The translations under genes were made by a program, and so were the position numbers. Shown here one piece after another: positions 1 through 64,000 of a DNA stretch of 64,000 nt; positions within the stretch are counted from its first letter, which is position 1, and each line of letters opens with the position of its first letter. The DNA is taken from the NCBI RefSeq assembly GCF_030268225.1, contig NZ_BSQG01000001.1, positions 857,299-921,298 on the forward strand, given 5' to 3'. The notes below the pieces were generated by a model. That model had not been told where the DNA came from. It did no database searches and saw only the letters and a program-made list of their open reading frames with translations. Source of the stretch: Nocardiopsis ansamitocini. Its GTDB lineage: Bacteria; Actinomycetota; Actinomycetes; Streptosporangiales; Streptosporangiaceae.

Positions 1-1413
1 CATCGTCGAGGCGCAGACCGACCCCATGGACGTGGAGCCGTTGGAGCCCAGCGCCTCCGAGACCTGACGGATGGCGTAGGGGAACTCCTCGCGCGCGGGC
101 AGCACCGGCAGGAGGGCGCGCTCGGCGAGCGCACCGTGGCCGATCTCGCGACGCTTGGGCGAGCCCACCCGACCGGTCTCACCGGTGGAGTAGGGCGGGA
201 AGTTGTAGTTGTGCATGTAGCGCTTGGTCCGCTCGGGGTTGAGCGTGTCGACCATCTGCTCCATACGCAGCATGTTCAGCGTGGTGACACCCAGGATCTG
301 GGTCTCGCCGCGCTCGAACAGCGCTGAACCGTGCACCCGCGGGATGACACCGACCTCGGCGGTCAGGGAACGGATGTCCTTGACTCCGCGGCCGTCGATG
401 CGCAACTTCTCGCCGATGACGCGCTCGCGCACGACCTGCTTGGTCAGCGAGCGGAACGCGGCACTGACCTCTTTCTCCCGACCTTCAAAGTCCTCGGCAA
501 GCTTCTCGGCGGCGAGCGCCTTGACGCGGTCGAGTTCGGCTTCGCGGTCCTGCTTGTCGGCGATGGTCAGCGCCGAGGCGAGCTCGGAGCGGATCGCACC
601 CTCGACCGCCGCGTAGGCGTCGTCCTGGTAGTCCAGGAAGATCGGGAACTCCCCGGTCTCCTTGGCCGCCTCGGAGGCAACTGCCTGCTGGGCCTTGACC
701 AGGAGCTTGAGGAAGGGCTTGGCGGCCTCGAGACCCTCGGGGACGGTCTGCTCGTTGGGGCCCACTCCGCCTTCGGCGACGAGCCGCAGGGTGTTCGGGG
801 TGGACTCGGCCTCGACCATCATGATCGCGACGTCGCCGTCGTCGAGCACCCGGCCGGCCACAACCATGTCGAAGGTGGCGTCGGCGAGCTCGGTGTGCGT
901 CGGGAACGCCACCCACTGGCCGTCGATCAGCGCCACTCGCACACCCGCGATCGGGCCGGAGAACGGCAGCCCCGCCAGCTGCGTGGACAGCGACGCGGCG
1001 TTGATGGCCACGACGTCGTAGAGGTGGTCGGGGTTGAGCGCCATGATCGTCTCGACGACCTGGATCTCGTTGCGCAGGCCCTTCTTGAACGACGGGCGCA
1101 GCGGCCGGTCGATCAGGCGGCAGGTGAGGATGGCGTCCTCGGAGGGACGGCCCTCACGCCGGAAGAACGAGCCCGGGATGCGACCCGCGGCGTACATGCG
1201 CTCCTCGACGTCCACCGTCAACGGGAAGAAGTCGAGATTGTCCTTGGGACGCTTCGATGCGGTTGTCGCCGACAGGACCATGGTCTCGTCGTCGAGTACC
1301 GCGACCGCCGATCCGGCGGCCTGACGGGCCAGCCGGCCGGTCTCGAAGCGGATGGTACGGGTGCCGAATCGACCGTTGTCGATCACTGCTTCGGCGGAAT
1401 ACACGCCCTCCAT
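1..1413 (-). CDS. pnp: Polyribonucleotide nucleotidyltransferase (PNPase), 3' end cut by window edge
   Basis: N-terminal 471 codons of PNPase, the phosphorolytic 3'-to-5' exoribonuclease of RNA turnover. The reading frame is open from the ATG to the left edge. The start is fixed by an AGGAGGT ribosome binding site six bases upstream. The first RNase PH core is complete (residues about 10-145, with the FFRREGRPS segment), followed by the helical linker and the start of the second RNase PH core ([10 protein letters not shown], then [10 protein letters not shown]). The catalytic second-core end, KH and S1 domains lie outside the window. It sits downstream of rpsO, the usual bacterial order. Only the truncation by the window is unusual. 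Confidence 0.97.
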
Positions 1414-1850
1414 GGGCGACCTCCTACACGGATTTCTTGAGTCTCTTGAGGGAAACTCCCGCGTCCGTGCCCTGTGCAACCCGAACTTCCGCCGTCGAGT
1501 GTCGCCTCGACCAGGCGGCGCGGCGCATGGTCGTGCCAGCGCGGGCCGCTCGATGGTTCTGACGGCCGGCCATCGATCGAAGCCCCCCGGCGCCCCTCGT
1601 CGCCGCAGCGGAGAAGTTCCGGAAGACCACTACCGAAGACCGGCCTCGACGTCGTAGGGCGGTTCGTTCATCCGCCCGACGGAAATCCTGGCCATGGCTG
1701 TCTCCAGCCGAGGGTAGGGGCGCGGGAAATACTTGATTGAGTTGTCAGTCGGTTACGACGTGGCCGAGTAAGACCTGGCCACGACGCCCAACAACAACAC
1801 ACTACTAAGAAAGGGAGCGGCCGTGGCCACTCCCTTGGCGAAGAAACCGA
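1414..1850. other. rpsO-pnp intergenic region
   Basis: This 437-base stretch separates rpsO from pnp on the minus strand. It holds a strong hairpin just after rpsO (separate entry) and must contain any promoter specific to pnp. I see no open frame with actinobacterial codon bias and no further clear motif. Confidence 0.6.
1800..1836 (-). terminator. Hairpin terminator or processing stem after rpsO
   Basis: Two 12-base arms (1811-1822 and 1825-1836) pair completely apart from one G-U wobble. The hairpin begins 14 bases past the rpsO stop codon. The following bases on the minus strand read TCTTAGTAGTG, so the U-tract is weak. It may be a partial terminator, or the rpsO-pnp stem where RNase III cleaves in other bacteria. 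The stem is seen directly; the role is inferred. Confidence 0.65.
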
Positions 1851-2120
1851 CTAGCGGCGCAGACCGAGGCGCTCGATCAGCTTGCGGTAGCGGTTGATGT
1901 CCTTCTTCGCAATGTACTGAAGCAGCCGGCGACGGCGGCCGACCATCAGGAGCAGACCACGACGGCTGTGGTGGTCGTGCTTGTGCTCCTTGAGGTGCTC
2001 GGTGAGCTCAACGATCCGGTGCGACAGGAGCGCGACCTGAACGTCGGGGGAACCGGTGTCGCCTTCCTTCGTGGCGTACTCGGCAATGATCTTGTTCTTG
2101 GTGTCGATGTCGATGGACAC
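1851..2120 (-). CDS. rpsO: 30S ribosomal protein S15
   Basis: 89 residues, the usual S15 length. S15 binds the 16S rRNA central domain early in 30S assembly. The helical S15 pattern is present, including the GDTGSPDVQ motif (residues 20-28), [16 protein letters not shown] and the basic end [10 protein letters not shown]. The start is GTG with GAAGGAG upstream. It lies between ribF and pnp, as in most actinobacteria. A GC hairpin in its leader may be autoregulatory. Confidence 0.98.
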
Positions 2121-2175
2121 GCGACGCTCCTTCTCACACTCTTGGCACGCTGGCGTTTACTTGTCCCCGCACAAA

Positions 2176-2193
2176 GCGGCCCTGTCGGGCCGC
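2176..2193 (-). promoter_or_regulatory. Leader hairpin upstream of rpsO (possible S15 autoregulation)
   Basis: A perfect 7-bp inverted repeat (GCGGCCC / GGGCCGC) with a 4-base loop lies about 55 bases upstream of the rpsO start on the minus strand. S15 is known to repress its own mRNA through structurally different leader RNAs in several phyla. This stem could be part of such a leader, or a weak terminator behind ribF, since TTTG follows it. Only the stem is seen. Confidence 0.4.
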
Positions 2194-2369
2194 GTCGGGG
2201 CCGGCAACCATGCGCACCCACAGTCGCCGGATGAAATGACGGTCGGGCGTGTCGCGGGCCCAGAGGCTCGGCGCGAACTCAACGCACGACAAGTGCTGGC
2301 ATCAGCACTGTTTCCGAACCCAGCGTATACCCTGCCCGGCGTTCCCGGGACGGCAAGGGCCCGGGACCA

Positions 2370-3305
2370 CTACCCGACGAGCAGCTCACGGCAGCGCCGG
2401 ACGTCGGCCGCCATGGCCTCGACCAGTTCATCGACGCTGTCGAAACGCAGTGTCGGGCGGATGTGATGGGTGAACTCCACCGCCATATGGAGGCCGTAGA
2501 GGTCGAGGTCGTCACGGTCGAGTGCGTATGCCTCGACCGTACGCGCACCTTCACCGAAGGTGGGATTGGTCCCCACCGAGATCGCGGCCGGCCAGCGCGC
2601 CTCCCCCTCGCACGGCCCTGTGCGGGACAACCATCCCGCGTACACCCCGTCGGCCGGTACGACACTGGTCGGCGGAACATCAAGGTTGGCGGTCGGGAAG
2701 CCGAGGAGCGCGCGACCACGGGCCGCGCCGTGCACGACCACTCCTTCGACCAGGTGCGCCCTCCCCAGCAGAGTCGCGGCGGCCTCGACGTCGCCGTCGG
2801 CCAACAACGAGCGGATCCTGGCGGAACTGACCCGGCCGTTTTCGGCCAACGGCACGACGCTCTCGACGGTGAACCCGTACTTCGTCCCCAGTTCCCGCAG
2901 AACCGGGAGGTCGCCCTCGGCCCGGTGACCGAAGCGGAAGCCCTCTTTCACCACGAGCGTTGCGGCGTGCAACCGGTCCACCAGGACCTCCCGCACGAAG
3001 TCCTCCGCCGACAGCGCGGTCAATCCGGGGCTTCGGGACAGCAGACACAGTGCATCGACCCCGCGGTCGGCCAACAACGCGGTCTTGTGATCGGGGCCGG
3101 TCAGCTCGGTCACCCCCTCCGTCCCGGGACCGGAGTCCGGCTCGAAGGCGACGGCCACAACGGGCACCCCCAGCCGGGAGGCGTGTCCGACGGCCTGCCG
3201 CACAATCTCCTGGTGCCCGAGGTGGACCCCGTCGAAGCTTCCCACCGTGACAACGCAGCGCCCCCAGTCCTCGGGCACCTCGTCCAACCCGTGCCAGCGC
3301 CGCAC
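2370..3305 (-). CDS. ribF: Bifunctional riboflavin kinase / FAD synthetase
   Basis: 311 residues. Converts riboflavin to FMN and FMN to FAD in the cytoplasm. The N-terminal nucleotidyltransferase domain shows GSFDGVHLGHQ (residues 22-32) and a DRLHAATLVVKEGFRFGHR segment. The C-terminal flavokinase domain shows GRALLGFPTANLDVP and the NPTFG segment. I chose the GTG start at 3305 because GGGGAG precedes it and the conserved part begins directly after it. The frame stays open back to a TTG at 3461 that overlaps the truB stop, which would add 52 poorly conserved residues. Part of the rimP-to-pnp minus-strand block. Confidence 0.93.
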   Translation of the reverse strand: MRRWHGLDEVPEDWGRCVVTVGSFDGVHLGHQEIVRQAVGHASRLGVPVVAVAFEPDSGPGTEGVTELTGPDHKTALLADRGVDALCLLSRSPGLTALSAEDFVREVLVDRLHAATLVVKEGFRFGHRAEGDLPVLRELGTKYGFTVESVVPLAENGRVSSARIRSLLADGDVEAAATLLGRAHLVEGVVVHGAARGRALLGFPTANLDVPPTSVVPADGVYAGWLSRTGPCEGEARWPAAISVGTNPTFGEGARTVEAYALDRDDLDLYGLHMAVEFTHHIRPTLRFDSVDELVEAMAADVRRCRELLVG

Positions 3306-3457
3306 GTCTTCGCTCCCCTCGATCGCACCGGGCTTCCCGGTGGTGGTTGACAGAACCAGGGTCCCACGAGCCCCGCCCCCGGGATCAACGACTCCGGCAC
3401 GCCTACCCAGTAACCGGTAATCAGGCGCTACCCGGGGGAGGGCTGGCCGTTCGCCCA

Positions 3458-4342
3458 TCAAGCAGGGGCGAAGACGACCGTGGGCCTGCTGTAACCGGTC
3501 GCGTCCTCGGCCAGCGCGATAACGGTCCCGTCCGGGGCGAACAGCCCGACCGGGCCGGGGCCGAGCCCCGCCGGGGAGATGCGGTTGCCGTGCGCGACCT
3601 TGCGGGCTTCCTCCTCGGTCAGTGTCCGGCTGGGAAAGGACAGCGCGACCGCATCGGCGAGCGGTGTGACCGCGAAGTCCGTGGCCAATGCGTCGAGAGT
3701 GCGGGAACCGTCTTCCGTGTAAGGGCCGACCCTGGTCCGGCGCAACGCGGTCAGGTGTCCCCCCACCCCCAGTCCCTCGCCGAGGTCCCTGGCGAGCGAA
3801 CGGATGTACGTACCGCTCGAACAGGTGATCAACGCGTCCACATCGGTGAAACCGCCCTCGGCGTCACCGAGCCGACGGATTGCGGTGACGGTGAACTCCG
3901 CGATCGTGACCGAGCGGGCCTTCAGCTCCACCGTCTCCCCCGCGCGGGCCTTCTTGTAGGCTCGCTGACCGTTCACCTTGATCGCACTGACTTGGGGCGG
4001 CGTCTGCTGGATCACTCCGGTGAGCGCCTCGATCCCCGCACGCAGCGCGGACTCGTCGACGTTTTCGGCCGCCACGCGGACAAGAGGCTCACCCTCGGCG
4101 TCGTCGGTACTGGTCGTCTGCCCCAGACGCAAGGTCGCCGCATAGACCTTCTCGGTCAGGGTCAGGTGACCCAGCAACTTGGTTGCGCGGCCCAGTCCGA
4201 GGACCAGTACACCGGTGGCCATCGGGTCGAGAGTGCCGGCGTGGCCGACCCTGCGGGTCCCCGCCAGGCGCCGGACCCGCGCGACGACGTCGTGCGAGGT
4301 CCAGTCGGCGGGTTTGTCGACGATGACGACGCCGTCGGTCAT
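3458..4342 (-). CDS. truB: tRNA pseudouridine(55) synthase
   Basis: 294 residues. Makes pseudouridine 55 in the T-loop of tRNAs. The catalytic aspartate lies in HAGTLDPMATGVL (Asp39), preceded by VDKPADWTSHDV. The KVYAATLRLGQTTSTDDAEG segment and the SCSSGTYIRSLARDLG motif are also typical. The ATG is preceded by AGGAGA. It follows rbfA on the same strand and precedes ribF, the common order. Nothing unusual. Confidence 0.97.
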   Translation of the reverse strand: MTDGVVIVDKPADWTSHDVVARVRRLAGTRRVGHAGTLDPMATGVLVLGLGRATKLLGHLTLTEKVYAATLRLGQTTSTDDAEGEPLVRVAAENVDESALRAGIEALTGVIQQTPPQVSAIKVNGQRAYKKARAGETVELKARSVTIAEFTVTAIRRLGDAEGGFTDVDALITCSSGTYIRSLARDLGEGLGVGGHLTALRRTRVGPYTEDGSRTLDALATDFAVTPLADAVALSFPSRTLTEEEARKVAHGNRISPAGLGPGPVGLFAPDGTVIALAEDATGYSRPTVVFAPA

Positions 4343-4449
4343 GGGCGGTCTCCTGTACGCCGGAGGCGCACCCGTTGCGCGCCTGAGCGGGTGGACCCGT
4401 CCCCAGCGGTGGGGACGGGGAAAGCTGGCCGGACGGACCTGGGGCGGTC

Positions 4450-4890
4450 CTAGTCCTCGTCCTCGTCGTACTCACGCGGAACCTTGTAGGGGTCGGCTTC
4501 GCCGGCAGGTTCGGCGTCCACCGCGGACTTGGCCACCTCTGCATCGGCGAGCTTGGCCTTGGCCAGCAGTTCCTCGATGTGCTGGGCGTTCTCCTGCACC
4601 TCGTCGGAGACGAAGACCAGGCTCGGCGTGTGGCGCAGCCCGGTCTGGCGCCCCACCTCGGTGCGGATGACGCCCTTGGCGCTCTCCAGCGCGGCGGCGG
4701 TTCCGGCCTTCTCCTCGTCGGTCCCGAACACCGTGTAGTAGACGGTGGCGTCGCGAAGGTCGTTGGTGAGTCGCGCGTCGGTCACCGTCACAAAACCCAG
4801 ACGCGGGTCCTTGATCCGGCGCTCCAGCATTTCGGCGACGATCCGCTGGATCCGGTCGGCCAGTTTGCGCGCGCGGGCGGCGTCAACCAT
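4450..4890 (-). CDS. rbfA: Ribosome-binding factor A
   Basis: 146 residues. Late 30S maturation factor with a KH-type fold, acting on the 16S 5' end. Recognised by the N-terminal [17 protein letters not shown] helix, [20 protein letters not shown] and the [14 protein letters not shown] region. The tail is acidic and ends in repeated Asp/Glu. The ATG start lies six bases after the DUF503 stop, so coupled translation is likely. Confidence 0.96.
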
Positions 4891-4896
4891 GTGTCT

Positions 4897-5190
4897 CTAG
4901 TCCTCGTCGTTGAAGAGCCGCTGCCGGGCCGACAGCAACTCGATTTCGGGGCGGCCGGCGACCAGCCGCTCACAGGATTCCAGTAGATCCGTGCAGTGCG
5001 CCGCGGTGGACGCGGCCACGGCCACACCGATCTCGCAGCGCCGGTGCAGATCATGGTTGCCCGTCTCGGCCGCCGACACCGCGTACTTGCGCTGGAGCTC
5101 GGCCACGATGGGCCGGACAACCGAACGCTTCTGCTTCAGGGAATGGACGTCGCCCAACAGTAGGTCCAACGTCAGTGCCCCAACGAACAC
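4897..5190 (-). CDS. DUF503 family protein (YlxP-like)
   Basis: 97 residues, usual for DUF503, a small conserved protein of unsettled function found between infB and rbfA in Gram-positive bacteria. Recognised by the N-terminal FVGALTLDLLLGDVHSLKQK, then the RSVVRPIVAELQRKY segment. I chose the GTG start at 5190 because GAGGTGA precedes it and family members start at this point. The frame runs further upstream, but that part lacks family similarity. Confidence 0.9.
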   Translation of the reverse strand: MFVGALTLDLLLGDVHSLKQKRSVVRPIVAELQRKYAVSAAETGNHDLHRRCEIGVAVAASTAAHCTDLLESCERLVAGRPEIELLSARQRLFNDED

Positions 5191-5300
5191 ACACTCACCT
5201 CGAAGAAGTGGTTGGAAAAGGCTGCCGCCCCCTTGGACGGCCGGAACACGGGACCGGGCCCCGGCCGTGACGGCTGGGGCCCGGAAACGAACCGACGACC

Positions 5301-8300
5301 TTAGTCGCGCGGCTTCTCCTGCATCTCGTACGTTTCGATGACGTCGGCGATCCGGATGTCGTTGTAACCGACACCGATACCGCACTCGAAGCCCTCGCGG
5401 ACCTCGGTCGCGTCGTCCTTGAAGCGACGCAGCGACTCGACGTTGAGGTTCTCGGAGATGACGACACCCTCGCGGATGAGTCGTGCCTTGGTGTTGCGGC
5501 GGATGATCCCGTCGCGCACGATCGAACCCGCGATGTTGCCGATGCGCGGAACCTTGAAGACCTCGCGGACCTCGGCGGAACCGAGCTGTACTTCCTCGTA
5601 GATGGGCTTGAGCAGACCCTTGACGGCTGCCTCGACCTCATCGATGGCCTGGTAGATGACCGAGTAGTACCGGATGTCGACGCCCATGCGGTCGGCGAGC
5701 TCGCTGTTCTTGCCCTCGGGCCGAACGTTGAAGCCGATGATGATGGCGTCGGCGGAAGAGGCGAGGTTGATGTCGTTCTGCGTGATCGCACCGACGCCGC
5801 GGCCGATGACACGGATGCCGACCTCGTCGCCTCCGGCGTCGATCTTGAGCAGCGACTCTTCCAGGGCCTCCACCGAACCGGACATGTCGCCCTTGATGAG
5901 CAGGAGCAGCTCGTTGCGCTCCCCCTCGGCAAGGGTGGTCTGCCAGTTGTCGAGAGTGACTCGACGGCTGGCCTTCGCCTGCTGGGCGAAACGCTCGCGC
6001 GCCTCGCGCTGCTGGGCGATCTGACGGGCCACCCGGTCGTCCTTGACGACCAGGAAGTTGTCACCGGCGCTGGGCACGTTGGTCAGGCCAAGCACCTGGA
6101 CGGGACGCGACGGCTCAGCGAACTGCACCTGGTCGCCGTTCTCGTCCAGCATCGCCCGCACACGGCCATAGGCATCGCCGCAGACGATCGAGTCGCCCAC
6201 GTTGAGCGTTCCACGCTGCACGAGGACGGTGGCCATGGAGCCGCGACCGCGGTCCAGGTACGCCTCGATGGCGAGGCCCTGGGCCGGCATGTCGGGGTTG
6301 GCCCGCAGGTCCAGCGAGGCGTCGGAGGTGAGCACCACGGCCTCGAGGAGACCGTCGATGTTGATGCCCTGCTTGGCGGAGATGTCCACGAACTGGACGT
6401 CGCCACCGAACTCCTCGGCCACCAGGCCGTACTCGGTGAGCTGCGCGCGCACCTTCTGCGGGTCCGCGCCTTCGACGTCGATCTTGTTGACCGCGACGAC
6501 GATCGGCACATCGGCCGCCTTGGCGTGGTCGATGGCCTCGGCCGTCTGCGGCTTGACGCCGTCGTCGGCCGCGATGACCAGGACCGCGACGTCGGTGGCC
6601 TGGGCGCCGCGAGCACGCATGGCGGTGAACGCCTCGTGACCCGGCGTGTCGATGAAGGTGATCCTGCGCTCTTCACCGTCGACCGTGGTGGCCACCTGGT
6701 AAGCACCGATGTGCTGGGTGATTCCGCCGGCCTCGCCGCTGACCACGTTGGTGTTGCGGATCGCGTCGAGCAGACGCGTCTTACCGTGGTCGACGTGACC
6801 CATGACGGTCACCACCGGCGGACGGGCACGCAGGTCCTCGTCGCCGCCCTCGTCCTCACCGAACTCGATGGAGAAGGACTCCAGCAGCTCGCGGTCCTCG
6901 TCCTCCGGGCTGACCACCTGGATGACGTAGTTGAGCTCTTCGCCGAGCAGCTGGAGCGTCTCGTCGGGCAGCGACTGGGTCGCGGTCACCATCTCGCCCA
7001 GGTGCATCATGACCTGGACCAGCGACGCCGGGTTGACGTCGATACGGTCACCGAAGTCCGACAGGGACGCCCCGCGGGACAGCCTGATGACCTGGCCGTT
7101 GCCACCGGGAATCTTCACGCCGCCGAACGACGGCGCCTGCATGTCGTTGAACTCTTGGCGCCGCTGCTTCTTGGACTTGCGAGCCCGTCCGGGGCGCCCG
7201 CCCGGACGCCCGAAGGCACCGGCCGTTCCGCCACCGCGACCACGACCGCCGCCACCGGGACGACCGCCGAAGCCACCAGGACGCGGGCCGCCCGTGCCCG
7301 GGCCGCCGCCGGATCCGCTGCGCGGGCCGGCACCGACCGGGCCGCGACCGCCGCCACCGGGACGACCGCCACCACCGCCGCGGCCACCGGGGCCGCCACG
7401 ACCACCACCGCCGGCCGGGGCCGGACGGGAGGACGGCATGTTCATCGGGCTGGGACGCGGACCACCACCGGGACGCGGGGGGCCACCGGCGCCGGGCCCC
7501 GGACGGGGACCGCCTGCGCCGCCCGGACGAGGCGGACCGCCCTGCGGGCGAGGGGCCTGGGGACGCGGAGCGCCGCCGCCGGGACGCGGGGCGCGGTCGC
7601 GCTCACCGGCACCGCCACCGGGACGCGGGGCACGGTCACCGCCGGCGGGAGCGCCAGGAGCACCGCCCTGCGGTCCGGGCCGGGGCCCGGGACGCGGAGC
7701 GGGCTTGGAGCCCATGCCGGTCGCGGTGGACGCGAAGGGATTGTTGCCCGGACGGGGACCGGAAGGACGCGGCCCCGGTCGGGGACCACCCTTTCCGGAC
7801 TCGGAACGCTCGGGACGCGGACCACGCTCGGGGCGCGGACCACGGTCACCGGAAGAACGCTCGGGACGCGGACCGCGCTCGGGGCGGTCGGTGCCGCCGG
7901 CTGCACGCTCGGGACGCTCGGTGCCGCCGGCTGCGCGCTCGGGGCGGTCGGTGCCGCCGGCTGCGCGCTCGGGACGCTCGGGGCGGTCCGGACGCTCGGC
8001 CCGCTCGGCAGGCTGGCTCGGCTTACCGGAACCTGCGGCCGGACGAGGTCCGGGACGCGGGCCGGGACGCGGGCCGCTGGCGGCCGGCGCGGTCTCCGGA
8101 GCGGAGAAACCGCCGGGCGCGTTGGCAGCAGGACGCGGAGCCGGCTTGGGGCCGGGCTTGGGCGCCGCCGAACGCGGAGCGCCGCCGGCGGATGCCTGCG
8201 GCTTGGGCTGCTCGGGACGCGGACGCGGCTTGGGGCCGCTCTTCGCGCCGGAGCCGCCGTTGTTGTTGAAAGCTTCTTGGAGTCGTCGCACAACCGGTGC

Positions 8301-8417
8301 CTCTATCGTCGAGGACGCCGAACGAACGAACTCACCCATTTCTTGGAGCTTGGCCAGCACGGCCTTGCTCTCCACACCGAACTCTTTAGCGAGCTCGTAT
8401 ACCCGGACCTTCGCCAC
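5301..8417 (-). CDS. infB: Translation initiation factor IF-2
   Basis: 1038 residues. GTPase that brings initiator fMet-tRNA to the 30S subunit and promotes subunit joining. Order: IF2_N motif ([16 protein letters not shown], residues 3-18); a very long Pro/Gly/Arg-rich disordered region (about 60-420); a second IF2_N region; the GTPase domain near residue 535 with [16 protein letters not shown] and NKID; then domains II-IV ending in [20 protein letters not shown]. The GTG start follows GGAGAG. The low-complexity N-terminal extension is typical of high-GC actinobacteria but long here and includes a DNA-level tandem repeat. Confidence 0.98.
7890..7979. repeat. 30-bp tandem repeat inside infB
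   Basis: Three near-identical 30-base units, with degenerate copies on both sides, encode alternating 10-residue blocks of the type [10 protein letters not shown] and [10 protein letters not shown] in the disordered N-terminal region of IF-2. Repeats of this kind expand and contract by slippage, so copy number may differ between strains. Confidence 0.85.
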
Positions 8418-8670
8418 TGCTCTCCTCTACTTCGGTCCGGGACGTGGGCTTGTGCCGGACCGTCGCTAGCTTGACGTACTCATCGCTGCGTACTCATCGA
8501 GCGCTCATCGCAATCTCGACCCGCTTCCGACTCGTCTGTTACACAACAATGGGTCAGTGATGGTCGGATCTGCCGACACAACAAGACCCGCCGTCTGTCT
8601 GGTCGTTACAACCGAACAGGCGGCGTGATCATTCCAACCATAATCCAGAACCTCGACCGGCTCGAACCAT

Positions 8671-8919
8671 TTAAACCGCGGTGAAGTGCGCGGCGACACG
8701 CGAGGTGTCGAGGCCACGCTCGGCACGGAAGGCCCGCGGCCACACCCGGCGCCGCTGCGCCAACTCCCAACACTGCTGGTCGGAGTGCAAATAGGCGCCT
8801 CGGCCAGGCATCCGGTTGGCCAGGTCGCAGACGATAACGTCTTCGTCCAGGGCCAGCCGAACGAGATCGGACTGGGCTGCTCGCGATCGGCAGCCCACGC
8901 ACATGCGCACGGGGGCCAC
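8671..8919 (-). CDS. YlxR family protein (DUF448, RNA-binding)
   Basis: 82 residues. Small conserved protein encoded between nusA and infB. The family has an RNA-binding-like fold, and some members are linked to RNase P or transcription control. The signature RMCVGCR is at residues 6-12, followed by DLVRLALDEDV and PGRGAYLH. The start is probably the GTG at 8919, with GGAG 12 bases upstream; GTG 8910 or ATG 8904 are alternatives. It begins 20 bases after the nusA stop. Confidence 0.9.
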   Translation of the reverse strand: MAPVRMCVGCRSRAAQSDLVRLALDEDVIVCDLANRMPGRGAYLHSDQQCWELAQRRRVWPRAFRAERGLDTSRVAAHFTAV

Positions 8920-8938
8920 CTGATCGACTGACTCCAGT

Positions 8939-9988
8939 CTAGCGCGCCGGTGTGTCACTGGAACCAGCGGCGCGGTCGTTCTCTCCGTCGGCAAGGGCAC
9001 GGTCTCCCTCGACCGAACTCGCCGCGAGCTCGGCGTCGGAGCGGATGTCGATGCGCCATCCCGTGAGGCGGGCGGCGAGGCGGGCATTCTGCCCTTCCTT
9101 GCCGATGGCCAGCGACTGCTGGTAGTCGGGCACCGTGACGCGGGCAACCCGAGCCGCGGCGTCAAGGACCTCGACGTGCGTCACACGAGCAGGCGAGAGC
9201 GCGTTGCCGACGAACTGCGCAGGGTCGTCGGAGTAGTCGACGATGTCGATCTTCTCGCCGTGGAGCTCGGCCATGACGTTGCGTACCCGACTGCCGAGGG
9301 GACCGATACAGGCTCCCTTGGCGTTGACGCCGGACTTGTTGGACTTGACCGCCATCTTCGTACGGTGTCCGGCCTCGCGTGCGATCGCCGCGATCTCGAC
9401 GGTGCCGTCGGCAATCTCGGGGACCTCTAGCTGGAAGAGCTTGCGCACCAGGTTGGGGTGCGTGCGCGACAGTGTGACCGAAGGGCCGCGATGCCCCTTG
9501 CGCACCTGCACCACATAGGCGCGCAACCGGTCGCCGTGAGTATAGGTCTCGCTGGGGACCTGCTCCTGCGGGGGCAGGATCGCCTCGATCTTGCCGAGGT
9601 CGACCAGCACGTTGCGCGGGTCCTTGCCCTGCTGGATGATGCCGGAGACCACCTCGTACTCACGCCCGGCGAACTCGCCCAGGGTGAGCTCGTCCTCGGC
9701 GTCGCGCAGACGTTGCAGGATGACCTGCTTCGCGGTGGAAGTGGCGATCCGGCCGAAGTTCGACGGGGTCGCGTCGTACTCACGTACGAACTGGTTCTCC
9801 TCGTCGCGCTCCTCGGCCCACACGGTCACATGACCGCTGGGGCTCAGCTCCACTCGGGCAGGGGTGTCAGGCCCCTCTTGACGGTGGTACGCGATCAACA
9901 GCGCGTCCTCGATCGCCTTGACGACGAGGTCCACCGAGATGTCCTTTTCGCGCTCCAGACTGCGCAGGACACTCATATCGATATCCAC
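8939..9988 (-). CDS. nusA: Transcription termination/antitermination factor NusA
   Basis: 349 residues, the short NusA form usual in actinobacteria. It binds RNA polymerase and nascent RNA, affecting pausing, termination and antitermination. Seen in order: N-terminal polymerase-binding domain (DIDMSVLRSLEREKDISVDL), S1 domain (about 110-180), then two KH domains with GACIGPLGSRVRNVMAELHG and SLAIGKEGQNARLAARLTGW. No C-terminal acidic repeats as in E. coli. The start is GTG. rimP stops 12 bases upstream, so the pair is probably one operon. Confidence 0.97.
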   Translation of the reverse strand: MDIDMSVLRSLEREKDISVDLVVKAIEDALLIAYHRQEGPDTPARVELSPSGHVTVWAEERDEENQFVREYDATPSNFGRIATSTAKQVILQRLRDAEDELTLGEFAGREYEVVSGIIQQGKDPRNVLVDLGKIEAILPPQEQVPSETYTHGDRLRAYVVQVRKGHRGPSVTLSRTHPNLVRKLFQLEVPEIADGTVEIAAIAREAGHRTKMAVKSNKSGVNAKGACIGPLGSRVRNVMAELHGEKIDIVDYSDDPAQFVGNALSPARVTHVEVLDAAARVARVTVPDYQQSLAIGKEGQNARLAARLTGWRIDIRSDAELAASSVEGDRALADGENDRAAGSSDTPAR

Positions 9989-10000
9989 GGGGCTCCCCCT

Positions 10001-10480
10001 CTAGTCCGCCGCGTCGTCGTCCTCGTGACGGAATTCAACCTGGACCTTGCCGCGCCCCAGGTCAGAGAAGGCGTACTCCTGGCTCTGACCATCGACGTCC
10101 AAGGTGACACCCGATTCATCGGCGAGCGTCACTCGTCCCCGTACCTCTCCACCGGCTGCGAGGGAAGCATGAACAAGGCGTCCCCGTGCGCGCCGCCAGT
10201 GTCGAGGCTCCGTGAGCGGCCGGTCCACACCGGGTGAGGTCACCTCAAGTACGTACGGAGCCTGCCCCATGACATCAGTCGCGTCAAGCGTGCTGGAGAT
10301 CGTCTGGCTGACTTCGCCGACGACATCGAGGTCGACCCCGTTGTCGGAGTCGACCACCACCCGGATCAGGCGCCGTTTGCCGACAGGAGTGACCTCTAAG
10401 GTCTCCAGGTCAAGGCCGACTTCGGCGAGCACGGGTTCCAGCAGCTGCGCGAGACGGTCATGGCGAGCCTGCGCGCCCAT
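10001..10480 (-). CDS. rimP: Ribosome maturation factor RimP
   Basis: 159 residues. Needed for 30S subunit maturation. Recognised by RLAQLLEPVLAEVGLDLETL, the VVVDSDNGVDLD segment and the YVLEVTSPGVDRPLTEPRHW motif. The ATG at 10480 has GAGGAGG eight bases upstream. It is the first gene of the minus-strand block running to pnp. Confidence 0.95.
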   Translation of the reverse strand: MGAQARHDRLAQLLEPVLAEVGLDLETLEVTPVGKRRLIRVVVDSDNGVDLDVVGEVSQTISSTLDATDVMGQAPYVLEVTSPGVDRPLTEPRHWRRARGRLVHASLAAGGEVRGRVTLADESGVTLDVDGQSQEYAFSDLGRGKVQVEFRHEDDDAAD

Positions 10481-10785
10481 TGGTGGTCCTCCTCGGCGAA
10501 TTCCGTCCCGCGTCGGTAGCGACGGCGGGGCGGTCCAGCTGTGCACGTAGTCGTCCACTCGCCCATACGAGCGGCGGTTTGATCCAAGAGTATCCACAGT
10601 CAGCGGATATCCCGGCATTGTTTCCCGGACCGGGTGGCGCAAATCAGCAGCGCGAGGAGGCGCCACCGGACGGGTCGGCCCCTCCTCCGACACGCGCAGG
10701 AGAGGCGCCCACCGTGGAAAGATGGTGCGGCCCAGCCGGTGAGCGCCGGCCGAATCCCCGCCCACCACCATCAAGGAGGCCCCTG
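10481..10785. other. Divergent intergenic region, rimP / ferritin-like gene
   Basis: About 305 bases between two divergent genes. It should carry the promoter of the rimP-nusA-infB block on one strand and that of the ferritin-like pair on the other. I cannot place either promoter with confidence and see no gene in it. Confidence 0.5.
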
Positions 10786-11280
10786 TTGCGCCAGGACGCA
10801 GTCAGCCGCCGAACGGTCTTCGCAGGCGCGCTCGTGGCCACGCTGGGTGCCTGCGGCTGCCAGGGCACGCGCTGGTATCCGCATGAGATCTCCCCCGACG
10901 AACACCTGCTGCGGTCGGCTATCGCTGAGGAGGAAACACTCATCGCCCGGTATCAGGCGTTGATCCGCTCTCTCGACGAGGACGAGACAGGATTTCTCGG
11001 CGACTGCCTGAAGCGCCACGAGCGGCATCGTGCGGCCCTGGTGGAACGACTGCCCGAGTCGGCTGAGACGGTACTTCCGACAGAACCGAGCCGTGGACCC
11101 GGCCCAGAAGCCGAACCCGACGAGGACGTGACGCGGATCGGTGTGGCCGAGCAGGCAGCGTCAACGAACCGGATGCGTCAACTGACCGAGGTCTTTGACC
11201 CCGCCCTGGCCCAATTGCTGGCCAGCATCGGCGCGTGCGAAGCATCCCACGCCTACTTGATCCTGGGACCCAACCGATGA
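10786..11280 (+). CDS. Ferritin-like lipoprotein (DUF4439-like)
   Basis: 164 residues. The N-terminus carries SRRTVFAGALVATLGACGCQ, a hydrophobic signal with a twin arginine and a lipobox-like LGAC, so the protein is probably exported and lipid-anchored. The rest is helical with Glu/His motifs (EEETLIARYQAL, KRHERHRAALV, EASHAYLI) that resemble a ferritin-like four-helix bundle. I chose the rare TTG start because AAGGAGG precedes it and it gives a full signal peptide. It overlaps the next gene by 4 bases and the two look like an outside/inside pair. Metal binding is inferred from the fold. Confidence 0.7.
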   Translation: MRQDAVSRRTVFAGALVATLGACGCQGTRWYPHEISPDEHLLRSAIAEEETLIARYQALIRSLDEDETGFLGDCLKRHERHRAALVERLPESAETVLPTEPSRGPGPEAEPDEDVTRIGVAEQAASTNRMRQLTEVFDPALAQLLASIGACEASHAYLILGPNR

Positions 11281-11735
11281 GTACCACCCCACCGAGTCCG
11301 GACCCGACAGGCAGCGAACTTCCGGGAGTCGACTCCCTACAGGACGCGCTGCATGCGGAGCACGCGGCGGTCTACGGCTACTCCTACTTGGGAGCACAGG
11401 CGTCGGAGCGCTTCGAGGAAGCCTTCCGGGAAAGGTTCAACGCTCACCGCGCACAGCGCGACGCAGTGCGCACAGCGCTGGTGGAGCGTGCTGCGGAGCC
11501 GGTGGCCGGGGCGGCAGCATACGCGCTGCCCGACGACACCGACGAGGATTCACTGGTCAACCACGCCGACCTGCTGGAGCAGGTCGCCGCCCAGGCATAT
11601 CTGGAGTTGGCGGGGTGCACCGACCCGGAACTACGCGACCTGGCCGGACGCTCCCTGCGACAGACCGCTCTGAGCAGGGCGGCACTCGCACTCCCGCTGG
11701 GCCCCTTCCCGGGTTTTCCCGGCGAGGAGCTCTGA
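11277..11735 (+). CDS. DUF4439 ferritin-like protein
   Basis: 152 residues with no signal peptide. The motif ALHAEHAAVYGYSYLGAQ (residues about 23-40) followed by FRERFNAHRAQRDAV, and the later NHADLLEQVAAQAYLEL, are the helix pairs of the actinobacterial DUF4439 ferritin-like family. The function is unknown; di-metal binding by the Glu/His residues is plausible. The start overlaps the stop of the lipoprotein gene (ATGA), implying translational coupling. Confidence 0.85.
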   Translation: MSTTPPSPDPTGSELPGVDSLQDALHAEHAAVYGYSYLGAQASERFEEAFRERFNAHRAQRDAVRTALVERAAEPVAGAAAYALPDDTDEDSLVNHADLLEQVAAQAYLELAGCTDPELRDLAGRSLRQTALSRAALALPLGPFPGFPGEEL

Positions 11736-11831
11736 CCCGGCCCCGGCAGCGGGAGAAACCACCGTGGCGGGTGCGCCGCGCTGACCGCAATCGCGCCGCA
11801 CCCGCCGAACGTGTGGGCAATCCATGCCCGG

Positions 11832-13583
11832 CTACACGCCGCCGACGATGCCGGCGACCGTGTCGACGACCGTGTCCAGGGCCACCTCCGACCGCTCACC
11901 GGTGGCGCGGTCGCGGAGCTCGACCACTCCCCCAGCCAGTCCCTTGCCCACGATCACGCAGGTGGGGATACCCAGCAGTTCGGCGTCGGTGAACTTGACC
12001 CCGGGCGAGACACCCTTGCGGTCGTCCACGAGTACCCGGACCCCCCTGGCCTGGAGTTCCTCGGCCAGGCGAAGCGCGACCTCGATCTGCTCCCCCTTGC
12101 CGGTGCCGACCACGTGCACGTCGGCGGGCGCGATGGCCCGCGGCCAGACGATTCCCTTGTCGTCGTGGGACTGCTCGACGATCGCGGCCACCGCACGGGA
12201 GACCCCGATGCCGTAGGACCCCATGGTGACGCGCTTGGGCTTGCCGTCGGGTCCCAGCGCGTCGAGGGAGAACGCGTCGGCGTACTTGCGCCCCAGCTGG
12301 AAGACATGCCCGATCTCGATGCCGCGCGCAGCGATCAGGGTTCCCCGGCCGTCGGGTGAGGCGTCGCCCTCGCGGACCTCGGCTGCCTCGATGGTCGCGT
12401 CAGGGGTGAAGTCGCGGCCGCACACGAGGTCGACGACATGGCGCCCCTGCTGGTCGGCGCCGGTGACCCAGGAGCTTCCCGACACGACGCGCGGGTCGAC
12501 GAAGTAACGCAGCTTGTTGTCGAGCAGGGCGCGGGGACCGATGTACCCCTTGACGAGGAAGGGGTTGGCTGCGAAGTCGGCCGCGTCGAGGAGTTCGACC
12601 TCGGCGGGCTCCAGGGACGCCTCGATCCGCTTCATGTCGACCTCGCGGTCGCCGGGGATGCCGACGCCGATGATCTCCCACTCCGCCTCACCGGGCCTGC
12701 GGATCTTGAGCAGGACGTTCTTGAGGGTGTCGGCTGCGGTGAACTCCCTGCCCAGGCCCGCCGCGTTGAAGAAGTCCACCAGAGTTTGGATCGTGGGGGT
12801 GTTCGGGGTGTCGTGCACCTGCGCCTCAGGCAGACCCTCGATCGCGCGGGCTGGGGGCGCGGGGGTGACGACGGCCTCGACGTTGGCAGCGTAACCGGAC
12901 TCGGTGCTGCGCACGAACGTGTCCTCGCCGCTGGGCGCGACCGCGAGGAACTCCTCGGAGGCCGAGCCTCCCATTGCGCCGGAGGTCGCCTTGACGACCA
13001 CGTACTCCAGGCCCAGCCGGTCGAAGATCCGGATGTAGGCGGCGCGGTGGGCGTCGTAGGAAGCCTGGAGCCCCTCGTCGTCGATGTCGAAGGAGTAGGA
13101 GTCCTTCATGTGGAACTCCCGGCCACGCAGGATTCCGGCGCGGGGCCGGGCCTCGTCCCGGAACTTCTCCTGGATCTGGTAGAGCACGACCGGGAAGTCC
13201 TTGTACGAGGTGTACTCGCCCTTCACCAGAAGGGTGAACAGTTCCTCGTGGGTGGGGCCGAGCAGGTAGTCGGCCCCTTTGCGGTCGACGAGACGGAAGA
13301 GGTTGTCGCCGTACTCGGTCCAGCGGTTGGTGGCCTCGTAGTACTCGCGGGGAAGCAGCGCGGGGAGAAGGACCTCCTGCCCGCCGATCCGATTCATCTC
13401 CTCGCGGACCACCGAGGCCACGTTGTCCAGGACGATCTTGCCCAGGGGCAGCCAGGAGTAGACGCCCGGCGCCGCCCGGCGCACGAAGCCGCCGCGGACC
13501 AGGAGCTGGTGGCTGGGCACCTCGGCGTCCGCCGGGTTCTCACGCAGGGTGCGCAGGAACAGGTTCGACATCCGCAGTAGCAC
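11832..13583 (-). CDS. proS: Prolyl-tRNA synthetase (bacterial type)
   Basis: 583 residues. Class II aminoacyl-tRNA synthetase charging tRNA-Pro. The N-terminal [20 protein letters not shown] and [10 protein letters not shown], motif 2 ([26 protein letters not shown] region), the INS editing insertion between motifs 2 and 3, motif 3 ([17 protein letters not shown]) and the C-terminal anticodon-binding domain are all present. I chose the GTG at 13583 with AAGGAG five bases upstream; ATG 13571 is the alternative. It has its own position between two plus-strand groups. Confidence 0.96.
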
Positions 13584-13781
13584 GGCCACTCCTTGATAGG
13601 GCGCGGAAAAGCTCCGCTGAAAAGCGTTCGGGGCCACGACTCATATGACGGTCGCGGAAGGTGTTCCCAGGCTAGCGCTCTCCACCGAGGCTCGTGGACG
13701 GCGCCCAGCAGGGGCCTCGATGACGGGTCGGCGCAGAAAACCAGACGGATTCCGCCGGACGAACCATTAGCCTGCCTGGCC

Positions 13782-14549
13782 ATGACCGCTCTCCCTGCGC
13801 CCAGGCGCTTCTCCCGGCTCGACTTCAACTCCCCGTTGTCCGGCCGGCGGGCCGACGCGATCGCGCGACGGCTGGCGGAAAGCTCCCCCACCACCGTGGC
13901 CGACCTGGGCTGCGGCTGGGGCGAACTGCTCCTGCGGATCCTGGAGCGCACCCCTGGAGCAACCGGGACCGGGATTGACACCGACACCGAACTGCTCGGC
14001 CGGGGCCGAGCCAACGCCGCAGCCCGCGGCCTGTCCGACCGGGTGGTGTTCAGCGCAGGGCCGGCCGGTTTCCGGCGTGCTCCCGTGGACCTCGTGGTCT
14101 CCGTCGGGGCCAGTCATGCCTTTGCTGACGACACCGCTCCTCGTGCCGACTCCGAGGCAGCGTTGCGGGCGTTGCGCGGGGCCGTCGGCCCAGGAGGACG
14201 GGTCCTGTTCGGCGAGTGCTTCTGGCGCCGCCCGCCCGGCACCGAGGAGATCGCGGCATTGTGGCCCGACTTTTCCACCGACGAGTACACTGACCTGCCC
14301 GGACTCGTGGACCAGGCGATCGCAGCGGGGTTTCGCCCGTTGTGGATCGAGACCGCGGACGACGACGAATGGGAGCACTTCCAGTCGGGGTTCCTCTCCG
14401 ACCGGGAGGAATGGCTCTTGGAACACGGGGACCGTCCCGAGGCCGATCACGTACGCGCCCAAACGGACCTGCTGCGCAATGCATGGCTGCGCGGCCATCG
14501 CGACTCCCTGGGCTTCGCTTATCTCACCCTCGGTGTGGCGCGAGACTGA
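13782..14549 (+). CDS. Class I SAM-dependent methyltransferase
   Basis: 255 residues. The Rossmann motif I reads VADLGCGWGELLLRILE (residues 39-55), followed by an acidic GTGIDTDTELL strand end, which marks an S-adenosylmethionine methyltransferase. LRGAVGPGGRVLFGECFW matches the later strand 5 region. The substrate is unknown. No clear ribosome binding site precedes the ATG, so the mRNA may be leaderless. The next gene is also a SAM-fold enzyme on the same strand. Confidence 0.85.
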   Translation: MTALPAPRRFSRLDFNSPLSGRRADAIARRLAESSPTTVADLGCGWGELLLRILERTPGATGTGIDTDTELLGRGRANAAARGLSDRVVFSAGPAGFRRAPVDLVVSVGASHAFADDTAPRADSEAALRALRGAVGPGGRVLFGECFWRRPPGTEEIAALWPDFSTDEYTDLPGLVDQAIAAGFRPLWIETADDDEWEHFQSGFLSDREEWLLEHGDRPEADHVRAQTDLLRNAWLRGHRDSLGFAYLTLGVARD

Positions 14550-14639
14550 CAGGTCCCCCGCCGCGGTGCCGCGACGGTGCGTCTAACGTGGCTCTGGGCC
14601 GCTCGGTCCAAGGCAACGAGAGCGACGGGGTGAACACGG

Positions 14640-15476
14640 ATGGGCAGGCGCGGCACCGAAAGCGCTGAACAGCCGGCGATGGAACTGCTGCGCGACAACG
14701 AACGTCCCGACTCCTGGGTTCTGGTGGTCGGAGGCACTCCTCAGTCGCACGTGGACCTGGCCGATCCCACGTACTTGGATTTCGAATACGTACGTCGGCT
14801 GGGCCATGTCGCGGACCTCGCCGCTCCCGAGCGCACCCCCATCGAAGCGTTCCATCTGGGGGCGGGGGGCCTGACGTTGGCCCGCTACGTGTCGGCGACC
14901 CGCCCGGGATCGCGTCAGCGCGCCGTGGACATCGACCCCGCGCTGATCGAATTGGTACGGCGCGATCTCCCATGGGATCGACGCACCGACCTACGGGTAG
15001 GCACAGGTGATGCGCGCGCCTGGCTGGCAGCCCGCCGTGACGCGTCGGCCGACCTGGTCGTCTGTGACGTCTTCGCCGGAGCACGCACCCCGGCGCACCT
15101 CACTTCGGTGGAGTTCGCGTCCGACGCCGCCAGGGTGCTGCGCGCAGGCGGCGTGTACGCGGTGAACGTGGGCGACGGGCACTCCCTCTCCCATGCGCGG
15201 GCGCAGGTCGCCACCCTCGGTGAGGCATTCGCACACGTCGCGCTGGTCGCGGAGCCGTCGGTGCTGCGCGGCCGCCGGTTCGGCAATCTGGTCCTGGTCG
15301 CGTCCGACCGTGCCCTACCGGTGGAAGAGCTGACCCGACGCGCCCACCGCGACCCGGACATGGCACGCCTGCTGTGCGACGGTGAATTGGAGCGGTTCGC
15401 CGCGGGTGCGCACCCGGTGCACGATTCGGGTGCGCACGATTCTCCTGCTCCGCCACAGGACGTCTTCGGTCGCTGA
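14640..15476 (+). CDS. Spermidine synthase-like protein
   Basis: 278 residues. The QSHVDLADPTYLDFEYVR opening, the LGAGGLTLARY nucleotide motif (about 73-83), an acidic VDIDPALIELVR and LVVCDVFAG match polyamine (spermidine/spermine) synthase-like SAM enzymes. No membrane segments are fused to it, although such fusions are common in the family. Real aminopropyl transfer is uncertain; many actinobacterial relatives have no known substrate. GGGGTGA precedes the ATG. Confidence 0.75.
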   Translation: MGRRGTESAEQPAMELLRDNERPDSWVLVVGGTPQSHVDLADPTYLDFEYVRRLGHVADLAAPERTPIEAFHLGAGGLTLARYVSATRPGSRQRAVDIDPALIELVRRDLPWDRRTDLRVGTGDARAWLAARRDASADLVVCDVFAGARTPAHLTSVEFASDAARVLRAGGVYAVNVGDGHSLSHARAQVATLGEAFAHVALVAEPSVLRGRRFGNLVLVASDRALPVEELTRRAHRDPDMARLLCDGELERFAAGAHPVHDSGAHDSPAPPQDVFGR

Positions 15477-15503
15477 GCGGCCACTGCGCAGATAGGGAAC
15501 GGG

Positions 15504-16202
15504 ATGCTCACGATCGGAATGCTTGGCGGAATGAGCTGGGAGAGCAGCGCCCAGTACTACCGGTTGGCCAACGAGATGGTCCGCGAGCGGCTCGGTGGAC
15601 TGCATTCGGCTCGCTGTGTGCTGGTGTCCCTCGACTTCGCCGAGGTCGAGCGGCTGCAATCGGCGGGTGAGTGGGCGAAGGCGGGGCTGCTCCTCGCCGA
15701 GGCCGCCCAGCGCGTCGAGGCAGCGGGGGCCGATCTCCTGTTGCTGTGCACCAACACCATGCACCGGGTCGCCGCCGAGGTCGAGGCGGCGGTGGGCATT
15801 CCCCTGATCCACCTGGCCGACGCGACGGCGGCAGCCGTGCTCGCCGCCGGTGTGCGCACCGTGGGGCTGCTGGGCACGGCGTTCACGATGGAGCAGTCCT
15901 TCTACCGGGACCGCCTCGCCTCGCACGGTCTCGACATCCGTGTTCCGTCCGCCGAGGACCGGGCCCTGGTGCACCGGATCATCTACGAGGAACTGTGCGT
16001 CGGCCGGGTCCTGGCCTCCTCACGACAGCAGTACCGCGGCGTCATCGAGAGGTTGGTGACCGACGGCGCGGAAGGGGCGATCCTGGGGTGCACCGAGATC
16101 GAACTGCTCATCGGCGCCGGGGACAGCCCGGTCCCGGTCTTTCCGACTACCCGATTGCATGTGGCAGCCGCGGTCGAGCGGGCGCTGATCGCGTCCGGGT
16201 GA
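15504..16202 (+). CDS. Aspartate/glutamate racemase family protein
   Basis: 232 residues. It begins LTIGMLGGMSWESSAQYYRL, the signature of the Asp/Glu racemase superfamily. Both catalytic cysteines are present: Cys82 in LLLCTNTMH and Cys196 in ILGCTEIELL. The enzyme is PLP-independent, using two cysteines as acid/base. Substrate (aspartate, glutamate or a related amino acid) cannot be set from sequence. AGGGAACGGG precedes the ATG. It ends 17 bases before the convergent gene. Confidence 0.88.
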   Translation: MLTIGMLGGMSWESSAQYYRLANEMVRERLGGLHSARCVLVSLDFAEVERLQSAGEWAKAGLLLAEAAQRVEAAGADLLLLCTNTMHRVAAEVEAAVGIPLIHLADATAAAVLAAGVRTVGLLGTAFTMEQSFYRDRLASHGLDIRVPSAEDRALVHRIIYEELCVGRVLASSRQQYRGVIERLVTDGAEGAILGCTEIELLIGAGDSPVPVFPTTRLHVAAAVERALIASG

Positions 16203-16219
16203 GCGGATACGGGACACGA

Positions 16220-16906
16220 TCAAGGCGAAAGCTCGTGGTCGATCAGCCGACTGAATTCGGGTGAGTGCCTGATCTGCACGCCCCCGTCGGGAGTGGGCCG
16301 GGCGGACATCCCGCTGACCCGGCCGTCCCTCCACCAGAGGAGTTGGTCGCTGACCGGCGGTGCGCTTGCGGCGAGCGGACGGAAGGTCTGGTGCAGGAAG
16401 GGGAGCATCGGCAGGGACCGCCGGCTGCGCAGTACCGCGTAGATCATCGTGTTGCTGTCCGGAAGCATCACCACCGCACCGAAGGGCAGGGGTGCGCGGA
16501 CCAGATCGGGGAGCCGCATCACGTGCGCGGTGCCGGGCCAGTCGATGCCGCTGACGACGTGGACGTCGGTATCGGCACCGCTGGTCAGGGTGTAGCCCTG
16601 GAACCGGTCGTGGGCCATGTTGGCCAGCGCGGTGAACCACAGGTCCTGTTTGGTACGTCCCCACACCTGGGCGTGCCGCTTGTCCAGGACAACGCCTGCG
16701 TAGTTGCCGGGGCCGGTTCGGTACACCAGGAGTGCGGTCAACTCGGGATTGACGGAGTAGGCCAGTTTGTCGGTCCCCATGGCGGTGGCGTCACCGGTGA
16801 GAAGAATCCTCAGCCGGGGTGCGGCGGCAGGGAAGGGGAGGTGCAGGAGCTGGTCGTGCACGTGGTCGCTGGGCCCGGAGGGGCGGCCGGGATACGGCAG
16901 GTTCAT
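16220..16906 (-). CDS. Hypothetical protein
   Basis: 228 residues; I do not recognise a family. The codon bias is typical of the genome and the frame is open from an ATG preceded by GGGAAGC. There is no signal peptide or membrane helix. Segments such as GTDKLAYSVNPELTALLVYRT, WFTALANMAHD and VMLPDSNTMIYAVL suggest a cytoplasmic alpha/beta protein. It converges on the racemase-like gene. Confidence 0.7.
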   Translation of the reverse strand: MNLPYPGRPSGPSDHVHDQLLHLPFPAAAPRLRILLTGDATAMGTDKLAYSVNPELTALLVYRTGPGNYAGVVLDKRHAQVWGRTKQDLWFTALANMAHDRFQGYTLTSGADTDVHVVSGIDWPGTAHVMRLPDLVRAPLPFGAVVMLPDSNTMIYAVLRSRRSLPMLPFLHQTFRPLAASAPPVSDQLLWWRDGRVSGMSARPTPDGGVQIRHSPEFSRLIDHELSP

Positions 16907-17392
16907 CAGTACTGGGTCGCTTCCCTAGCGGTGGCTCACCGGAACCGACTCGCAACCCGGCCGACCAGTGCTTTTCCTGAGTCGCACGGTATCGCGCGAC
17001 GATGACAGGCATGTCTTCGCCCCGGGCCGCTCATCGGAGGGGGCGCGGTCGTACGGCTCGTCGTCGTCCCCTTCGCCCCGTACAGCCGCTGGTCCACGTC
17101 TCTACTTTCCACGAAGACACCGCGCACCTGATCGGGTGCGGTGTCCGTCCGGTTGCGCATCGGCGGCCCCCGAGGAACGGGGACGGGCACCAGGCGTTCA
17201 CCGGACCTGCCGGAAGAAGCGGGTGCGCAGTGCGCTAAATTCATCGGCATGACGCACCAGGCCGGACGCTTCGTCACTCCCCCGCCGCACGCCCACTAGG
17301 GGCGCTTGTACGGGGGCCGCCTGCGAGGCGGTCCGACGATCAACGACGCCCCACGACGACATTCTTTTCCTCCGTCGACGGGTGTTTTCTTC
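16907..17392. other. Intergenic region upstream of the EamA gene
   Basis: 486 bases between divergent genes. It contains a tiny open frame at 17249-17299 (16 codons, with three His and three Pro) that starts seven bases after a TAAATT sequence, and an imperfect hairpin at about 17317-17335 (GGCCGCCT / AGGCGGTC). The two together could be a leader-peptide or attenuator region for the exporter, but this is weak. No other gene is supported. Confidence 0.4.
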
Positions 17393-18313
17393 ATGTCCGA
17401 TTCCGTTTCCACGGTGCCTGGTACCGCTGCCGGTAAACAGGGCCTGTTTCTTCTGACAGCGGCAGGAGTGCTCTGGGGGACCGGTGGTCTCGCGGGTGCG
17501 ACCCTGCAAGCGTTCACCGATGTCCAGCCGCTGGCCACCGCGTCCTACCGGCTGCTGGTCGGCGGCGCGCTGGCCACCCTCGCGCTCTTGCTCATGGGCC
17601 GGTTGCGACAGGTGCCACGCTCAGGAGCCGCCCTGCGCAGGGTGCTTGGCGCCGGAGTGCTGCTGGCCCTGTTCCAAGCCGCGTACTTCATGTCGATCTC
17701 GTTCACCTCGGTGAGCCTGGCCACGCTGATCACCATCGGCAGCGTGCCTGTGTTCGTCACGGCGGCGACCACGGTGCTGGAGCGACGCGCCCCCGGGCCC
17801 GCACTGCTGGGTGCGGTGGGCTGCGGGGTTGTGGGGCTGGCGCTGCTGGTCCAGTCCCCCGGAGGGTCCGGGAGCGGCACCGATACCGTCTTGGGGGCCG
17901 GGTTCGCACTCGCCGCGGGCGCGGGATTCTCCGCGCTGACCTTGCTCAACCGTCTCCCGGTTCCGGGACTCGACCCACTGGGCATCACCGCGCTGGGCTG
18001 CCTGGCCGGGGGCCTGATGCTGCTGCCCGCGGGGCTGGTCACGGGCATGGCCTTCACCCCGACTCCGCTGTCGCTGGGCGTGCTGCTCTACATGGGGGCG
18101 GCCCCCACCGCGCTGGCCTACCTGGCCTACTTCGGTGGTCTGCGCAAGGCTCCGGCCACGGCTGCGGCACTGGCTGCGGTGCTGGAGCCGTTGACGGCGA
18201 CCCTGTTGTCGATCGCACTGCTGGGCGAGACGCTCAGCCCGATCGGCACCGTGGGCGCCTGTCTCCTGTTGGGCGGAGTGCTGCTGGAATACGTCCGGCC
18301 AAGGGCGGGGTAA
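17393..18313 (+). CDS. EamA/DMT family transporter
   Basis: 306 residues with ten hydrophobic segments arranged as two five-helix EamA repeats, the drug/metabolite transporter layout. The first repeat has AAGVLWGTGGLAGATLQAF and ATASYRLLVGGALATLALLL; the second ends with AALAAVLEPLTATLLSIALLGE, the usual conserved EamA end. Integral membrane exporter; substrate unknown (amino acids or metabolites in relatives). The ATG start gives a normal N-terminus, but its ribosome binding site is poor. Confidence 0.9.
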   Translation: MSDSVSTVPGTAAGKQGLFLLTAAGVLWGTGGLAGATLQAFTDVQPLATASYRLLVGGALATLALLLMGRLRQVPRSGAALRRVLGAGVLLALFQAAYFMSISFTSVSLATLITIGSVPVFVTAATTVLERRAPGPALLGAVGCGVVGLALLVQSPGGSGSGTDTVLGAGFALAAGAGFSALTLLNRLPVPGLDPLGITALGCLAGGLMLLPAGLVTGMAFTPTPLSLGVLLYMGAAPTALAYLAYFGGLRKAPATAAALAAVLEPLTATLLSIALLGETLSPIGTVGACLLLGGVLLEYVRPRAG

Positions 18314-18776
18314 CGCCCGATGGGGTGTGGGCGGCGCCGGGACGGCCCTGTGCGTACTGGCCCGTCCTGAGCGGGGCGTTGGCGGTGACGACGGGGGCTT
18401 CGGGGCCACGCTGGTCGAGACACGTCGGCGTTGGCCTTGGGGCCGGCCCCCGTTCCTGGTTGCGGTGGGCATCGAACGACCGTGCCGGCGGCCGGTCCAG
18501 AGGCGTTGACGATGGTCGTACCCGTTCTTCCGGTCATGGCGATAGGGCAGATCTGGCTCTACCGAATGCTGCGCCGCCCTGCTGTCGTGTCCGGTTTCTT
18601 CGCTTGAGTTCCACGCATTCTCACCTGCGGAATTCCTAAACCCCGACGTGACCGGGTTGCCGAATCCGGCCAATGCGATTGGTGATCTTGCCCGCTGGGA
18701 AACCCAGTTGTCGTAATGGGCAGACGCGTTCTCGGCGCTCACGCGGCTACCGGAACCAGGATTTCGAGGAGGAACC
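18314..18776. other. Intergenic region upstream of the Cys-rich peptide gene
   Basis: 463 bases. Codon bias is lost and no open frame looks real. GC drops slightly from about 18600, where the promoter of the peptide gene is expected, but I could not identify -35/-10 boxes with confidence. Confidence 0.45.
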
Positions 18777-18881
18777 ATGACCACGTCCGACCCGAATGCC
18801 CGCAGCGGTTGCAGTTGCGGTTCTGGTTGCAGTTGCGGTTGTCAGAGCGGTGGCTCGTGCAGTTGTAGTGGCGGCTGCTGA
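18777..18881 (+). CDS. 34-residue Cys/Gly/Ser-rich peptide (metallothionein-like or modified-peptide precursor)
   Basis: The frame has a very strong ribosome binding site (GAGGAGG, ending five bases before the ATG) and is followed 71 bases later by a strong terminator, so it is a compact gene of its own. The first 10 residues (MTTSDPNARS) lack cysteine. The remaining 24 residues are only Gly, Ser, Gln and eight Cys (positions 12, 14, 18, 20, 22, 28, 30, 34), with four CxC pairs. Such CxC spacing suggests metal binding as in metallothioneins. A substrate for Cys/Ser modification (azole or thioether peptide) is another possibility, but no modifying enzyme is nearby. The family is not recognised. 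Confidence 0.7.
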   Translation: MTTSDPNARSGCSCGSGCSCGCQSGGSCSCSGGC

Positions 18882-18952
18882 CCGAGGTCTGTACCGCATA
18901 CCCCCCGAAGAACCACTCTGAGCGACGAAGCCCCCTTCCCGCCGGCAGTGGA

Positions 18953-18995
18953 GCGCGGGTCGTCCCAAGCCCCCGGGACGACCCGCGCGTTTTTT
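18953..18995 (+). terminator. Strong intrinsic terminator after the Cys-rich peptide gene
   Basis: A perfect 14-bp GC-rich stem (18953-18966 with 18975-18988), an 8-base loop, then one G and six T. This is a textbook Rho-independent terminator, rare in its completeness for this GC content. Confidence 0.93.
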
Positions 18996-19006
18996 CCGAG
19001 TTCGGT

Positions 19007-19045
19007 TATCGCCCCAGCAGGCAGGGGCCGCTTGCTGGGGCGATA
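19007..19045. repeat. Second strong hairpin, 13-bp perfect inverted repeat
   Basis: Arms TATCGCCCCAGCA (19007-19019) and TGCTGGGGCGATA (19033-19045) enclose 13 bases. It starts only 11 bases after the T-run of the preceding terminator. No T-run follows on the plus strand. It may be a back-up stem or a protein-binding site. Confidence 0.7.
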
Positions 19046-19283
19046 GGTCTCAGGCGGCCCCTTGTGCCAATGCGCGCTCGGCCAGTTCGCCGGTCCGAAA
19101 CCGTGGGTGGGCTCGCGCGAAAGAAGAACCCGCTACCCTGAGTCAATTCGCGGCGCGCCGGGACCTCACGGCACACCGCATTCTCTCCCGCGACCGAAAA
19201 CGATCATCGGCTACTTTCTGTGTACGCTTGATCGCGATTATCGTCCGGGGTAGCCCAGAGTTCCGGTCGGGGGAAACACATCG

Positions 19284-19649
19284 ATGTCCATTGACATGTA
19301 CACGTCGGAAACAGGACGGCTCGATGAGCACGAGCGACTGCGAATGTACCTGGAGGGGGTGCGCGAGCGCGCCGCCACGGCCGTCACCTGGAGACCCGAG
19401 CTCATCGAGCCCTTCTCCCCCTCTGGCACAGAGGCGCCGACACGACGCACCGACACTTCGTTTCACGCCAGCGCCCGCCAGGAGGTCAGTGCCCTTGCCG
19501 AGTTCTGTCTGACCTTGTTGGACCTGCATCGCCCCCGTGATGCCGGCGGAATCTCCAGCGCCCCCGCGGCGGCGATGCGTCGGTGCAACTGCTGCATGCT
19601 GCGTTGGCCCTGCCCCACTGTGCAGGAAATGTCGCAGCTGTTGAAGTGA
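19284..19649 (+). CDS. Hypothetical protein with C-terminal Cys cluster
   Basis: 121 residues. A Gly/Ser-poor acidic-basic N-terminal helix region (DEHERLRMYLEGVRERAA) is followed by a second helix (ARQEVSALAEFCLTLLDLH) and a C-terminal cluster RRCNCCMLRWPCPTVQ with Cys101, Cys103, Cys104 and Cys110. Small actinobacterial proteins ending in a Cys-rich WPCPT motif are common and of unknown function; zinc binding is possible. GGGGGAAA precedes the ATG. Confidence 0.65.
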   Translation: MSIDMYTSETGRLDEHERLRMYLEGVRERAATAVTWRPELIEPFSPSGTEAPTRRTDTSFHASARQEVSALAEFCLTLLDLHRPRDAGGISSAPAAAMRRCNCCMLRWPCPTVQEMSQLLK

Positions 19650-19721
19650 GCGGGCGCGGGGCACCGATGTCCGAGGACAGGGACCGCCGAACCTGACAAG
19701 CGATTGGACAGGTCGCCCGTA

Positions 19722-20444
19722 ATGAGGGACGTGAATACCAGCAGCGACGACGTTTCCGTTACCCACGGTGACGAAAATCGGGCGGGTCCGGCGGCTACCG
19801 GCCAACGCGGGCACGGCCGTCGCCAGAGCGGTTCGGCACCGCTCGTGTCGCAACGTCGCGACTCACTCGTGCGACTGGCCGCCGAACTGTTCGCCCGGAA
19901 GGGCTTCCAAGCCACGACCGTACGCGAAATCGCTGACAAGGCCGGAATCCTTTCCGGAAGCCTGTACCACCACTTCGATTCCAAGGAATCGATTGTGGAC
20001 GAGATCCTGTCCTCCTACCTGGAGGAGTTGCTGCGGGACTACCGTGCGGCGATCGCTGCGGGCGGCACCTCTCGCGAGTTACTGGCCCGGTTGATCACGG
20101 TCGCCTACGCCTCCATCGAACCGCACCGGGCCGCGATCACCGTCGTACAGAACGACTGGCAGTACCTCCGGCAGTTTCCACGCTTCGCGTATCTGGACCG
20201 CTCCGAGAAGGAGATCGAGGAGCTTTGGCTGGACGTCATCGTGGCGGGTCGGGCCAGTGGCGCCTTCCGCGAAGGCGCGGACGCCAAGCTGACCTACCGG
20301 ATGATCCGCGACACCATCTGGGTGACGGTTCGTTGGTATCGGCCAGATGGCCCACTCGGCACGTCCGACCTCGCGGCCCATTTCATGACGGTGCTGTTCG
20401 ACGGCATCGGCACGGACGGGCAACCGGGCGCGCCCAGCCTGTGA
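19722..20444 (+). CDS. TetR/AcrR family transcriptional regulator
   Basis: 240 residues from the ATG at 19722 (a TTG at 19704 would add six). After a disordered N-terminus of about 45 residues comes the TetR helix-turn-helix: LVRLAAELFARKGFQATTVR, EIADKAGILSGSLYHHFDSK. The sequence of this domain resembles KstR2-like regulators of steroid catabolism, but the ligand-binding C-terminus does not settle a ligand. It is followed after 20 bases by the AlkD-like gene. Confidence 0.88.
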   Translation: MRDVNTSSDDVSVTHGDENRAGPAATGQRGHGRRQSGSAPLVSQRRDSLVRLAAELFARKGFQATTVREIADKAGILSGSLYHHFDSKESIVDEILSSYLEELLRDYRAAIAAGGTSRELLARLITVAYASIEPHRAAITVVQNDWQYLRQFPRFAYLDRSEKEIEELWLDVIVAGRASGAFREGADAKLTYRMIRDTIWVTVRWYRPDGPLGTSDLAAHFMTVLFDGIGTDGQPGAPSL

Positions 20445-20464
20445 CCTGCGGCGGGGCCGACATA

Positions 20465-21178
20465 ATGTGGCGTATGACCGCACACTTGGGATTGATCGCC
20501 GCCGTCCGCGAGCGATTGCGGTCGGCGGCCGACCCCTCCGATGCCGGTCCGATGCAACAGCACGCACGGTCGGATCTGCCTTTCCACGGGGTGCGCGCCT
20601 CTTCACGACGGTCGGTGTTCGCGGACGTGTTCACTGCCCACCCGATCCATGGGGCGGGGAACTGGGAGGACACCGTCCGCACCCTGTGGCGCGTGGCCTC
20701 GCACCGGGAGGAACGCTACGCGGCCGTGGAACTGACCGGCCATCCGCTCTACTCGGGCCACCAGACCCCGGCCGTCGTCGACTTGTACGAGGATCTAGTG
20801 GTGGCGGGCGCGTGGTGGGACTACGTGGACGTGATCGCCCCCCGCAGGGTGGGACCGCTTCTGCGCGCCCACCCCTTGGAATTGCGGCCTCTGGTCGGCA
20901 GCTGGTCCCTGGGAACCGATCCGTGGCTGCGTCGCGCCGCGATCCTGTGCCAGTTGGGATCGCGGGAACAGACCGACACCGATTTGCTGTTCGCGAGCAT
21001 CGAGCCCAGCATCGGACACCCCGATCTCTTCGTCAGGAAGGCGATCGGCCGAGCCCTTCGTGAGCACGCCAAAACCGACCCCGGCTCGGTACTGAAGTTC
21101 ACCGCCGAGCACGGGGACAGGATGTCGGGGCTGTCCCTGCGCGAGGCGCTCAAGCACCTGGAGTCTGCGCAGGCCTGA
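20465..21178 (+). CDS. DNA alkylation repair protein (AlkD-like)
   Basis: 237 residues. All-helical HEAT-like repeats with LIAAVRERLRSAADPSDAGPMQQ, LWRVASHREERYAAVELTGH, VVAGAWWDYVDVIAPRRVGPLL and WLRRAAILCQLGSREQTD match the AlkD/AlkC family of DNA glycosylases that remove alkylated bases. WWDYVD carries the conserved aromatic/Asp pocket residues. The start is ATG 20465 or the in-frame ATG 20474; neither has a strong ribosome binding site. Co-orientation with the TetR gene suggests one transcript. Confidence 0.87.
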   Translation: MWRMTAHLGLIAAVRERLRSAADPSDAGPMQQHARSDLPFHGVRASSRRSVFADVFTAHPIHGAGNWEDTVRTLWRVASHREERYAAVELTGHPLYSGHQTPAVVDLYEDLVVAGAWWDYVDVIAPRRVGPLLRAHPLELRPLVGSWSLGTDPWLRRAAILCQLGSREQTDTDLLFASIEPSIGHPDLFVRKAIGRALREHAKTDPGSVLKFTAEHGDRMSGLSLREALKHLESAQA

Positions 21179-21187
21179 CCCTTCCGT

Positions 21188-22189
21188 TCAGCCGACCGGA
21201 CTGGTGCCGGCCACGCGGTCGGCACCGGCGGCGACAGGGATACCGATCTCGGCCAGTGCGGCGGGTGTGCGCGTGGTGAAGTACCAATCCCGAAACCTCG
21301 GGTGCGCCGCCAGTTCCCCTGCCGGAGCAAGCGCGCGCTCACCGACCAGGTGGAAACGGTAGCCGTACGGTTCCAGTAGGGCGCGCAGCCGTGCGCAGTC
21401 CGCGTCGGGGAGCACCTCGCACAGGATGTCGGGGTGGTGGGCGGCAAGGAAACGTTCACCGTGCTCGAAGACTGTCGTCTCCGTCCCTTCGACGTCCACC
21501 TTCATCAGCACCGGGCTTCCATGGGGCACCTGGTCGGTGAACTCGTCGAGGGCGACCACCCGCACCGGGACGCCGTCGGCGAACTCCAGTTCGCTCGAAT
21601 AGAAACAGGGCAGGGCAGAGTCACCGGACGCAGCAGGCATCGTGACCTGGGCGGTGGGATCTCCGACACCGGTGTGGTGCAGCGTGACACGGTGCAGTAC
21701 CCGGTTGCGCACAGCATTGTCGAACAGGGCCCGGTAGACCTCGGGCACGAGCTCGAAGGCGTGTGCGCGCAGATCGGGGTTGACGGCGGTCCCCACGAGG
21801 GTGAACAGCCCGGTGTAGGCACCCACGTCGAGCAGCGCTCCTGCTTTTCGGGCGGCCGCCGCGAACACCTGGACGGCGAGGTCGTCAGCAGGCTGGGGTC
21901 GCCTCCCCTGCCCCCAGTAGAGCTCCTTGGCGATCACACAGCGGGCCGGAGCGAGCATCACGTACTCCGCGTCCGCGACCTTTCCGGTGACCTCGCCGAT
22001 CGCGGCCGGAGCAGGCAGCCGACCCGTTGCGCGCAGTTGCGGGGCGACAACACCGACCGCTCCACGCATCGCAAGGTTGGGCAGTCGCCAGCCCAGCAGC
22101 GTCTTGACGTGTTTCTTGGCTCCGTACCAGCTCCGCCTACGGCCGACTTCCCCGGTCCGATAATCGTTCGATTCGTTCGACTGCGGCAT
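21188..22189 (-). CDS. FkbM family methyltransferase
   Basis: 333 residues. The SAM-binding part (ALLDVGAYTGLFTLVG, then AHAFELVPEVYRALFDN) and the later VLMKVDVEGTETTVFEHGERFL are the FkbM domain motifs. FkbM enzymes usually O-methylate sugars or secondary metabolites; the target here is unknown. I chose ATG 22189 because GGGAG lies six bases upstream; ATG 22264 is in frame but has no ribosome binding site. Converges on the AlkD-like gene with nine bases between stops. Confidence 0.88.
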   Translation of the reverse strand: MPQSNESNDYRTGEVGRRRSWYGAKKHVKTLLGWRLPNLAMRGAVGVVAPQLRATGRLPAPAAIGEVTGKVADAEYVMLAPARCVIAKELYWGQGRRPQPADDLAVQVFAAAARKAGALLDVGAYTGLFTLVGTAVNPDLRAHAFELVPEVYRALFDNAVRNRVLHRVTLHHTGVGDPTAQVTMPAASGDSALPCFYSSELEFADGVPVRVVALDEFTDQVPHGSPVLMKVDVEGTETTVFEHGERFLAAHHPDILCEVLPDADCARLRALLEPYGYRFHLVGERALAPAGELAAHPRFRDWYFTTRTPAALAEIGIPVAAGADRVAGTSPVG

Positions 22190-22383
22190 GCCAGGCTCCC
22201 GTTCGCCAGGGGTGAGGGGCTTGCGGCCCACGGGTGCCGACCTTCCCTGTTCCACCGATTCCATGCTGACACGGACCGGCCGACCATCATCTGCACAACA
22301 CCCAATTCGACACCCTGGGCTACAGTTAAACTACACAGAGTAATCAAACGAGACTGGTTTCCACCTCGCCCAGGAGATGACCG

Positions 22384-22572
22384 ATGTTCGACCGTTTTCC
22401 CTCCACCCGCGTCGCCGCACTGCTCGCAACCGCAGCACTGGCAGGCGGTATCGGCTCGGTGATGGGGTTCGGTATCCCCGAAGACGCCTACGACCTTCTT
22501 GAGGACGGCCGTGACAACTCCGTCCACCTGCTGAGTGCTGCCGAACCGCACACCGGCCGCGTAGCCGTCTAG
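22384..22572 (+). CDS. Small exported or membrane peptide, unknown
   Basis: 62 residues. AGGAG followed by TGACCG precedes the ATG, a strong ribosome binding site. The N-terminus has Arg followed by VAALLATAALAGGIGSVMGF, a signal peptide or single membrane helix; the mature part is short and acidic (PEDAYDLLEDGRDNSVHLL). I do not recognise a family. A preceding region with TAAACT and lower GC could be its promoter. It stands alone between two minus-strand genes. Confidence 0.6.
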   Translation: MFDRFPSTRVAALLATAALAGGIGSVMGFGIPEDAYDLLEDGRDNSVHLLSAAEPHTGRVAV

Positions 22573-22819
22573 CGAAACACGGTGGGCGCGGGTGGGGGTG
22601 TCCCCGCCCCGCCCACCGGTGGACATCGACCACCGACGACGCCTTGGATGGTGCGGTCGAGCGGGCAGGTCTTCATCCGGTCCCGAAACGGTGCAGGGGC
22701 CGGGGGCCGTCCTCTCCGCGCTTTTCCTGTGCAGATGCCACCGGTCCTGCCGAACGCCGATCCGATCGAGGGCCCGGAAGAGCAGCGGTGGCACCACCCG
22801 GAAAGCCGGGCCGGCCCGC

Positions 22820-23119
22820 CTAGAGTTCGATACCGAACTGCACGGCAGCGCGGTCGGCGAGAAGCGGCCTGATGACGGCCAGCGCCGCCTGATGCTCGGG
22901 ATGCCGCTGGTAGGCGAGGAAGTCCTGTTCCGTCTCGACATCGGCGACCACGGCGAAATCGTAGTTCCCCGACCCTATTCCCAGGTCCGGACCGAACCCG
23001 TACCCCTTCAACTCCGCAATGACGCCGGGCAGCGTGCCCAGTACGGCCCCCACCCTCTCGACCTGCTCTGGCGAGACGCCCTCGTTCCAACGAAACAGCG
23101 CGATGTGCCGAATACCCAT
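22820..23119 (-). CDS. Dabb (stress-responsive A/B barrel) domain protein
   Basis: 99 residues. GIRHIALFRWNEGVSPEQVE at the start and a later YDFAVVADVETEQDFLAYQRHPEHQA are the Dabb ferredoxin-like fold pattern. Such proteins form dimers; functions range from stress response to polyketide cyclisation. No clue to the substrate. The ATG start is normal. Stands alone. Confidence 0.88.
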   Translation of the reverse strand: MGIRHIALFRWNEGVSPEQVERVGAVLGTLPGVIAELKGYGFGPDLGIGSGNYDFAVVADVETEQDFLAYQRHPEHQAALAVIRPLLADRAAVQFGIEL

Positions 23120-23260
23120 GCCCCGAACCTAATGGCTTCGCGACGACTCACGGTCTGGCCTGGCCGTACGAGCGGCACATCGGCGAAAACGGCGACGGGC
23201 CCGGAGGAGTGTCCCCCGGGCCCGGAACCGGCGCTGCCTCAGGCCGTGAAGGCCGAAGCC

Positions 23261-24481
23261 CTACGCCTGGGTGGCCTCCACCGAAGCGGTGGACTTCTTA
23301 CGACGGACGAAGTACAGCGCGGCACCGCCGCCGCCGAGCACCAGTGCCGAACCGGCCGCGATCAGGCCGCCCAGCGAGGATCCGGTGGTGGGCAGGGCGT
23401 TGTCCACCTTGCCCTTGTCCACCTTGTCCTTGATGGCACCGCTGAGCTGCTCGTTGTCGCCCGTGCCGCCGCCTTTGCCGGGACCGGTGCTGCCGTTACC
23501 GGGACCGCCCTCGCCGACCTCCTCTCCCACCGACACCGAGGAGCCGATGTAGAGCTCACCCACGTGCTCGCCGCCGAGGTGGATCTCGGCGCCCAGCGTC
23601 GAGGTGGCCCACTCCTGATCGCTGTCGGCCCAGGAGAAGAACTGGACCTTGATCGGAACCTTCTCCCCGTCGACGTCGACAGTGCTGGTCACGACCCCGT
23701 CGGATCCGGGCTCCTGGCCGAAAGCGGTGGCCGTCCCGTACTCCAGGGTCGCCTCGTGGTCACCACCGGCGGTAACGGTGGCCGCGGACTCCACCCCGGT
23801 GAAGGCGATGTCGACAACGGTGTTGGCGTCCCCGGAGACCAGGGTGGTGCTACCGGAGTCCAACAGGAGCACGGGGGCGATCTCGGGCGTCTCTTCTTCG
23901 ACGGGGACCTCGTCGCTGCCTTCGCCTGCCTCGGGGAGTTCCTCCGCGGGCGGGGTCGCCTCCTCGGTGGGCTCGACGGGCGGGGCCTCGGCACCGGTGT
24001 CGGTGTCGTCGGGCGCGGGGGGCGCATCTGGGGCCGGAGTGGTGGAGGGCGCGGGGGGCGGCTCCGCCTCGGCAAGCACACCCTCGTCGTCGGCCTCGTC
24101 GGGCTCCTGCTCCTGGAGTGTGAAGAGGTCTTCGACGGTCATGGTGAGTCTCGCGCTGCGCACCGACGAGGTTGCGGAGGCCGTCGACGCGTCGACGTCG
24201 ACCGTGGTGGTACCCGCGACCTTGAGGAAGGGCGTGAGCGAGCCGTAAACATTGGACTGGTCGGAGCTGGCGCTGCCGTCCCAGGTCTCCACGAAACCGA
24301 CGATGCCGGAATAGTAGCCCGTCTCACCGCTGATGAACGCCTCTGCCAGGGAGCTGGCAGCGTAGCCCTCCCACTCCGGCTCCGCCGCCGCGGGAGCCGC
24401 TGCGGCGAGCCCGACCGCACCGAGTGCGACGAAGGCCGCTCCCCCGCGCAGGACGCGGTGGAAAGTCGTGGACTGAGCCAT
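23261..24481 (-). CDS. Sortase-anchored (LPXTG) surface protein
   Basis: 406 residues. Signal peptide (residues 1 to about 33, ending AAAPAAAEP), a first beta-rich region (about 34-130), a long Pro/Glu/Asp-rich linker (130-205), a second beta-rich region (206-325), a Gly-rich spacer, then the sortase motif LPTTG (363-367), a hydrophobic segment and a RRKK tail. This is a complete cell-wall anchoring signal. The acidic linker probably spans the cell wall. The ATG follows AAGGAG. No sortase gene is in the window. The adhesive or structural function is unknown. Confidence 0.9.
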   Translation of the reverse strand: MAQSTTFHRVLRGGAAFVALGAVGLAAAAPAAAEPEWEGYAASSLAEAFISGETGYYSGIVGFVETWDGSASSDQSNVYGSLTPFLKVAGTTTVDVDASTASATSSVRSARLTMTVEDLFTLQEQEPDEADDEGVLAEAEPPPAPSTTPAPDAPPAPDDTDTGAEAPPVEPTEEATPPAEELPEAGEGSDEVPVEEETPEIAPVLLLDSGSTTLVSGDANTVVDIAFTGVESAATVTAGGDHEATLEYGTATAFGQEPGSDGVVTSTVDVDGEKVPIKVQFFSWADSDQEWATSTLGAEIHLGGEHVGELYIGSSVSVGEEVGEGGPGNGSTGPGKGGGTGDNEQLSGAIKDKVDKGKVDNALPTTGSSLGGLIAAGSALVLGGGGAALYFVRRKKSTASVEATQA

Positions 24482-25822
24482 TGGGGACACTCCTTGAGTG
24501 TTCTGTGGCCTCTGCGAGGCACCGGGGCAGGACGATTCGGATCCGCAGCGGGGAGAAAACCGACGCCGAAGGATCGAAGGTCTGCCGAAAAGGGGGATGA
24601 CATGGCGGGTGTCGGTGTCTGACGAACCGGACGGAGCACTCACGGACCGGCACAACCGACACAGCCCGGACGTACGCGGTAGGCGAATCGGGGAAACCAC
24701 TTCGCCGGAACCGAACATAGTGGGAGAAAAGCGAGAGATCTCCGGTTTTTGGTCACCAAGATGTCTCAATTCGGCCCGTCAGAACTCCGCTACGGAATGC
24801 ACTCAGCTTCGCGCACGATCAAGGGACTCGAGGCGGCCCAGTCGAATTGAAGCACATTCACCCGACAGCAAACTGGGGCAACATGTCCGCTGTCCGGCTA
24901 CGGCCGTCGGTGAGATTCTTACCGAATCCGGTAAACCGATCGGCCGCGCGTGGAATACGGCCCTCGTTCAGGGATGTCCGAAACGGAGACGAGCACTCCC
25001 AGAGGCACCAGAGCCGTTGTGTGCGGGGCTACCCCACGGTGCGCACGTCCTCACGGGCCGCGCGCAAGCCGGAGGCCGCCTCGACCCTGTGGGACGCCAC
25101 GATCCCGATCGTCGAAACGGAGTTTTCCTTCGCGCTCGACCAGCCGCTCTGATCACATCGCAGCCTGCGTGAACGCCATCGGCCCCGAACCGGGTGCCTG
25201 GGACCGCGTCTCCGGGTTCAGCTTGAAGATCGAACCCCAGGACGCGCGAGCCATCCCCATCAGGGGCGACGGCTGGATGCCTCCTCAACGTGCCGGGCAT
25301 CGATCAGGCCGACATCGTCGCTGACGATTATCGGCGGCGCCATCGGTCAGCGCTTCGCCGTCGCCCGCAGACACGCCCGGCGAGCCGGGCATGAGCGCAC
25401 AGGCGCTGCACACAGGAAAAGCGCCCGTCGAGCCGGGATGCCGGCGACCGCTCGCTTCGCACTGGGCGGCGAAACGGGCGCGGGACCGCTCCCCCGCGCC
25501 GGCTGGCGCCTTCGGTGCCCCCGAACCGACAGCTCATCGCACCTGGCAGGAGCTGCGGCCCGATCGAAGGCGCCAACCGGACGCGTCCGTGTCCAGCGCG
25601 CGCACATGGAGCGGAGTGGGTGCGCACACGGACGCTGGGGAGAGTCCCCCGGCTTGGTGACTCCGGGGGCCCTTCCGCTCACACAAAGCATTGTTTCTGG
25701 TACGCACTCGGGCTGGACAGGCCCAAACGGGCTCAATCGGCCCTGGCCCTACTTGGGCCCCGGGGCCCAAGCATCCGGGCCCCGGGTCCTGGTTCGCTTG
25801 ATCCACACGGGTAGCGCGCGGA
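24482..25822. other. Gene-poor region with likely pseudogene remnants
   Basis: 1.34 kb with no intact gene that I can support. The first 350 bases are of lower GC and probably hold the promoter of the LPXTG gene. Between about 25020 and 25390 short runs with strong GC3 bias occur in different plus-strand frames (a run ending at the TGA near 25152, one reading HIAACVNAIGPEPGAWDRVS near 25156-25215, then LNVPGIDQADIVADD near 25288). That pattern fits a frameshifted, decayed gene. The parent family is not recognised. Confidence 0.5.
25752..25771. repeat. 20-bp perfect palindrome
   Basis: CTTGGGCCCC followed by its exact reverse complement, 52-71 bases past the stop of the symporter gene on the minus strand. 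A second GC palindrome, CCGGGCCCCGG, lies just beside it (from 25775). Possible termination or processing stem for the symporter mRNA; no T-run follows. Confidence 0.7.
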
Positions 25823-26707
25823 TCAACCGCTCTGCGCCGCGGCTTCGATCCTCTCGCCGCCCCTCGACCTGGCGAGGAAAGCCCCGAAGAGCGCGGCGAT
25901 GACGAAAGCGAGGACACCGTAGACGGCGGCGGGTACCGCCAGCTGAATGTCCCCCAACAGCGAAGCGCCCACGGTGATCGCGATCGTGTTGTTGTGCAGC
26001 CCGATCTCCATGGCCGACGCGGTTGCCTGCGACGGCGCGATCCTGAACAGGCGCGGCACGAGGTAGCCGACGCTGAGACTGATGAGACAGAACAGTCCGG
26101 CGACCGCCCCCACCGAGGCGAAGTAGGTGGCGAGGTTGCCGGCCTCGGCAAGCATGGCGCCGAGAGTGACCGTTACCAGCACGACGATCGAGGCGATTTT
26201 GACCGGACGGTCCATCCCTCGGGCAAAGGAGGGGAATCGCGCCCGGACGGCCATGCCTGCCGCGACGGGGACCAGGACTACCGCGAAGACCTGGACCACT
26301 TTGTCGAACTGCAACCCCAGCGAACCGGAATCGCTGAGGAAGTAGGCCAGCGAAAGATTGACCACGAAGGGCAGCGTGATCACCGATATCACCGAATTGA
26401 TCGCGGTAAGCGTGACGTTGAGGGCGACATCGCCACGGAACAGATGACTGTAGAGGTTGGCGGCAGTTCCTCCGGGAGAGGCCGCCAACAGCATCATCCC
26501 TACCGCCAGCGGCCCGGGAAGGTCGAACAGCAGTACCAGGCCCAGGCAGACGCCGGGCAGGAGGAGCAGTTGACACAACAGCGCGACCAGAACGGCACGG
26601 GGGTAGCGCACGACCCGGCGGAAGTCGTCGACGGCCAGGCTCAGTCCCAGACCGAACATGACGACAGCGAGCGCCAGGGGCATGAAGACGTCGATCAGGA
26701 GTTGCAC
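25823..26707 (-). CDS. Bile acid:sodium symporter family transporter
   Basis: 294 residues with nine to ten membrane segments. ASPGGTAANLYSHLFRGDVAL near residue 75-95 and EIGLHNNTIAITVGASLL near 240 are the two BASS-family core motifs that form the substrate and sodium sites. Bacterial members carry bile acids, pantoate or other organic anions; the substrate here is unknown. The start is GTG after ATAGGA. Stands alone. Confidence 0.9.
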   Translation of the reverse strand: MQLLIDVFMPLALAVVMFGLGLSLAVDDFRRVVRYPRAVLVALLCQLLLLPGVCLGLVLLFDLPGPLAVGMMLLAASPGGTAANLYSHLFRGDVALNVTLTAINSVISVITLPFVVNLSLAYFLSDSGSLGLQFDKVVQVFAVVLVPVAAGMAVRARFPSFARGMDRPVKIASIVVLVTVTLGAMLAEAGNLATYFASVGAVAGLFCLISLSVGYLVPRLFRIAPSQATASAMEIGLHNNTIAITVGASLLGDIQLAVPAAVYGVLAFVIAALFGAFLARSRGGERIEAAAQSG

Positions 26708-26912
26708 GGGGTCCTATCGGGGTCGGGCCCGAGCCGGGGCAAAGGACAGAGAAACGTGAAAAACACTCGGCTTCAGGGCGTATTGTGCCGGATAGTCGAC
26801 GGGGAAGACGGAGCGGCATACATTCAGCACCGGCACCGGCTCCCGACCGCCCCCACCGAAAAGACAACGAGCCCCGTCCCGGAAGCGGGATAGGGCTCGA
26901 AATCGGGCCTGA

Positions 26913-27176
26913 TCAGCCCACACGCGTGACGACCAAATAGGCGCCGGGATTGTCCGCGTCGACGATGTCCTCAACACGCCAAAGCTGACCGCCCACCGTA
27001 AAGGTCTCTCCCGTACAAACTTGGATCATTCCCCGCCATTCGCCGGGGCCGCCGAGGCGCGCCGTGGCGCGACCGTCTTCATCGATCCAGAAGCGCCCCC
27101 CACCGACGGGGCCACCCGTGAACCTGTCGTTGCGACCGTATGTGATTTTCTCCTGTGCGCCGACCTCATGGGCCAC
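26913..27176 (-). CDS. Hypothetical small protein
   Basis: 87 residues from a GTG with GGGAGAG six bases upstream; an in-frame ATG at 27197 has no such site. Sequence is mostly short beta strands (GRFWIDEDGRATARLG, GEWRGMIQVCTGETFTVGGQ, LWRVEDIVDAD) and ends in YLVVTRVG, suggesting a small beta-barrel. I do not recognise the family. The 220 bases upstream are of lower GC and contain ATGCAATTGCAT, a 12-base palindrome (27293-27304). Confidence 0.6.
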   Translation of the reverse strand: MAHEVGAQEKITYGRNDRFTGGPVGGGRFWIDEDGRATARLGGPGEWRGMIQVCTGETFTVGGQLWRVEDIVDADNPGAYLVVTRVG

Positions 27177-27399
27177 GTTGGACTCTCTCCCTGCCATTTG
27201 AGATGAGCCTCAGCCATGGTAGTGCCGTTTATTCACGGCAATACCTGTTCCGTGAATTCAGCCGGGGATTCCCTCGACACTACCCAGCTCCCATGCAATT
27301 GCATAGATACGGTGTGCTCTTTCGCTCGCCGCCGCATAGGACTGCCCCCCGGTGATGACCACCAGAGGGCAGTGAATTCAGTTCAGTGTAAACCGGGGG

Positions 27400-28509
27400 T
27401 CACTCGCCCAGGTCCACAACCGCTGCAACGGGCCCACCACCGGAGGGGCCCTGGTGAACGGCCGCAACCGAGACGAAGACCGCGGGGTCGCCGGTGACCG
27501 CAGCGGTGACCCCGCCGACAGTCGCCTTGATCTGGCGGTGCCAGTGCACGTCGCTGTCGTCGAGCATGATGTTGCGGCGCCCACGCACCCGGCCGGTGGG
27601 ATCGGCCTCACACTTGAGGAACACATTGACCAGAGCGCTGCCGAGATCGCTGGAGTGCGGGCGTTCGGGGAGTTCGAGGCCCGCCGAGCGGATCGCCCCC
27701 CACACGCCGTCGGCGTCGAGGGCGTCGCGCATAACGCTGTGTCCTACGCGGAAACGACCGCCGATGCCCCGTGCGTTGCCGACGACCACGATTTGGGCCC
27801 GGTCCAGTTCGACACCGGAGGAGCAGGAGGCGACCGAGGAGTAGAGGGACAGGTCGGCGTGAATCTGCTCGGCCGCGGGCTCCTCGATCTCCCCGAGCGC
27901 CACCGCGATGCCCAGCGCGGTCGTGGAGTTGGAGACATCCATGGACTTGAGGGTGTCCTCGGTGAACACCGAGTGCCCACGGGACTTCGCGTCGTTGATC
28001 GTCTCCAGCACCAGGAGCGGCGTCTTGGTCTGGACGTAGTGCACATCGGCGGGATCGGTGATCCCGGCGGTCTTCATCGCGGCGCGTACGCCCTCGGCGA
28101 CCTTGGCGACCATCGCGGGCCGGCCGATGTCCTCGGGCAGGATCTGCTCGCTCATGGCGACGCCGACGGTGACCCTGGGCTCGTCGGTGGGCGTGTAACG
28201 GCCCTGGGGGGCGTAGGCGAAGACCGTGGCGTGCGGGGAGATCACCCCGTCCGTTCCACCGGACCAGACCAGCGGCACCTCTTGTGCCTGGTCGTCGGTG
28301 CGAGTCCCCTTGGCGACCAGGACCTCTCTGAACGCCCGATCGGCGAGGATGCGGGTGTAGTCGTTGACTCCGCCGTTTCCCTCGGTCTTGCCGATCACCG
28401 CGAGCACGTCGTCGGCGGCGAACACTCCGTCGTCGATCAGCCGAGCGAGACCGGATGCGTCCGTCACGCTCTCGATCGCGACTTTGTGGACTTCGATAGG
28501 CCTGGTCAC
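27400..28509 (-). CDS. Barbiturase-like ring-opening amidohydrolase
   Basis: 369 residues, a full member of the cyanuric acid amidohydrolase/barbiturase family, which opens six-membered cyclic ureides by hydrolysis. The three-repeat fold is visible with one Lys-Ser pair per repeat: Lys41 ([11 protein letters not shown]) with Ser83 (WSGGTDGV), Lys162 (VQTKTPLL) with the serines at 226-231 (SSVASCSSG), and Lys299 (VFLKCEAD) with Ser347 ([10 protein letters not shown]). From memory of the family, [26 protein letters not shown] and VHWHRQIK fit barbiturase better than cyanurate hydrolase. The GTG has GAGGAGAGG upstream. It follows carbamate kinase in the pyrimidine-type locus. Confidence 0.85.
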
Positions 28510-28589
28510 TGTGGGGCCACCTCTCCTCGTAGCGGTACTTTCCTTGTTGCCGGACACATGGATCCGTGCCGGTTTCGAGCGTCCCGAGG

Positions 28590-29537
28590 TCAGCCGGGTT
28601 CGACCACTGTTCCGGCCTCCCCGGCGATCCCCTCGGCCAGCCGGTCGAGCGCGGTGATCACCGCCCGGCCTCCCCCTTCGACGACGAACCGCAGCGCGGC
28701 CTCGACCTTGGGCCCCATACTGCCCCCGGCGAAGTGCCCGGCGACAGCATGGCGGCCGAGTTCGGTGGCGCTGATCCGACCGATCGGCACGGCGTCGGGC
28801 GAGCCGTAGCGCAGGATCGCGTTGGGCACATCGGTCGCGATCACCAGGGTCTGGGCCTGGACCGTGCGGGCCAGCAGAGCGGCCGTGCGGTCCTTGTCCA
28901 GTACGGCCTCCACCCCGCGCAGCGCGCCCGACGCGTCCCGCACCACCGGTATCCCCCCACCGCCCGCGGCGACGGGAACGATCCCCGCGGCCAGCAGCGC
29001 GTGGACGGCGGGGGCGTCGAGGATCTCGTGCGGCTCCGGGGAGGCGACCACCCGGCGCCATCCACGCTCGCCGAAATCGGTCCAGTTCTGGCCCAGGGCG
29101 ATGAACTCGGCGGCCTGGGCGGCAGGCAGGTAGCGGCCGATCGGTTTGTCCGCAGCGGTGAACGCAGGGTCCGCGGCATCCACCAGGGTCCGGGTCACGA
29201 TCGCCGAGACGCACCGAGGCGTCCCTCGGGCAGCCAGTGCCGTCTCCAGCGCGCCGGCCATGGTGAAACCGATGGTTCCCTGGGTCTGGGCCCCGCACCA
29301 GTCGAGCGGCACGGGCGGGACCACGTGCGCGGCCATCTCGTTCTTGACCAGGAGGTTGCCCACCTGCGGTCCATTGCCGTGCGTCAGAACGACCTCGGTG
29401 TCGTCGACGATCAGTGCGGCGATGTCGCCCATCGCCGCTTCGATGGCCCTGCGCTGGTCGTCAGGGCGCGCGCTTCCGTCGGGGGTGGTCATGGCGTTGC
29501 CGCCGAGGGCGACAAGAACGCGGCGCGGTTGGGACAT
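28590..29537 (-). CDS. Carbamate kinase
   Basis: 315 residues, usual length. Transfers phosphate from carbamoyl phosphate to ADP, yielding ATP and carbamate. Family motifs: [10 protein letters not shown] (residues about 6-15), [47 protein letters not shown] and [13 protein letters not shown], then [15 protein letters not shown]. The ATG follows GAGGAG. No arginine deiminase genes are near; the companions are instead a barbiturase-like enzyme and, 20 kb away, carbamoyltransferase-type subunits. This points to carbamoyl phosphate from ureide breakdown. Confidence 0.94.
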
Positions 29538-29732
29538 CTGGCTCCTCGGGCAAGCGCTCCTCAAAAAGCGGTGCTGCCGACTCTAGAAGAGCACCCCATC
29601 TACATCCCGGTCCACAGTTGCCCAAGAAGGTCGGATTGAATGTCACAAGTAGCCATATGGTCCGGCTAGGCCCCGCGCGGCCCGAGGCAGGGCGGGGCCG
29701 GTCGCGCGGCTGCGCGACCGGCCCCGATCCGG

Positions 29733-30737
29733 TTACCGCCGGCGCGCGGCCCTGGTCCGCACGAACGCGTCGCGCTCCTCACGGCTGAGGGCCATGCGGG
29801 CCTCGCGACGCAGGCATTCGTAGGCGTCCAGGCCCGGGCGGCGCAGCAGGGTGCGCAGGGTCCGGCCGTTGCCGCGCAACCCGTGGGCGTCGTAGTAGTC
29901 GAACATCGCCGCCAGCCCCGCGCGCACCGGCTCGGCCATGCCCGCCTCCTCCGCCCGGGACCGCCACTCGTCCAACGGGACCGTCACCGCGGTCACCGGA
30001 CTGCCCAGCACGGTACCGAAAGCGCCACTGACCTGACGGACCGACACGTTGCGCGGTCCGGCCAGCTCGTAGACGGCGAAGGAGTGATCGTCGTCGGCGC
30101 CGTGGTCGTCGAGCGCCGCGAGCCCCACTCTCGCGTCGTCGCGGAACAGGTCGGCCTCGGGTGCGCGAACCGGCTCGGTGAGGCAGCGCGCCGCCACCGC
30201 GGCGACGTCCCACAGGTCGACCATCGCGAACTCCACCTCGATGGAGTAGGGCACCCGTAGCTGTCCGGTGGCGCGCACGGTGTCGAGTTCGGCCAACAGG
30301 TTCTGCGCGTAGGGACCGGGTTGGAGCACCGTGACGTTGAGGCCCGACCTGAAGAGCGCCTCCTCCACCAGGAGTTTGGCCCAGTGGTGCGGCATCGCCT
30401 GGATCTGGGGCCGCAGGACCGAGTGGTAGACCACCCGCCACACACCGGCGGCCTTGGCCGCCGAGATCAGCGTCTCCCCGATCTCGACCTCGTCGGGACT
30501 CATATTGGGCGCGATGTGGTAGATCGCGTCCACCCCCGAGGCCGCCTGCTTCAGGACGGCGCGGTCGCGCATGTCACCGACGACCGTCTCCGCCGCTCCC
30601 CAGGTGCGCGCCCCGGCGCTCTGGTCCTCGCGGTGCACCAAGGCCCGGGCCCGCGCCCCTTTGTGGGCGAGCGCGGCCAGGACGGCACGCCCGGTCTTGC
30701 CGGCCGCTCCGGTCACGAGGACCCGTGGTTGTGTCAC
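29733..30737 (-). CDS. NmrA-like NAD(P)-binding protein
   Basis: 334 residues. VLVTGAAGKTGRAVLAALA (residues about 6-24) is the glycine-rich NAD(P) motif of atypical short-chain dehydrogenases. PNMSPDEVEIGETLISAAKA, LNVTVLQPGPYAQNLL and VDLWDVAAVAARCL fit the NmrA group, which act as redox sensors or reductases and often lack the catalytic tyrosine. The GTG overlaps the hyuB-like stop by 4 bases with GGAGG upstream, so it belongs to the same operon. Its job there is unknown. Confidence 0.82.
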   Translation of the reverse strand: MTQPRVLVTGAAGKTGRAVLAALAHKGARARALVHREDQSAGARTWGAAETVVGDMRDRAVLKQAASGVDAIYHIAPNMSPDEVEIGETLISAAKAAGVWRVVYHSVLRPQIQAMPHHWAKLLVEEALFRSGLNVTVLQPGPYAQNLLAELDTVRATGQLRVPYSIEVEFAMVDLWDVAAVAARCLTEPVRAPEADLFRDDARVGLAALDDHGADDDHSFAVYELAGPRNVSVRQVSGAFGTVLGSPVTAVTVPLDEWRSRAEEAGMAEPVRAGLAAMFDYYDAHGLRGNGRTLRTLLRRPGLDAYECLRREARMALSREERDAFVRTRAARRR

Positions 30738-32608
30738 AGTCGATCCACCTCCGAGGATGTCGCGCCCCCCGACAGGATCGCGTAACCCGGCCCTCTGTCG
30801 AAGAAGGGAAGGTCGGGGTCGCGGTCGGCGCGCAGTCGGTCGCGCAGCCGCTCGGTCGCGGCCAGATCGGCCTGGGGGGTGCTGTCCGGTCCGTTGACCA
30901 CCACACCGTAATCCTCCCGGGCCGCCTCCCGTGAGACTTTGCCCCAAAGCACATCGCAAAGGACGGAATCGACTTCCCGTTCCAGCGGATCGCCCCAACC
31001 GCCCCCGCCGGTGGTACGGATCCGGATCACCTCTCCTGCACGCACCGGCTCGGCGTCGACCAGCCCGTCCATCTCCCGCTCGTTGGGGCCGCCCGGGTCG
31101 ATGGTGACCTGGAACGGCCGGCCGGCCTTGCCGCCCTTGACCCCCCAGCAGGACAGGATGGAACGGTCGGCGATGGACATGAAGGAGGCGTCGCGCAGCA
31201 TCCGGATGTGCTTCTCGTACCCCAGTCCGCCGCGGTAGCGCCCCGCTCCCCCGGAGTCACGGGCCAGCCCCAACCGCTCCACGAGGAACGGGAACCGTGA
31301 CTCGGTGAACTCGGTGGGCAGGTTGCGGGAGTCGGGCACGACGTGGATGGTGTCCTCGCCGTCCGCGTAGTAGCGTCCGCCGGAGCCACCGCCAAGCACC
31401 TCGCGCATCAGGTAGTGCTCGCCGCGCTCATCCGTGCCGTGCACTCCGGTGTAGCGGATGGTCTCCTGGTCGGCGGGCATGCGTCCGTCCACTGCCTTGG
31501 CGAGAACCCCCGACAACACGCCCAGCAACCGCAGGATGACGAAGGTGCGTGCGTTGGTGGGGGCTGGGAAGACCGGGGTGAGCAGGGTGCCCTTGGGCGG
31601 GAAGCGCATCTCGATGAGCGGCACGACGCCCTCGTTGACGTCGAGTTCGGCCATGCGTTCGGGAGTGTCTGCGAGATTGCGCAGGATCGGGGCCAGCCAC
31701 TTCTTCAGGAAGTTGCCGTCGGCGTAGTCTCCGCAGTGGTTGATGGGCCCCTTCGCCTGGGCCGAGGTCCCGGTGAAATCGATGATGATCTTGTCGGGGA
31801 CCTTGGTGAGGGTGATGCGCTGGGTGTGCAGTTTGGGGGCGTCCACGCCGTCGTGCTCGGCGTAGTCCTCCCACACGTAGGTGCCGTCGGGGATCTTGGC
31901 CAGGATCTCGCGCCGGTAGGTCTCGGTGGTCTTGGCCAGTAGCGCGTCGAAGCACGCCTCGACGGTGGCCCGACCGTAACGGGCGAACAGCTCGCCCAGG
32001 CGACGCGCGCCCATGAGGCAGGCCGAGCACTCGGCGTCGAGGTCGGCTGCCAGCGAGTCGGGCATCCGTGAGTTGCGGGTCATGATGCGCAGCGCCGCTT
32101 CGTTGGGCACGCCCCGGTCCCACAGGCGGATCGGCGGGACCATCAGGCCCTCCTCATACACCGAGGTGGCGCCTGAGGGCATCGAACCGGGGCAGCCGCC
32201 GCCGATGTCGTCGTGATGTCCGAACGCCTGCACGAACGCGACGACCTCGGGTCCGTCACCGTCGTCGTGGAAGACCGGGACCGTGACGCACAGGTCCGGC
32301 AGGTGCCCGATACCGCCCTCGGACTCGTAGACGTCGTTGTGGAAGAAGACGTCCCCCGGATTCATCGTCTCCAGGGGGAAGTCACGGGCGATGGGGTGCA
32401 CCAGCGCGGAGTAGGAACGGCCGGTGAGCTTGCGCAACCGGCGGTCGTGAATCCCTGCGCGGAAATCGTGTGCGTCGCGGATCATGGGCGACCGGGAGGT
32501 GCGGGCGATCGCCGTCTCGACTTCTTTCTCGACCGAGGCCAGGCTGCCCTCGACGATCTCCAGCAGGACGGGATCCACAACGAGTGCGGCGGTGTTCGTG
32601 GCGGTCAT
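30734..32608 (-). CDS. Hydantoinase B / oxoprolinase family subunit
   Basis: 624 residues. Recognised by the N-terminal DPVLLEIVEGSLASVEKEVE, RDAHDFRAGIHD, FHNDVYESEGGIGHLPDLCV and QAFGHHDDIGGGCPGS, and the C-terminal RTTGGGGWGDPLERE, all typical HyuB. With HyuA these enzymes couple ATP hydrolysis to opening a lactam/hydantoin ring, or to carboxylation in relatives. The gene starts three bases past the hyuA-like stop. Substrate is unknown. Confidence 0.93.
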   Translation of the reverse strand: MTATNTAALVVDPVLLEIVEGSLASVEKEVETAIARTSRSPMIRDAHDFRAGIHDRRLRKLTGRSYSALVHPIARDFPLETMNPGDVFFHNDVYESEGGIGHLPDLCVTVPVFHDDGDGPEVVAFVQAFGHHDDIGGGCPGSMPSGATSVYEEGLMVPPIRLWDRGVPNEAALRIMTRNSRMPDSLAADLDAECSACLMGARRLGELFARYGRATVEACFDALLAKTTETYRREILAKIPDGTYVWEDYAEHDGVDAPKLHTQRITLTKVPDKIIIDFTGTSAQAKGPINHCGDYADGNFLKKWLAPILRNLADTPERMAELDVNEGVVPLIEMRFPPKGTLLTPVFPAPTNARTFVILRLLGVLSGVLAKAVDGRMPADQETIRYTGVHGTDERGEHYLMREVLGGGSGGRYYADGEDTIHVVPDSRNLPTEFTESRFPFLVERLGLARDSGGAGRYRGGLGYEKHIRMLRDASFMSIADRSILSCWGVKGGKAGRPFQVTIDPGGPNEREMDGLVDAEPVRAGEVIRIRTTGGGGWGDPLEREVDSVLCDVLWGKVSREAAREDYGVVVNGPDSTPQADLAATERLRDRLRADRDPDLPFFDRGPGYAILSGGATSSEVDRL

Positions 32609-32611
32609 GGC

Positions 32612-34735
32612 TCAGCGCTCCTGGTCGGTCGGGGCGGTGGCGGCGTCGGCGGTGACCAGCACGTTGCCGTAGCCGTCGATCCGGGCGGTGAACCCGGGGT
32701 GCAGCGGAATGGTGGAGCCGAACTCCTCGATGATCGCGGGCCCCTCGATCCGGTCGCCGGACGCGAGGTCGGCACGGCGGTAGACGGGGGTTGTGCGGTA
32801 GCCGGGCCGGGCACCCTCGTCGAAGTGGACGTCGCGGTGCCCGCTCAGCGCCCGCTCGGGTCCCCCCTCCCCGCTGGGCAGTTCGCGCAGTTCCGGCCGG
32901 CGGATCCGGCCGACACCCGTGACGCGCAGGTTGACCCATTCGACCTGCTGGTCGGTGTCGCCACGGAAGTCGTAGCCATAGAGGGAGCGGTGGGCGTCGT
33001 GGAACGCCTCGGCGACCGCGTCGGCCAGCGACGCGTCCACCGGACCGTCGGGCACCGCTACCCGCACCTCGTACGCCTGACCGAAATAGCGCAGGTCGGC
33101 GGTGCGCGCGTAGTGGTGGTCGGGGCGGGCGAAACCCTCCCGTTCGAGGGCGTCGGCCGCGGAGCCGGTGAGCTCGGCCAGGATCGACCCGACCGCGACC
33201 AGGTCGAGTTCGGTGTGCCGGGTGACGTGGGTCTGAACGTAGTCGTTCTTGACGTCCACGGTGAGCAGGCCGAACGCGGAGACGTTGCCGGGGTCCCTGG
33301 GGACGATCGCGCCGGCCAGACCGAGGATGTCGATGAGCCTGCACAACAGCAGTGACCCGGATCCGCCGAAGGTCGCCATGTGGAAGTCGCGGACGTCCAG
33401 GCCCCTCTGCACGGTGATCTGGCGCAGGGCGTTGGCCTGGTTCCACGCCGAGATCTCCAGGATTCCGGTTGCCGCCTTCTCCACACCGATCCCCAGTTCC
33501 TGGGCGATCTTGGCGATGCCCTCCCTCGCGGATCCTGCGTCCAGGCCGATCTCCCCGCCCAGCAGGTGCGGGGGGATCCTGCCCAGGAGGACGTGGGCGT
33601 CGGTGATGGTGGGTTCGGTGCCGCCGTTGCCGTAGCAGATCGGGCCCGGATCGGCACCGGCCGAGTGCGGTCCGACCTTGAGCGCCCCCTCGGGCGAGAT
33701 CCACGCCACCGACCCGCCGCCGGCCCCGACCGTGACGATGTCGATCATCGGGATCTTGGAGGGGTAGCGGCCGATACTGCCCTCGGTGGTGAGGCCCGGC
33801 TCGCCGCCGAGGACGACCGAGACGTCGGTGGAGGTGCCGCCGCCGTCGAGGGTGAGGACGCGGTCGAACCCTGCGCGCGCGGCGATCAGGGCCGCTCCCA
33901 GCGCGCCTGCGGCGGGGCCGGACAGCACCGTGGTGATGGGCTGGTGCACGATCTCCTCGGCGGAGAGCACTCCGCCGTTGGACTTCATGATGGAGAAGGG
34001 CACGCGCCGCTGCTCCGCGGTGAGCGGCCCGGCGTCGATGCGGGAGCGGATACCGCCGACGTAGCGGGCGACACGCGGCTTGACCGCCGCGTCGACCAGG
34101 GTGGTCATCGCACGCTCGTACTCGCGGTATTCGCGCAGGACCTCGGAGCTGATGGAGACGACCGCGTCCGGGTGCTCCGCGCGCAGGATCTCGCGGACCC
34201 GCTCCTCGTGGGAGGGGTCGGCGTAGGAGTGCAGCAGGCAGACCCCGATGGTGTCGATGCCCTGGTCCCGGAACCAACGGGCGGCTTCGGCGGCCTGCTC
34301 CTCGTCGAGGGGGCGCACCTGGGCGCCGGTGTGGTCGAGGCGTCCGCCCACGGTGCGCACCCGGTCGACGGGGACGATCCGGTCGGGCTTGACCCAGAAG
34401 TAGGAGTTGCCGTAGCCGTCGGGGACGGCCTGGCGGGCGATCTCCAGAAGGTACTCGTAGCCCTCGGTGGTGATGAAACCCAGGCGGCCGATCTTGTCTT
34501 CGAGCAGCTGGTTGGTGGCCACGGTGGTCCCGTGGGCGACCGCGCTGACCTCGACGTCGCCGCCGAGCAGCTCCACCACCTTGGCGATGCCGTTCATGAA
34601 CCCGTCCGCGGGGTCCGCAGGCGTCGAAGGGGTCTTGGTCGTGGTGATTTCCCCGGTGTCCTCGTCGAAGGCCACGACGTCGGTGAAGGTACCGCCGGTG
34701 TCGATGCCGATCCGGACTCGCCGTTGCCGTGCCAT
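32612..34735 (-). CDS. Hydantoinase A / oxoprolinase family subunit
   Basis: 707 residues. ASKHA-fold ATPase subunit: GIDTGGTFTDVVAFDEDTGE at residues 10-29, AHGTTVATNQLLE at about 68-80, VLSGPAAGALGAALIA, LTLDGGGTSTDV and VGAGGGSVAW. The length matches HyuA of N-methylhydantoinases. It pairs with the next gene. The operon with hyuB, the NmrA-like gene, carbamate kinase and the barbiturase-like gene suggests cyclic-ureide or amide breakdown. Confidence 0.93.
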   Translation of the reverse strand: MARQRRVRIGIDTGGTFTDVVAFDEDTGEITTTKTPSTPADPADGFMNGIAKVVELLGGDVEVSAVAHGTTVATNQLLEDKIGRLGFITTEGYEYLLEIARQAVPDGYGNSYFWVKPDRIVPVDRVRTVGGRLDHTGAQVRPLDEEQAAEAARWFRDQGIDTIGVCLLHSYADPSHEERVREILRAEHPDAVVSISSEVLREYREYERAMTTLVDAAVKPRVARYVGGIRSRIDAGPLTAEQRRVPFSIMKSNGGVLSAEEIVHQPITTVLSGPAAGALGAALIAARAGFDRVLTLDGGGTSTDVSVVLGGEPGLTTEGSIGRYPSKIPMIDIVTVGAGGGSVAWISPEGALKVGPHSAGADPGPICYGNGGTEPTITDAHVLLGRIPPHLLGGEIGLDAGSAREGIAKIAQELGIGVEKAATGILEISAWNQANALRQITVQRGLDVRDFHMATFGGSGSLLLCRLIDILGLAGAIVPRDPGNVSAFGLLTVDVKNDYVQTHVTRHTELDLVAVGSILAELTGSAADALEREGFARPDHHYARTADLRYFGQAYEVRVAVPDGPVDASLADAVAEAFHDAHRSLYGYDFRGDTDQQVEWVNLRVTGVGRIRRPELRELPSGEGGPERALSGHRDVHFDEGARPGYRTTPVYRRADLASGDRIEGPAIIEEFGSTIPLHPGFTARIDGYGNVLVTADAATAPTDQER

Positions 34736-34809
34736 CAGCGCCGCTCCCTACATCAGTTCTCTGCGGTGATGTAAGGATTCAACTGCGCCGAATGAACGGT
34801 TTAATCGGC

Positions 34810-34838
34810 AATACCTGCCAACAGAGTTGGCAGGTATT
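34810..34838. promoter_or_regulatory. 12-bp perfect inverted repeat upstream of the hyuA-like gene
   Basis: Arms AATACCTGCCAA and TTGGCAGGTATT around five bases, 75-103 bases upstream of the hyuA-like start and 69-97 bases past the response-regulator stop. It is AT-richer than its surroundings and without a T-run, which favours an operator over a terminator. The binding protein is unknown; PucR or the neighbouring response regulator are candidates. Confidence 0.5.
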
Positions 34839-34906
34839 GGCGCCCCTTTACCGCTGGTCGCACCGTTGCCCCCTGACCCCCGAGGACGGCAACGGCAGCC
34901 TCCCGG

Positions 34907-35599
34907 TCAGCGGGGAGGGGTGGTGCGCAGATAGGCGAGGACTGCCATCACACGGCGGTTGACGTCTCCGTCCTCCGGCGGGAGGTCCAGTTTGGCCATG
35001 ATGGCACCGATGTGCTTTCCCACCGCGGCCTCGGTGACCACCAGGGCCCGGGCGATAGAGGTGTTGGAACACCCCTCGGCGACGAGTGCCAGGACCTCGC
35101 GCTCGCGAGAGGTCAGGCGCTCCACCGGGTCACGGCGGCGGTTCAGCAGCTGGCGCACCACCTGAGGATCCACAATGGTCGCACCGGCCACGACCCGGCG
35201 CAGGGTCTCCGCGAACTCCTCGACGTCCACCACCCGGTCCTTGAGCAGGTACCCCACCCGTTCACCGTTTCCGGAGTCGAGCAGGTCGGCGGCATAGCTC
35301 TGCTCGACGTACTGGCTCAGGGCGACCACTGCCAGATCGGGATTCCGCCTCCGCAGCTCCACCGCCGCGCGCAGCCCCTCGTCGGTGAAGCCGGGGGGCA
35401 TCCTGATGTCGGTGACCACCAGGTCCGGGTCGTGCTCGGCGACCGCGGCGATCAGGTGGTCGGGCTCTCCCACCGCGGCAACCACTGTGAAGTCGAAGCG
35501 GGCCAACAACCCGGCCATCCCCTCCCGCAACAGCACGGCGTCGTCGGCCAGGACGACCCGGGCCCGCTCGGTTCCGGCAGGCGACGCTACTTCGGACAC
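34907..35599 (-). CDS. LuxR-family (NarL-type) response regulator
   Basis: 230 residues. Receiver domain with ADDAVLLREGM, phosphoacceptor Asp64 (VVTDIRMPPG) and the Lys of YLLKDRV. C-terminal LuxR helix-turn-helix LTSREREVLALVAEGCSNTS, IARALVVTEAAVGKHIGAIM. Partner of the upstream kinase; the genes overlap by 13 bases. The regulated genes are not known. Confidence 0.95.
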   Translation of the reverse strand: MSEVASPAGTERARVVLADDAVLLREGMAGLLARFDFTVVAAVGEPDHLIAAVAEHDPDLVVTDIRMPPGFTDEGLRAAVELRRRNPDLAVVALSQYVEQSYAADLLDSGNGERVGYLLKDRVVDVEEFAETLRRVVAGATIVDPQVVRQLLNRRRDPVERLTSREREVLALVAEGCSNTSIARALVVTEAAVGKHIGAIMAKLDLPPEDGDVNRRVMAVLAYLRTTPPR

Positions 35600-36921
35600 G
35601 GCAACTCCACGCGGATCAGGGTGGGCCCGCCTGACGGGCTGGACAGGGTCATTGTGCCGTCCATGACGGAGACCCGGTCGACCAGCCCGGTCAGCCCGCT
35701 CCCCTTCCCCGGCTCGGCACCGCCCTGTCCGTCGTCGTGCACCTCCACCACCAGAGCACCGTCGTGCAGTGCCGCGGTGACCGCGGCCGTGGTGGCTTCA
35801 CTGTGCTTGACGAGGTTGGTCAACGCCTCGGCGACCACGAAGTAGGCCGTGCTCTCGACGTGGGCGGGCGGACGTTCGGCGATGTCCACGCTGACGCGTA
35901 CCGGGAGGGCGACGCGATCGGCGAGCTCGGGCAGCGCCGCGGCGAGACCCCGGTCGGTGAGCACTTGGGGATGGATACCGCGGATCAGTTCGCGCAGCTC
36001 GGCGAGGAGCAGCTTCGCCTGTTCGTGCGCCTGTTCCACGGAGGCCGCTGCCGGGGATTCGGCGGGGACGTCCAGGCGGGCCATGCCCAACTGCATGGTG
36101 AGCGCGACCAGCCGCTGCTGGGCACCGTCGTGCAGGTCGCGCTCGATGCGTCGCCGCTCGATCTCGAAGGCGTCCACCAAGCGCGCCCGGGAGTCGGTCA
36201 CCTGCCCCAGTTCGTCGCGCAGTTCATCGGTCGATTCCCGCCCGAGCAGGACGCGGGCGCCGAGCGCGTGCCCACTGGTGAGCAGACCGAGCAGATAGGG
36301 GCCACCGCACAGGAGCAGGGCGACGACTCCGATCGACCAGGGAAGTGCCTGAAGCGGTTCGGTGAGTTCGGTGAAGCCCAGCGAGAAGGGGACGTCGTCC
36401 TGCTCGAACAGGAAAATCGGGGAGAACACGACGAGCCCGCACATGAACAGGAGCATGCCCAGGAGGCCGATGAGCGGAAGCATCACCAGGATCAGTACGC
36501 CGGCGTAAGCGAACTCGTACCACGTGGCGGCCTCGGTGTAGCGGGTCCGCAGCCAGGGCCACAGTCCGGGCGTAGCGGGAATGCGGTGGCCGCTGCGGAC
36601 GGGGCGGTCGTCGACGAGGCGCAGCCGGAGGCGCTCCAGCGCGCCCAGCGGTATCGTCACCGCCGGCGCCAGCAGGACGAACAGGGCGATCCCGACGGGC
36701 AGTAGGAGGACCTCCCCCGGACCGAGCGCTCTCAGCGGATCGACGAGCACGCTGATCGCCAGCGTGGCCGGTACGGCGAGGGCCGCCAGGAGCAGCAGGA
36801 CGACCCCGGTGACGATCAGTGTGGTGACGACGTGGGCGGCGCTTCGCCACGGCCACGCCGAGACGAGGTACCGGCGACGGCGCATGGCCTGGAGCGGTTG
36901 CTCAGCAGGAATATCGGTCAT
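35587..36921 (-). CDS. Sensor histidine kinase (NarL-partner type)
   Basis: 444 residues. Membrane sensor with four to six hydrophobic segments in residues 25-220 (putative-sensor type), then a HisKA_3 dimerisation region with phosphorylated His264 (RDLHDGAQQRLVALTMQL) and an HATPase domain (VVAEALTNLVKHSEA; HDDGQGG; GSGLTGLVDRV). Such kinases in actinobacteria often sense membrane or cell-wall stress. It lies between the pyrimidine-type genes and the SecA2-like gene and need not belong to either. Confidence 0.93.
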   Translation of the reverse strand: MTDIPAEQPLQAMRRRRYLVSAWPWRSAAHVVTTLIVTGVVLLLLAALAVPATLAISVLVDPLRALGPGEVLLLPVGIALFVLLAPAVTIPLGALERLRLRLVDDRPVRSGHRIPATPGLWPWLRTRYTEAATWYEFAYAGVLILVMLPLIGLLGMLLFMCGLVVFSPIFLFEQDDVPFSLGFTELTEPLQALPWSIGVVALLLCGGPYLLGLLTSGHALGARVLLGRESTDELRDELGQVTDSRARLVDAFEIERRRIERDLHDGAQQRLVALTMQLGMARLDVPAESPAAASVEQAHEQAKLLLAELRELIRGIHPQVLTDRGLAAALPELADRVALPVRVSVDIAERPPAHVESTAYFVVAEALTNLVKHSEATTAAVTAALHDGALVVEVHDDGQGGAEPGKGSGLTGLVDRVSVMDGTMTLSSPSGGPTLIRVELPCPK

Positions 36922-37036
36922 GTCGGCAACGCTAGTCAGGCGCCCGTCCGCGCACCCGCCCTGTAGTACCCGAACCGATGGTGGGGACAGCCATACCCCG
37001 GTCCGGGCCTGCCAGGGGCAGTCCCGGACCGGCTGG

Positions 37037-39340
37037 TTACTCGCGTCCCGGCCCGCCCAGGTTCTTGAGCTTGCCGACCATGCTCTCGAACTCGGTGGAG
37101 AAGGGCTGCTCCTGCACCATGTAGGTCCAGGTGGCCGACGGCCGCTTCACCCCGGCGGCGTCCACGTCGATCCGCCCGTTCGCGACCTTGGCGTCGGCGA
37201 ACATCTGCGCGGCGCGGGAGCGGGCGTTGTCGAGGAAGCCCTTGAAGGCGGGGACCGCGTCGCGGTTGAACTCGTCGAGCGGGTTGCGCCGGCCGAGGAA
37301 GCGCAGGTGGATTCCCTCGCGCAGATCGGCCAGGAACTCGCTGTGGTCGGTCCAGCCGCGGTCCAGGTGGTACAGCGTGATGAGGCGCGCGGCCCGCGCG
37401 ACCTCCTCCTCGCCGACCTCGTCGATGAACTCCTCGTAGGTGGCGGGGCAGTCCACGGCGAGCTGACGCTTGCCGAGATCGTCGGTGAGCACCGCCTCGC
37501 GGTGCTCCAGCACGACCCCGCGCTGCACGTCGATGAGCTGGTTGTAGCGCCAGGTGTTGCGGTGCAGTTCCAGGAGTTGGCCCTCTGCCACGCGTTGGGC
37601 GTGGTCCACGGTACTGCGCCAGCTCGGGTCGGTGATCGCGCCGTCGGAGGTGACGTCGTACCCACGGGTCTCGGGGGCGTTGTTGGCGATCAGGTCGTCC
37701 TCGACACTGACGTAGAACACCGAGCCGCCCGGGTCGCCCTGACGTCCCGCACGACCGCGCAACTGGTCGTCCAAACGGCTGCTGGGGTAGCGGCCGTAGC
37801 CGATGACGTAAAGGCCGCCCACTTCCACGACCCGATCGCGGTCGGCCATGTCGCTGCCGCCCAGGCGGATGTCGGTCCCGCGCCCGGCCATCTGGGTGGA
37901 CACGGTCACGCGAGCGTACGTGCCGGCTTCGGCGATCACCGCCGCCTCGTCCGCGTCGTTCTTCGCGTTGAGGACCACACACGGCAGGTTGCTCTTGGCG
38001 AGGCGTTCGGCGAGACGCTCGGACTCGGCGACGTCCTGGGTGCCGATGAGCACCGGACGCCCCTCCGTGTGCACCGAGACGACCTCCTCCAGGAGGGCGT
38101 CCTCCTTCTCCTCCGGTGTGGCGTAGAGGCGGTCGGGCTCGTCCTGCCGGACGTTGGGCTTGTTGGGCGGGACGACCGCGACTTCCAGCTCGTAGAACTC
38201 GCGCAGCTGCTCGGCGACCGCCATGGCGGTTCCGGTCATCCCGCATCGGGTCGGGTAACGCAGAACCAGTGCCTGCACAGTGATCGAGTCCAAGACCTCA
38301 CCGGTCTCGCTCGCCGCCACGTGCTCCTTGGCCTCGACCGCGGCCTGGAGCCCGTCGGGCCAGCGCTGGAGCAGCGCGATACGCCCGCGTGACTCGTTGA
38401 TCAGGCGGACCTGGCCGTCACGCACCACGTAGTGCACGTCGCGCTGGAGCAGGGCGTGGGCGTGCAGCGCCAGGTTCACCCTGGGAAGCAGTGCGGTGTC
38501 GTCGGCGGAGTAGAGGTCCACACCGTCCAGTGCCTTCTCCACCGCGTCGATGCCGGCGTCGGTGAGATGGGCGTTTCGGCCGTCGTCGTCGACCAGATAG
38601 TCGATCTTGGGGCGCAACCCGCGCACCAGCTCGGCCATCGCGGCGTCGGACTCCGCCGCCTCGGCAGCGCCTGCCAGGACCAGGGGCACCCGGGCTTCGT
38701 CGACCAGGACCGAGTCGGCCTCGTCGATGAGGGCGATGTTGGGTTTGGGCACGACCAGGTCGGCCTTGTCGGTGGCGAGGCGGTCGCGGAGGACGTCGAA
38801 CCCGAACTCGCTGACCGAGGCATAGGTGATGTCGGCCGCGTAGGCAGCGCGTCGCTGCTCGGTGGTGGACTCCTGGCCGATCCACCCGGCCTCCACCCCC
38901 AGCAACGTGTAGAGGGGGCGCATCCACTCGGCGTCGCGTTGGGCGAGGTAGTCGTTGACGCTGAGGACGTGCACCCGCTGCCCGCGCAGCGCGAACCCTG
39001 CGGCGGCCAGCGCTCCGGCCAGGGTCTTGCCCTCACCGGTGGCCATCTCGGCGACATGGCCGTCCAGCAGTGCCATGACACCGATCAGCTGGGCGTCGAA
39101 GGGGCGCTCGTCCAGGACACGGTGCGCGGCCTCGCGCCCCAGCGCACACAGCTCCGCGAGGTCGTCGCGTTCGTAGGGGAGCTCGGCGTTGCCGAGTTCC
39201 GCGGCGGCCGCGGTGATCTCGGCATCGCTCAGTTCCCGGAGGCGCTCTTCGCGCTCCTCGATGGACTTCAGCAGCTTGGTATAAGGCTGGAGGGCGACGG
39301 ATCCGGGCTTCCCCATGATCCGGCGCACGCTCTCGGCCAT
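37037..39340 (-). CDS. Accessory preprotein translocase SecA2-like
   Basis: 767 residues. DEAD-type motor: Walker A GEGKT (102-106), VLSVNDYLAQRDAEWM, Walker B with DEAD (206-209), TGTAMA, and the C-terminal motor motif TQMAGRGTDIRLGG and DDQLRGRAGRQGDPG. It is shorter than housekeeping SecA and lacks the C-terminal Cys/His zinc motif, as SecA2 proteins do. A substrate could be the LPXTG protein or other surface proteins, but this is a guess. The start is uncertain: ATG 39340 or GTG 39352. Stands between the kinase and the monooxygenase. Confidence 0.88.
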   Translation of the reverse strand: MAESVRRIMGKPGSVALQPYTKLLKSIEEREERLRELSDAEITAAAAELGNAELPYERDDLAELCALGREAAHRVLDERPFDAQLIGVMALLDGHVAEMATGEGKTLAGALAAAGFALRGQRVHVLSVNDYLAQRDAEWMRPLYTLLGVEAGWIGQESTTEQRRAAYAADITYASVSEFGFDVLRDRLATDKADLVVPKPNIALIDEADSVLVDEARVPLVLAGAAEAAESDAAMAELVRGLRPKIDYLVDDDGRNAHLTDAGIDAVEKALDGVDLYSADDTALLPRVNLALHAHALLQRDVHYVVRDGQVRLINESRGRIALLQRWPDGLQAAVEAKEHVAASETGEVLDSITVQALVLRYPTRCGMTGTAMAVAEQLREFYELEVAVVPPNKPNVRQDEPDRLYATPEEKEDALLEEVVSVHTEGRPVLIGTQDVAESERLAERLAKSNLPCVVLNAKNDADEAAVIAEAGTYARVTVSTQMAGRGTDIRLGGSDMADRDRVVEVGGLYVIGYGRYPSSRLDDQLRGRAGRQGDPGGSVFYVSVEDDLIANNAPETRGYDVTSDGAITDPSWRSTVDHAQRVAEGQLLELHRNTWRYNQLIDVQRGVVLEHREAVLTDDLGKRQLAVDCPATYEEFIDEVGEEEVARAARLITLYHLDRGWTDHSEFLADLREGIHLRFLGRRNPLDEFNRDAVPAFKGFLDNARSRAAQMFADAKVANGRIDVDAAGVKRPSATWTYMVQEQPFSTEFESMVGKLKNLGGPGRE

Positions 39341-39419
39341 TCGTCCGAACACCACAGCAGAGTAACGCCGCCCGACCCTCAGCGGTTCCCCTGAGGCGAG
39401 CAATCTTGCGGACGCCCCC

Positions 39420-40685
39420 TTAACGGGGAGGCTCCGCTCGGCTCCCTCCCGCGCGCGCTGCCACGTCGGCGAGGTACGCGCCTGCGCCGACGGGGTCGAG
39501 GAACCAGGTGGCGAACCGGCTGGGGTCGTCGAAGTCCGCGGCGAAACGGTCCGCGATCTCCTGGTGCCGCCCGGCAGCGGCCAGGATCTCCAGGACGTGC
39601 GGGGGTCGTGGCGCCAGGAGCGCGTTGGTCCACGCCGTCACGTGGCGGGCCTTGTCCCAGTAGGAGTCGAAGGCCGCCTGCATGAACGCCTCGTCGAACG
39701 GCTCGTCACCGTGCTCGACGATGGCCAGGTGATAGGCGGCGGCGCATTTGGCCGCGGAGTTGGCGCCCTGGCCGGTGACGGGGTCGTTGGCCACGACGAT
39801 GTCGGCCATCCCCAGGACGATCCTGCCGCCGGGCAGTCGACCGACGGGTTTGCGCACGACAGGTGTGAGACGGCCGGCGAGAACAGCGCCGGGGTCGGTG
39901 AGTTCGACGGCGGCGCAGCGCTCGTACTCCCAGGGGACGTGGCTGCGGACGAGTTCCAGGGCCCGGCGCAGGTGCTCGTAGGGGTCGTCCAGTCCGTCGA
40001 AGACGTCGAGCGGACCGCCGGGGACGCCTTCGAGGAAAAGGATGTCGCAGGGACCGTCGAGAGTGAGGGCGGGGAAGGTGAACAGTTCGCCCACACCCGG
40101 GATGATGTTGAAGTGCAGCGTCTGGTTCCGGGCATGCTCGGCGCGGGGGGTCATCCCGTTGACATAGGCGGCCGAGAGCGCCCGTTGCGGCACCGTGTAG
40201 GGCGAGTGCCTGGCGTCGCGGTCGAACAACTGGGCGATCTCACCCTTGCCCGCGCCCACCACGACCAGGTCGAAGAGGACGGCGAAGCGCTCCAGGTCCG
40301 ACACGGTCGCACCCGCGATGGTGAGGTGGCCGCCCTTGGCCTCGAACTCCTCCGTCCAGGCGGCCATCTTGATCCGCTGGTCGACCGACTGGGCGAAGGC
40401 CGTGGTCCGGCCGGCCCAGTCGATGACGCGGTCGTTGCCGGGACCTGCCACCGAGATGCCGAGGTGCTCGATCTTGGGGGCCCGGTCCTCCCAATGGTTG
40501 AGTTCCAGGTCGCGTTCGTGCTGGAGGGCGGTGTCGAACATGCACTGGGTGGACAACACACGCCCCCCTCGGATCTCGTCGGGAGTGCGCGCGGTGACCA
40601 GGGTGACGTCGTAGTCGTCGTCGAGGAGGCCGAGGGCGAGTTGGAGGCCGGATTGACCACCGCCCACGATCAGGATTTTTCGCAT
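39420..40685 (-). CDS. StyA-like FAD-dependent monooxygenase
   Basis: 421 residues. The N-terminal FAD motif is KILIVGGGQSGLQLALGLLD. RGGRVLSTQCMFDTALQHER, FEAKGGHLTIAGATVSDLER and GMADIVVANDPVTGQGANSA match styrene/indole monooxygenase component A, which gets reduced FAD from a separate reductase. No reductase (StyB) gene is near. The Mo-hydroxylase genes lie on the same strand 1.7 kb upstream, so a part in aromatic or N-heterocycle oxidation is possible. Confidence 0.82.
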   Translation of the reverse strand: MRKILIVGGGQSGLQLALGLLDDDYDVTLVTARTPDEIRGGRVLSTQCMFDTALQHERDLELNHWEDRAPKIEHLGISVAGPGNDRVIDWAGRTTAFAQSVDQRIKMAAWTEEFEAKGGHLTIAGATVSDLERFAVLFDLVVVGAGKGEIAQLFDRDARHSPYTVPQRALSAAYVNGMTPRAEHARNQTLHFNIIPGVGELFTFPALTLDGPCDILFLEGVPGGPLDVFDGLDDPYEHLRRALELVRSHVPWEYERCAAVELTDPGAVLAGRLTPVVRKPVGRLPGGRIVLGMADIVVANDPVTGQGANSAAKCAAAYHLAIVEHGDEPFDEAFMQAAFDSYWDKARHVTAWTNALLAPRPPHVLEILAAAGRHQEIADRFAADFDDPSRFATWFLDPVGAGAYLADVAARAGGSRAEPPR

Positions 40686-40826
40686 GGGCCTGCTTTCCGC
40701 GTGCTCGTGGGAAGGACGCAACCCGCATCGGGTGTGGGCCTATCCTGCCCCGTCGGCCGCACCGCGGAGCGGTTTCGGCGACCTCTTCTCGCGGCGTGCC
40801 CTCGGCGCTCCTCGCAGGGGCTCGGT

Positions 40827-41408
40827 TCAGTGCACGAGTTGTCGATTGTTCCGGGCCTCGACCGCCATCGCGTGCTTGACGAGGGTGACCAGTGTGGACA
40901 GCACCGACTCGCGATCACGGGCGTCCGTGCTGACGATGGGGATGTCGGGGGCCAGGGCGAGCGCATCGCGCAGTTCGTCGACGGTGTAGACGTGGTCCGC
41001 GTCGAAGGAGTTGACCGCGATGAGGAAAGGCAGGCGGTACTGCCGCTCGAAGTACTCGATGGCCTGGAAGGAGTCCTCCAGACGGCGGGTGTCCACCAGG
41101 ATGACCGCGCCCAGCGCTCCGCGCACCAGGTCGTCCCACATGAACCAGAACCGCTGCTGGCCAGGGGTTCCGAACAGGTAGAGGACGAGATCGGCGTCGA
41201 GCGAGATACGCCCGAAGTCCATGGCGACGGTGGTACTCGTCTTGTCCGGGGTCTTGGTGAGGTCGTCGATTCCGGCGCTGGCAGAGGTGACCGCGGCCTC
41301 GGTGCGGACCGGGGGAATCTCCGACACCGCGCCCACGAACGTCGTCTTACCGACGCCGAAGCCGCCGGCAACGATGATCTTGGTGGTGAGTTTCGGGGAG
41401 TCGTTCAC
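40827..41408 (-). CDS. CvnD-like small GTPase (MglA-related), orphan
   Basis: 193 residues. P-loop GGFGVGKTTFVGAVSEI (residues 15-31), followed by TVAMDFGRISL, LYLFGTPGQQRFWFMWDDLV and AVNSFD, the pattern of the actinobacterial GTP-binding proteins that end conservon (cvnABCD) operons. The kinase, roadblock and DUF742 genes that normally precede it are missing, so it is an orphan. I chose the GTG at 41408 because the family starts here; ATG 41444 is the alternative. Confidence 0.87.
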   Translation of the reverse strand: MNDSPKLTTKIIVAGGFGVGKTTFVGAVSEIPPVRTEAAVTSASAGIDDLTKTPDKTSTTVAMDFGRISLDADLVLYLFGTPGQQRFWFMWDDLVRGALGAVILVDTRRLEDSFQAIEYFERQYRLPFLIAVNSFDADHVYTVDELRDALALAPDIPIVSTDARDRESVLSTLVTLVKHAMAVEARNNRQLVH

Positions 41409-41683
41409 TATGTTCTTCAGTCCTCGAAGACGCTTCAGGGGCATGCGCGCAAGCGCCCCGCGTGGGGAGAAGCGATCCGGGTCGCGCCGGGTGCTCGAAC
41501 ACCGACATACCGACCCGAAGGCTTTCATCGAATGCTCCCGTAGGAGCCCGGCCCAAAAGATCGTTTTGGCGTGCTGAAGGTGAACTTAGCACCGCGGCGG
41601 CACTCTCCGTAGCATCCTCGGTGACCTTGCAGGTGTGGGGCACGGTCCCAGCGCCGCGCCCCAACCGTCGGCCCGAGGGCCCG

Positions 41684-42346
41684 TCAGCTCCTGGATCGGC
41701 GCCCCGCGAGGACTCCGACCAGCACTCCGGCAAGCGCGATGGCAGCACCCACCAGCGCGCCCTTGGCGAACTCGTCTCCCGTACCGGACCGCGCAGGCGC
41801 TGAGGTCCGGCCGGGAAACACACCCGGGACGGCCGGCACGGGGCGGTCGGCGGCGGTGGACTGCCCGTCGGGAATCGAGACGGCGGTCACCGCCTCCGGG
41901 ACGGTTCGGCCGTTGAGTTCGCCGTCGATGGCGGCGAAGAACTCGCCCGCCATCTTCTTGGCGACTCCGGTCAGCACTCGCTGCCCGACCCCGCCGACCA
42001 TACCGCCCACGACCGCGTCGGCGTCGTAGCTGAGTTCGGTGCGTCCGTCACCCAGGTCGACCAGGCGCACCGCCACGTCGGCCTTGACCGTTCCGGGGCC
42101 GCCGGCGCCTGAGGCACGCAGCACCAGGGACACCGGCTGTTCCAGGTCGGTGAGCTCCACGTCGCCCAGGAAAGTTCCCTTGATGGAGGCCACTCCGGCG
42201 GTGATCGTCCCCCGGTACCGGTCGGGGCCGGTCGTCTCCAACTGTTCGCAGCCGGGAATGGTCCGGGCAAGCACGGCCGGGTCGAGAATGGTGGCCCACA
42301 CCTGCTCGGCGGGCGCGCTCAGGGTGGTGGTCCCCGTGACCTTCAT
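41684..42346 (-). CDS. CoxG-like SRPBCC protein with C-terminal membrane segment
   Basis: 220 residues. The N-terminal domain (MKVTGTTTLSAPAEQVWATI, PGCEQLETTGPDRYRGTIT) is the CoxG/SRPBCC ligand-binding fold. The C-terminus ends in a hydrophobic segment (LVGAAIALAGVLVGVLAG) and Arg/Ser, a membrane anchor. In carboxydotrophs CoxG recruits carbon monoxide dehydrogenase to the membrane. It lies four bases downstream of the Mo-subunit gene, so it probably serves that enzyme. Confidence 0.9.
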   Translation of the reverse strand: MKVTGTTTLSAPAEQVWATILDPAVLARTIPGCEQLETTGPDRYRGTITAGVASIKGTFLGDVELTDLEQPVSLVLRASGAGGPGTVKADVAVRLVDLGDGRTELSYDADAVVGGMVGGVGQRVLTGVAKKMAGEFFAAIDGELNGRTVPEAVTAVSIPDGQSTAADRPVPAVPGVFPGRTSAPARSGTGDEFAKGALVGAAIALAGVLVGVLAGRRSRS

Positions 42347-42350
42347 GCGT

Positions 42351-44786
42351 TCAGCTCTCCTGTTCGTTGGTGGGTGCGGGGGCAGCGCGGCCGGGCAGTG
42401 GCGCGATCTCTCCCGAGGCGAAGCGGCGGCGCAGGTGGAACAGCTCCGACGGGGAGATGGGCATGCGTTGGATCGCGAAGCCTTCCGCGTCCTCGATCGC
42501 GGCGGCCAGCACCGCTGCGCCGGGGATCACGCCGGCCTCGCCCGCGCCTTTGATCCCCAGGGGATTCAGTGGACTGGGGGTCTCCAGGTGGTCGATCTCG
42601 ATGGTCGGGACCTCACTGGCGTAGGGCATGAGAAAGTCCATGAAGGAGGCGTTGAGCAACTGACCGCCGGGGTCGTAGGCCATTCGCTCGTACAGCGCAC
42701 CGGCCACTCCCTGGGCCACTCCCCCGTGGACCTGCCCTTCGACGATGAGAGGGTTGATGAGCTTGCCGCAGTCGTGCACGACGCAGTACCGCAGGATCTT
42801 GATGTCGGCGGTCTCCGGGTCGGTCTCGACGATGACGGCGTGCATGCCGCTGGCGAAGGTGCAGCGCAGCGGAGAGTAGAAGTCGGTCCCTTCCAGCCCG
42901 GGCTCGTCGTCCTCGGCTACCGGGGGTTTGGCGAAGTCCGCGGCTCCGGTGAACTGGGTGGCGGCCTTGGACGCCTCGTCGAAGGCATAGCGCAACGGGT
43001 TGGACAGCACCGCCACGGTGCCCAGCTCGATACCCGATGCCGGACTCCCCTTGACCCGGATCCGGCCGTCCACGATCTCCAGGTCACCGGAATCGGCCTC
43101 CAGCGCGTCGGCGGCGATGCGCAACGCCTTCTCCCTGAGTCTGCGCGCGGCCAGTGCCACCGCGCTGCCGCTCATGATCGCGCCGCGGGAGGCGTAGGTA
43201 CCCACCGAGTAGGCCATCCGTCGGGTGTCGCCGGTGGTCACCTCGATGTCGGACATGGGAACGCCCAGTTCGTCGGCGACGATCTGGGCCAGGACCGTCT
43301 GGTGCCCCTGCCCCTGGCTGGTCAGTCCGGTGGCGACCCGGACCTTGCCGTTGGTCTCGACCTGGACGTGGCCGCCCTCGTAGGGGCCGGGGCCGGTGCC
43401 CTCCACGTAGCAGGCGAGTCCGAGTCCGACCGTGCGCCCCTGGGCGCGGGCCTCCTCACGGTAGGCGGTGAAGTCGTCCCAGCCGACGAGGTCCTTGATC
43501 ATGGCCAGAGAGGTCGGGTAGTCCCCGGAGTCGTAGATCAGCGGGCGACCGTCCTGAAACAGCAGCCCCTGGTCGTAGGGCATCTCGTCGGGCTGGATGA
43601 AGTTGACCGCGCGGACCTCGGCGCGGTCCATGCCCAAGTGCTGGGCGATGGCGTCCATGGTCCGCTCCATCGCGAACACGCCCTGGGGTCGCCCCGCCCC
43701 CCGATAAGGAGTGACGATGGCGGTGGTGGTGTACAGGCTGCGAAACTCCACCCGGTAGGCGCCCGGCTTGTAAGGGCCCAACAGTTGGGTCGAGGTGATG
43801 ATGGGCACGATGACGCCGTATGGCAGGTAGGCGCCGTTGTCGTGGCTGATGTCGACGTCCAGGCCGAGCAACCGCCCGTCGTCGTCGAAGCCGACCGTCA
43901 CGCGTTGGTGTTGGGCACGCTCGTGGGCGGCCGCCACGAAGTGCTCGCGCCGGTCCTCGGTCCACTTCACCTCGTGTCCCAGGGCGCGCGCCGCCCAGGG
44001 CACCATGACCTCTTCGGGCCAGGGGTGCATGATCTTGACGCCGAACCCGCCGCCGACATCGGGCACGACGACCTCGACCTGGCCGAGTTGAAGTTCGAGC
44101 TTGGCAGCGACCGCCGCGCGCACCCCCGAGGCGGTCTGGGTGGAGCTGTACAGCCGCAGCATCTGGTCGGGGCCGTCCCAACGCGCGTAGACGCCGCGCC
44201 CCTCCATGGGGGTGCAGGCCGAACGCTCGATGTCCAACTCGACGTCGAGGCGGTTGGGAGCGGCTGCGATGGCCGCGCGGGCGTCACCGACCTCCTGCAC
44301 CAGGTGCGCGGCCACGTTGTCGCCCATACCGGCGTGCACGACGCGCTCGGCCAGCAGTGCCTGCTCGATCCCGACCACCGGATCGAGGATTTCGTAGTCC
44401 ACGGCGATGCGCTCCACGACGTCCTCGGCGATGTAGCGGTCGCGGGCCACCACCATGGCCACCGGCTCGCCGACGTGGTGGACGTACTCCTTGGCAAGGG
44501 CGTGGGCGGTACGCCCGTCCAGGATCGAGGGGTGCGGAATGAGCAGCGGCAGCGGCTCGGCCATGGGGCCGGTGAGGTCGTCGTGGGTGTAGACGGCGAC
44601 AAGGCCGTCCACCTCCAGGGCCGCCATGACGTCGATGTCGCGGACGCGGGCATGGGCGTGCGGGCTGCGCACGAACGCCGCCGCGTAGGCACCGGCGCCG
44701 AGGTCGTCCAGGTAACCGCCCTTTCCGGTGATCAGGCGCTGGTCCTCGGTGCGCTGGACCGGAAGGCCGAACATCTTGGTGGTCAT
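42351..44786 (-). CDS. Molybdenum hydroxylase large (molybdopterin) subunit
   Basis: 811 residues, xanthine dehydrogenase/CO-dehydrogenase superfamily. The active-site loop reads PYRGAGRPQGVFAMERTMDA, like the AYRGAGR (form II) type, not the AYxCSFR loop of true CO dehydrogenase. The catalytic Glu is in GIKGAGEAGVIPGAA (about residue 750). RGVYARWDGPDQMLR and SQGQGHQTVLAQIVADELG are further superfamily motifs. The ATG follows AGGAGA and overlaps the iron-sulphur gene stop. The form II loop fits hydroxylation of an aromatic N-heterocycle such as uracil, xanthine or nicotinate. Confidence 0.93.
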   Translation of the reverse strand: MTTKMFGLPVQRTEDQRLITGKGGYLDDLGAGAYAAAFVRSPHAHARVRDIDVMAALEVDGLVAVYTHDDLTGPMAEPLPLLIPHPSILDGRTAHALAKEYVHHVGEPVAMVVARDRYIAEDVVERIAVDYEILDPVVGIEQALLAERVVHAGMGDNVAAHLVQEVGDARAAIAAAPNRLDVELDIERSACTPMEGRGVYARWDGPDQMLRLYSSTQTASGVRAAVAAKLELQLGQVEVVVPDVGGGFGVKIMHPWPEEVMVPWAARALGHEVKWTEDRREHFVAAAHERAQHQRVTVGFDDDGRLLGLDVDISHDNGAYLPYGVIVPIITSTQLLGPYKPGAYRVEFRSLYTTTAIVTPYRGAGRPQGVFAMERTMDAIAQHLGMDRAEVRAVNFIQPDEMPYDQGLLFQDGRPLIYDSGDYPTSLAMIKDLVGWDDFTAYREEARAQGRTVGLGLACYVEGTGPGPYEGGHVQVETNGKVRVATGLTSQGQGHQTVLAQIVADELGVPMSDIEVTTGDTRRMAYSVGTYASRGAIMSGSAVALAARRLREKALRIAADALEADSGDLEIVDGRIRVKGSPASGIELGTVAVLSNPLRYAFDEASKAATQFTGAADFAKPPVAEDDEPGLEGTDFYSPLRCTFASGMHAVIVETDPETADIKILRYCVVHDCGKLINPLIVEGQVHGGVAQGVAGALYERMAYDPGGQLLNASFMDFLMPYASEVPTIEIDHLETPSPLNPLGIKGAGEAGVIPGAAVLAAAIEDAEGFAIQRMPISPSELFHLRRRFASGEIAPLPGRAAPAPTNEQES

Positions 44787-45328
44787 CAGCGGTCTCCTGG
44801 GGTGCGCGCGTCCTCGGGTGCGGCCTGCTCGGGAACCGGCATGCCGTCGGCGCGCCGGAGTTCGGCGGCGCGCAGGACCGCCCGCACGATGTTCTGGTAG
44901 CCGGTGCAGCGGCACAGGTTGCCGCCGATGGCCTCGCGGGCCTGCTCTTCGGTGGGGTCGGGGTTGTCGTCGAGGTAGGCGGCGGCGACGTTAAGGAAGC
45001 CGGGCGTGCAGAACCCGCACTGGAGCCCGTGGCACTCGCGGAAGGCGCGCTGCACCGGGTGCAGGGTTCCGTCTGCGGCGGCCAGCCCCTCGACGGTGGT
45101 GATCTCGTGGGCCTGGGCGGTGACCGCGAACATCAGGCAGGACCGCATCGGGCGACCGTCGATGCGGACCGTACAGGCACCGCAGACGCCGTGTTCGCAA
45201 CCCACGTGGGTCCCGGTGAGTCCGAGGTCGTGGCGCAGGCAGTCGGAGAGCAGGCGTCGGGCGGGAACGGTGGCGGTGTGCACCGCCCCGTTGACCCGCA
45301 ACCGGATCTCGTGCAGTTCCTCGCTCAT
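44786..45328 (-). CDS. Molybdenum hydroxylase small [2Fe-2S] subunit
   Basis: 180 residues. The plant-type ferredoxin cluster is held by Cys44, Cys49, Cys52 and Cys64 (HVGCEHGVCGACTVRIDG) and the second cluster by Cys104, Cys107, Cys139 and Cys141 (LQCGFCTPGFL and GNLCRCTGYQNIV). It passes electrons from the Mo site to the FAD subunit. ATG after AAGGAG, overlapping the FAD-subunit stop by four bases. Confidence 0.96.
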   Translation of the reverse strand: MSEELHEIRLRVNGAVHTATVPARRLLSDCLRHDLGLTGTHVGCEHGVCGACTVRIDGRPMRSCLMFAVTAQAHEITTVEGLAAADGTLHPVQRAFRECHGLQCGFCTPGFLNVAAAYLDDNPDPTEEQAREAIGGNLCRCTGYQNIVRAVLRAAELRRADGMPVPEQAAPEDARTPGDR

Positions 45329-46236
45329 GTGGGGGCTCCTTCCCGGGCGCTCTCGGCCGGATCGAGGCTGGTGCGGATCGCGGCCTGGGCGGCCTCGCGC
45401 AGTGCCCGCGCGGTGAGGACCTCGGCCAGGTGCGCGCGGTATTCGGCGGTGGCGTGGATGTCCTCCTCCGGTTCCAGGCGTCCGCGGGTCATCCGACCGG
45501 CTGCGGCGAAGTCGGCGGTACCGGGAGGACGTCCGGCCAGGGGCTCGGTGAGGTCGAGCACGAGCGGGACCGGGGCGACCGAGAGGTAGGCGGCACGGGC
45601 CGCACATACCCGCAGGTCCTGGTCGAGGGTGACCAGGGCCGCCACACCGCACATCGCGTAGTCGCCGTGCCTGCGGGCCAGTTCGGCGAACGCCGTTCCG
45701 CTGCCCGCGGGTGGACGGGGGAAGTGCGCCGAGACCAGCAGTTCACCGGTGCGCAGACTGCTCTCCATGGGACCGACGAAGAAGTCGGCGACGTCGATGG
45801 TGCGCTCCCCGTCGGTACTGGCCGCGACCACGCTTCCCCCCAGCAGGGCCAGTGCCGCCGTCATCTCGGCGGAGGGGTCGGCGTGGGCGAGGCTGCCCAC
45901 GGTCGTGCCGCGGTTGCGGATGACCGGGTGCGCGACGAGGCGCAGCCCCTGACCCAGCAGGGGGACGGCCGCGGCCGCGGCCGGGTCGGCTTCGACTCTG
46001 GAATGCCTGGCGAGGGCACCCACCCGTACCCCGGTGGCGTCGGTGTCCACGCGGTCCAGTTCGGTGATCCCGTTGATGTCCACGAGGTGGGCCGGCGCCG
46101 CGAGGCGCATGTTCAGCAGCGGGATCAGGCTCTGGCCACCGGCGAGGACCTTGCCGTCGGAGCCGGTCTCGGCGAGCAGGGACAGGGCATGGGGCAGGGA
46201 TGCTGGAGCGTGGTACGAGAACGGCGGTGGCTTCAC
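45325..46236 (-). CDS. Molybdenum hydroxylase FAD subunit
   Basis: 303 residues. Recognised by the FAD motifs VLAGGQSLIPLLNMR (residues about 30-44) and RNRGTTVGSLAHADPSAEM (about 107-125) of the CoxM/xanthine-dehydrogenase medium-subunit family, and the C-terminal CO_deh_flav region. It starts at GTG after AAGGGGA. Gene order medium-small-large with overlapping stops and starts is the standard operon form. Confidence 0.95.
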   Translation of the reverse strand: MKPPPFSYHAPASLPHALSLLAETGSDGKVLAGGQSLIPLLNMRLAAPAHLVDINGITELDRVDTDATGVRVGALARHSRVEADPAAAAAVPLLGQGLRLVAHPVIRNRGTTVGSLAHADPSAEMTAALALLGGSVVAASTDGERTIDVADFFVGPMESSLRTGELLVSAHFPRPPAGSGTAFAELARRHGDYAMCGVAALVTLDQDLRVCAARAAYLSVAPVPLVLDLTEPLAGRPPGTADFAAAGRMTRGRLEPEEDIHATAEYRAHLAEVLTARALREAAQAAIRTSLDPAESAREGAPT

Positions 46237-46302
46237 GGGTCCCCTTGGTTGTCGAGACGAAGCGCCCGCGGGCCCGGCGCGCGTTGCCGGGCCCGCGTCG
46301 CC

Positions 46303-47697
46303 TCAGGTTCTGGTGCTGTCCTCCGGCGTGTCGTAGGAGGGGGTGTCGTAGGCGCTCATCGGGAGCGGCTTGGGTTTGAGCTCGGCCGGGGCCAGGGCGT
46401 TCAACAGGTGGTAGCCCACGAGGGTGATGATCGTGCCCAGGGCGATGCCGTTGATGACGAAGCTCTCGGTGAAGGCGAGTTCGACGTTGCCGATTCCGGC
46501 GACGAGTCCCGCCGCGATCGGGACCAGGACCAGGGGGTTTGCGAAGTCGACTCTGCTCTCCACCCAGATCTTGGCGCCGAGCAGGCCGATCATGCCGTAG
46601 AGCACCACGGTGATGCCGCCGAGGACACCGGAGGGAGTGGCTGCCACGAGGGCGCCGAACTTGGGGCAGAAGCCGAAGAGGATCGCGACGATCGCCGCCA
46701 CGTAGTAGGCGGCCGTGGAGTAGACGCGGGTCGCCGCCATGACGCCGATGTTCTCGGCGTAGGTGGTCGTGGGCGAGCCGCCGAGGGAACTGGACAGTGC
46801 GGTGGCGACGCCGTCCGCCAGGATGGCGCGGCCCATGTAGGGGTCGAGGTCCTCCTTGGTCATCTCCTGGACGGCCTTGACGTGGCCGGCGTTCTCCGCG
46901 ATGAGGGCGATGACGGCGGGCAGGGCGACCAGGATGGCGGAGGTCTGGAACTCGGGGGCGTGCAGGGCCGGCAGGCCGATCCAGGAGGCGTCGGCGACGC
47001 CCGAGAGGTCGACGCGCATGGCGCTGGCGACGGTCCCGTCGTCCTGGACGACCTGGTGCATACCGAAGACGAGGTCGAAGACCCACGACATCAGGAAGCC
47101 GAACACCAGGCCCAGCAGGATGGTGATGCGTCCGAGGAAGCCCTTGAGCAGGACCGTGGCCAGGACCACGAAGGCCATGGTCAACAGGCCGATCCACTGG
47201 TCGACGGGCCAGTAGACGGTGGCCACGACAGGGGCGAGGTTGAACCCGATGAGCATGACGACCGCGCCGGTCACCGGCGGGGGGAACGCCTTGAGGACGA
47301 CGACCGGGCCGAGCAGGTGGATGGCGAGCCCGCAGAGCGCCAGCACCACCCCGGCGACCAGGATCGCCCCGGTGAGGACAGCCGGGTTCTCCCCGTTGGG
47401 AGAGATGATGACGGCCGCGCCCACGAAGGCGGCGCTGGTGCCCAGATAGCTGGGGACCCGGCCCTTGACGATCAACAGGAAGAGAATGGTGCAGAAACCC
47501 GACATCATGATGGCCAGGTTCGGGTCCAGGCCCATGATGATCGGGAAGACGAACGTCGCGCCGAACATGGCGACGACGTGCTGGGCTCCGAGCCCTGTTG
47601 TACGTCCCCAGGACAGCCGTTCCTGGGGCTTGACGACCTCTCCCGGGGGTGGGGCGCTGCCGTCCCCGTAGAGCTTCCAGCCCAAGCCGAGCTTCAT
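46303..47697 (-). CDS. NCS2 nucleobase permease (UraA/RutG-like)
   Basis: 464 residues, about 14 membrane segments. GLGAQHVVAMFGATFVFPII (residues about 35-54) is the NCS2 first-helix motif. The substrate-site motif reads PTTTYAENIGVMAATRVYS, which resembles the GENIGVMAxTRVYS motif of uracil permeases rather than the QNNG motif of xanthine/urate permeases. This supports import of uracil or a similar pyrimidine. First gene of the molybdenum-hydroxylase operon, ATG after TTGGAGG. Confidence 0.93.
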   Translation of the reverse strand: MKLGLGWKLYGDGSAPPPGEVVKPQERLSWGRTTGLGAQHVVAMFGATFVFPIIMGLDPNLAIMMSGFCTILFLLIVKGRVPSYLGTSAAFVGAAVIISPNGENPAVLTGAILVAGVVLALCGLAIHLLGPVVVLKAFPPPVTGAVVMLIGFNLAPVVATVYWPVDQWIGLLTMAFVVLATVLLKGFLGRITILLGLVFGFLMSWVFDLVFGMHQVVQDDGTVASAMRVDLSGVADASWIGLPALHAPEFQTSAILVALPAVIALIAENAGHVKAVQEMTKEDLDPYMGRAILADGVATALSSSLGGSPTTTYAENIGVMAATRVYSTAAYYVAAIVAILFGFCPKFGALVAATPSGVLGGITVVLYGMIGLLGAKIWVESRVDFANPLVLVPIAAGLVAGIGNVELAFTESFVINGIALGTIITLVGYHLLNALAPAELKPKPLPMSAYDTPSYDTPEDSTRT

Positions 47698-48175
47698 ACC
47701 CGCCTCCAAAATGACGCTTCTGGCGCGACTGGGCACCCCCCGGTGGACCCGATCCGCAGTCCCCGCGAACCAGCCGGACGTGATCTGGTTCACTAATTGG
47801 AGCAACACTAGGGACCTGCGGAAACCCGCTTCACTAGCGACAACTGCTGAATACCCTCTACCCAGTTGTGCAGTGCTGCCCAACACGGCCGCGGACCTGT
47901 CGGAGGGAGCCGTCGCGGTTTGCCACGTACCGCAGTTGCGTGTCCGGTCCTCGCGAACACGCAGGGTCCAGTTCGGCACGACTCAATGTCCAAATTGTCG
48001 CGCCCCAATTTCCCACGCGTTACCTGGCAGCGGATAACGATGTGACTTCACCACACGTCGGGCTTCCCACCTGTGGTTTCAGCGATTGTGCACAGAAGGA
48101 GCCCCCATCTTTCGGCAATCACCGCGGGTCCGGGCTGCGCTGGCGACGGAGCGGGCCGGGTGCCCCCGCCCTGCG
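47698..48175. other. Promoter region of the permease/Mo-hydroxylase operon
   Basis: 478 bases between the permease start and the PucR stop, with no gene. Lower GC than its flanks. It holds two exact copies of TTCACTA (47789-47795 and 47830-47836), 41 bases apart, about four helical turns, which could be regulator sites. Confidence 0.4.
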
Positions 48176-49897
48176 CTAGGTCAGCCCACGCATCTGGATC
48201 ACCCGCAGGGCCACCATCAGGTTGAGCCTCAAGTGGGGGTCGGTGGTGAAGGGGCCGAGCATGCGTTCGAGCTTGCCGATCCGGTACCGCAGGGTGTTGT
48301 AGTGAAAGTGCAGCAGGCGGGCGGTCTCGGCCACGTTGAGGTTGTTGTCCAGCAGCACTTCCAGGGTGGTGCGCAGATCGTCCACCTCGGCGTCGCCACG
48401 CACCGCCAGGCCGCCCAGTGTCTCCGTCATGAACGCCTGGAGCTCGGCCCCGTCCGGCACCAGGCTGATCAGCCGGTAGACGCCGAGGTCGTCGAAGTCT
48501 GCGACGGCCCCTACCCCGTACATCTGGCGGCCCACCCGCGCGGCCTGGCGGGCCTGCTCATAGGCCGCGGGAATCTGCTCGGGTTTATGCACGATGCGGC
48601 TGACCCCGGTGGCGAAGGAGCGCCGGCCACCACCACCGTCACCCGAGACCTGACCGACCATGGTGCGGACCAGCCGGCCGGGCCCTGGTGCACCGACGGA
48701 GTCGTCGGCCCCCATGACCACCACGACCTCCTGGCTGTACCCGGCGACGGCCGCTCGGGGATCGCGTTCGCGCACCACCATCGTCCAGGCACTGGCGAAC
48801 CGTTCGTGAGCGGGACGCAGATCACCGGCGGCGGGCACCCTGGTGTCGGACTCGGCGTCCATCTCGGCGACCACCACGACGAGGGGCCGGTCCACGTCCC
48901 ATCCCAGCGTCGCGCAGTGACGGACCGCGTGCTCGGGGTCGCCCGCACGGCCCGCGAGCAGGTCGCGCAGGAAGTCGCCCTGGTACTTGCCCTCGACCGC
49001 GGCCACCGCGAGATCCCTGGTGATGACGAGCGCGGCGGTGGCGGCAGCACGTTCCAGAACGTGCACGTCGGTGGGATCGATGGAGCGCTCGTGGGTGATG
49101 AGGACGATGCGTCCGTGGTCGAGGTTCCCGGCGAGGACCGGGACCTGGACCACCCGGGCGTTGTCGTCGTCGAGGGCGCGGATGCCGTGCTTGCAACGCT
49201 CCACCTGGAAACGGCCGCTGGTGAGCTCGAAGTAGCGGGGGTCGGCAAGCGTCTCCTCCGACAGCCCCGACCTCGCGAGGACTCGTCCGTCCGGCGTGGT
49301 CACCATGACCCCGCCGTCCAGGAGAGCGGGCAGCTCGTTGGTGATCGCCGCCAGCCCACCGCCGGCGAGAACAACATTGACCAGTACCCGGTGGACCTCC
49401 TCGGCACGGGCGAGCGTTGCCGCCTGACGGTTGAGGATGTCGGTGAGCAGCTGGTTGAGGACGTCGTCGAAGGCGACTCCGTCCGGGAGACGCAGGAGCG
49501 GCAGACCGACCTCGTCGGCAGCGCGCAGCATCTCCGGGGGAAGCTCGTCCACATAGCGGCCGAGCTTGACGGCGAGTGCCGCCAGCCCCCGTGCGGCGAG
49601 CTCGCGCACGAGAGTGGCCAGTTGGTGCGGATCGTTGCGCAGCGGGTAGCCGGTGGTCAACAGGAGCTCGTCGGGTTTGACCCACGGCAGGATGTCGGGA
49701 ACCTCCATGACGTTGAGGCGTCGGATGGCCCGATCCATCCCGCCCGTACCGGCGACGACCCGTGTCCCGGCCAGACTGGACAACTCCATTGCCTCGGCGA
49801 CGCTCAACCCGCGCGCCAACGTACTGGAGGCGTGCACACGGTCCGAGCTAGTCAGATTATGTCCAGTGCCGTCGTGATCGTTGGCAACGTTTTCCAT
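48176..49897 (-). CDS. PucR family transcriptional regulator
   Basis: 573 residues. N-terminal PucR domain (about 30-160, with LSVAEAMELSSLAGTRVVAG and LLLTTGYPLRNDPHQLATLV), a central GGDEF-like CdaR region (about 310-450) and a C-terminal HTH_30 (VLLDNNLNVAETARLLHFHY, NTLRYRIGKLERMLG). PucR regulators control purine, pyrimidine or amino-acid catabolism. Divergent from the DUF2877-fdrA-DUF1116 operon with only 72 bases between starts, so direct control of both is likely. Confidence 0.95.
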   Translation of the reverse strand: MENVANDHDGTGHNLTSSDRVHASSTLARGLSVAEAMELSSLAGTRVVAGTGGMDRAIRRLNVMEVPDILPWVKPDELLLTTGYPLRNDPHQLATLVRELAARGLAALAVKLGRYVDELPPEMLRAADEVGLPLLRLPDGVAFDDVLNQLLTDILNRQAATLARAEEVHRVLVNVVLAGGGLAAITNELPALLDGGVMVTTPDGRVLARSGLSEETLADPRYFELTSGRFQVERCKHGIRALDDDNARVVQVPVLAGNLDHGRIVLITHERSIDPTDVHVLERAAATAALVITRDLAVAAVEGKYQGDFLRDLLAGRAGDPEHAVRHCATLGWDVDRPLVVVVAEMDAESDTRVPAAGDLRPAHERFASAWTMVVRERDPRAAVAGYSQEVVVVMGADDSVGAPGPGRLVRTMVGQVSGDGGGGRRSFATGVSRIVHKPEQIPAAYEQARQAARVGRQMYGVGAVADFDDLGVYRLISLVPDGAELQAFMTETLGGLAVRGDAEVDDLRTTLEVLLDNNLNVAETARLLHFHYNTLRYRIGKLERMLGPFTTDPHLRLNLMVALRVIQMRGLT

Positions 49898-49969
49898 GTG
49901 GAGACGATAGCGGCTCGCATAGCGTCATCACCCAGGTCAGGTCCGCCGGATGCGGGAAGGGGAGACGCA

Positions 49970-50926
49970 GTGGCCGATTATTGGCCAGAGCAGGACGTGG
50001 CGCAGTACTCCCCCCGGACGCAGACCTGTGCTTGGGCCACGCACCGAGGAGCGAGGTCCCCCCGGCGGACCGGGACTTTTCCCGCGGCCAACCGGGCCGG
50101 GGCCGCGGCGTCGGGTCTTTACGACATTATGAGCGGCCCGTTCCGGCCTGCGCGGGTACTGGGAGCATTCCGCTCGGCGGTCTACCTTGAACTGGAGGAC
50201 TCCCCGAGGCCGGCCGTGGTGGCGGTACTGGCACACGACGCCGTTCGGTTGCCCAACGGGGTGGTCCTCGCCGAACCTCAGAGCGTCTGGCCGTTCGCCG
50301 ACGTGGCCCCGGCCACGTCGGCTCGCATCGGTCGATGCTCCGTGGTTCTCGACAGCCCCACCGGCTCACTCACCGTCCAAGTGGGCCGGTGGTGGCGGCC
50401 GTCGCGTCCCCGTCCGCCTGCCGCTCCACCCGGACCCGCCGCCGCTGCACTGGCCGCGCTGGGAAAAAACCTGGCCGACACCACCGGCGGGCTCTCTTCC
50501 GGTCTGCTGGCGCTTCTCGCGCCGGCTCTGGACGACCCCGCTGCGGCTCGGCGGGCCGCCCACGCACTGGTCGGCCTGGGCCCCGGTCTCACCCCGAGCG
50601 GCGACGACGCCGTATGCGGATTCGTCCTCGCCGTACGTCACCTGGGCAACCGTTCCACCCCACTGACCACTGCCGCGCTCCGGCGTGCCCGCACCGCGAC
50701 CACGTCGCTGTCGGCGACCCTGCTGGAGTACGCCGCGCGCGGTGAAGCCTGTCCGCAGGCGGTCGCCCTGATCGACGCGGTCGCAGGACACGCACCGGTG
50801 GGCCCCGCGCTGACGGCGCTGCGCACGGTCGGCCATACCTCCGGAACCGACCTCGCCCTGGGCGTCCTCGCCGGAGCCGGGGCACTGACTTCTCCATCCC
50901 CACCAGCAGACAGGGAGCGTCCGTGA
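49970..50926 (+). CDS. DUF2877 protein (AllH/YlbF-like carbamoyltransferase subunit)
   Basis: 318 residues. The domain starts near residue 50 (GPFRPARVLGAFRSAVYLEL, then DAVRLPNGVVLAE) and has the conserved HALVGLGPGLTPSGDDAVCG motif, followed by RTVGHTSGTDLALGVL. DUF2877 is E. coli YlbF, a subunit of oxamate carbamoyltransferase with FdrA and YlbE. I chose the GTG with AAGGGGAG upstream; ATG 50129 would cut the N-terminus of the domain. It overlaps fdrA by 4 bases. Confidence 0.83.
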   Translation: MADYWPEQDVAQYSPRTQTCAWATHRGARSPRRTGTFPAANRAGAAASGLYDIMSGPFRPARVLGAFRSAVYLELEDSPRPAVVAVLAHDAVRLPNGVVLAEPQSVWPFADVAPATSARIGRCSVVLDSPTGSLTVQVGRWWRPSRPRPPAAPPGPAAAALAALGKNLADTTGGLSSGLLALLAPALDDPAAARRAAHALVGLGPGLTPSGDDAVCGFVLAVRHLGNRSTPLTTAALRRARTATTSLSATLLEYAARGEACPQAVALIDAVAGHAPVGPALTALRTVGHTSGTDLALGVLAGAGALTSPSPPADRERP

Positions 50927-52428
50927 CGAGCAAAACGGCGGCCAGCGCCACTACGGTGCAGATCCGCAAAGGCGCCTACCGGGACTCGGTCGCGTTGATG
51001 AGCGTGAGCAGGACCGTCGCCGGCTTCGAGGGGGTGACCGCGGCGCTGGTGGCCATGGCCACCGAACTGAACCTGGAACTGTTGGCCCAGATGGACGCCG
51101 AAGTTCCTTCCGGCACCGGCCCCAACGACCTCGTCATCGCGGTGCGTGCCGACGACGAGGCGACCCGCTCGGCTGCCCTGGAGCTGGCCGATACCGAACT
51201 TGCGGCCATGGGCCGAAGCGGTACCGGCAGCACCGGCGGCGATGACGCGGCCCCGCCCCGGTCGATGCGCAGCGCCGTCGAGCGAGCGGCGGGCAACGGA
51301 ACTCCCCCCGCGCTGGCCCTGGTGTCGGTGCCGGGCCGTTACGCCGCAGCCGAGGCGTTCGAGGCGTTGGAGACCGGGTTGGACGTGCTGATCTTCAGCG
51401 ACAACGTCCCCGTTGCGCACGAGATCGCGCTGAAGGAGCGGGCCGCTGAACTGGGGCGCCTGGTGATGGGGCCCGACTGCGGCACGGCAGTGGTCGGCGG
51501 GGCCGGACTGGGGTTCGCCAACACCGTTCGTCCCGGGCCCGTCGGAATCGTTGCGGCCTCGGGGACCGGCGCCCAGCAGTTGATGTGCCTGCTGGACGCT
51601 GCCGGAGTAGGCGTCGGACACTGCCTGGGCGTGGGCGGGCGGGACCTGTCCGCGGCGGTGGGCGGTCGCTCCACCCTCCAGGCGTTGCAGCTGCTCGACG
51701 CCGACGAGGCAACCGAGCGGATCGTCGTGGTCTCCAAACCGCCCGCGCCGGAGGTCGCAGCGGCGGTGCGGGCCGCGTCCGCGGCCCTGGACACCCCGGT
51801 CCATCTTGTGCTGCTGGGAACCGGCGACGACATCAGCGCTGCCGCGGCCGAGGTGGTCACGGCATTCGGCGCCCCCGCCCCGACCTGGCCGTCCTGGTTC
51901 CCTGCCGGGGCGGTCACGCCTCGTGCCGGGGCACTGCGCGGCCTGTTCTGCGGGGGAACGCTCGCCGACGAGGCGATGCTGGTGGCGGCTCGCGCGCTGG
52001 GCCCGATCGCCTCCAACATCCCGCTGCGGCCCGGGGAGGACGCGTGGACCCTGCCGGCCGACCTGCGCCACGACGGCCACCTGGTGATCGACTTCGGCGA
52101 CGACACCCTCACCGCCGGACGTCCGCACCCGATGATCGACCCGTCGGTGCGGGAGGAACGGCTGCGTGCGGAGCTCGCCGATCCCGCCACCGGTGTCGTA
52201 CTGCTGGATCTGGTTCTGGGGCACGGTGCGCACCCCGACCCCGCGGCCGGGGTGGCGGCGGCCGTCCGGGATTCAGGCGGCACGGTACCGGTGGTGGTGA
52301 CGCTGTGCGGCAGCAGTGGCGATCCGCAGGGCCTGGAGCGCCAGGCGACCGTGCTGACCGACGCAGGCGCCGAGGTGTACCTGTCCAATGCCGCGGCGGC
52401 CCGCCGGGCACTGGAGCTGCTGGAGTGA
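50923..52428 (+). CDS. fdrA: FdrA-like carbamoyltransferase subunit (CoA-ligase fold)
   Basis: 501 residues. The N-terminal regulatory-like part (IRKGAYRDSVALMSVSRTVA) is followed by a succinyl-CoA-synthetase-like Rossmann region (ALALVSVPGRYAAAEAFEAL, RLVMGPDCGTAVVGGAGLGF, VGIVAASGTGAQQLMCLLD) and a second domain (LRGLFCGGTLADEAM; LDLVLGHGAHPDPA). FdrA, YlbE and YlbF together form the E. coli oxamate carbamoyltransferase. The GTG start overlaps the DUF2877 stop. The true substrate here is inferred to be ureidomalonate or oxalurate. Confidence 0.9.
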   Translation: MTSKTAASATTVQIRKGAYRDSVALMSVSRTVAGFEGVTAALVAMATELNLELLAQMDAEVPSGTGPNDLVIAVRADDEATRSAALELADTELAAMGRSGTGSTGGDDAAPPRSMRSAVERAAGNGTPPALALVSVPGRYAAAEAFEALETGLDVLIFSDNVPVAHEIALKERAAELGRLVMGPDCGTAVVGGAGLGFANTVRPGPVGIVAASGTGAQQLMCLLDAAGVGVGHCLGVGGRDLSAAVGGRSTLQALQLLDADEATERIVVVSKPPAPEVAAAVRAASAALDTPVHLVLLGTGDDISAAAAEVVTAFGAPAPTWPSWFPAGAVTPRAGALRGLFCGGTLADEAMLVAARALGPIASNIPLRPGEDAWTLPADLRHDGHLVIDFGDDTLTAGRPHPMIDPSVREERLRAELADPATGVVLLDLVLGHGAHPDPAAGVAAAVRDSGGTVPVVVTLCGSSGDPQGLERQATVLTDAGAEVYLSNAAAARRALELLE

Positions 52429-52570
52429 CCGCGGCCGGCGCGGGCCCCTCCCGCCGAGGAACACCCCGCACCGGAACGGCCCCGGCGTGTACTCGACCGG
52501 CGTCGGCCGTTCCGACCGCACAGCCCGTACCCGTGGACAACCGCCGCGCACCGCGATGAAAGGCCCATTC

Positions 52571-53992
52571 ATGTCCGGAGAATCCACCCTGCTCGCCACC
52601 GACCCTTCTGTCGTCTCGGTCGGCGCCGGGCTGTTCACCGACGCACTGACCGCCCAGGCCGTACCTGTCACCCCCGTGGAGTTCGCGCCCCCGATGGGCG
52701 ATGGTGCTCTCGACGAGGCGCTGGTACGCGTGCTGGCCGACCCACGGCGGGCCCAGGCCAACGCCACCGCCGTGGAACGGGTCCTCGCCGTGCGTCCGCA
52801 ACTGGTGGACGTGCGACCGGCCGGGGAGGCACTGGGGATGGCACCCGGCACCTTCTACCACGCGGGCCCCCCGATCACCTGGGAACGTGCCTCCGGGCCA
52901 CTGCGCGGTGCGCTGATGGGCGCGATGGTCTTCGAAGGCGTGGCGTCCACTCCCGAGGAAGCCCAGCAGGTGTTGGCATCGGGGGCCGTCGCCCTCGACT
53001 CCTGCCACCACCATGCGGCGGTGGGGCCGATGGCGGGCGTGATCAGCCCGTCCATGTGGGTGTTCGAACTCGTCGACGAGGCCAGCGGGCGCCGCGCCTT
53101 CTGCTCCCTCAACGAGGGGCTGGGGAAGGTTCTGCGCTACGGAGCCTATGGCTCCGAGGTGATCGAGCGGCTGCGCTGGATGTCGGCGGTCCTGGGACCG
53201 CTGTTGCGCGACGCGGTGCGTGCGGCAGGGGCCATCGACATCGGCGCGATCATCGCCCAGATGCTGCAGATGGGCGACGAGGGGCACAACCGCAACCGTT
53301 CGGGAACACTGATGCTGCTGCGTGAGCTGCTGCCCGCGCTCATCACCTCCGGGGCACCGGCCACCGACCTGGCCGAGGCGGTCCGTTTCGTCGGTGGCAA
53401 CGACCACTTCTTCCTCAACCTCGTGATGCCGGCGGGCAAACTCATGATGGACGCAGGACGCGACGTCCCCGGCTCCACCCTGGTCGTGGCCATGGCACGC
53501 AACGGGACCGACTTCGGCATCCAGGTCTCGGGCACCGGTGACACCTGGTTCACCGGCCCCGCACAGACCCCCGAGGGGTTGTTCCTGGGTGCATACGGCC
53601 CTGATGACGCCAACCCCGACATCGGGGACTCCGCCATCACCGAGACCTGCGGCATCGGCGGCATGGCGATGGCAACGGCTCCGGCGATCGTCCGCTTCGT
53701 CGGCGGTGACGTGGCGTTCGCGCTGGCCACCTCGCGCAGCATGTACGAGATCACGCTCGCCGAGAACCCGGCCTTCCAACTGCCGGTCCTCGACTTCCGT
53801 GGCGCACCCACCGGGATCGACGTCGCACGGGTGGTGCGGACCGGCATACTGCCCCAGATCAACACCGGAATGGCCGGGAAGGTCGCGGGCACCGGCCAGG
53901 TGGGTGCGGGTCTGGTCAACCCGCCGCAGGAGTGCTTCGCCCAGGCGCTCCTGGCACTGGCCGAGGCCGCTCCGAAACTCCCGGAGGGCTGA
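52571..53992 (+). CDS. DUF1116 protein (AllG/YlbE-like carbamoyltransferase subunit)
   Basis: 473 residues. VSVGAGLFTDALTAQAVPVT, VEFAPPMGD, RPAGEALGMAPGTFYHAGPP, DSCHHHAAVGPMAGVISPSM, LQMGDEGHNRNRSGTLMLLR and ETCGIGGMAMATAPAIVRFV are DUF1116/YlbE motifs, with several conserved His/Asp that may form the active site. It completes the DUF2877-FdrA-DUF1116 set. I chose ATG 52571, which follows AAAGG; ATG 52556 is in frame. Confidence 0.9.
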   Translation: MSGESTLLATDPSVVSVGAGLFTDALTAQAVPVTPVEFAPPMGDGALDEALVRVLADPRRAQANATAVERVLAVRPQLVDVRPAGEALGMAPGTFYHAGPPITWERASGPLRGALMGAMVFEGVASTPEEAQQVLASGAVALDSCHHHAAVGPMAGVISPSMWVFELVDEASGRRAFCSLNEGLGKVLRYGAYGSEVIERLRWMSAVLGPLLRDAVRAAGAIDIGAIIAQMLQMGDEGHNRNRSGTLMLLRELLPALITSGAPATDLAEAVRFVGGNDHFFLNLVMPAGKLMMDAGRDVPGSTLVVAMARNGTDFGIQVSGTGDTWFTGPAQTPEGLFLGAYGPDDANPDIGDSAITETCGIGGMAMATAPAIVRFVGGDVAFALATSRSMYEITLAENPAFQLPVLDFRGAPTGIDVARVVRTGILPQINTGMAGKVAGTGQVGAGLVNPPQECFAQALLALAEAAPKLPEG

Positions 53993-54140
53993 CCCGCGAC
54001 CCACGGGAGACAACGGTTACCGGTCGGCGGTGGACGGGGTCCGCGCAGCGCCCTCCCGACGCCGACCGGCCATTCGTCCTCGCGGCACTCATCCTCTGGA
54101 GTCGGTGGACCTCTGAGTCGTCGGCCGCGCGACCGTGGCC

Positions 54141-54164
54141 GGGCAGCCCGTTCCACGGGTGCCC
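54141..54164 (+). terminator. Hairpin between DUF1116 and hisS genes
   Basis: Arms GGGCAgCCCGT and ACGGGTGCCC (one bulged G) with a 3-base loop, about 150 bases past the DUF1116 stop. No T-run follows. It may end the carbamoyltransferase transcript or be part of the hisS leader. Confidence 0.35.
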
Positions 54165-54198
54165 TGGACGGCCGTACCGCAACCGGGGTAGCGGCTTG

Positions 54199-54229
54199 TT
54201 GGAGCGCGCCCGCCGCCAGGGCCTACGAT
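54199..54229 (+). promoter_or_regulatory. Candidate hisS promoter
   Basis: TTGGAG (54199-54204) and TACGAT (54224-54229) with a 19-base spacer, about 50 bases before the hisS start. The spacer is slightly long for a vegetative promoter. Confidence 0.35.
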
Positions 54230-54279
54230 TGGACCGCACGCTTCACTTCGAGGTCCTTGGCAAGGAGCCGACCCAACCC

Positions 54280-55596
54280 ATGTCCGATCAGCGCATCGTT
54301 CGTCCAACACCCATCAGCGGCTTCCCGGAGTGGTCGCCTCAGATCCGGTCGGTGGAGCAGCGCTGGCTGGACCATATCCGCGCCGGCTTCGAACGCTACG
54401 GGTTCTCCTCGGTGGAGACCCCGTCCGTCGAGGCACTCGACGTGCTGATGTCGAAGGGAGAGACCTCCCAGGAGGTCTACACCCTGAACAGGCTCCAGGC
54501 CGACGAACGCGACGACAGTGATGCGCGGCTGGGGCTGCACTTCGATCTCACGGTCCCTTTCGCGCGGTACGTGGCCCAGCACTTCAACGACCTGGTGTTC
54601 CCGTTCAAGCGCTACCAGATGCAGCGTGTCTGGCGCGGCGAGCGCCCCCAGGAAGGCCGGTTCCGCGAGTTCACCCAGTGCGACATCGACGTGATCAACA
54701 TCGACCGTGTGCCGATGCACTTCGACGCCGAACTGCCGCGCATCGTGCACGAGGTGCTCACCGGCCTGGAGCTGCCCGCCTGGACGCTGAGCATCAACAA
54801 CCGCAAGGTGTTGCAAGGGTTCTACGAGGGACTGGGCATCGGCGACCCGCTCGCGGTGATCCGCGCCGTGGACAAGCTGCACAAGATCGGCGCCGATGGT
54901 GTCCGGGCGATCCTGGTCGATCAGGCGGGACTCACCCCGGAGCAGGCGGGCGCCTGCCTGGACCTCGCGCTCATCCGCGGCTCCGACGCATCGGTGGTGG
55001 CGGAGGTCGCCAAACTGGGCGTGTCCTCCGAGCTGCTGTCGGAGGGCCTGGAAGAGCTGGGATACGTCCTGGACGCGCTGAGCGACCTCCCCGAGGGCAG
55101 TGTGGTGGCGGATCTGTCCATCGCGCGCGGCCTGGACTACTACACCGGCACCGTCTACGAGGCGGCCTTCGACGATGATCCCGGTTACGGCAGTATCTGC
55201 GCCGGTGGACGATACGAGAACCTGGCCGGCCAGTTCATCCGGCGCAGCCTGCCCGGAGTGGGCATCTCCATCGGGTTGACCCGGATCTTCGCCAAGCTGG
55301 TCGCGGAGGGACGCATCGGCGAGGGGCGTTTCTGCCCGACCGACGTCCTGGTCGCGGTCCCCAGCGACGAGCGACGCGGGGCTGCGTTGACCACGGCGGC
55401 GCTACTGCGCGGACGCGGTTTCAACGTCGAGGTCTACCACCAGGCCGCCAAGATCGGCAAACAGGTCCAGTACGCATCGCGCAAGGGAATCCCGTTCGTA
55501 TGGTTCCCGCCTTTCGAGGACGGACGTCCGCACGAGGTGAAGAACCTGGGTACCGGCGAGCAGGCCGAGGCCGACCCAACCGTCTGGACACGCTGA
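54280..55596 (+). CDS. hisS: Histidyl-tRNA synthetase
   Basis: 438 residues. Class II synthetase charging tRNA-His. Motif 2 is YQMQRVWRGERPQEGRFREF; the HisA motif is IARGLDYYTGTVYEAAF; motif 3 is LPGVGISIGLTRIF; the C-terminal anticodon domain ends in FVWFPPFEDGRPHEVKNLGT. The ATG lies 12 bases after AAGGAG, a long spacing. Stands after the pyrimidine-type locus on the plus strand. Confidence 0.96.
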   Translation: MSDQRIVRPTPISGFPEWSPQIRSVEQRWLDHIRAGFERYGFSSVETPSVEALDVLMSKGETSQEVYTLNRLQADERDDSDARLGLHFDLTVPFARYVAQHFNDLVFPFKRYQMQRVWRGERPQEGRFREFTQCDIDVINIDRVPMHFDAELPRIVHEVLTGLELPAWTLSINNRKVLQGFYEGLGIGDPLAVIRAVDKLHKIGADGVRAILVDQAGLTPEQAGACLDLALIRGSDASVVAEVAKLGVSSELLSEGLEELGYVLDALSDLPEGSVVADLSIARGLDYYTGTVYEAAFDDDPGYGSICAGGRYENLAGQFIRRSLPGVGISIGLTRIFAKLVAEGRIGEGRFCPTDVLVAVPSDERRGAALTTAALLRGRGFNVEVYHQAAKIGKQVQYASRKGIPFVWFPPFEDGRPHEVKNLGTGEQAEADPTVWTR

Positions 55597-55826
55597 CCCT
55601 GCCCGGGGGAGTACGGAACCGTCCCGGCTCTCCCGGTTTTCCTCTGTCGGTGTCTCTCGGTCGCACAACCGCTACCGTGCCATCAGTGCGCCCGATATAG
55701 GACATTGAGCAGACATCAACCGACTTAACGTGTAAAAATTCAGCACGGGCTCATCTTCGCGCCGGGCTGTCGAACCGGTGCGGCACAGCCACACCGCCGA
55801 CTCAGCAGTTCGGAATAGACGAGGCG

Positions 55827-58295
55827 ATGACACCTCAACGCCAGCTCTCCCTTTCTTTCGACGCGCCTTTCATCGGCCGGGAGCAGGATGTCGCCGACAT
55901 CGGTCGTCTACTGAGCGACACGAAGATCGTCACTCTCACCGGAGCCGGTGGGATCGGCAAGACCCGACTGGCCGTTCAGGTCGCCCAGCAGGAGGCGGAG
56001 GCCTTCTCCCACGGAACCGCGTTCGTGGACTTCAGCGCGGCCCTCACCGAGACACACGCCCTTCGCTGCATCGCCCATACGCTGAACATCACCGAGACCA
56101 GGGAGCGCACGCTCTCCGAGGCCCTTCCGCTCGCACTGCGCGACCGCCGTCTGCTGCTGGTGCTGGACACTTGCGAACGGGTGGTGGCTCCCCTGGCAAA
56201 ACTGTGCCGCCTGCTGTTGAGCACCTGCCCGCACCTGCGCATCCTGACCACCAGCCGGGAGCCCCTTCGCATCCCGGGTGAGACCATCTGGCGGGTCGAG
56301 CCGCTGTCGGTCCCCGATCCCGAGGCGCCGGCGCGTACGCTGCCCAGCACTCCGTGGCCGTTCATCCGTGCCCCGCGTCCGACGATGGCGGTCGAGGAGG
56401 CCATGCGCTTCGAAGCGACCCGGCTATTCTCGGTGCGCGCCCGCAGGGCTCGACCGAATTTCGAGGTGAGTGCGCACAACGTCGACACCGTCGTAGCGAT
56501 CTGCCGGATCTTGGACGGCGTACCACTGGCAATCGAACTGGCCGCTGCACGGGTGCGCGTCTTGACGGTCGAACAGATCCTGGAACGGCTGGACGACCGC
56601 TTCCGGCTTCTCAGCTCCGCCGATGAACAGCTCCCCGCACGGCAGCGCACCATTCGTTCGGTGGTCGAGTGGAGCCACGCGCTGTTGACCGATGCCGAGC
56701 AAGTGCTGTTGCGCAGACTCTCCGTCTTCGCCAGCTGGCAACTGGACGCGGCCGAGGGCCTCTTCTCCAATGGCGAGTGGCCCGCCGACGAGGTACTGGA
56801 GCTGCACGGTTCGCTACTGGACAAGTCATTGATCGTCGTGGACAGGGAGGTCGACGACGTCGTCCGATACCGGATGTTGGACACGATCCGCGTCTATGCA
56901 GCGGAGCGGCTGCGGGCCAGCGGCGAGGAAGAGTCCTACCACCTGCGGGTACTGGACTACATGAACGATTGGTTCACCGAAGCGGCGGCGCGGATGAACA
57001 CGGGTGCCCCGTGGGAGGAACGCCTGCGCCTGCTACGCCGGATCGGTGCGGGCCGGGAGAACATGCGTTCGGTGCTGTTGTGGGCCCTGGAGCACGACAA
57101 GATCGACCAGGCACTGAATATCTGCATTGCCCTGCGCAGCTACTGGTTCGTGCGCAATCTGTGCGCCGAGGGCTCCGCTCTGGTGGGTGCCCTGTTGAAA
57201 GCCGCCGGGGACAGCGTCCCGCCGGGACTGCGCGCACGTGCCCTGGTGCTGTACGGCGAATTGTCGCTGGATCTGGACTACGCCGACAGCGCGGGGCACA
57301 GTAGCGAGGAAGGCGTGCGGCTGGCCGGTGAGGTGGGCGACGAGGCCGTACGGGGACTGGGCCTTGCCTCGTTGGCCGTTGTGTCGCTGCGCCGGGGAGA
57401 GCCCGAACGTGGTGCCGCCCAGGCCGCGGAGTGCCTGGAGATCGGTCGGCGGCTCGGCGACCGGTCCCTGGAGATGACGGCGATGGGGGCCAGCGCGCTG
57501 CTGGCGAACGCCGTCGGAGACCGGGAGGCCGCAAAACGGTGGCTCACGGGGGCGCTGCGAATCGCTCGGGAGACCGGCGACGAGTGGACCGCGGGACGGT
57601 GCAACAGCGGGTTGGGGCTGTTGGCCGTCCACCAAGGAGACCATCCGACCGCCGAGAAGCACTTGGACAGAGCGTTTGCCCTGTTCACGGACCTGGGGTC
57701 CGCCTTGGACATCGCCCGTTGCCTTGGCGGGCTGGGCCGCCTGGCCGCGGCGCGCGGCAATCCCCGCCAGGCGTGGCTGCACCTCGCCGAGGGGGTACGG
57801 ATGAGCGTGGAGTCGGGGCGACGGCTGGCAGTGGCCCGTGCACTGGAGAATCTGGCGTGGCTCGCGGTGACCGAAACGCTGCCCCAGCGGGCCGCGCTGC
57901 TGGGCGGCCAGGCCGAGGCGTTGCGTCTTGGCCTCGGCCGGGAACCGCGTGCGACCGCGCAGCTGCGAGAAAGCGCGGAGAAGAGTCTGGGGGCGAACGC
58001 CGCCTCCGCGGAGTGGTCGCGGGGACGCGAGCTGGAACTGGAGAAGGTACTGGCCGAAGTGCTCCCGCTGCCCGGCACGACCGAGGCGAAGGGCGCGCTG
58101 ACCCGGCGGGAATGGCAGGTCGCACGGCTGGCCGGCGCTGGGCTGTCCAACCGTGCGATCGGCGACGACCTGGTCATCAGCCAGGCGACCGCGGCCCGCC
58201 ACGTCGCCAACATCTTCAACAAGTTGCGCATTTCCTCGCGTGCCGAGCTGGGGGCTTGGCTGGCCCTCAGCGAAACGCCGTCCGAGCCGGGGTGA
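55827..58295 (+). CDS. LuxR-type STAND ATPase regulator (first of a tandem pair)
   Basis: 822 residues. NB-ARC-type ATPase with Walker A TGAGGIGKTR (38-47), Walker B RLLLVLDTCERV, ILTTSREPLRIPGETIWRVE, and GVPLAIELAAARVRVL; a helical TPR-like middle (about 380-680); and a C-terminal LuxR helix-turn-helix (LTRREWQVARLAGAGLSNRA; IGDDLVISQATAARHVANIF). Cytoplasmic signal-integrating transcription regulator; ligand unknown. The domain between Walker B and the winged helix has an unusual Pro/Arg-rich insertion (about 170-200). The ATG follows GAGG. Confidence 0.92.
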   Translation: MTPQRQLSLSFDAPFIGREQDVADIGRLLSDTKIVTLTGAGGIGKTRLAVQVAQQEAEAFSHGTAFVDFSAALTETHALRCIAHTLNITETRERTLSEALPLALRDRRLLLVLDTCERVVAPLAKLCRLLLSTCPHLRILTTSREPLRIPGETIWRVEPLSVPDPEAPARTLPSTPWPFIRAPRPTMAVEEAMRFEATRLFSVRARRARPNFEVSAHNVDTVVAICRILDGVPLAIELAAARVRVLTVEQILERLDDRFRLLSSADEQLPARQRTIRSVVEWSHALLTDAEQVLLRRLSVFASWQLDAAEGLFSNGEWPADEVLELHGSLLDKSLIVVDREVDDVVRYRMLDTIRVYAAERLRASGEEESYHLRVLDYMNDWFTEAAARMNTGAPWEERLRLLRRIGAGRENMRSVLLWALEHDKIDQALNICIALRSYWFVRNLCAEGSALVGALLKAAGDSVPPGLRARALVLYGELSLDLDYADSAGHSSEEGVRLAGEVGDEAVRGLGLASLAVVSLRRGEPERGAAQAAECLEIGRRLGDRSLEMTAMGASALLANAVGDREAAKRWLTGALRIARETGDEWTAGRCNSGLGLLAVHQGDHPTAEKHLDRAFALFTDLGSALDIARCLGGLGRLAAARGNPRQAWLHLAEGVRMSVESGRRLAVARALENLAWLAVTETLPQRAALLGGQAEALRLGLGREPRATAQLRESAEKSLGANAASAEWSRGRELELEKVLAEVLPLPGTTEAKGALTRREWQVARLAGAGLSNRAIGDDLVISQATAARHVANIFNKLRISSRAELGAWLALSETPSEPG

Positions 58296-58547
58296 GGCCA
58301 CTGGAAAACCCATCGACAAGAATGCGAATTTCAGTCGCTTTTCTGAGAGCGAGCGGACCGCTCCCAGGATTTCGGGCCGACATCGTTAGCAGCCAAAACT
58401 GTCGTTCCGGTTGCACACTCCCGGAACAGCTACTAAGACAGGTCTCAAGGAATTCCGGCCCCGTTCTCCATTTCGCCCGTTTTCCGTCCGCATCGCGCGT
58501 TCCCGAGCAGGGGTCGCGTGCCCCGACCGCCCGATCGCGCGGAGGCC

Positions 58548-60965
58548 ATGGCAGCACACACCGCACCGGCCCGGCAGAACCTGCCATTGGAACTCAACAG
58601 CTTCGTGGGACGTGAGCGTGACCTAAGTGACCTACTCCGACTGATCGAGGCCAATCGGGTCCTGACCCTGTGCGGAGTCGGAGGAATCGGCAAAACACGA
58701 CTGGCGCTGCGGATAGCCGCACAGGCGACGGCCGAATTCCGGGACGGGGTGTGGTTGTGCGAACTCGCAGACGTCACCACCCGGGAGGAGATCGTCACCC
58801 GCATCGCCACGGCCATTGGCGTCAGCGAGGAGAACGAGCGCGAACTGGAGCAGACGCTGGCCGATGTGCTGCGACCACGCCGGCTGCTGCTCGTCCTGGA
58901 CAACTGCGAGCATGTGATCACCGACGTCGCCGCGGTCGTCTCCGGGCTGCTCGACATCTGCACGGAAGTGTCTTTCCTGGTCACCAGCCGTGAGCCGACT
59001 CGCGTTCCGGGGGAGACCGTGTGGCGGGTGCCCCCGCTCGGTGTCCCCCGCCCCGGTGAGGCCGACCCTCTGTGCACCGAGTCGGTCCGCCTTTTCGTGG
59101 AACGGGCCCGCGCGAGCTCCCACGACTTCACCGTGACTCCGGAACGCCTGGAGCACATCAGTGACATCTGCCGCGGTCTGGACGGTATTCCGTTGGGCAT
59201 CGAACTGGCCGCGGCGCGCGTCCGACTGCTTTCGGTCGCACAGATTGCGCAGCGGCTCGGCGATCGCTTCAAATTCTTGACCAGCGGCCACCGCGGCGCT
59301 CCGGTACGGCAGCAGACACTGCGCGCGGTCATCGACTGGAGCCACGGAATGCTCGGGGAGTCGGAGCAGATTCTCCTGCGGCGGCTCTCGGTGTTCTCCA
59401 GCTGGAACCTCGAACTGGCCGAACGGGTCTGCGGAGACGAGTCCCTCCCTCGTGAGGAGATCCTGGACCTGATCGTCTCGCTGGTGGACCGCTCACTGGT
59501 AACAGTGGCCGGCGAACACCAAGGGCGCATGCGCTACCGGCTGCTCGAAACCATCCGGCACTACGCCGCCGTTCAACTGGGCGAGTCGGGCGAAGAGCGC
59601 GTCCTGCGGCTGCGGCACCGCGACCAGATGCTGCTGCTGGCCGAGGAACTGGCCGACAACACCGTGCGCGGCTCTGGAATGGCCTGGCCGCAAAGATTCG
59701 ATGTCTGGCATCGGGTGATGGCCGACTACGACAATCTGCGTGCAGCGTTGAGCTGGTCGGCCGTCCGGGACAACGCGGCCGAGGGCCTGCGGCTGTGCGT
59801 GGCGCTGCGCCCGTACTGGATGGCCGCCGGGCAGCGAGCCGAGGGCGCCTATTGGACCGACCGCTTCCTGGCCATGGACAGCGACGACGAGGGGCTGCGC
59901 GGGCAGGCAATGGTGCGCCGGGCCGAATTGGCCTGGGACCAGCAGGACCACGCCCATGCTGCCCGGATCGGCGAGGAGGGGTTGCGACGCTGCCGCGCGT
60001 CGGACGACTCGGCATCGGTCGCACTGGCCCTGAACATTCTGGCGATGACCGACATGCGCGGCAGGGACTTCGACAGCGCCAGAGAACGCCTGGCCGAGGT
60101 CGTCGAGTTGACCCGATCGGTCGGTGATCCCTGGAACGAGGGCATCGCCCGCGGTACTCAAGGAGCGCTCGCCGGCCTGGAAGGCGACTTCGACTCCGCC
60201 AACGCACACTACGATTCCGCGTTGGCCATTCTGCGCGGGATCGACCACCGGTGGGGCGTGGGCCGCACACTCCTCGGCCAGGGGATGGTGGCGGAGGCAC
60301 GCGGCGACCTGTTCGGCGCGGACCGCTGCTTCCGCGAGGCGCTGGACATCCAGCGTGCCATCGGCGGAGCTCCGGAACTGGCACGCTGCCTGGCCGGCGT
60401 GGGGCGGATCGCCGCTCTTCAGGGCGCCACGGCCCAGGCGTACGACTACCTCAGTGAAAGTCTCACCCTGTGCCAAAGCACCGGCCAGCGGCTGGGCGTG
60501 GCGCGGGGGATGCTCGCCATCGCCACGATCGCAGAACGTCAGGGCATGGTCGAGGATGCGGCGAAACTGGCCGGGGCGGCAGCCGGGATGCGGGAGCGCT
60601 CGGGGTATCCCCCCAGCGCGGCGACGATCCGGCCCTCAGACGGCCCGCTCGCCGCGCTCTGGGAGAAAGGGCGCGGCCTGGAAGTGGACGAGGCAGTGGA
60701 ACTTGCACTGCATTTGGCCGAGACCGGCAGATCACCGCGCTCTTCCGCCGTGGAGCAACCGCCCCGTTCCACCGTTTTGACCCCCCGCGAACATGAGATA
60801 GCGCTGCTGATCGGTTCGGGGATGAGCAACCGGTCGGTTGCCGAAACCCTGTTTATCACTCCGACCACGGTGGCTCGCCATGTCGCCAATATCCACACCA
60901 AGTTGGGGTTCAATTCCCGCACTCAGATCGCGGCGTGGATCACGGAGCGGCAACCGCACGCCTGA
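58548..60965 (+). CDS. LuxR-type STAND ATPase regulator (second of a tandem pair)
   Basis: 805 residues. Same layout as the preceding gene: Walker A GVGGIGKTRL (43-52), RLLLVLDNCEHVITDV, FLVTSREPTRVPGETVWRVP, GIPLGIELAAARVRLLS, a TPR-like region, then LTPREHEIALLIGSGMSNRS and VAETLFITPTTVARHVANIH near the end. This one matches the family consensus better than its neighbour. A GTG at 58518 is an alternative start. The two are clearly related by duplication; 252 bases separate them, with no gene between. Confidence 0.92.
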   Translation: MAAHTAPARQNLPLELNSFVGRERDLSDLLRLIEANRVLTLCGVGGIGKTRLALRIAAQATAEFRDGVWLCELADVTTREEIVTRIATAIGVSEENERELEQTLADVLRPRRLLLVLDNCEHVITDVAAVVSGLLDICTEVSFLVTSREPTRVPGETVWRVPPLGVPRPGEADPLCTESVRLFVERARASSHDFTVTPERLEHISDICRGLDGIPLGIELAAARVRLLSVAQIAQRLGDRFKFLTSGHRGAPVRQQTLRAVIDWSHGMLGESEQILLRRLSVFSSWNLELAERVCGDESLPREEILDLIVSLVDRSLVTVAGEHQGRMRYRLLETIRHYAAVQLGESGEERVLRLRHRDQMLLLAEELADNTVRGSGMAWPQRFDVWHRVMADYDNLRAALSWSAVRDNAAEGLRLCVALRPYWMAAGQRAEGAYWTDRFLAMDSDDEGLRGQAMVRRAELAWDQQDHAHAARIGEEGLRRCRASDDSASVALALNILAMTDMRGRDFDSARERLAEVVELTRSVGDPWNEGIARGTQGALAGLEGDFDSANAHYDSALAILRGIDHRWGVGRTLLGQGMVAEARGDLFGADRCFREALDIQRAIGGAPELARCLAGVGRIAALQGATAQAYDYLSESLTLCQSTGQRLGVARGMLAIATIAERQGMVEDAAKLAGAAAGMRERSGYPPSAATIRPSDGPLAALWEKGRGLEVDEAVELALHLAETGRSPRSSAVEQPPRSTVLTPREHEIALLIGSGMSNRSVAETLFITPTTVARHVANIHTKLGFNSRTQIAAWITERQPHA

Positions 60966-61164
60966 GGCCCCGGATCGCTTCCCATACGGCGATCCGGGGC
61001 TCTGATCCATGATCGGTCAGGCCACCGAAAAACTACAAACACGCGCTTTAGCACCTGTGAACTGGGAAAAGTGTTTCTACATACGCCACGGGCCCGAATT
61101 TACATATGCAGCTGCACACGTGAATGCATGTGCAAACGGGCTTGAGCGCGCTAATCTCATAGCC

Positions 61165-61232
61165 ATGAGTTCGCCTCAAGGCGCTTCGCGAAGCGAAGTC
61201 CGACTCGGAGCGAACTCATGCGCCTAAGGCGC
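61165..61232. repeat. Nested inverted repeats
   Basis: ATGAGTTCGC (61165-61174) and GCGAACTCAT (61210-61219) form a perfect 10-bp stem around a 14-base perfect palindrome CGCTTCGCGAAGCG (61182-61195). GCGCC-TAA-GGCGC (61220-61232) follows directly. Confidence 0.8.
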
Positions 61233-61289
61233 GGAAACCCAGCGAAACCCTGTTTTGAACCAGCCGGAACTGGCTTAACGGCCAGCGCC

Positions 61290-61321
61290 TCGCTCCGTTT
61301 TCATCGGGGGCGACGGAGCGA
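61290..61321. repeat. 9-bp perfect inverted repeat
   Basis: TCGCTCCGT (61290-61298) and ACGGAGCGA (61313-61321) enclose 14 bases. Shares the GCTCCG/CGGAGC words common in actinobacterial intergenic hairpins. No T-run follows. Confidence 0.7.
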
Positions 61322-61485
61322 ACGGCCATGGTCCGAACGGGACACGACTGGGGCTTGAGCGGCCGCGGGTGCCTTTTGAGGGGAAGGTCCCGCGGCGCTG
61401 ACCGCCACGGCGTTCCGGGCTCGCCACGTGGAGGGGGCGTGACGAGCCCGGCCAGCGGTCATCATCTGGACGATCGGGGGATTTC

Positions 61486-62337
61486 GTGGAGGTCGACCGA
61501 CTACAGGACGTGTCTCAGATGGACCCCGCCGAGTTCCTGTGTGGCGGCTCGACTCCGATCGGCTCGCTGACCGGTGGCCTGTTGGAGCGGCTCCGTCACG
61601 ACGGCTTCCGCAACCGGGTGAGCGACCACGAAGGCACGAGCACCAGCGCCACAGATTTCGCCGAGACGGTCCAGCAGGCTGCGACCGGGTTGAGTCGTCG
61701 CGGACTGCGCCCGGACGACGTACTGGCCGTACTGGCCCCGGTCTCCACCGATCGGCTCACCGGGATCTACACCGCGATGGCAGTAGGCGGTATCGCACTT
61801 CCGCTCGAACTCACCTCCGACATCGATACCCTTGCCGAGGTGCTGGTGGAAACCGACGCACGGATGATCATGGTCAGTCCGGAGCTGGCATCACTGGCTC
61901 TGGTGCTCTCCGAACGCTCTCGGGTCCGTCAGGTCGTGGCGTTCGGCAGTGCCGAGGAGACCACGCCCTTCGACGAGCTGTTGCGTCCGACGCGCAGCCG
62001 AAGTGCCTACGACCCGACCCACGGCCTGTTCAACAGCGGCTTGCTGGGGTACGCGGCACTTCCCGGCGGGCGCCTGCGCACCGTGACGCATTCGTACCGC
62101 GACCTGATGGGGCACTTCCGCCGGCTCTGCACTGAATTGAACCCGACCCCGACGGACGTGGTGGCTATCGAGAACGGGATGACCGAGTTCGACCGTTGTG
62201 TCCTCGCCGCGGTGGCTTTGTGGCGGGGGGCGTCGGTGGTCGCACTGGCCCCGGGGGAAAACGCTGCCACCGGGGCGGAGCTGGCACACGCGGAGGCGAC
62301 CATTCGCGGCTACCCCTTTCCCTGCCGGATCCACTGA
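61486..62337 (+). CDS. Truncated, degenerate adenylate-forming (ANL) domain protein
   Basis: 283 residues. The segments GLRPDDVLAVLAPVSTDRLT, AVGGIALPLELTSDIDTLAE and VVAIENGMTEFDRCVLAAVA follow the N-terminal core of acyl-CoA synthetases and AMP ligases. However, the phosphate-binding loop that should read like SSGTTGxPKG is replaced by FNSGLLGYAALPGGRLR, and the rest of the enzyme (C-terminal half of the core and the C-terminal lid) is absent. It therefore cannot be an active adenylating enzyme of the usual kind. GTG start after GGGGGA. Either a decayed gene or a repurposed small domain. Confidence 0.65.
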   Translation: MEVDRLQDVSQMDPAEFLCGGSTPIGSLTGGLLERLRHDGFRNRVSDHEGTSTSATDFAETVQQAATGLSRRGLRPDDVLAVLAPVSTDRLTGIYTAMAVGGIALPLELTSDIDTLAEVLVETDARMIMVSPELASLALVLSERSRVRQVVAFGSAEETTPFDELLRPTRSRSAYDPTHGLFNSGLLGYAALPGGRLRTVTHSYRDLMGHFRRLCTELNPTPTDVVAIENGMTEFDRCVLAAVALWRGASVVALAPGENAATGAELAHAEATIRGYPFPCRIH

Positions 62338-62434
62338 TCTCCACACGGACCTGCCGGACCACGGCTGCGCGGACGGTGGGGCCGCCGCTCCCGATATGGC
62401 CGGGGAAGCGGTTCGCTCAACGGCTTGCGGCCGG

Positions 62435-62929
62435 CTAGACGAGGTCGATCTCGAACCAGGAGACGTGGGTGGCCTCTGTGCGGTATTCACCGTTGCGCGA
62501 GGTGCAGTCCTCGATGATGAGCTTGCCCCGGCCGTGCTCGCCCTCGTCCTCCCGGGTGACGACCGCGACCTCATCCGGGTCCTTGTCCCCCTGGTCGGCA
62601 ACAGCGATGCGGACACAGCCCGGACTCACCCGGATGAACAGTGTCATCACTCCGCCGATCTGGCCGGAACGGGAGTGCAGAAGCGCGTTGGTCGCGAGCT
62701 CGCTGACCGCGAGCTCCGCGTCGTCCAGGATCGCTTCGGGGTAATTGGCGCGTTCGAGGAATTCCCGGACCCGTGCCCGGATCGAGCGGACCGCGGTGAG
62801 GTTGCCGATACAGCTCCACACGGTGTGGTCGGTGGCCGACCCGGTGAGCTCGCTGGTGTCGATGGCGGGCGCGTCGTAGGGGTCGGCAGCGTCGCACGCG
62901 CGCAACCGCTGCGAGTCGGTCATCCCCAT
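62435..62929 (-). CDS. RsbW-like ATP-binding protein (anti-sigma/switch kinase family)
   Basis: 164 residues. HATPase domain of the Streptomyces small serine-kinase type: LTAVRSIRARVREFLERANY, N-box ELAVSELATNALLHS (Asn81), RVSPGCVRIAVADQGD. The G2 box is degenerate (EGEHGRGKLIIEDCT), as is common. Partners are usually anti-anti-sigma factors or small regulators. ATG after GGGAGTG. A small open frame precedes it. Confidence 0.87.
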   Translation of the reverse strand: MGMTDSQRLRACDAADPYDAPAIDTSELTGSATDHTVWSCIGNLTAVRSIRARVREFLERANYPEAILDDAELAVSELATNALLHSRSGQIGGVMTLFIRVSPGCVRIAVADQGDKDPDEVAVVTREDEGEHGRGKLIIEDCTSRNGEYRTEATHVSWFEIDLV

Positions 62930-62939
62930 ATCACTCCCA

Positions 62940-63059
62940 TCACAACCCGCCCTCGGACACCCGCCCGGGCGCCTCGCGGATCTCCTTGGCAAAAGGCACC
63001 CCGACAGCACAACACATCGACGTCGCCAGTGGTACGGCAGCCCCACAAAAGGCCGTCAT
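62940..63059 (-). CDS. Small protein upstream of the RsbW-like gene
   Basis: 39 residues from an ATG with AGAGGA upstream. Sequence begins MTAFCGAAVPLATSMCCAVG and ends GRVSEGGL. No family recognised. The position just before the RsbW-like gene and the ribosome binding site are the only support; it may be a co-transcribed short regulator or chance. Confidence 0.35.
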   Translation of the reverse strand: MTAFCGAAVPLATSMCCAVGVPFAKEIREAPGRVSEGGL

Positions 63060-63819
63060 GTGTCCTCTCGCAATAAGACAAAGGACGCGTCTACCGCCCA
63101 CGAATCCTCCCTCGTGAACTGCGAACTCAGGACATCTGCCGACTGGGGTCCGACTGACGGGGCCTGCACGACGCACTGTCGCGACACAATCGAGACCGAA
63201 CAGCCGACCGAATGCATTCCGGGAACGGTAACCATTGTCATAGAACCCACGACTCGTGGATCACTCGGGCACCAACCGTCTCGGTAACACCTGAAAGGCT
63301 ACTAGGGAAGAACGCGTTCGTCGGTAAGGACGGGAGCGGAAAGAACGCCCCGTCGCTGCTGCTCACCCGCTCCCTGTCCGGCATCGGCGTTCCCGCCGCG
63401 ACCGCTGGCACCGAATCGGCCCGCGGCAAGCCGCTACCGGGCGTGTCGCGATTGCGGGCCAACCGGCCCCGGCCCTTCCCACTGCCGGCCGCCCCCGGCC
63501 TGGGCCCCGAGAAACCACTCGGACCTGCGCGGCCACAGAAAAACCTGTGGGCGATCGGCCTTGGGCCGTTCGCCCGAGAACCGGGCTCAAGACAAGCAGG
63601 GGCACCGATTCGAGGGCCGCCCGGGGCTTCCCGGCCCCAGAGCGGCCACCGGCGACAACAGGTCCGCCCTCCCGCTCACGCAGCACGGGCTGCCCCTGAA
63701 CACCGCCTGTTCGGCCGTTGTCATGAGGGCGGGCCGGTGAGTCGGGTAGAGATTGGAGGAAGGCCGCAGGACAAGGACGCGGCCACCCCCGAGTGACCCG
63801 AGCGAGAGGCACGAGTAGA
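63060..63819. other. Intergenic region before the idi gene
   Basis: 760 bases between divergent genes. The left 250 bases are of lower GC and probably contain the promoter of the minus-strand pair; the right part is very GC-rich, with many short GGCC-type palindromes. No open frame on either strand carries convincing codon bias or a recognised motif. Confidence 0.45.
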
Positions 63820-64000
63820 TTGACCGCCACAACCGCACCACGCGAGCAGGTCGTCCTGTTGAGCGAAGACCTGTCCCCCATCGGCGAGGCCGACAAGGCC
63901 ACTGTGCATACCGGCCAGACTCCACTGCACCTGGCCTTCTCCTGTTACGTACGGGATGCGCAGGACCGGATCCTGGTCACCCGGCGAGCCCTCTGCAAGA
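63820..64000 (+). CDS. idi: Isopentenyl-diphosphate delta-isomerase type I, 5' part only
   Basis: The first 60 codons run off the right edge. [20 protein letters not shown], then [20 protein letters not shown] is the characteristic start of type I (Nudix-fold) IPP isomerase, which interconverts isopentenyl and dimethylallyl diphosphate for isoprenoid synthesis. The start is uncertain: TTG 63820 with AGAGG upstream, or GTG 63793 in frame. The catalytic Cys/Glu motifs are outside the window. Confidence 0.88.

Follow-up and report, generated by a model that had tools for sequence, protein, structure and literature searches.

Profile searches of the window, i.e. the whole 64-kb stretch of DNA analysed here, located in frame every gene named in an earlier note on this DNA and bear out its list of parts. 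The locus extends from 27400 to 53992, the outer ends of the barbiturase and AllG genes, and consists of two groups of genes 12 kb apart. The first contains, on the minus strand, a Toblerone-fold ring-opening amidohydrolase of the barbiturase type (27400–28509; PF09663, 492.8 bits, and TIGR02714, 540.7 bits, both scores being taken in a frame longer than these coordinates) and, after a gap of 80 bp on the same strand, a carbamate kinase (28590–29537) that matches PRK12352 over its full length and above the cut-off (295.5 bits, cut-off 266) and falls below that of TIGR00746 (315.9 bits, cut-off 358). The second group opens with the four subunits CoxG-L-S-M of a molybdenum hydroxylase, together spanning 41684–46236 on the minus strand: a CoxG-like subunit (41684–42346; PF06240, 90.7 bits), the large molybdenum subunit of form II (42351–44786; NF040766, 1489 bits), the 2Fe-2S subunit (44786–45328; PF01799, 109 bits) and the FAD subunit (45325–46236; PF00941, 153 bits; PF03450, 64.2 bits). 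An NCS2 nucleobase permease (46303–47979, minus strand) and a PucR-type regulator (48176–49738, minus strand; PF07905, 124.1 bits; PF13556, 66.6 bits) follow. The three carbamoyltransferase subunits then form a single run on the plus strand, with AllH (DUF2877; 50129–50926, where 50129 is a chosen start codon; PF11392, 84.4 bits in the frame), AllF/FdrA (50923–52428; PF00549; PRK06091, 385.9 bits, below the cut-off of 433; 228 bits to FdrA of PDB 3dmy) and AllG (DUF1116; 52571–53992; PF06545, 319.8 bits; 396 bits to PDB 3clq). The carbamate kinase thus lies approximately 21 kb from AllFGH in the window, whereas in the compact clusters described below it shares one run with them.

The region between the two halves was absent from the earlier note. 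It contains, on the minus strand, an NmrA-like NAD(P)-binding protein (29733–30737; PF05368, 97.7 bits) and the hydantoinase/oxoprolinase-type subunits HydB (30734–32608; PF02538, 472.4 bits) and HydA (32612–34735; PF01968, 288 bits; PF05378, 169 bits). Genes for a two-component system, for a styrene-monooxygenase-like protein and for an ATP-binding protein are also located there. Ten frames between the halves, scanned in the window and in two other genomes (G403 and G062), have no function in common, the products being a sulfotransferase, an aminotransferase, TrkA-N/RyR, cytochrome bd subunits, a transposase, UPF0158 and an epimerase. A CoxG–CN-hydrolase fusion, suggested by the long open frames, was discarded, since a separate ATG for the hydrolase follows CoxG and the portion upstream of it appears to be a shadow frame.

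The large subunit is named ‘aerobic CO dehydrogenase’ in NCBIfam (CODH_aero_grp5, NF040766). Its translation contains YRGAGR, which we take to be the form II marker, and a search of it for AYRCSFR, presumably the active-site loop of form I CO dehydrogenase, found no match. The subunit is proposed to belong to a uracil/thymine hydroxylase. The permease appears to be closest to the pyrimidine permeases (RutG, 374.5 bits; UraA, 272.2 bits; xanthine permease, 157.1 bits), all three scores being below the cut-offs of the models. Among related loci, the permease of one f40 cluster (L181) is of the xanthine type, three f40 clusters include a cytosine-deaminase-like gene with scores below the model cut-offs, and uracil phosphoribosyltransferase is found in 7/12 neighbourhoods of a Rhodococcus-like family.

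Taken together, the genes probably constitute a cluster for oxidative pyrimidine degradation in which the carbamoyl step saves energy, as the earlier note had suggested, and the comparison of genomes supports that reading through the co-occurrence of the genes, the barbiturase type, the lack of AllD over cut-off and the exchange of AllFGH for an amidase in one family. We infer a scheme in which the NCS2 permease would import uracil or a related base, CoxMSL would hydroxylate it to barbiturate, and barbiturase would open the ring to yield ureidomalonate (N-carbamoyl-malonamate). AllFGH would use phosphate to split this N-acylurea into malonamate and carbamoyl phosphate, and from carbamoyl phosphate and ADP carbamate kinase would form ATP, CO2 and ammonia. 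Deamidation of malonamate would follow, leading via malonyl-CoA to acetyl-CoA; a gene for the malonamate step was not identified in the window, and malonyl-handling genes (CoA-transferase III, AccD/A-like) are seen with AllFGH-type and amidase-type loci alike. PucR may regulate the genes of the cluster. A published description of a pathway joining barbiturase to AllFGH and carbamate kinase was not found in the literature searched; the accessible part of one paper describes oxidative pyrimidine breakdown as rare, with urea and malonic acid as end products (PMC3758960).

The gene set is conserved in many actinobacteria. In a phylum-wide sample of 396 genomes, 22 encode a barbiturase-type enzyme and 5 other homologues; AllG is present in 22/22 of the former, in 0/5 of the latter and in 49/396 overall, an association that is more than chance (Fisher p = 7e-23, kinship not being corrected for). 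Barbiturase and AllG lie on the same contig in 17/22 genomes, at distances of 3.7–44 kb, and in some distant families the genes form a compact run of approximately 13–15 kb in the order barbiturase, NCS2, carbamate kinase, AllH, AllF, AllG, CoxM, S, L, G. The Embleya and Nonomuraea records carry no annotation over the stretches requested. Of 80 named barbiturase genomes found, 50 were tested for AllG, which is present in 48; it was not found in Halopolyspora and Marinactinospora. Carbamate kinase is directly upstream of barbiturase in 60/80 named loci and was not found in the stretch around barbiturase in the other 20, at least three of which were ended by contig ends, nor in the G279 and G304 regions. 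The co-occurrence of barbiturase with AllFGH, a check suggested in the earlier note, holds across the phylum, with the exception of the Rhodococcus-like family, which can be used as a control.

This exception is informative. The oxidative pyrimidine pathway of Rhodococcus erythropolis comprises uracil/thymine dehydrogenase, barbiturase and ureidomalonase, the last being an enzyme for which we know of no gene. The window barbiturase is 75% identical to that of genome G664, which differs at 2/369 residues from the enzyme of PDB 5hwe, presumably the R. erythropolis barbiturase, and CoxMSLG, NCS2 and PucR surround barbiturase in the Rhodococcus-like loci L250 and L251 as in the window. However, among 21 barbiturase genomes of this family, 18 have no AllG, two only a distant AllG and one a close AllG, so that barbiturase does not need AllFGH. 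In 10/12 neighbourhoods barbiturase is followed by an amidase, with neither carbamate kinase nor AllFGH, and barbiturase itself is thus retained where the amidase takes their place. The replacement points to the ureidomalonate step, which seems to be carried out in one of two ways, either by hydrolysis or, with AllFGH and carbamate kinase, by phosphorolysis, and the adjoining amidase is proposed to be the ureidomalonase. At 1e-20, neither the window nor any of the 80 named loci contains a match to the L250 amidase; the window has AllFGH and carbamate kinase instead.

The absence of ureidomalonase, which the earlier reading implied, stands as far as close homologues in the window genome are concerned, but is weakened by one unlinked amidase elsewhere in that genome, about 42–44% identical to the proposed ureidomalonase. 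An amidase also adjoins AllG in G606 (L262), and the window genome encodes a homologue of it at G000:C3:312144–313559. It might be, as an unlikely alternative to the scheme above, that the unlinked amidase, as in Rhodococcus, hydrolyses ureidomalonate with release of urea and malonate, and that AllFGH and carbamate kinase use another acylurea, e.g. one formed by HydA/HydB. Marinactinospora (G402), in which barbiturase and urease are present and AllG is absent, also encodes a homologue of this unlinked amidase. HydA/HydB have no place in the proposed uracil scheme; HydB recurs in AllFGH-type clusters, and the f10 genomes have a CoxMSL-HydA-HydB-AllF-AllG arrangement without barbiturase, with an AllG that is sister to the barbiturase-linked clade. 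On the other hand, most of the compact clusters join barbiturase and AllFGH in one run, HydA/HydB not being found in the fetched stretch, and urease has no match in the window genome. Urease is over cut-off in 3/22 sampled AllFGH-type genomes versus 19/19 Rhodococcus-like genomes (G606 and G644 set apart), a difference tempered by its presence in 27/35 named AllFGH-type genomes, so that avoidance of urea is not a general feature.

A second alternative, for which the odds appear slim, is that AllFGH and carbamate kinase serve oxalurate in purine or allantoin breakdown and lie near a pyrimidine cluster by chance. Oxalurate would be made by AllD, the ureidoglycolate dehydrogenase. AllD is over cut-off in 0/22 barbiturase genomes, with weaker matches in 5/22 that could be counted in favour of this alternative, and has no match of any kind in the window genome; in the two genomes whose AllG clusters with the E. 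coli gene, AllD lies 4–5 kb from AllG. The barbiturase-linked AllG sequences form one clade (support 99/96), from which E. coli AllG is separate. The single run that the genes form together with barbiturase in distant families and the amidase exchange likewise argue against a chance neighbourhood. PucR regulators do take their name from purine catabolism, HydA/HydB could in principle yield N-carbamoyl acids from other rings, and the measured member of the family, E. coli AllFGH, acts on oxalurate/oxamate according to the accessible part of PMC11326118. Compared with the E. coli oxamic transcarbamylase (AllFGH with AllK), the window has the same three subunits and a carbamate kinase, and the type of substrate would match, namely the N-carbamoyl amide of a small dicarboxylic acid; the differences are the ring opener, a barbiturase, the separate AllG clade without AllD over cut-off, and a proposed substrate that is one carbon longer.

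The barbiturase assignment of the window amidohydrolase, put forward in the earlier note, is supported by comparison with solved structures, with 600.5 bits to PDB 5hwe (‘Barbiturase’) and at most 319.9 bits to the cyanurate hydrolases, and by Asn at the Arg188 site of the latter. The enzyme thus appears to be barbiturase-type and not cyanurate-type. Over 107 loci this column contains 104 Asn (window included), 2 Arg and 1 Ala, but this residue by itself is not enough to tell every type apart, since the divergent 41–42% homologues L030 and L031 also have Asn. The accessible part of PMC4051656 places the site at Arg188, gives glutamine for the barbiturase subgroup and states that cyanurate is not a substrate of barbiturase. 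When genus g5, around G050, was searched for barbiturase-type enzymes, nothing but homologues of 39–43% identity came up, in 27/148 genomes. The NCBIfam name of the window enzyme, ‘cyanuric acid amidohydrolase’ (CyanAcHdlAtzD, over cut-off), would make cyanurate its substrate; this was rejected on the same scores and residue. Plasmids of enterobacteria and Aminobacter carry a Toblerone-family hydrolase of the cyanurate type near AllFGH and carbamate kinase, with an NCS2 permease in the Klebsiella aerogenes and K. oxytoca records and allophanate hydrolase (atzF) near in 3/4 annotated regions; a Mo-hydroxylase is not listed in the stretches read. That the window cluster, by analogy, degrades cyanuric acid via carboxybiuret, with AllFGH producing carbamoyl phosphate and allophanate, is hardly credible, given the activity reported for barbiturase, the window residue and loop (Asn, VSVAAVHQ, versus Arg, VSGG[AS]EHQ in the plasmid enzymes), an AllG apart from both cyanurate-linked AllG rows in the tree, the pyrimidine-like permease and a Mo-hydroxylase for which cyanurate has no need.

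A wider picture is somewhat favoured, in which AllFGH-type enzymes form a general family of N-acylurea phosphorolases, recruited at least three times (for allantoin/oxalurate, pyrimidine/ureidomalonate and, on plasmids, cyanurate/carboxybiuret), each time with a carbamate kinase, and yielding ATP from the carbamoyl nitrogen of the ring with neither urea nor urease involved. For pyrimidines they would replace a hydrolytic ureidomalonase, the proposed Rhodococcus-like amidase, and many ‘group 5 CO dehydrogenases’ would be pyrimidine hydroxylases. If the reading of the locus is correct, the barbiturase genomes of the phylum-wide sample (22/22) would instead use a route that conserves one ATP for each ring and does not need urease. 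For a large group of AllFGH enzymes, at present annotated as oxamate carbamoyltransferase or acyl-CoA synthetase, it would also provide a substrate that can be tested, and in addition a candidate gene for ureidomalonase, and ground to doubt the CO dehydrogenase name of the associated CoxL group.

On the minus strand of the window, family scans place barbiturase (27400-28509) and carbamate kinase (CK; 28590-29537), beyond which lie genes for an NmrA-like protein, HydB, HydA, a two-component system, a styrene-monooxygenase-like protein and an ATP-binding protein, followed by the CoxG-like, large Mo (CoxL), 2Fe-2S (CoxS) and FAD (CoxM) subunits of the form II Mo-hydroxylase, the NCS2 nucleobase permease and PucR. 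Divergent from PucR, on the plus strand, AllH (DUF2877), AllF (FdrA) and AllG (DUF1116, end at 53992) encode the three-subunit carbamoyltransferase AllFGH; the AllH and AllF frames share 4 bp, and the intergenic gaps inside the Cox group range from −4 to 4 bp. The genes listed in the earlier note are thus right by family scans, but the extra genes lying between them had gone unnamed. HydA and HydB (30734-34735) accompany such clusters even where AllG (loci L064 and L256) or barbiturase (L203-L205) is absent. A 436-codon open frame inside the cluster (36936-38246, minus strand) matches no Pfam or NCBIfam family and may not be a gene. Elsewhere in the 5.53 Mb actinobacterial genome bearing the window, a second CK gene (contig C7:107914-108810) scores 364.5 bits, above the TIGR00746 cut-off. 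The permease is RutG/UraA-like (374 and 272 bits versus 157 for xanthine). CoxL (42351-44786) matches the NCBIfam model CODH_aero_grp5, ‘aerobic CO dehydrogenase’, far above cut-off, and carries YRGAGR while its gene sits with barbiturase; that name may be misleading for this CoxL group.

On sequence grounds the ring opener of the window is a barbiturase, scoring 600.5 bits against the PDB barbiturase 5hwe and at most 319.9 against solved cyanurate hydrolases. At 32 residues past a conserved lysine it carries, like 5hwe, an Asn where the cyanurate hydrolases have Arg; across 107 loci the residue is Asn in 104, Arg in two and Ala in one. Passages of PMC4051656 describe this Arg as conserved in all subgroups except two, give glutamine for the barbiturase subgroup, versus the asparagine of the present sequences, and state that cyanurate is not acted on by barbiturase. 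The Asn by itself does not decide the type, because it is also found in two divergent homologues with different surroundings (L030 and L031, both among the 104). Together with L032 these form a set in family f51 of ring-opening amidohydrolase (PF09663) proteins 40-42% identical to that of the window, in which the alignment of the signature stretch reads FGPEYANDAAALG or is shifted and the Arg column holds Asn or Ala; a search of their genomes gave no AllG.

Co-occurrence of barbiturase with the carbamoyltransferase, the test proposed in the earlier note, was borne out in a sample of 396 genomes evenly spread over the phylum, 27 of which encode a PF09663 protein and 49 AllG. Sequence comparison assigns 22 of the 27 to the barbiturase type (Asn and at least 69.9% identity to the window enzyme), whereas the other five are not of this type and are 38-44% identical to it (two with Arg, three divergent). 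AllG is present in 22/22 of the former versus 0/5 of the latter (Fisher's test for the association, 7e-23, which ignores kinship). The 22 genomes span seven families (f1, f5, f6, f17, f34, f40 and f48; 11 in f17). In 17 of them the two genes share a contig at a distance of 3.7 to 44 kb, and in five they lie on separate contigs. Regions were fetched from 15 of these genomes; CK is present in those of 13 and missing from those of G279 and G304. Among the 80 named loci with close barbiturases (best 80 of 532), CK lies directly upstream of barbiturase on the same strand in 60, and AllG is present in 48 of the 50 genomes tested, being absent from Halopolyspora and Marinactinospora (L064 and L070).

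In families f17, f40 and f48 the set is condensed on a single strand in the order barbiturase, NCS2, CK, AllH, AllF, AllG, CoxM, CoxS, CoxL, CoxG, some clusters having one or a few other genes interposed. It spans approximately 13-15 kb in the complete regions L172, L173, L175 and L179, and is truncated by the end of the region or contig in L174, L181 and L182; PucR and barbiturase diverge in L173-L175, L179 and L181. Three f40 clusters hold, between barbiturase and NCS2, a cytosine-deaminase-like gene that scores under model cut-offs and fits with pyrimidines; in one of them, L181, the permease is of xanthine type (272 bits versus 137 for uracil permease).

An N-acylurea structure with a terminal carboxylate is common to oxalurate, ureidomalonate and carboxybiuret. 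For AllFGH to act on ureidomalonate, it would need only to accept a longer acid than oxalurate, giving malonamate and carbamoyl phosphate, the latter a source of ATP through CK. The AllFGH step has been shown for oxalurate, the kinetics in the abstract of PMC11326118 being those with carbamoyl phosphate and oxamate.

Family f4 serves as a control: there the window barbiturase matched in 43 of 401 genomes sampled, full-length at 72-75% identity in 21 and as a fragment in one more. The set is named Rhodococcus-like because the barbiturase of one member, G664, differs from 5hwe, which we take to be the Rhodococcus erythropolis enzyme, at 2 of 369 residues. AllG is missing from 18 of the 21, present only as a distant homologue in G842 and G810 (245-251 bits), and close in G606 (342 bits). 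Directly after barbiturase, 10 of the 12 neighbourhoods fetched carry an amidase (PF01425 in all three scanned; L250:8190-9878, minus strand, with homologues in L251-L254 and L257-L261), and neither CK nor AllFGH was found in these ten. It is a candidate for the ureidomalonase gene, the enzyme that, in a passage of PMC3758960 citing Soong et al. 2001, yields urea and malonate in oxidative pyrimidine breakdown. As for the remaining two, CK adjoins barbiturase and AllFGH lies approximately 25 kb off in G606, and G644 has HydA-HydB with neither CK nor AllFGH. A CoA-transferase III and an AccD/A-like protein occur near barbiturase in 9 of the 12, and each in 24 of the 80 named loci (again the best 80 of 532) within the stretch available around barbiturase, AllG-less Halopolyspora included; the pair would suit a malonyl product, and neither was matched in the window.

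The f4 amidase had no match in the stretches around barbiturase of those 80 loci and none of at least 45% identity in AllFGH-type regions; in a search of 36 whole genomes, identity above 70% was confined to the included Rhodococcus-like G664, G774 and G842. The absence of a ureidomalonase, a check proposed in the earlier note, holds in part: the best match in the window genome is 44% identical and unlinked. In G606 (L262) an amidase directly follows AllG; its homologues share 60% identity in the window genome (on another contig), 63% in G430, where the gene adjoins the AccD/A-like one, and 58% in AllG-less Marinactinospora. Malonamate could be deamidated by this amidase or by the CN-hydrolase that adjoins CoxG in four genomes (G085, G401, G423 and G428) and two further loci (L063 and L212). 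The G606-type amidase is 40-42% identical to the proposed ureidomalonase and might be a ureidomalonase itself; this is the weakest point in arguing that the enzyme is absent.

Urea would arise from the hydrolytic route and not from phosphorolysis. Urease alpha exceeds its cut-off in 19/19 f4 genomes (G606 and G644 set apart), of which 10 show the amidase, and in G606, and was not found above it in G644. It does so in 3 of the 22 sampled AllFGH-type genomes, the window genome not among them, in 27 of 35 named ones tested, and in Marinactinospora but not Halopolyspora. Urease is thus common to Rhodococcus-like genomes, G644 excepted, and dispensable for the AllFGH type, a comparison confounded by kinship.

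As to oxalurate as the substrate, its marker, ureidoglycolate dehydrogenase (AllD), was above cut-off in two of 32 AllG genomes searched (G380 and G388), 4-5 kb from AllG proteins that are tree neighbours of E. coli AllG; in the 22 barbiturase genomes it exceeded the cut-off in none, with weaker matches in five. In the AllG tree of 70 proteins, all 52 barbiturase-linked ones fall on one side of a branch (support 99/96). Their sister group consists of five from f10 and f21 genomes without barbiturase; the AllG genes from f10, one in each of three genomes, are linked to HydA-HydB and CoxMSL (CoxL alone in L205). A full-text literature search, mostly without subscription papers, found neither barbiturase nor cyanurate hydrolase joined to AllFGH, although earlier mention is possible; PMC12625717 ties AllFGHK to oxalurate, alongside triuret genes.

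Two Klebsiella plasmids carry a cyanurate-type hydrolase (Arg), NCS2, AllH, AllF, AllG and CK in one run, with atzF nearby, and in Aminobacter and K. quasipneumoniae plasmids the hydrolase sits between AllG and CK; AllG of one plasmid of each kind takes two separate positions in the tree. Among these loci (L214:13998-21639 of NZ_CP103667.1, L215, L217 and L218), atzF is nearby in three of four regions. A possible function is phosphorolysis of carboxybiuret to allophanate with ATP formation, a route not found described in the literature searched. E. coli has AllFGH and CK next to other hydrolases, as a second set adjoining an amidohydrolase in yahE-yahF-yahG-yahI-yahJ (L219:6595-13177) and, on another plasmid, as cysteine hydrolase, AllH, AllF, AllG, CK and cytosine permease (L220:5813-13023); Peptoclostridium combines them with PucR, permeases and a cysteine hydrolase. 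From the plasmid, E. coli and Peptoclostridium sets, AllFGH with CK therefore looks like a multi-use module, combined with several ring openers.
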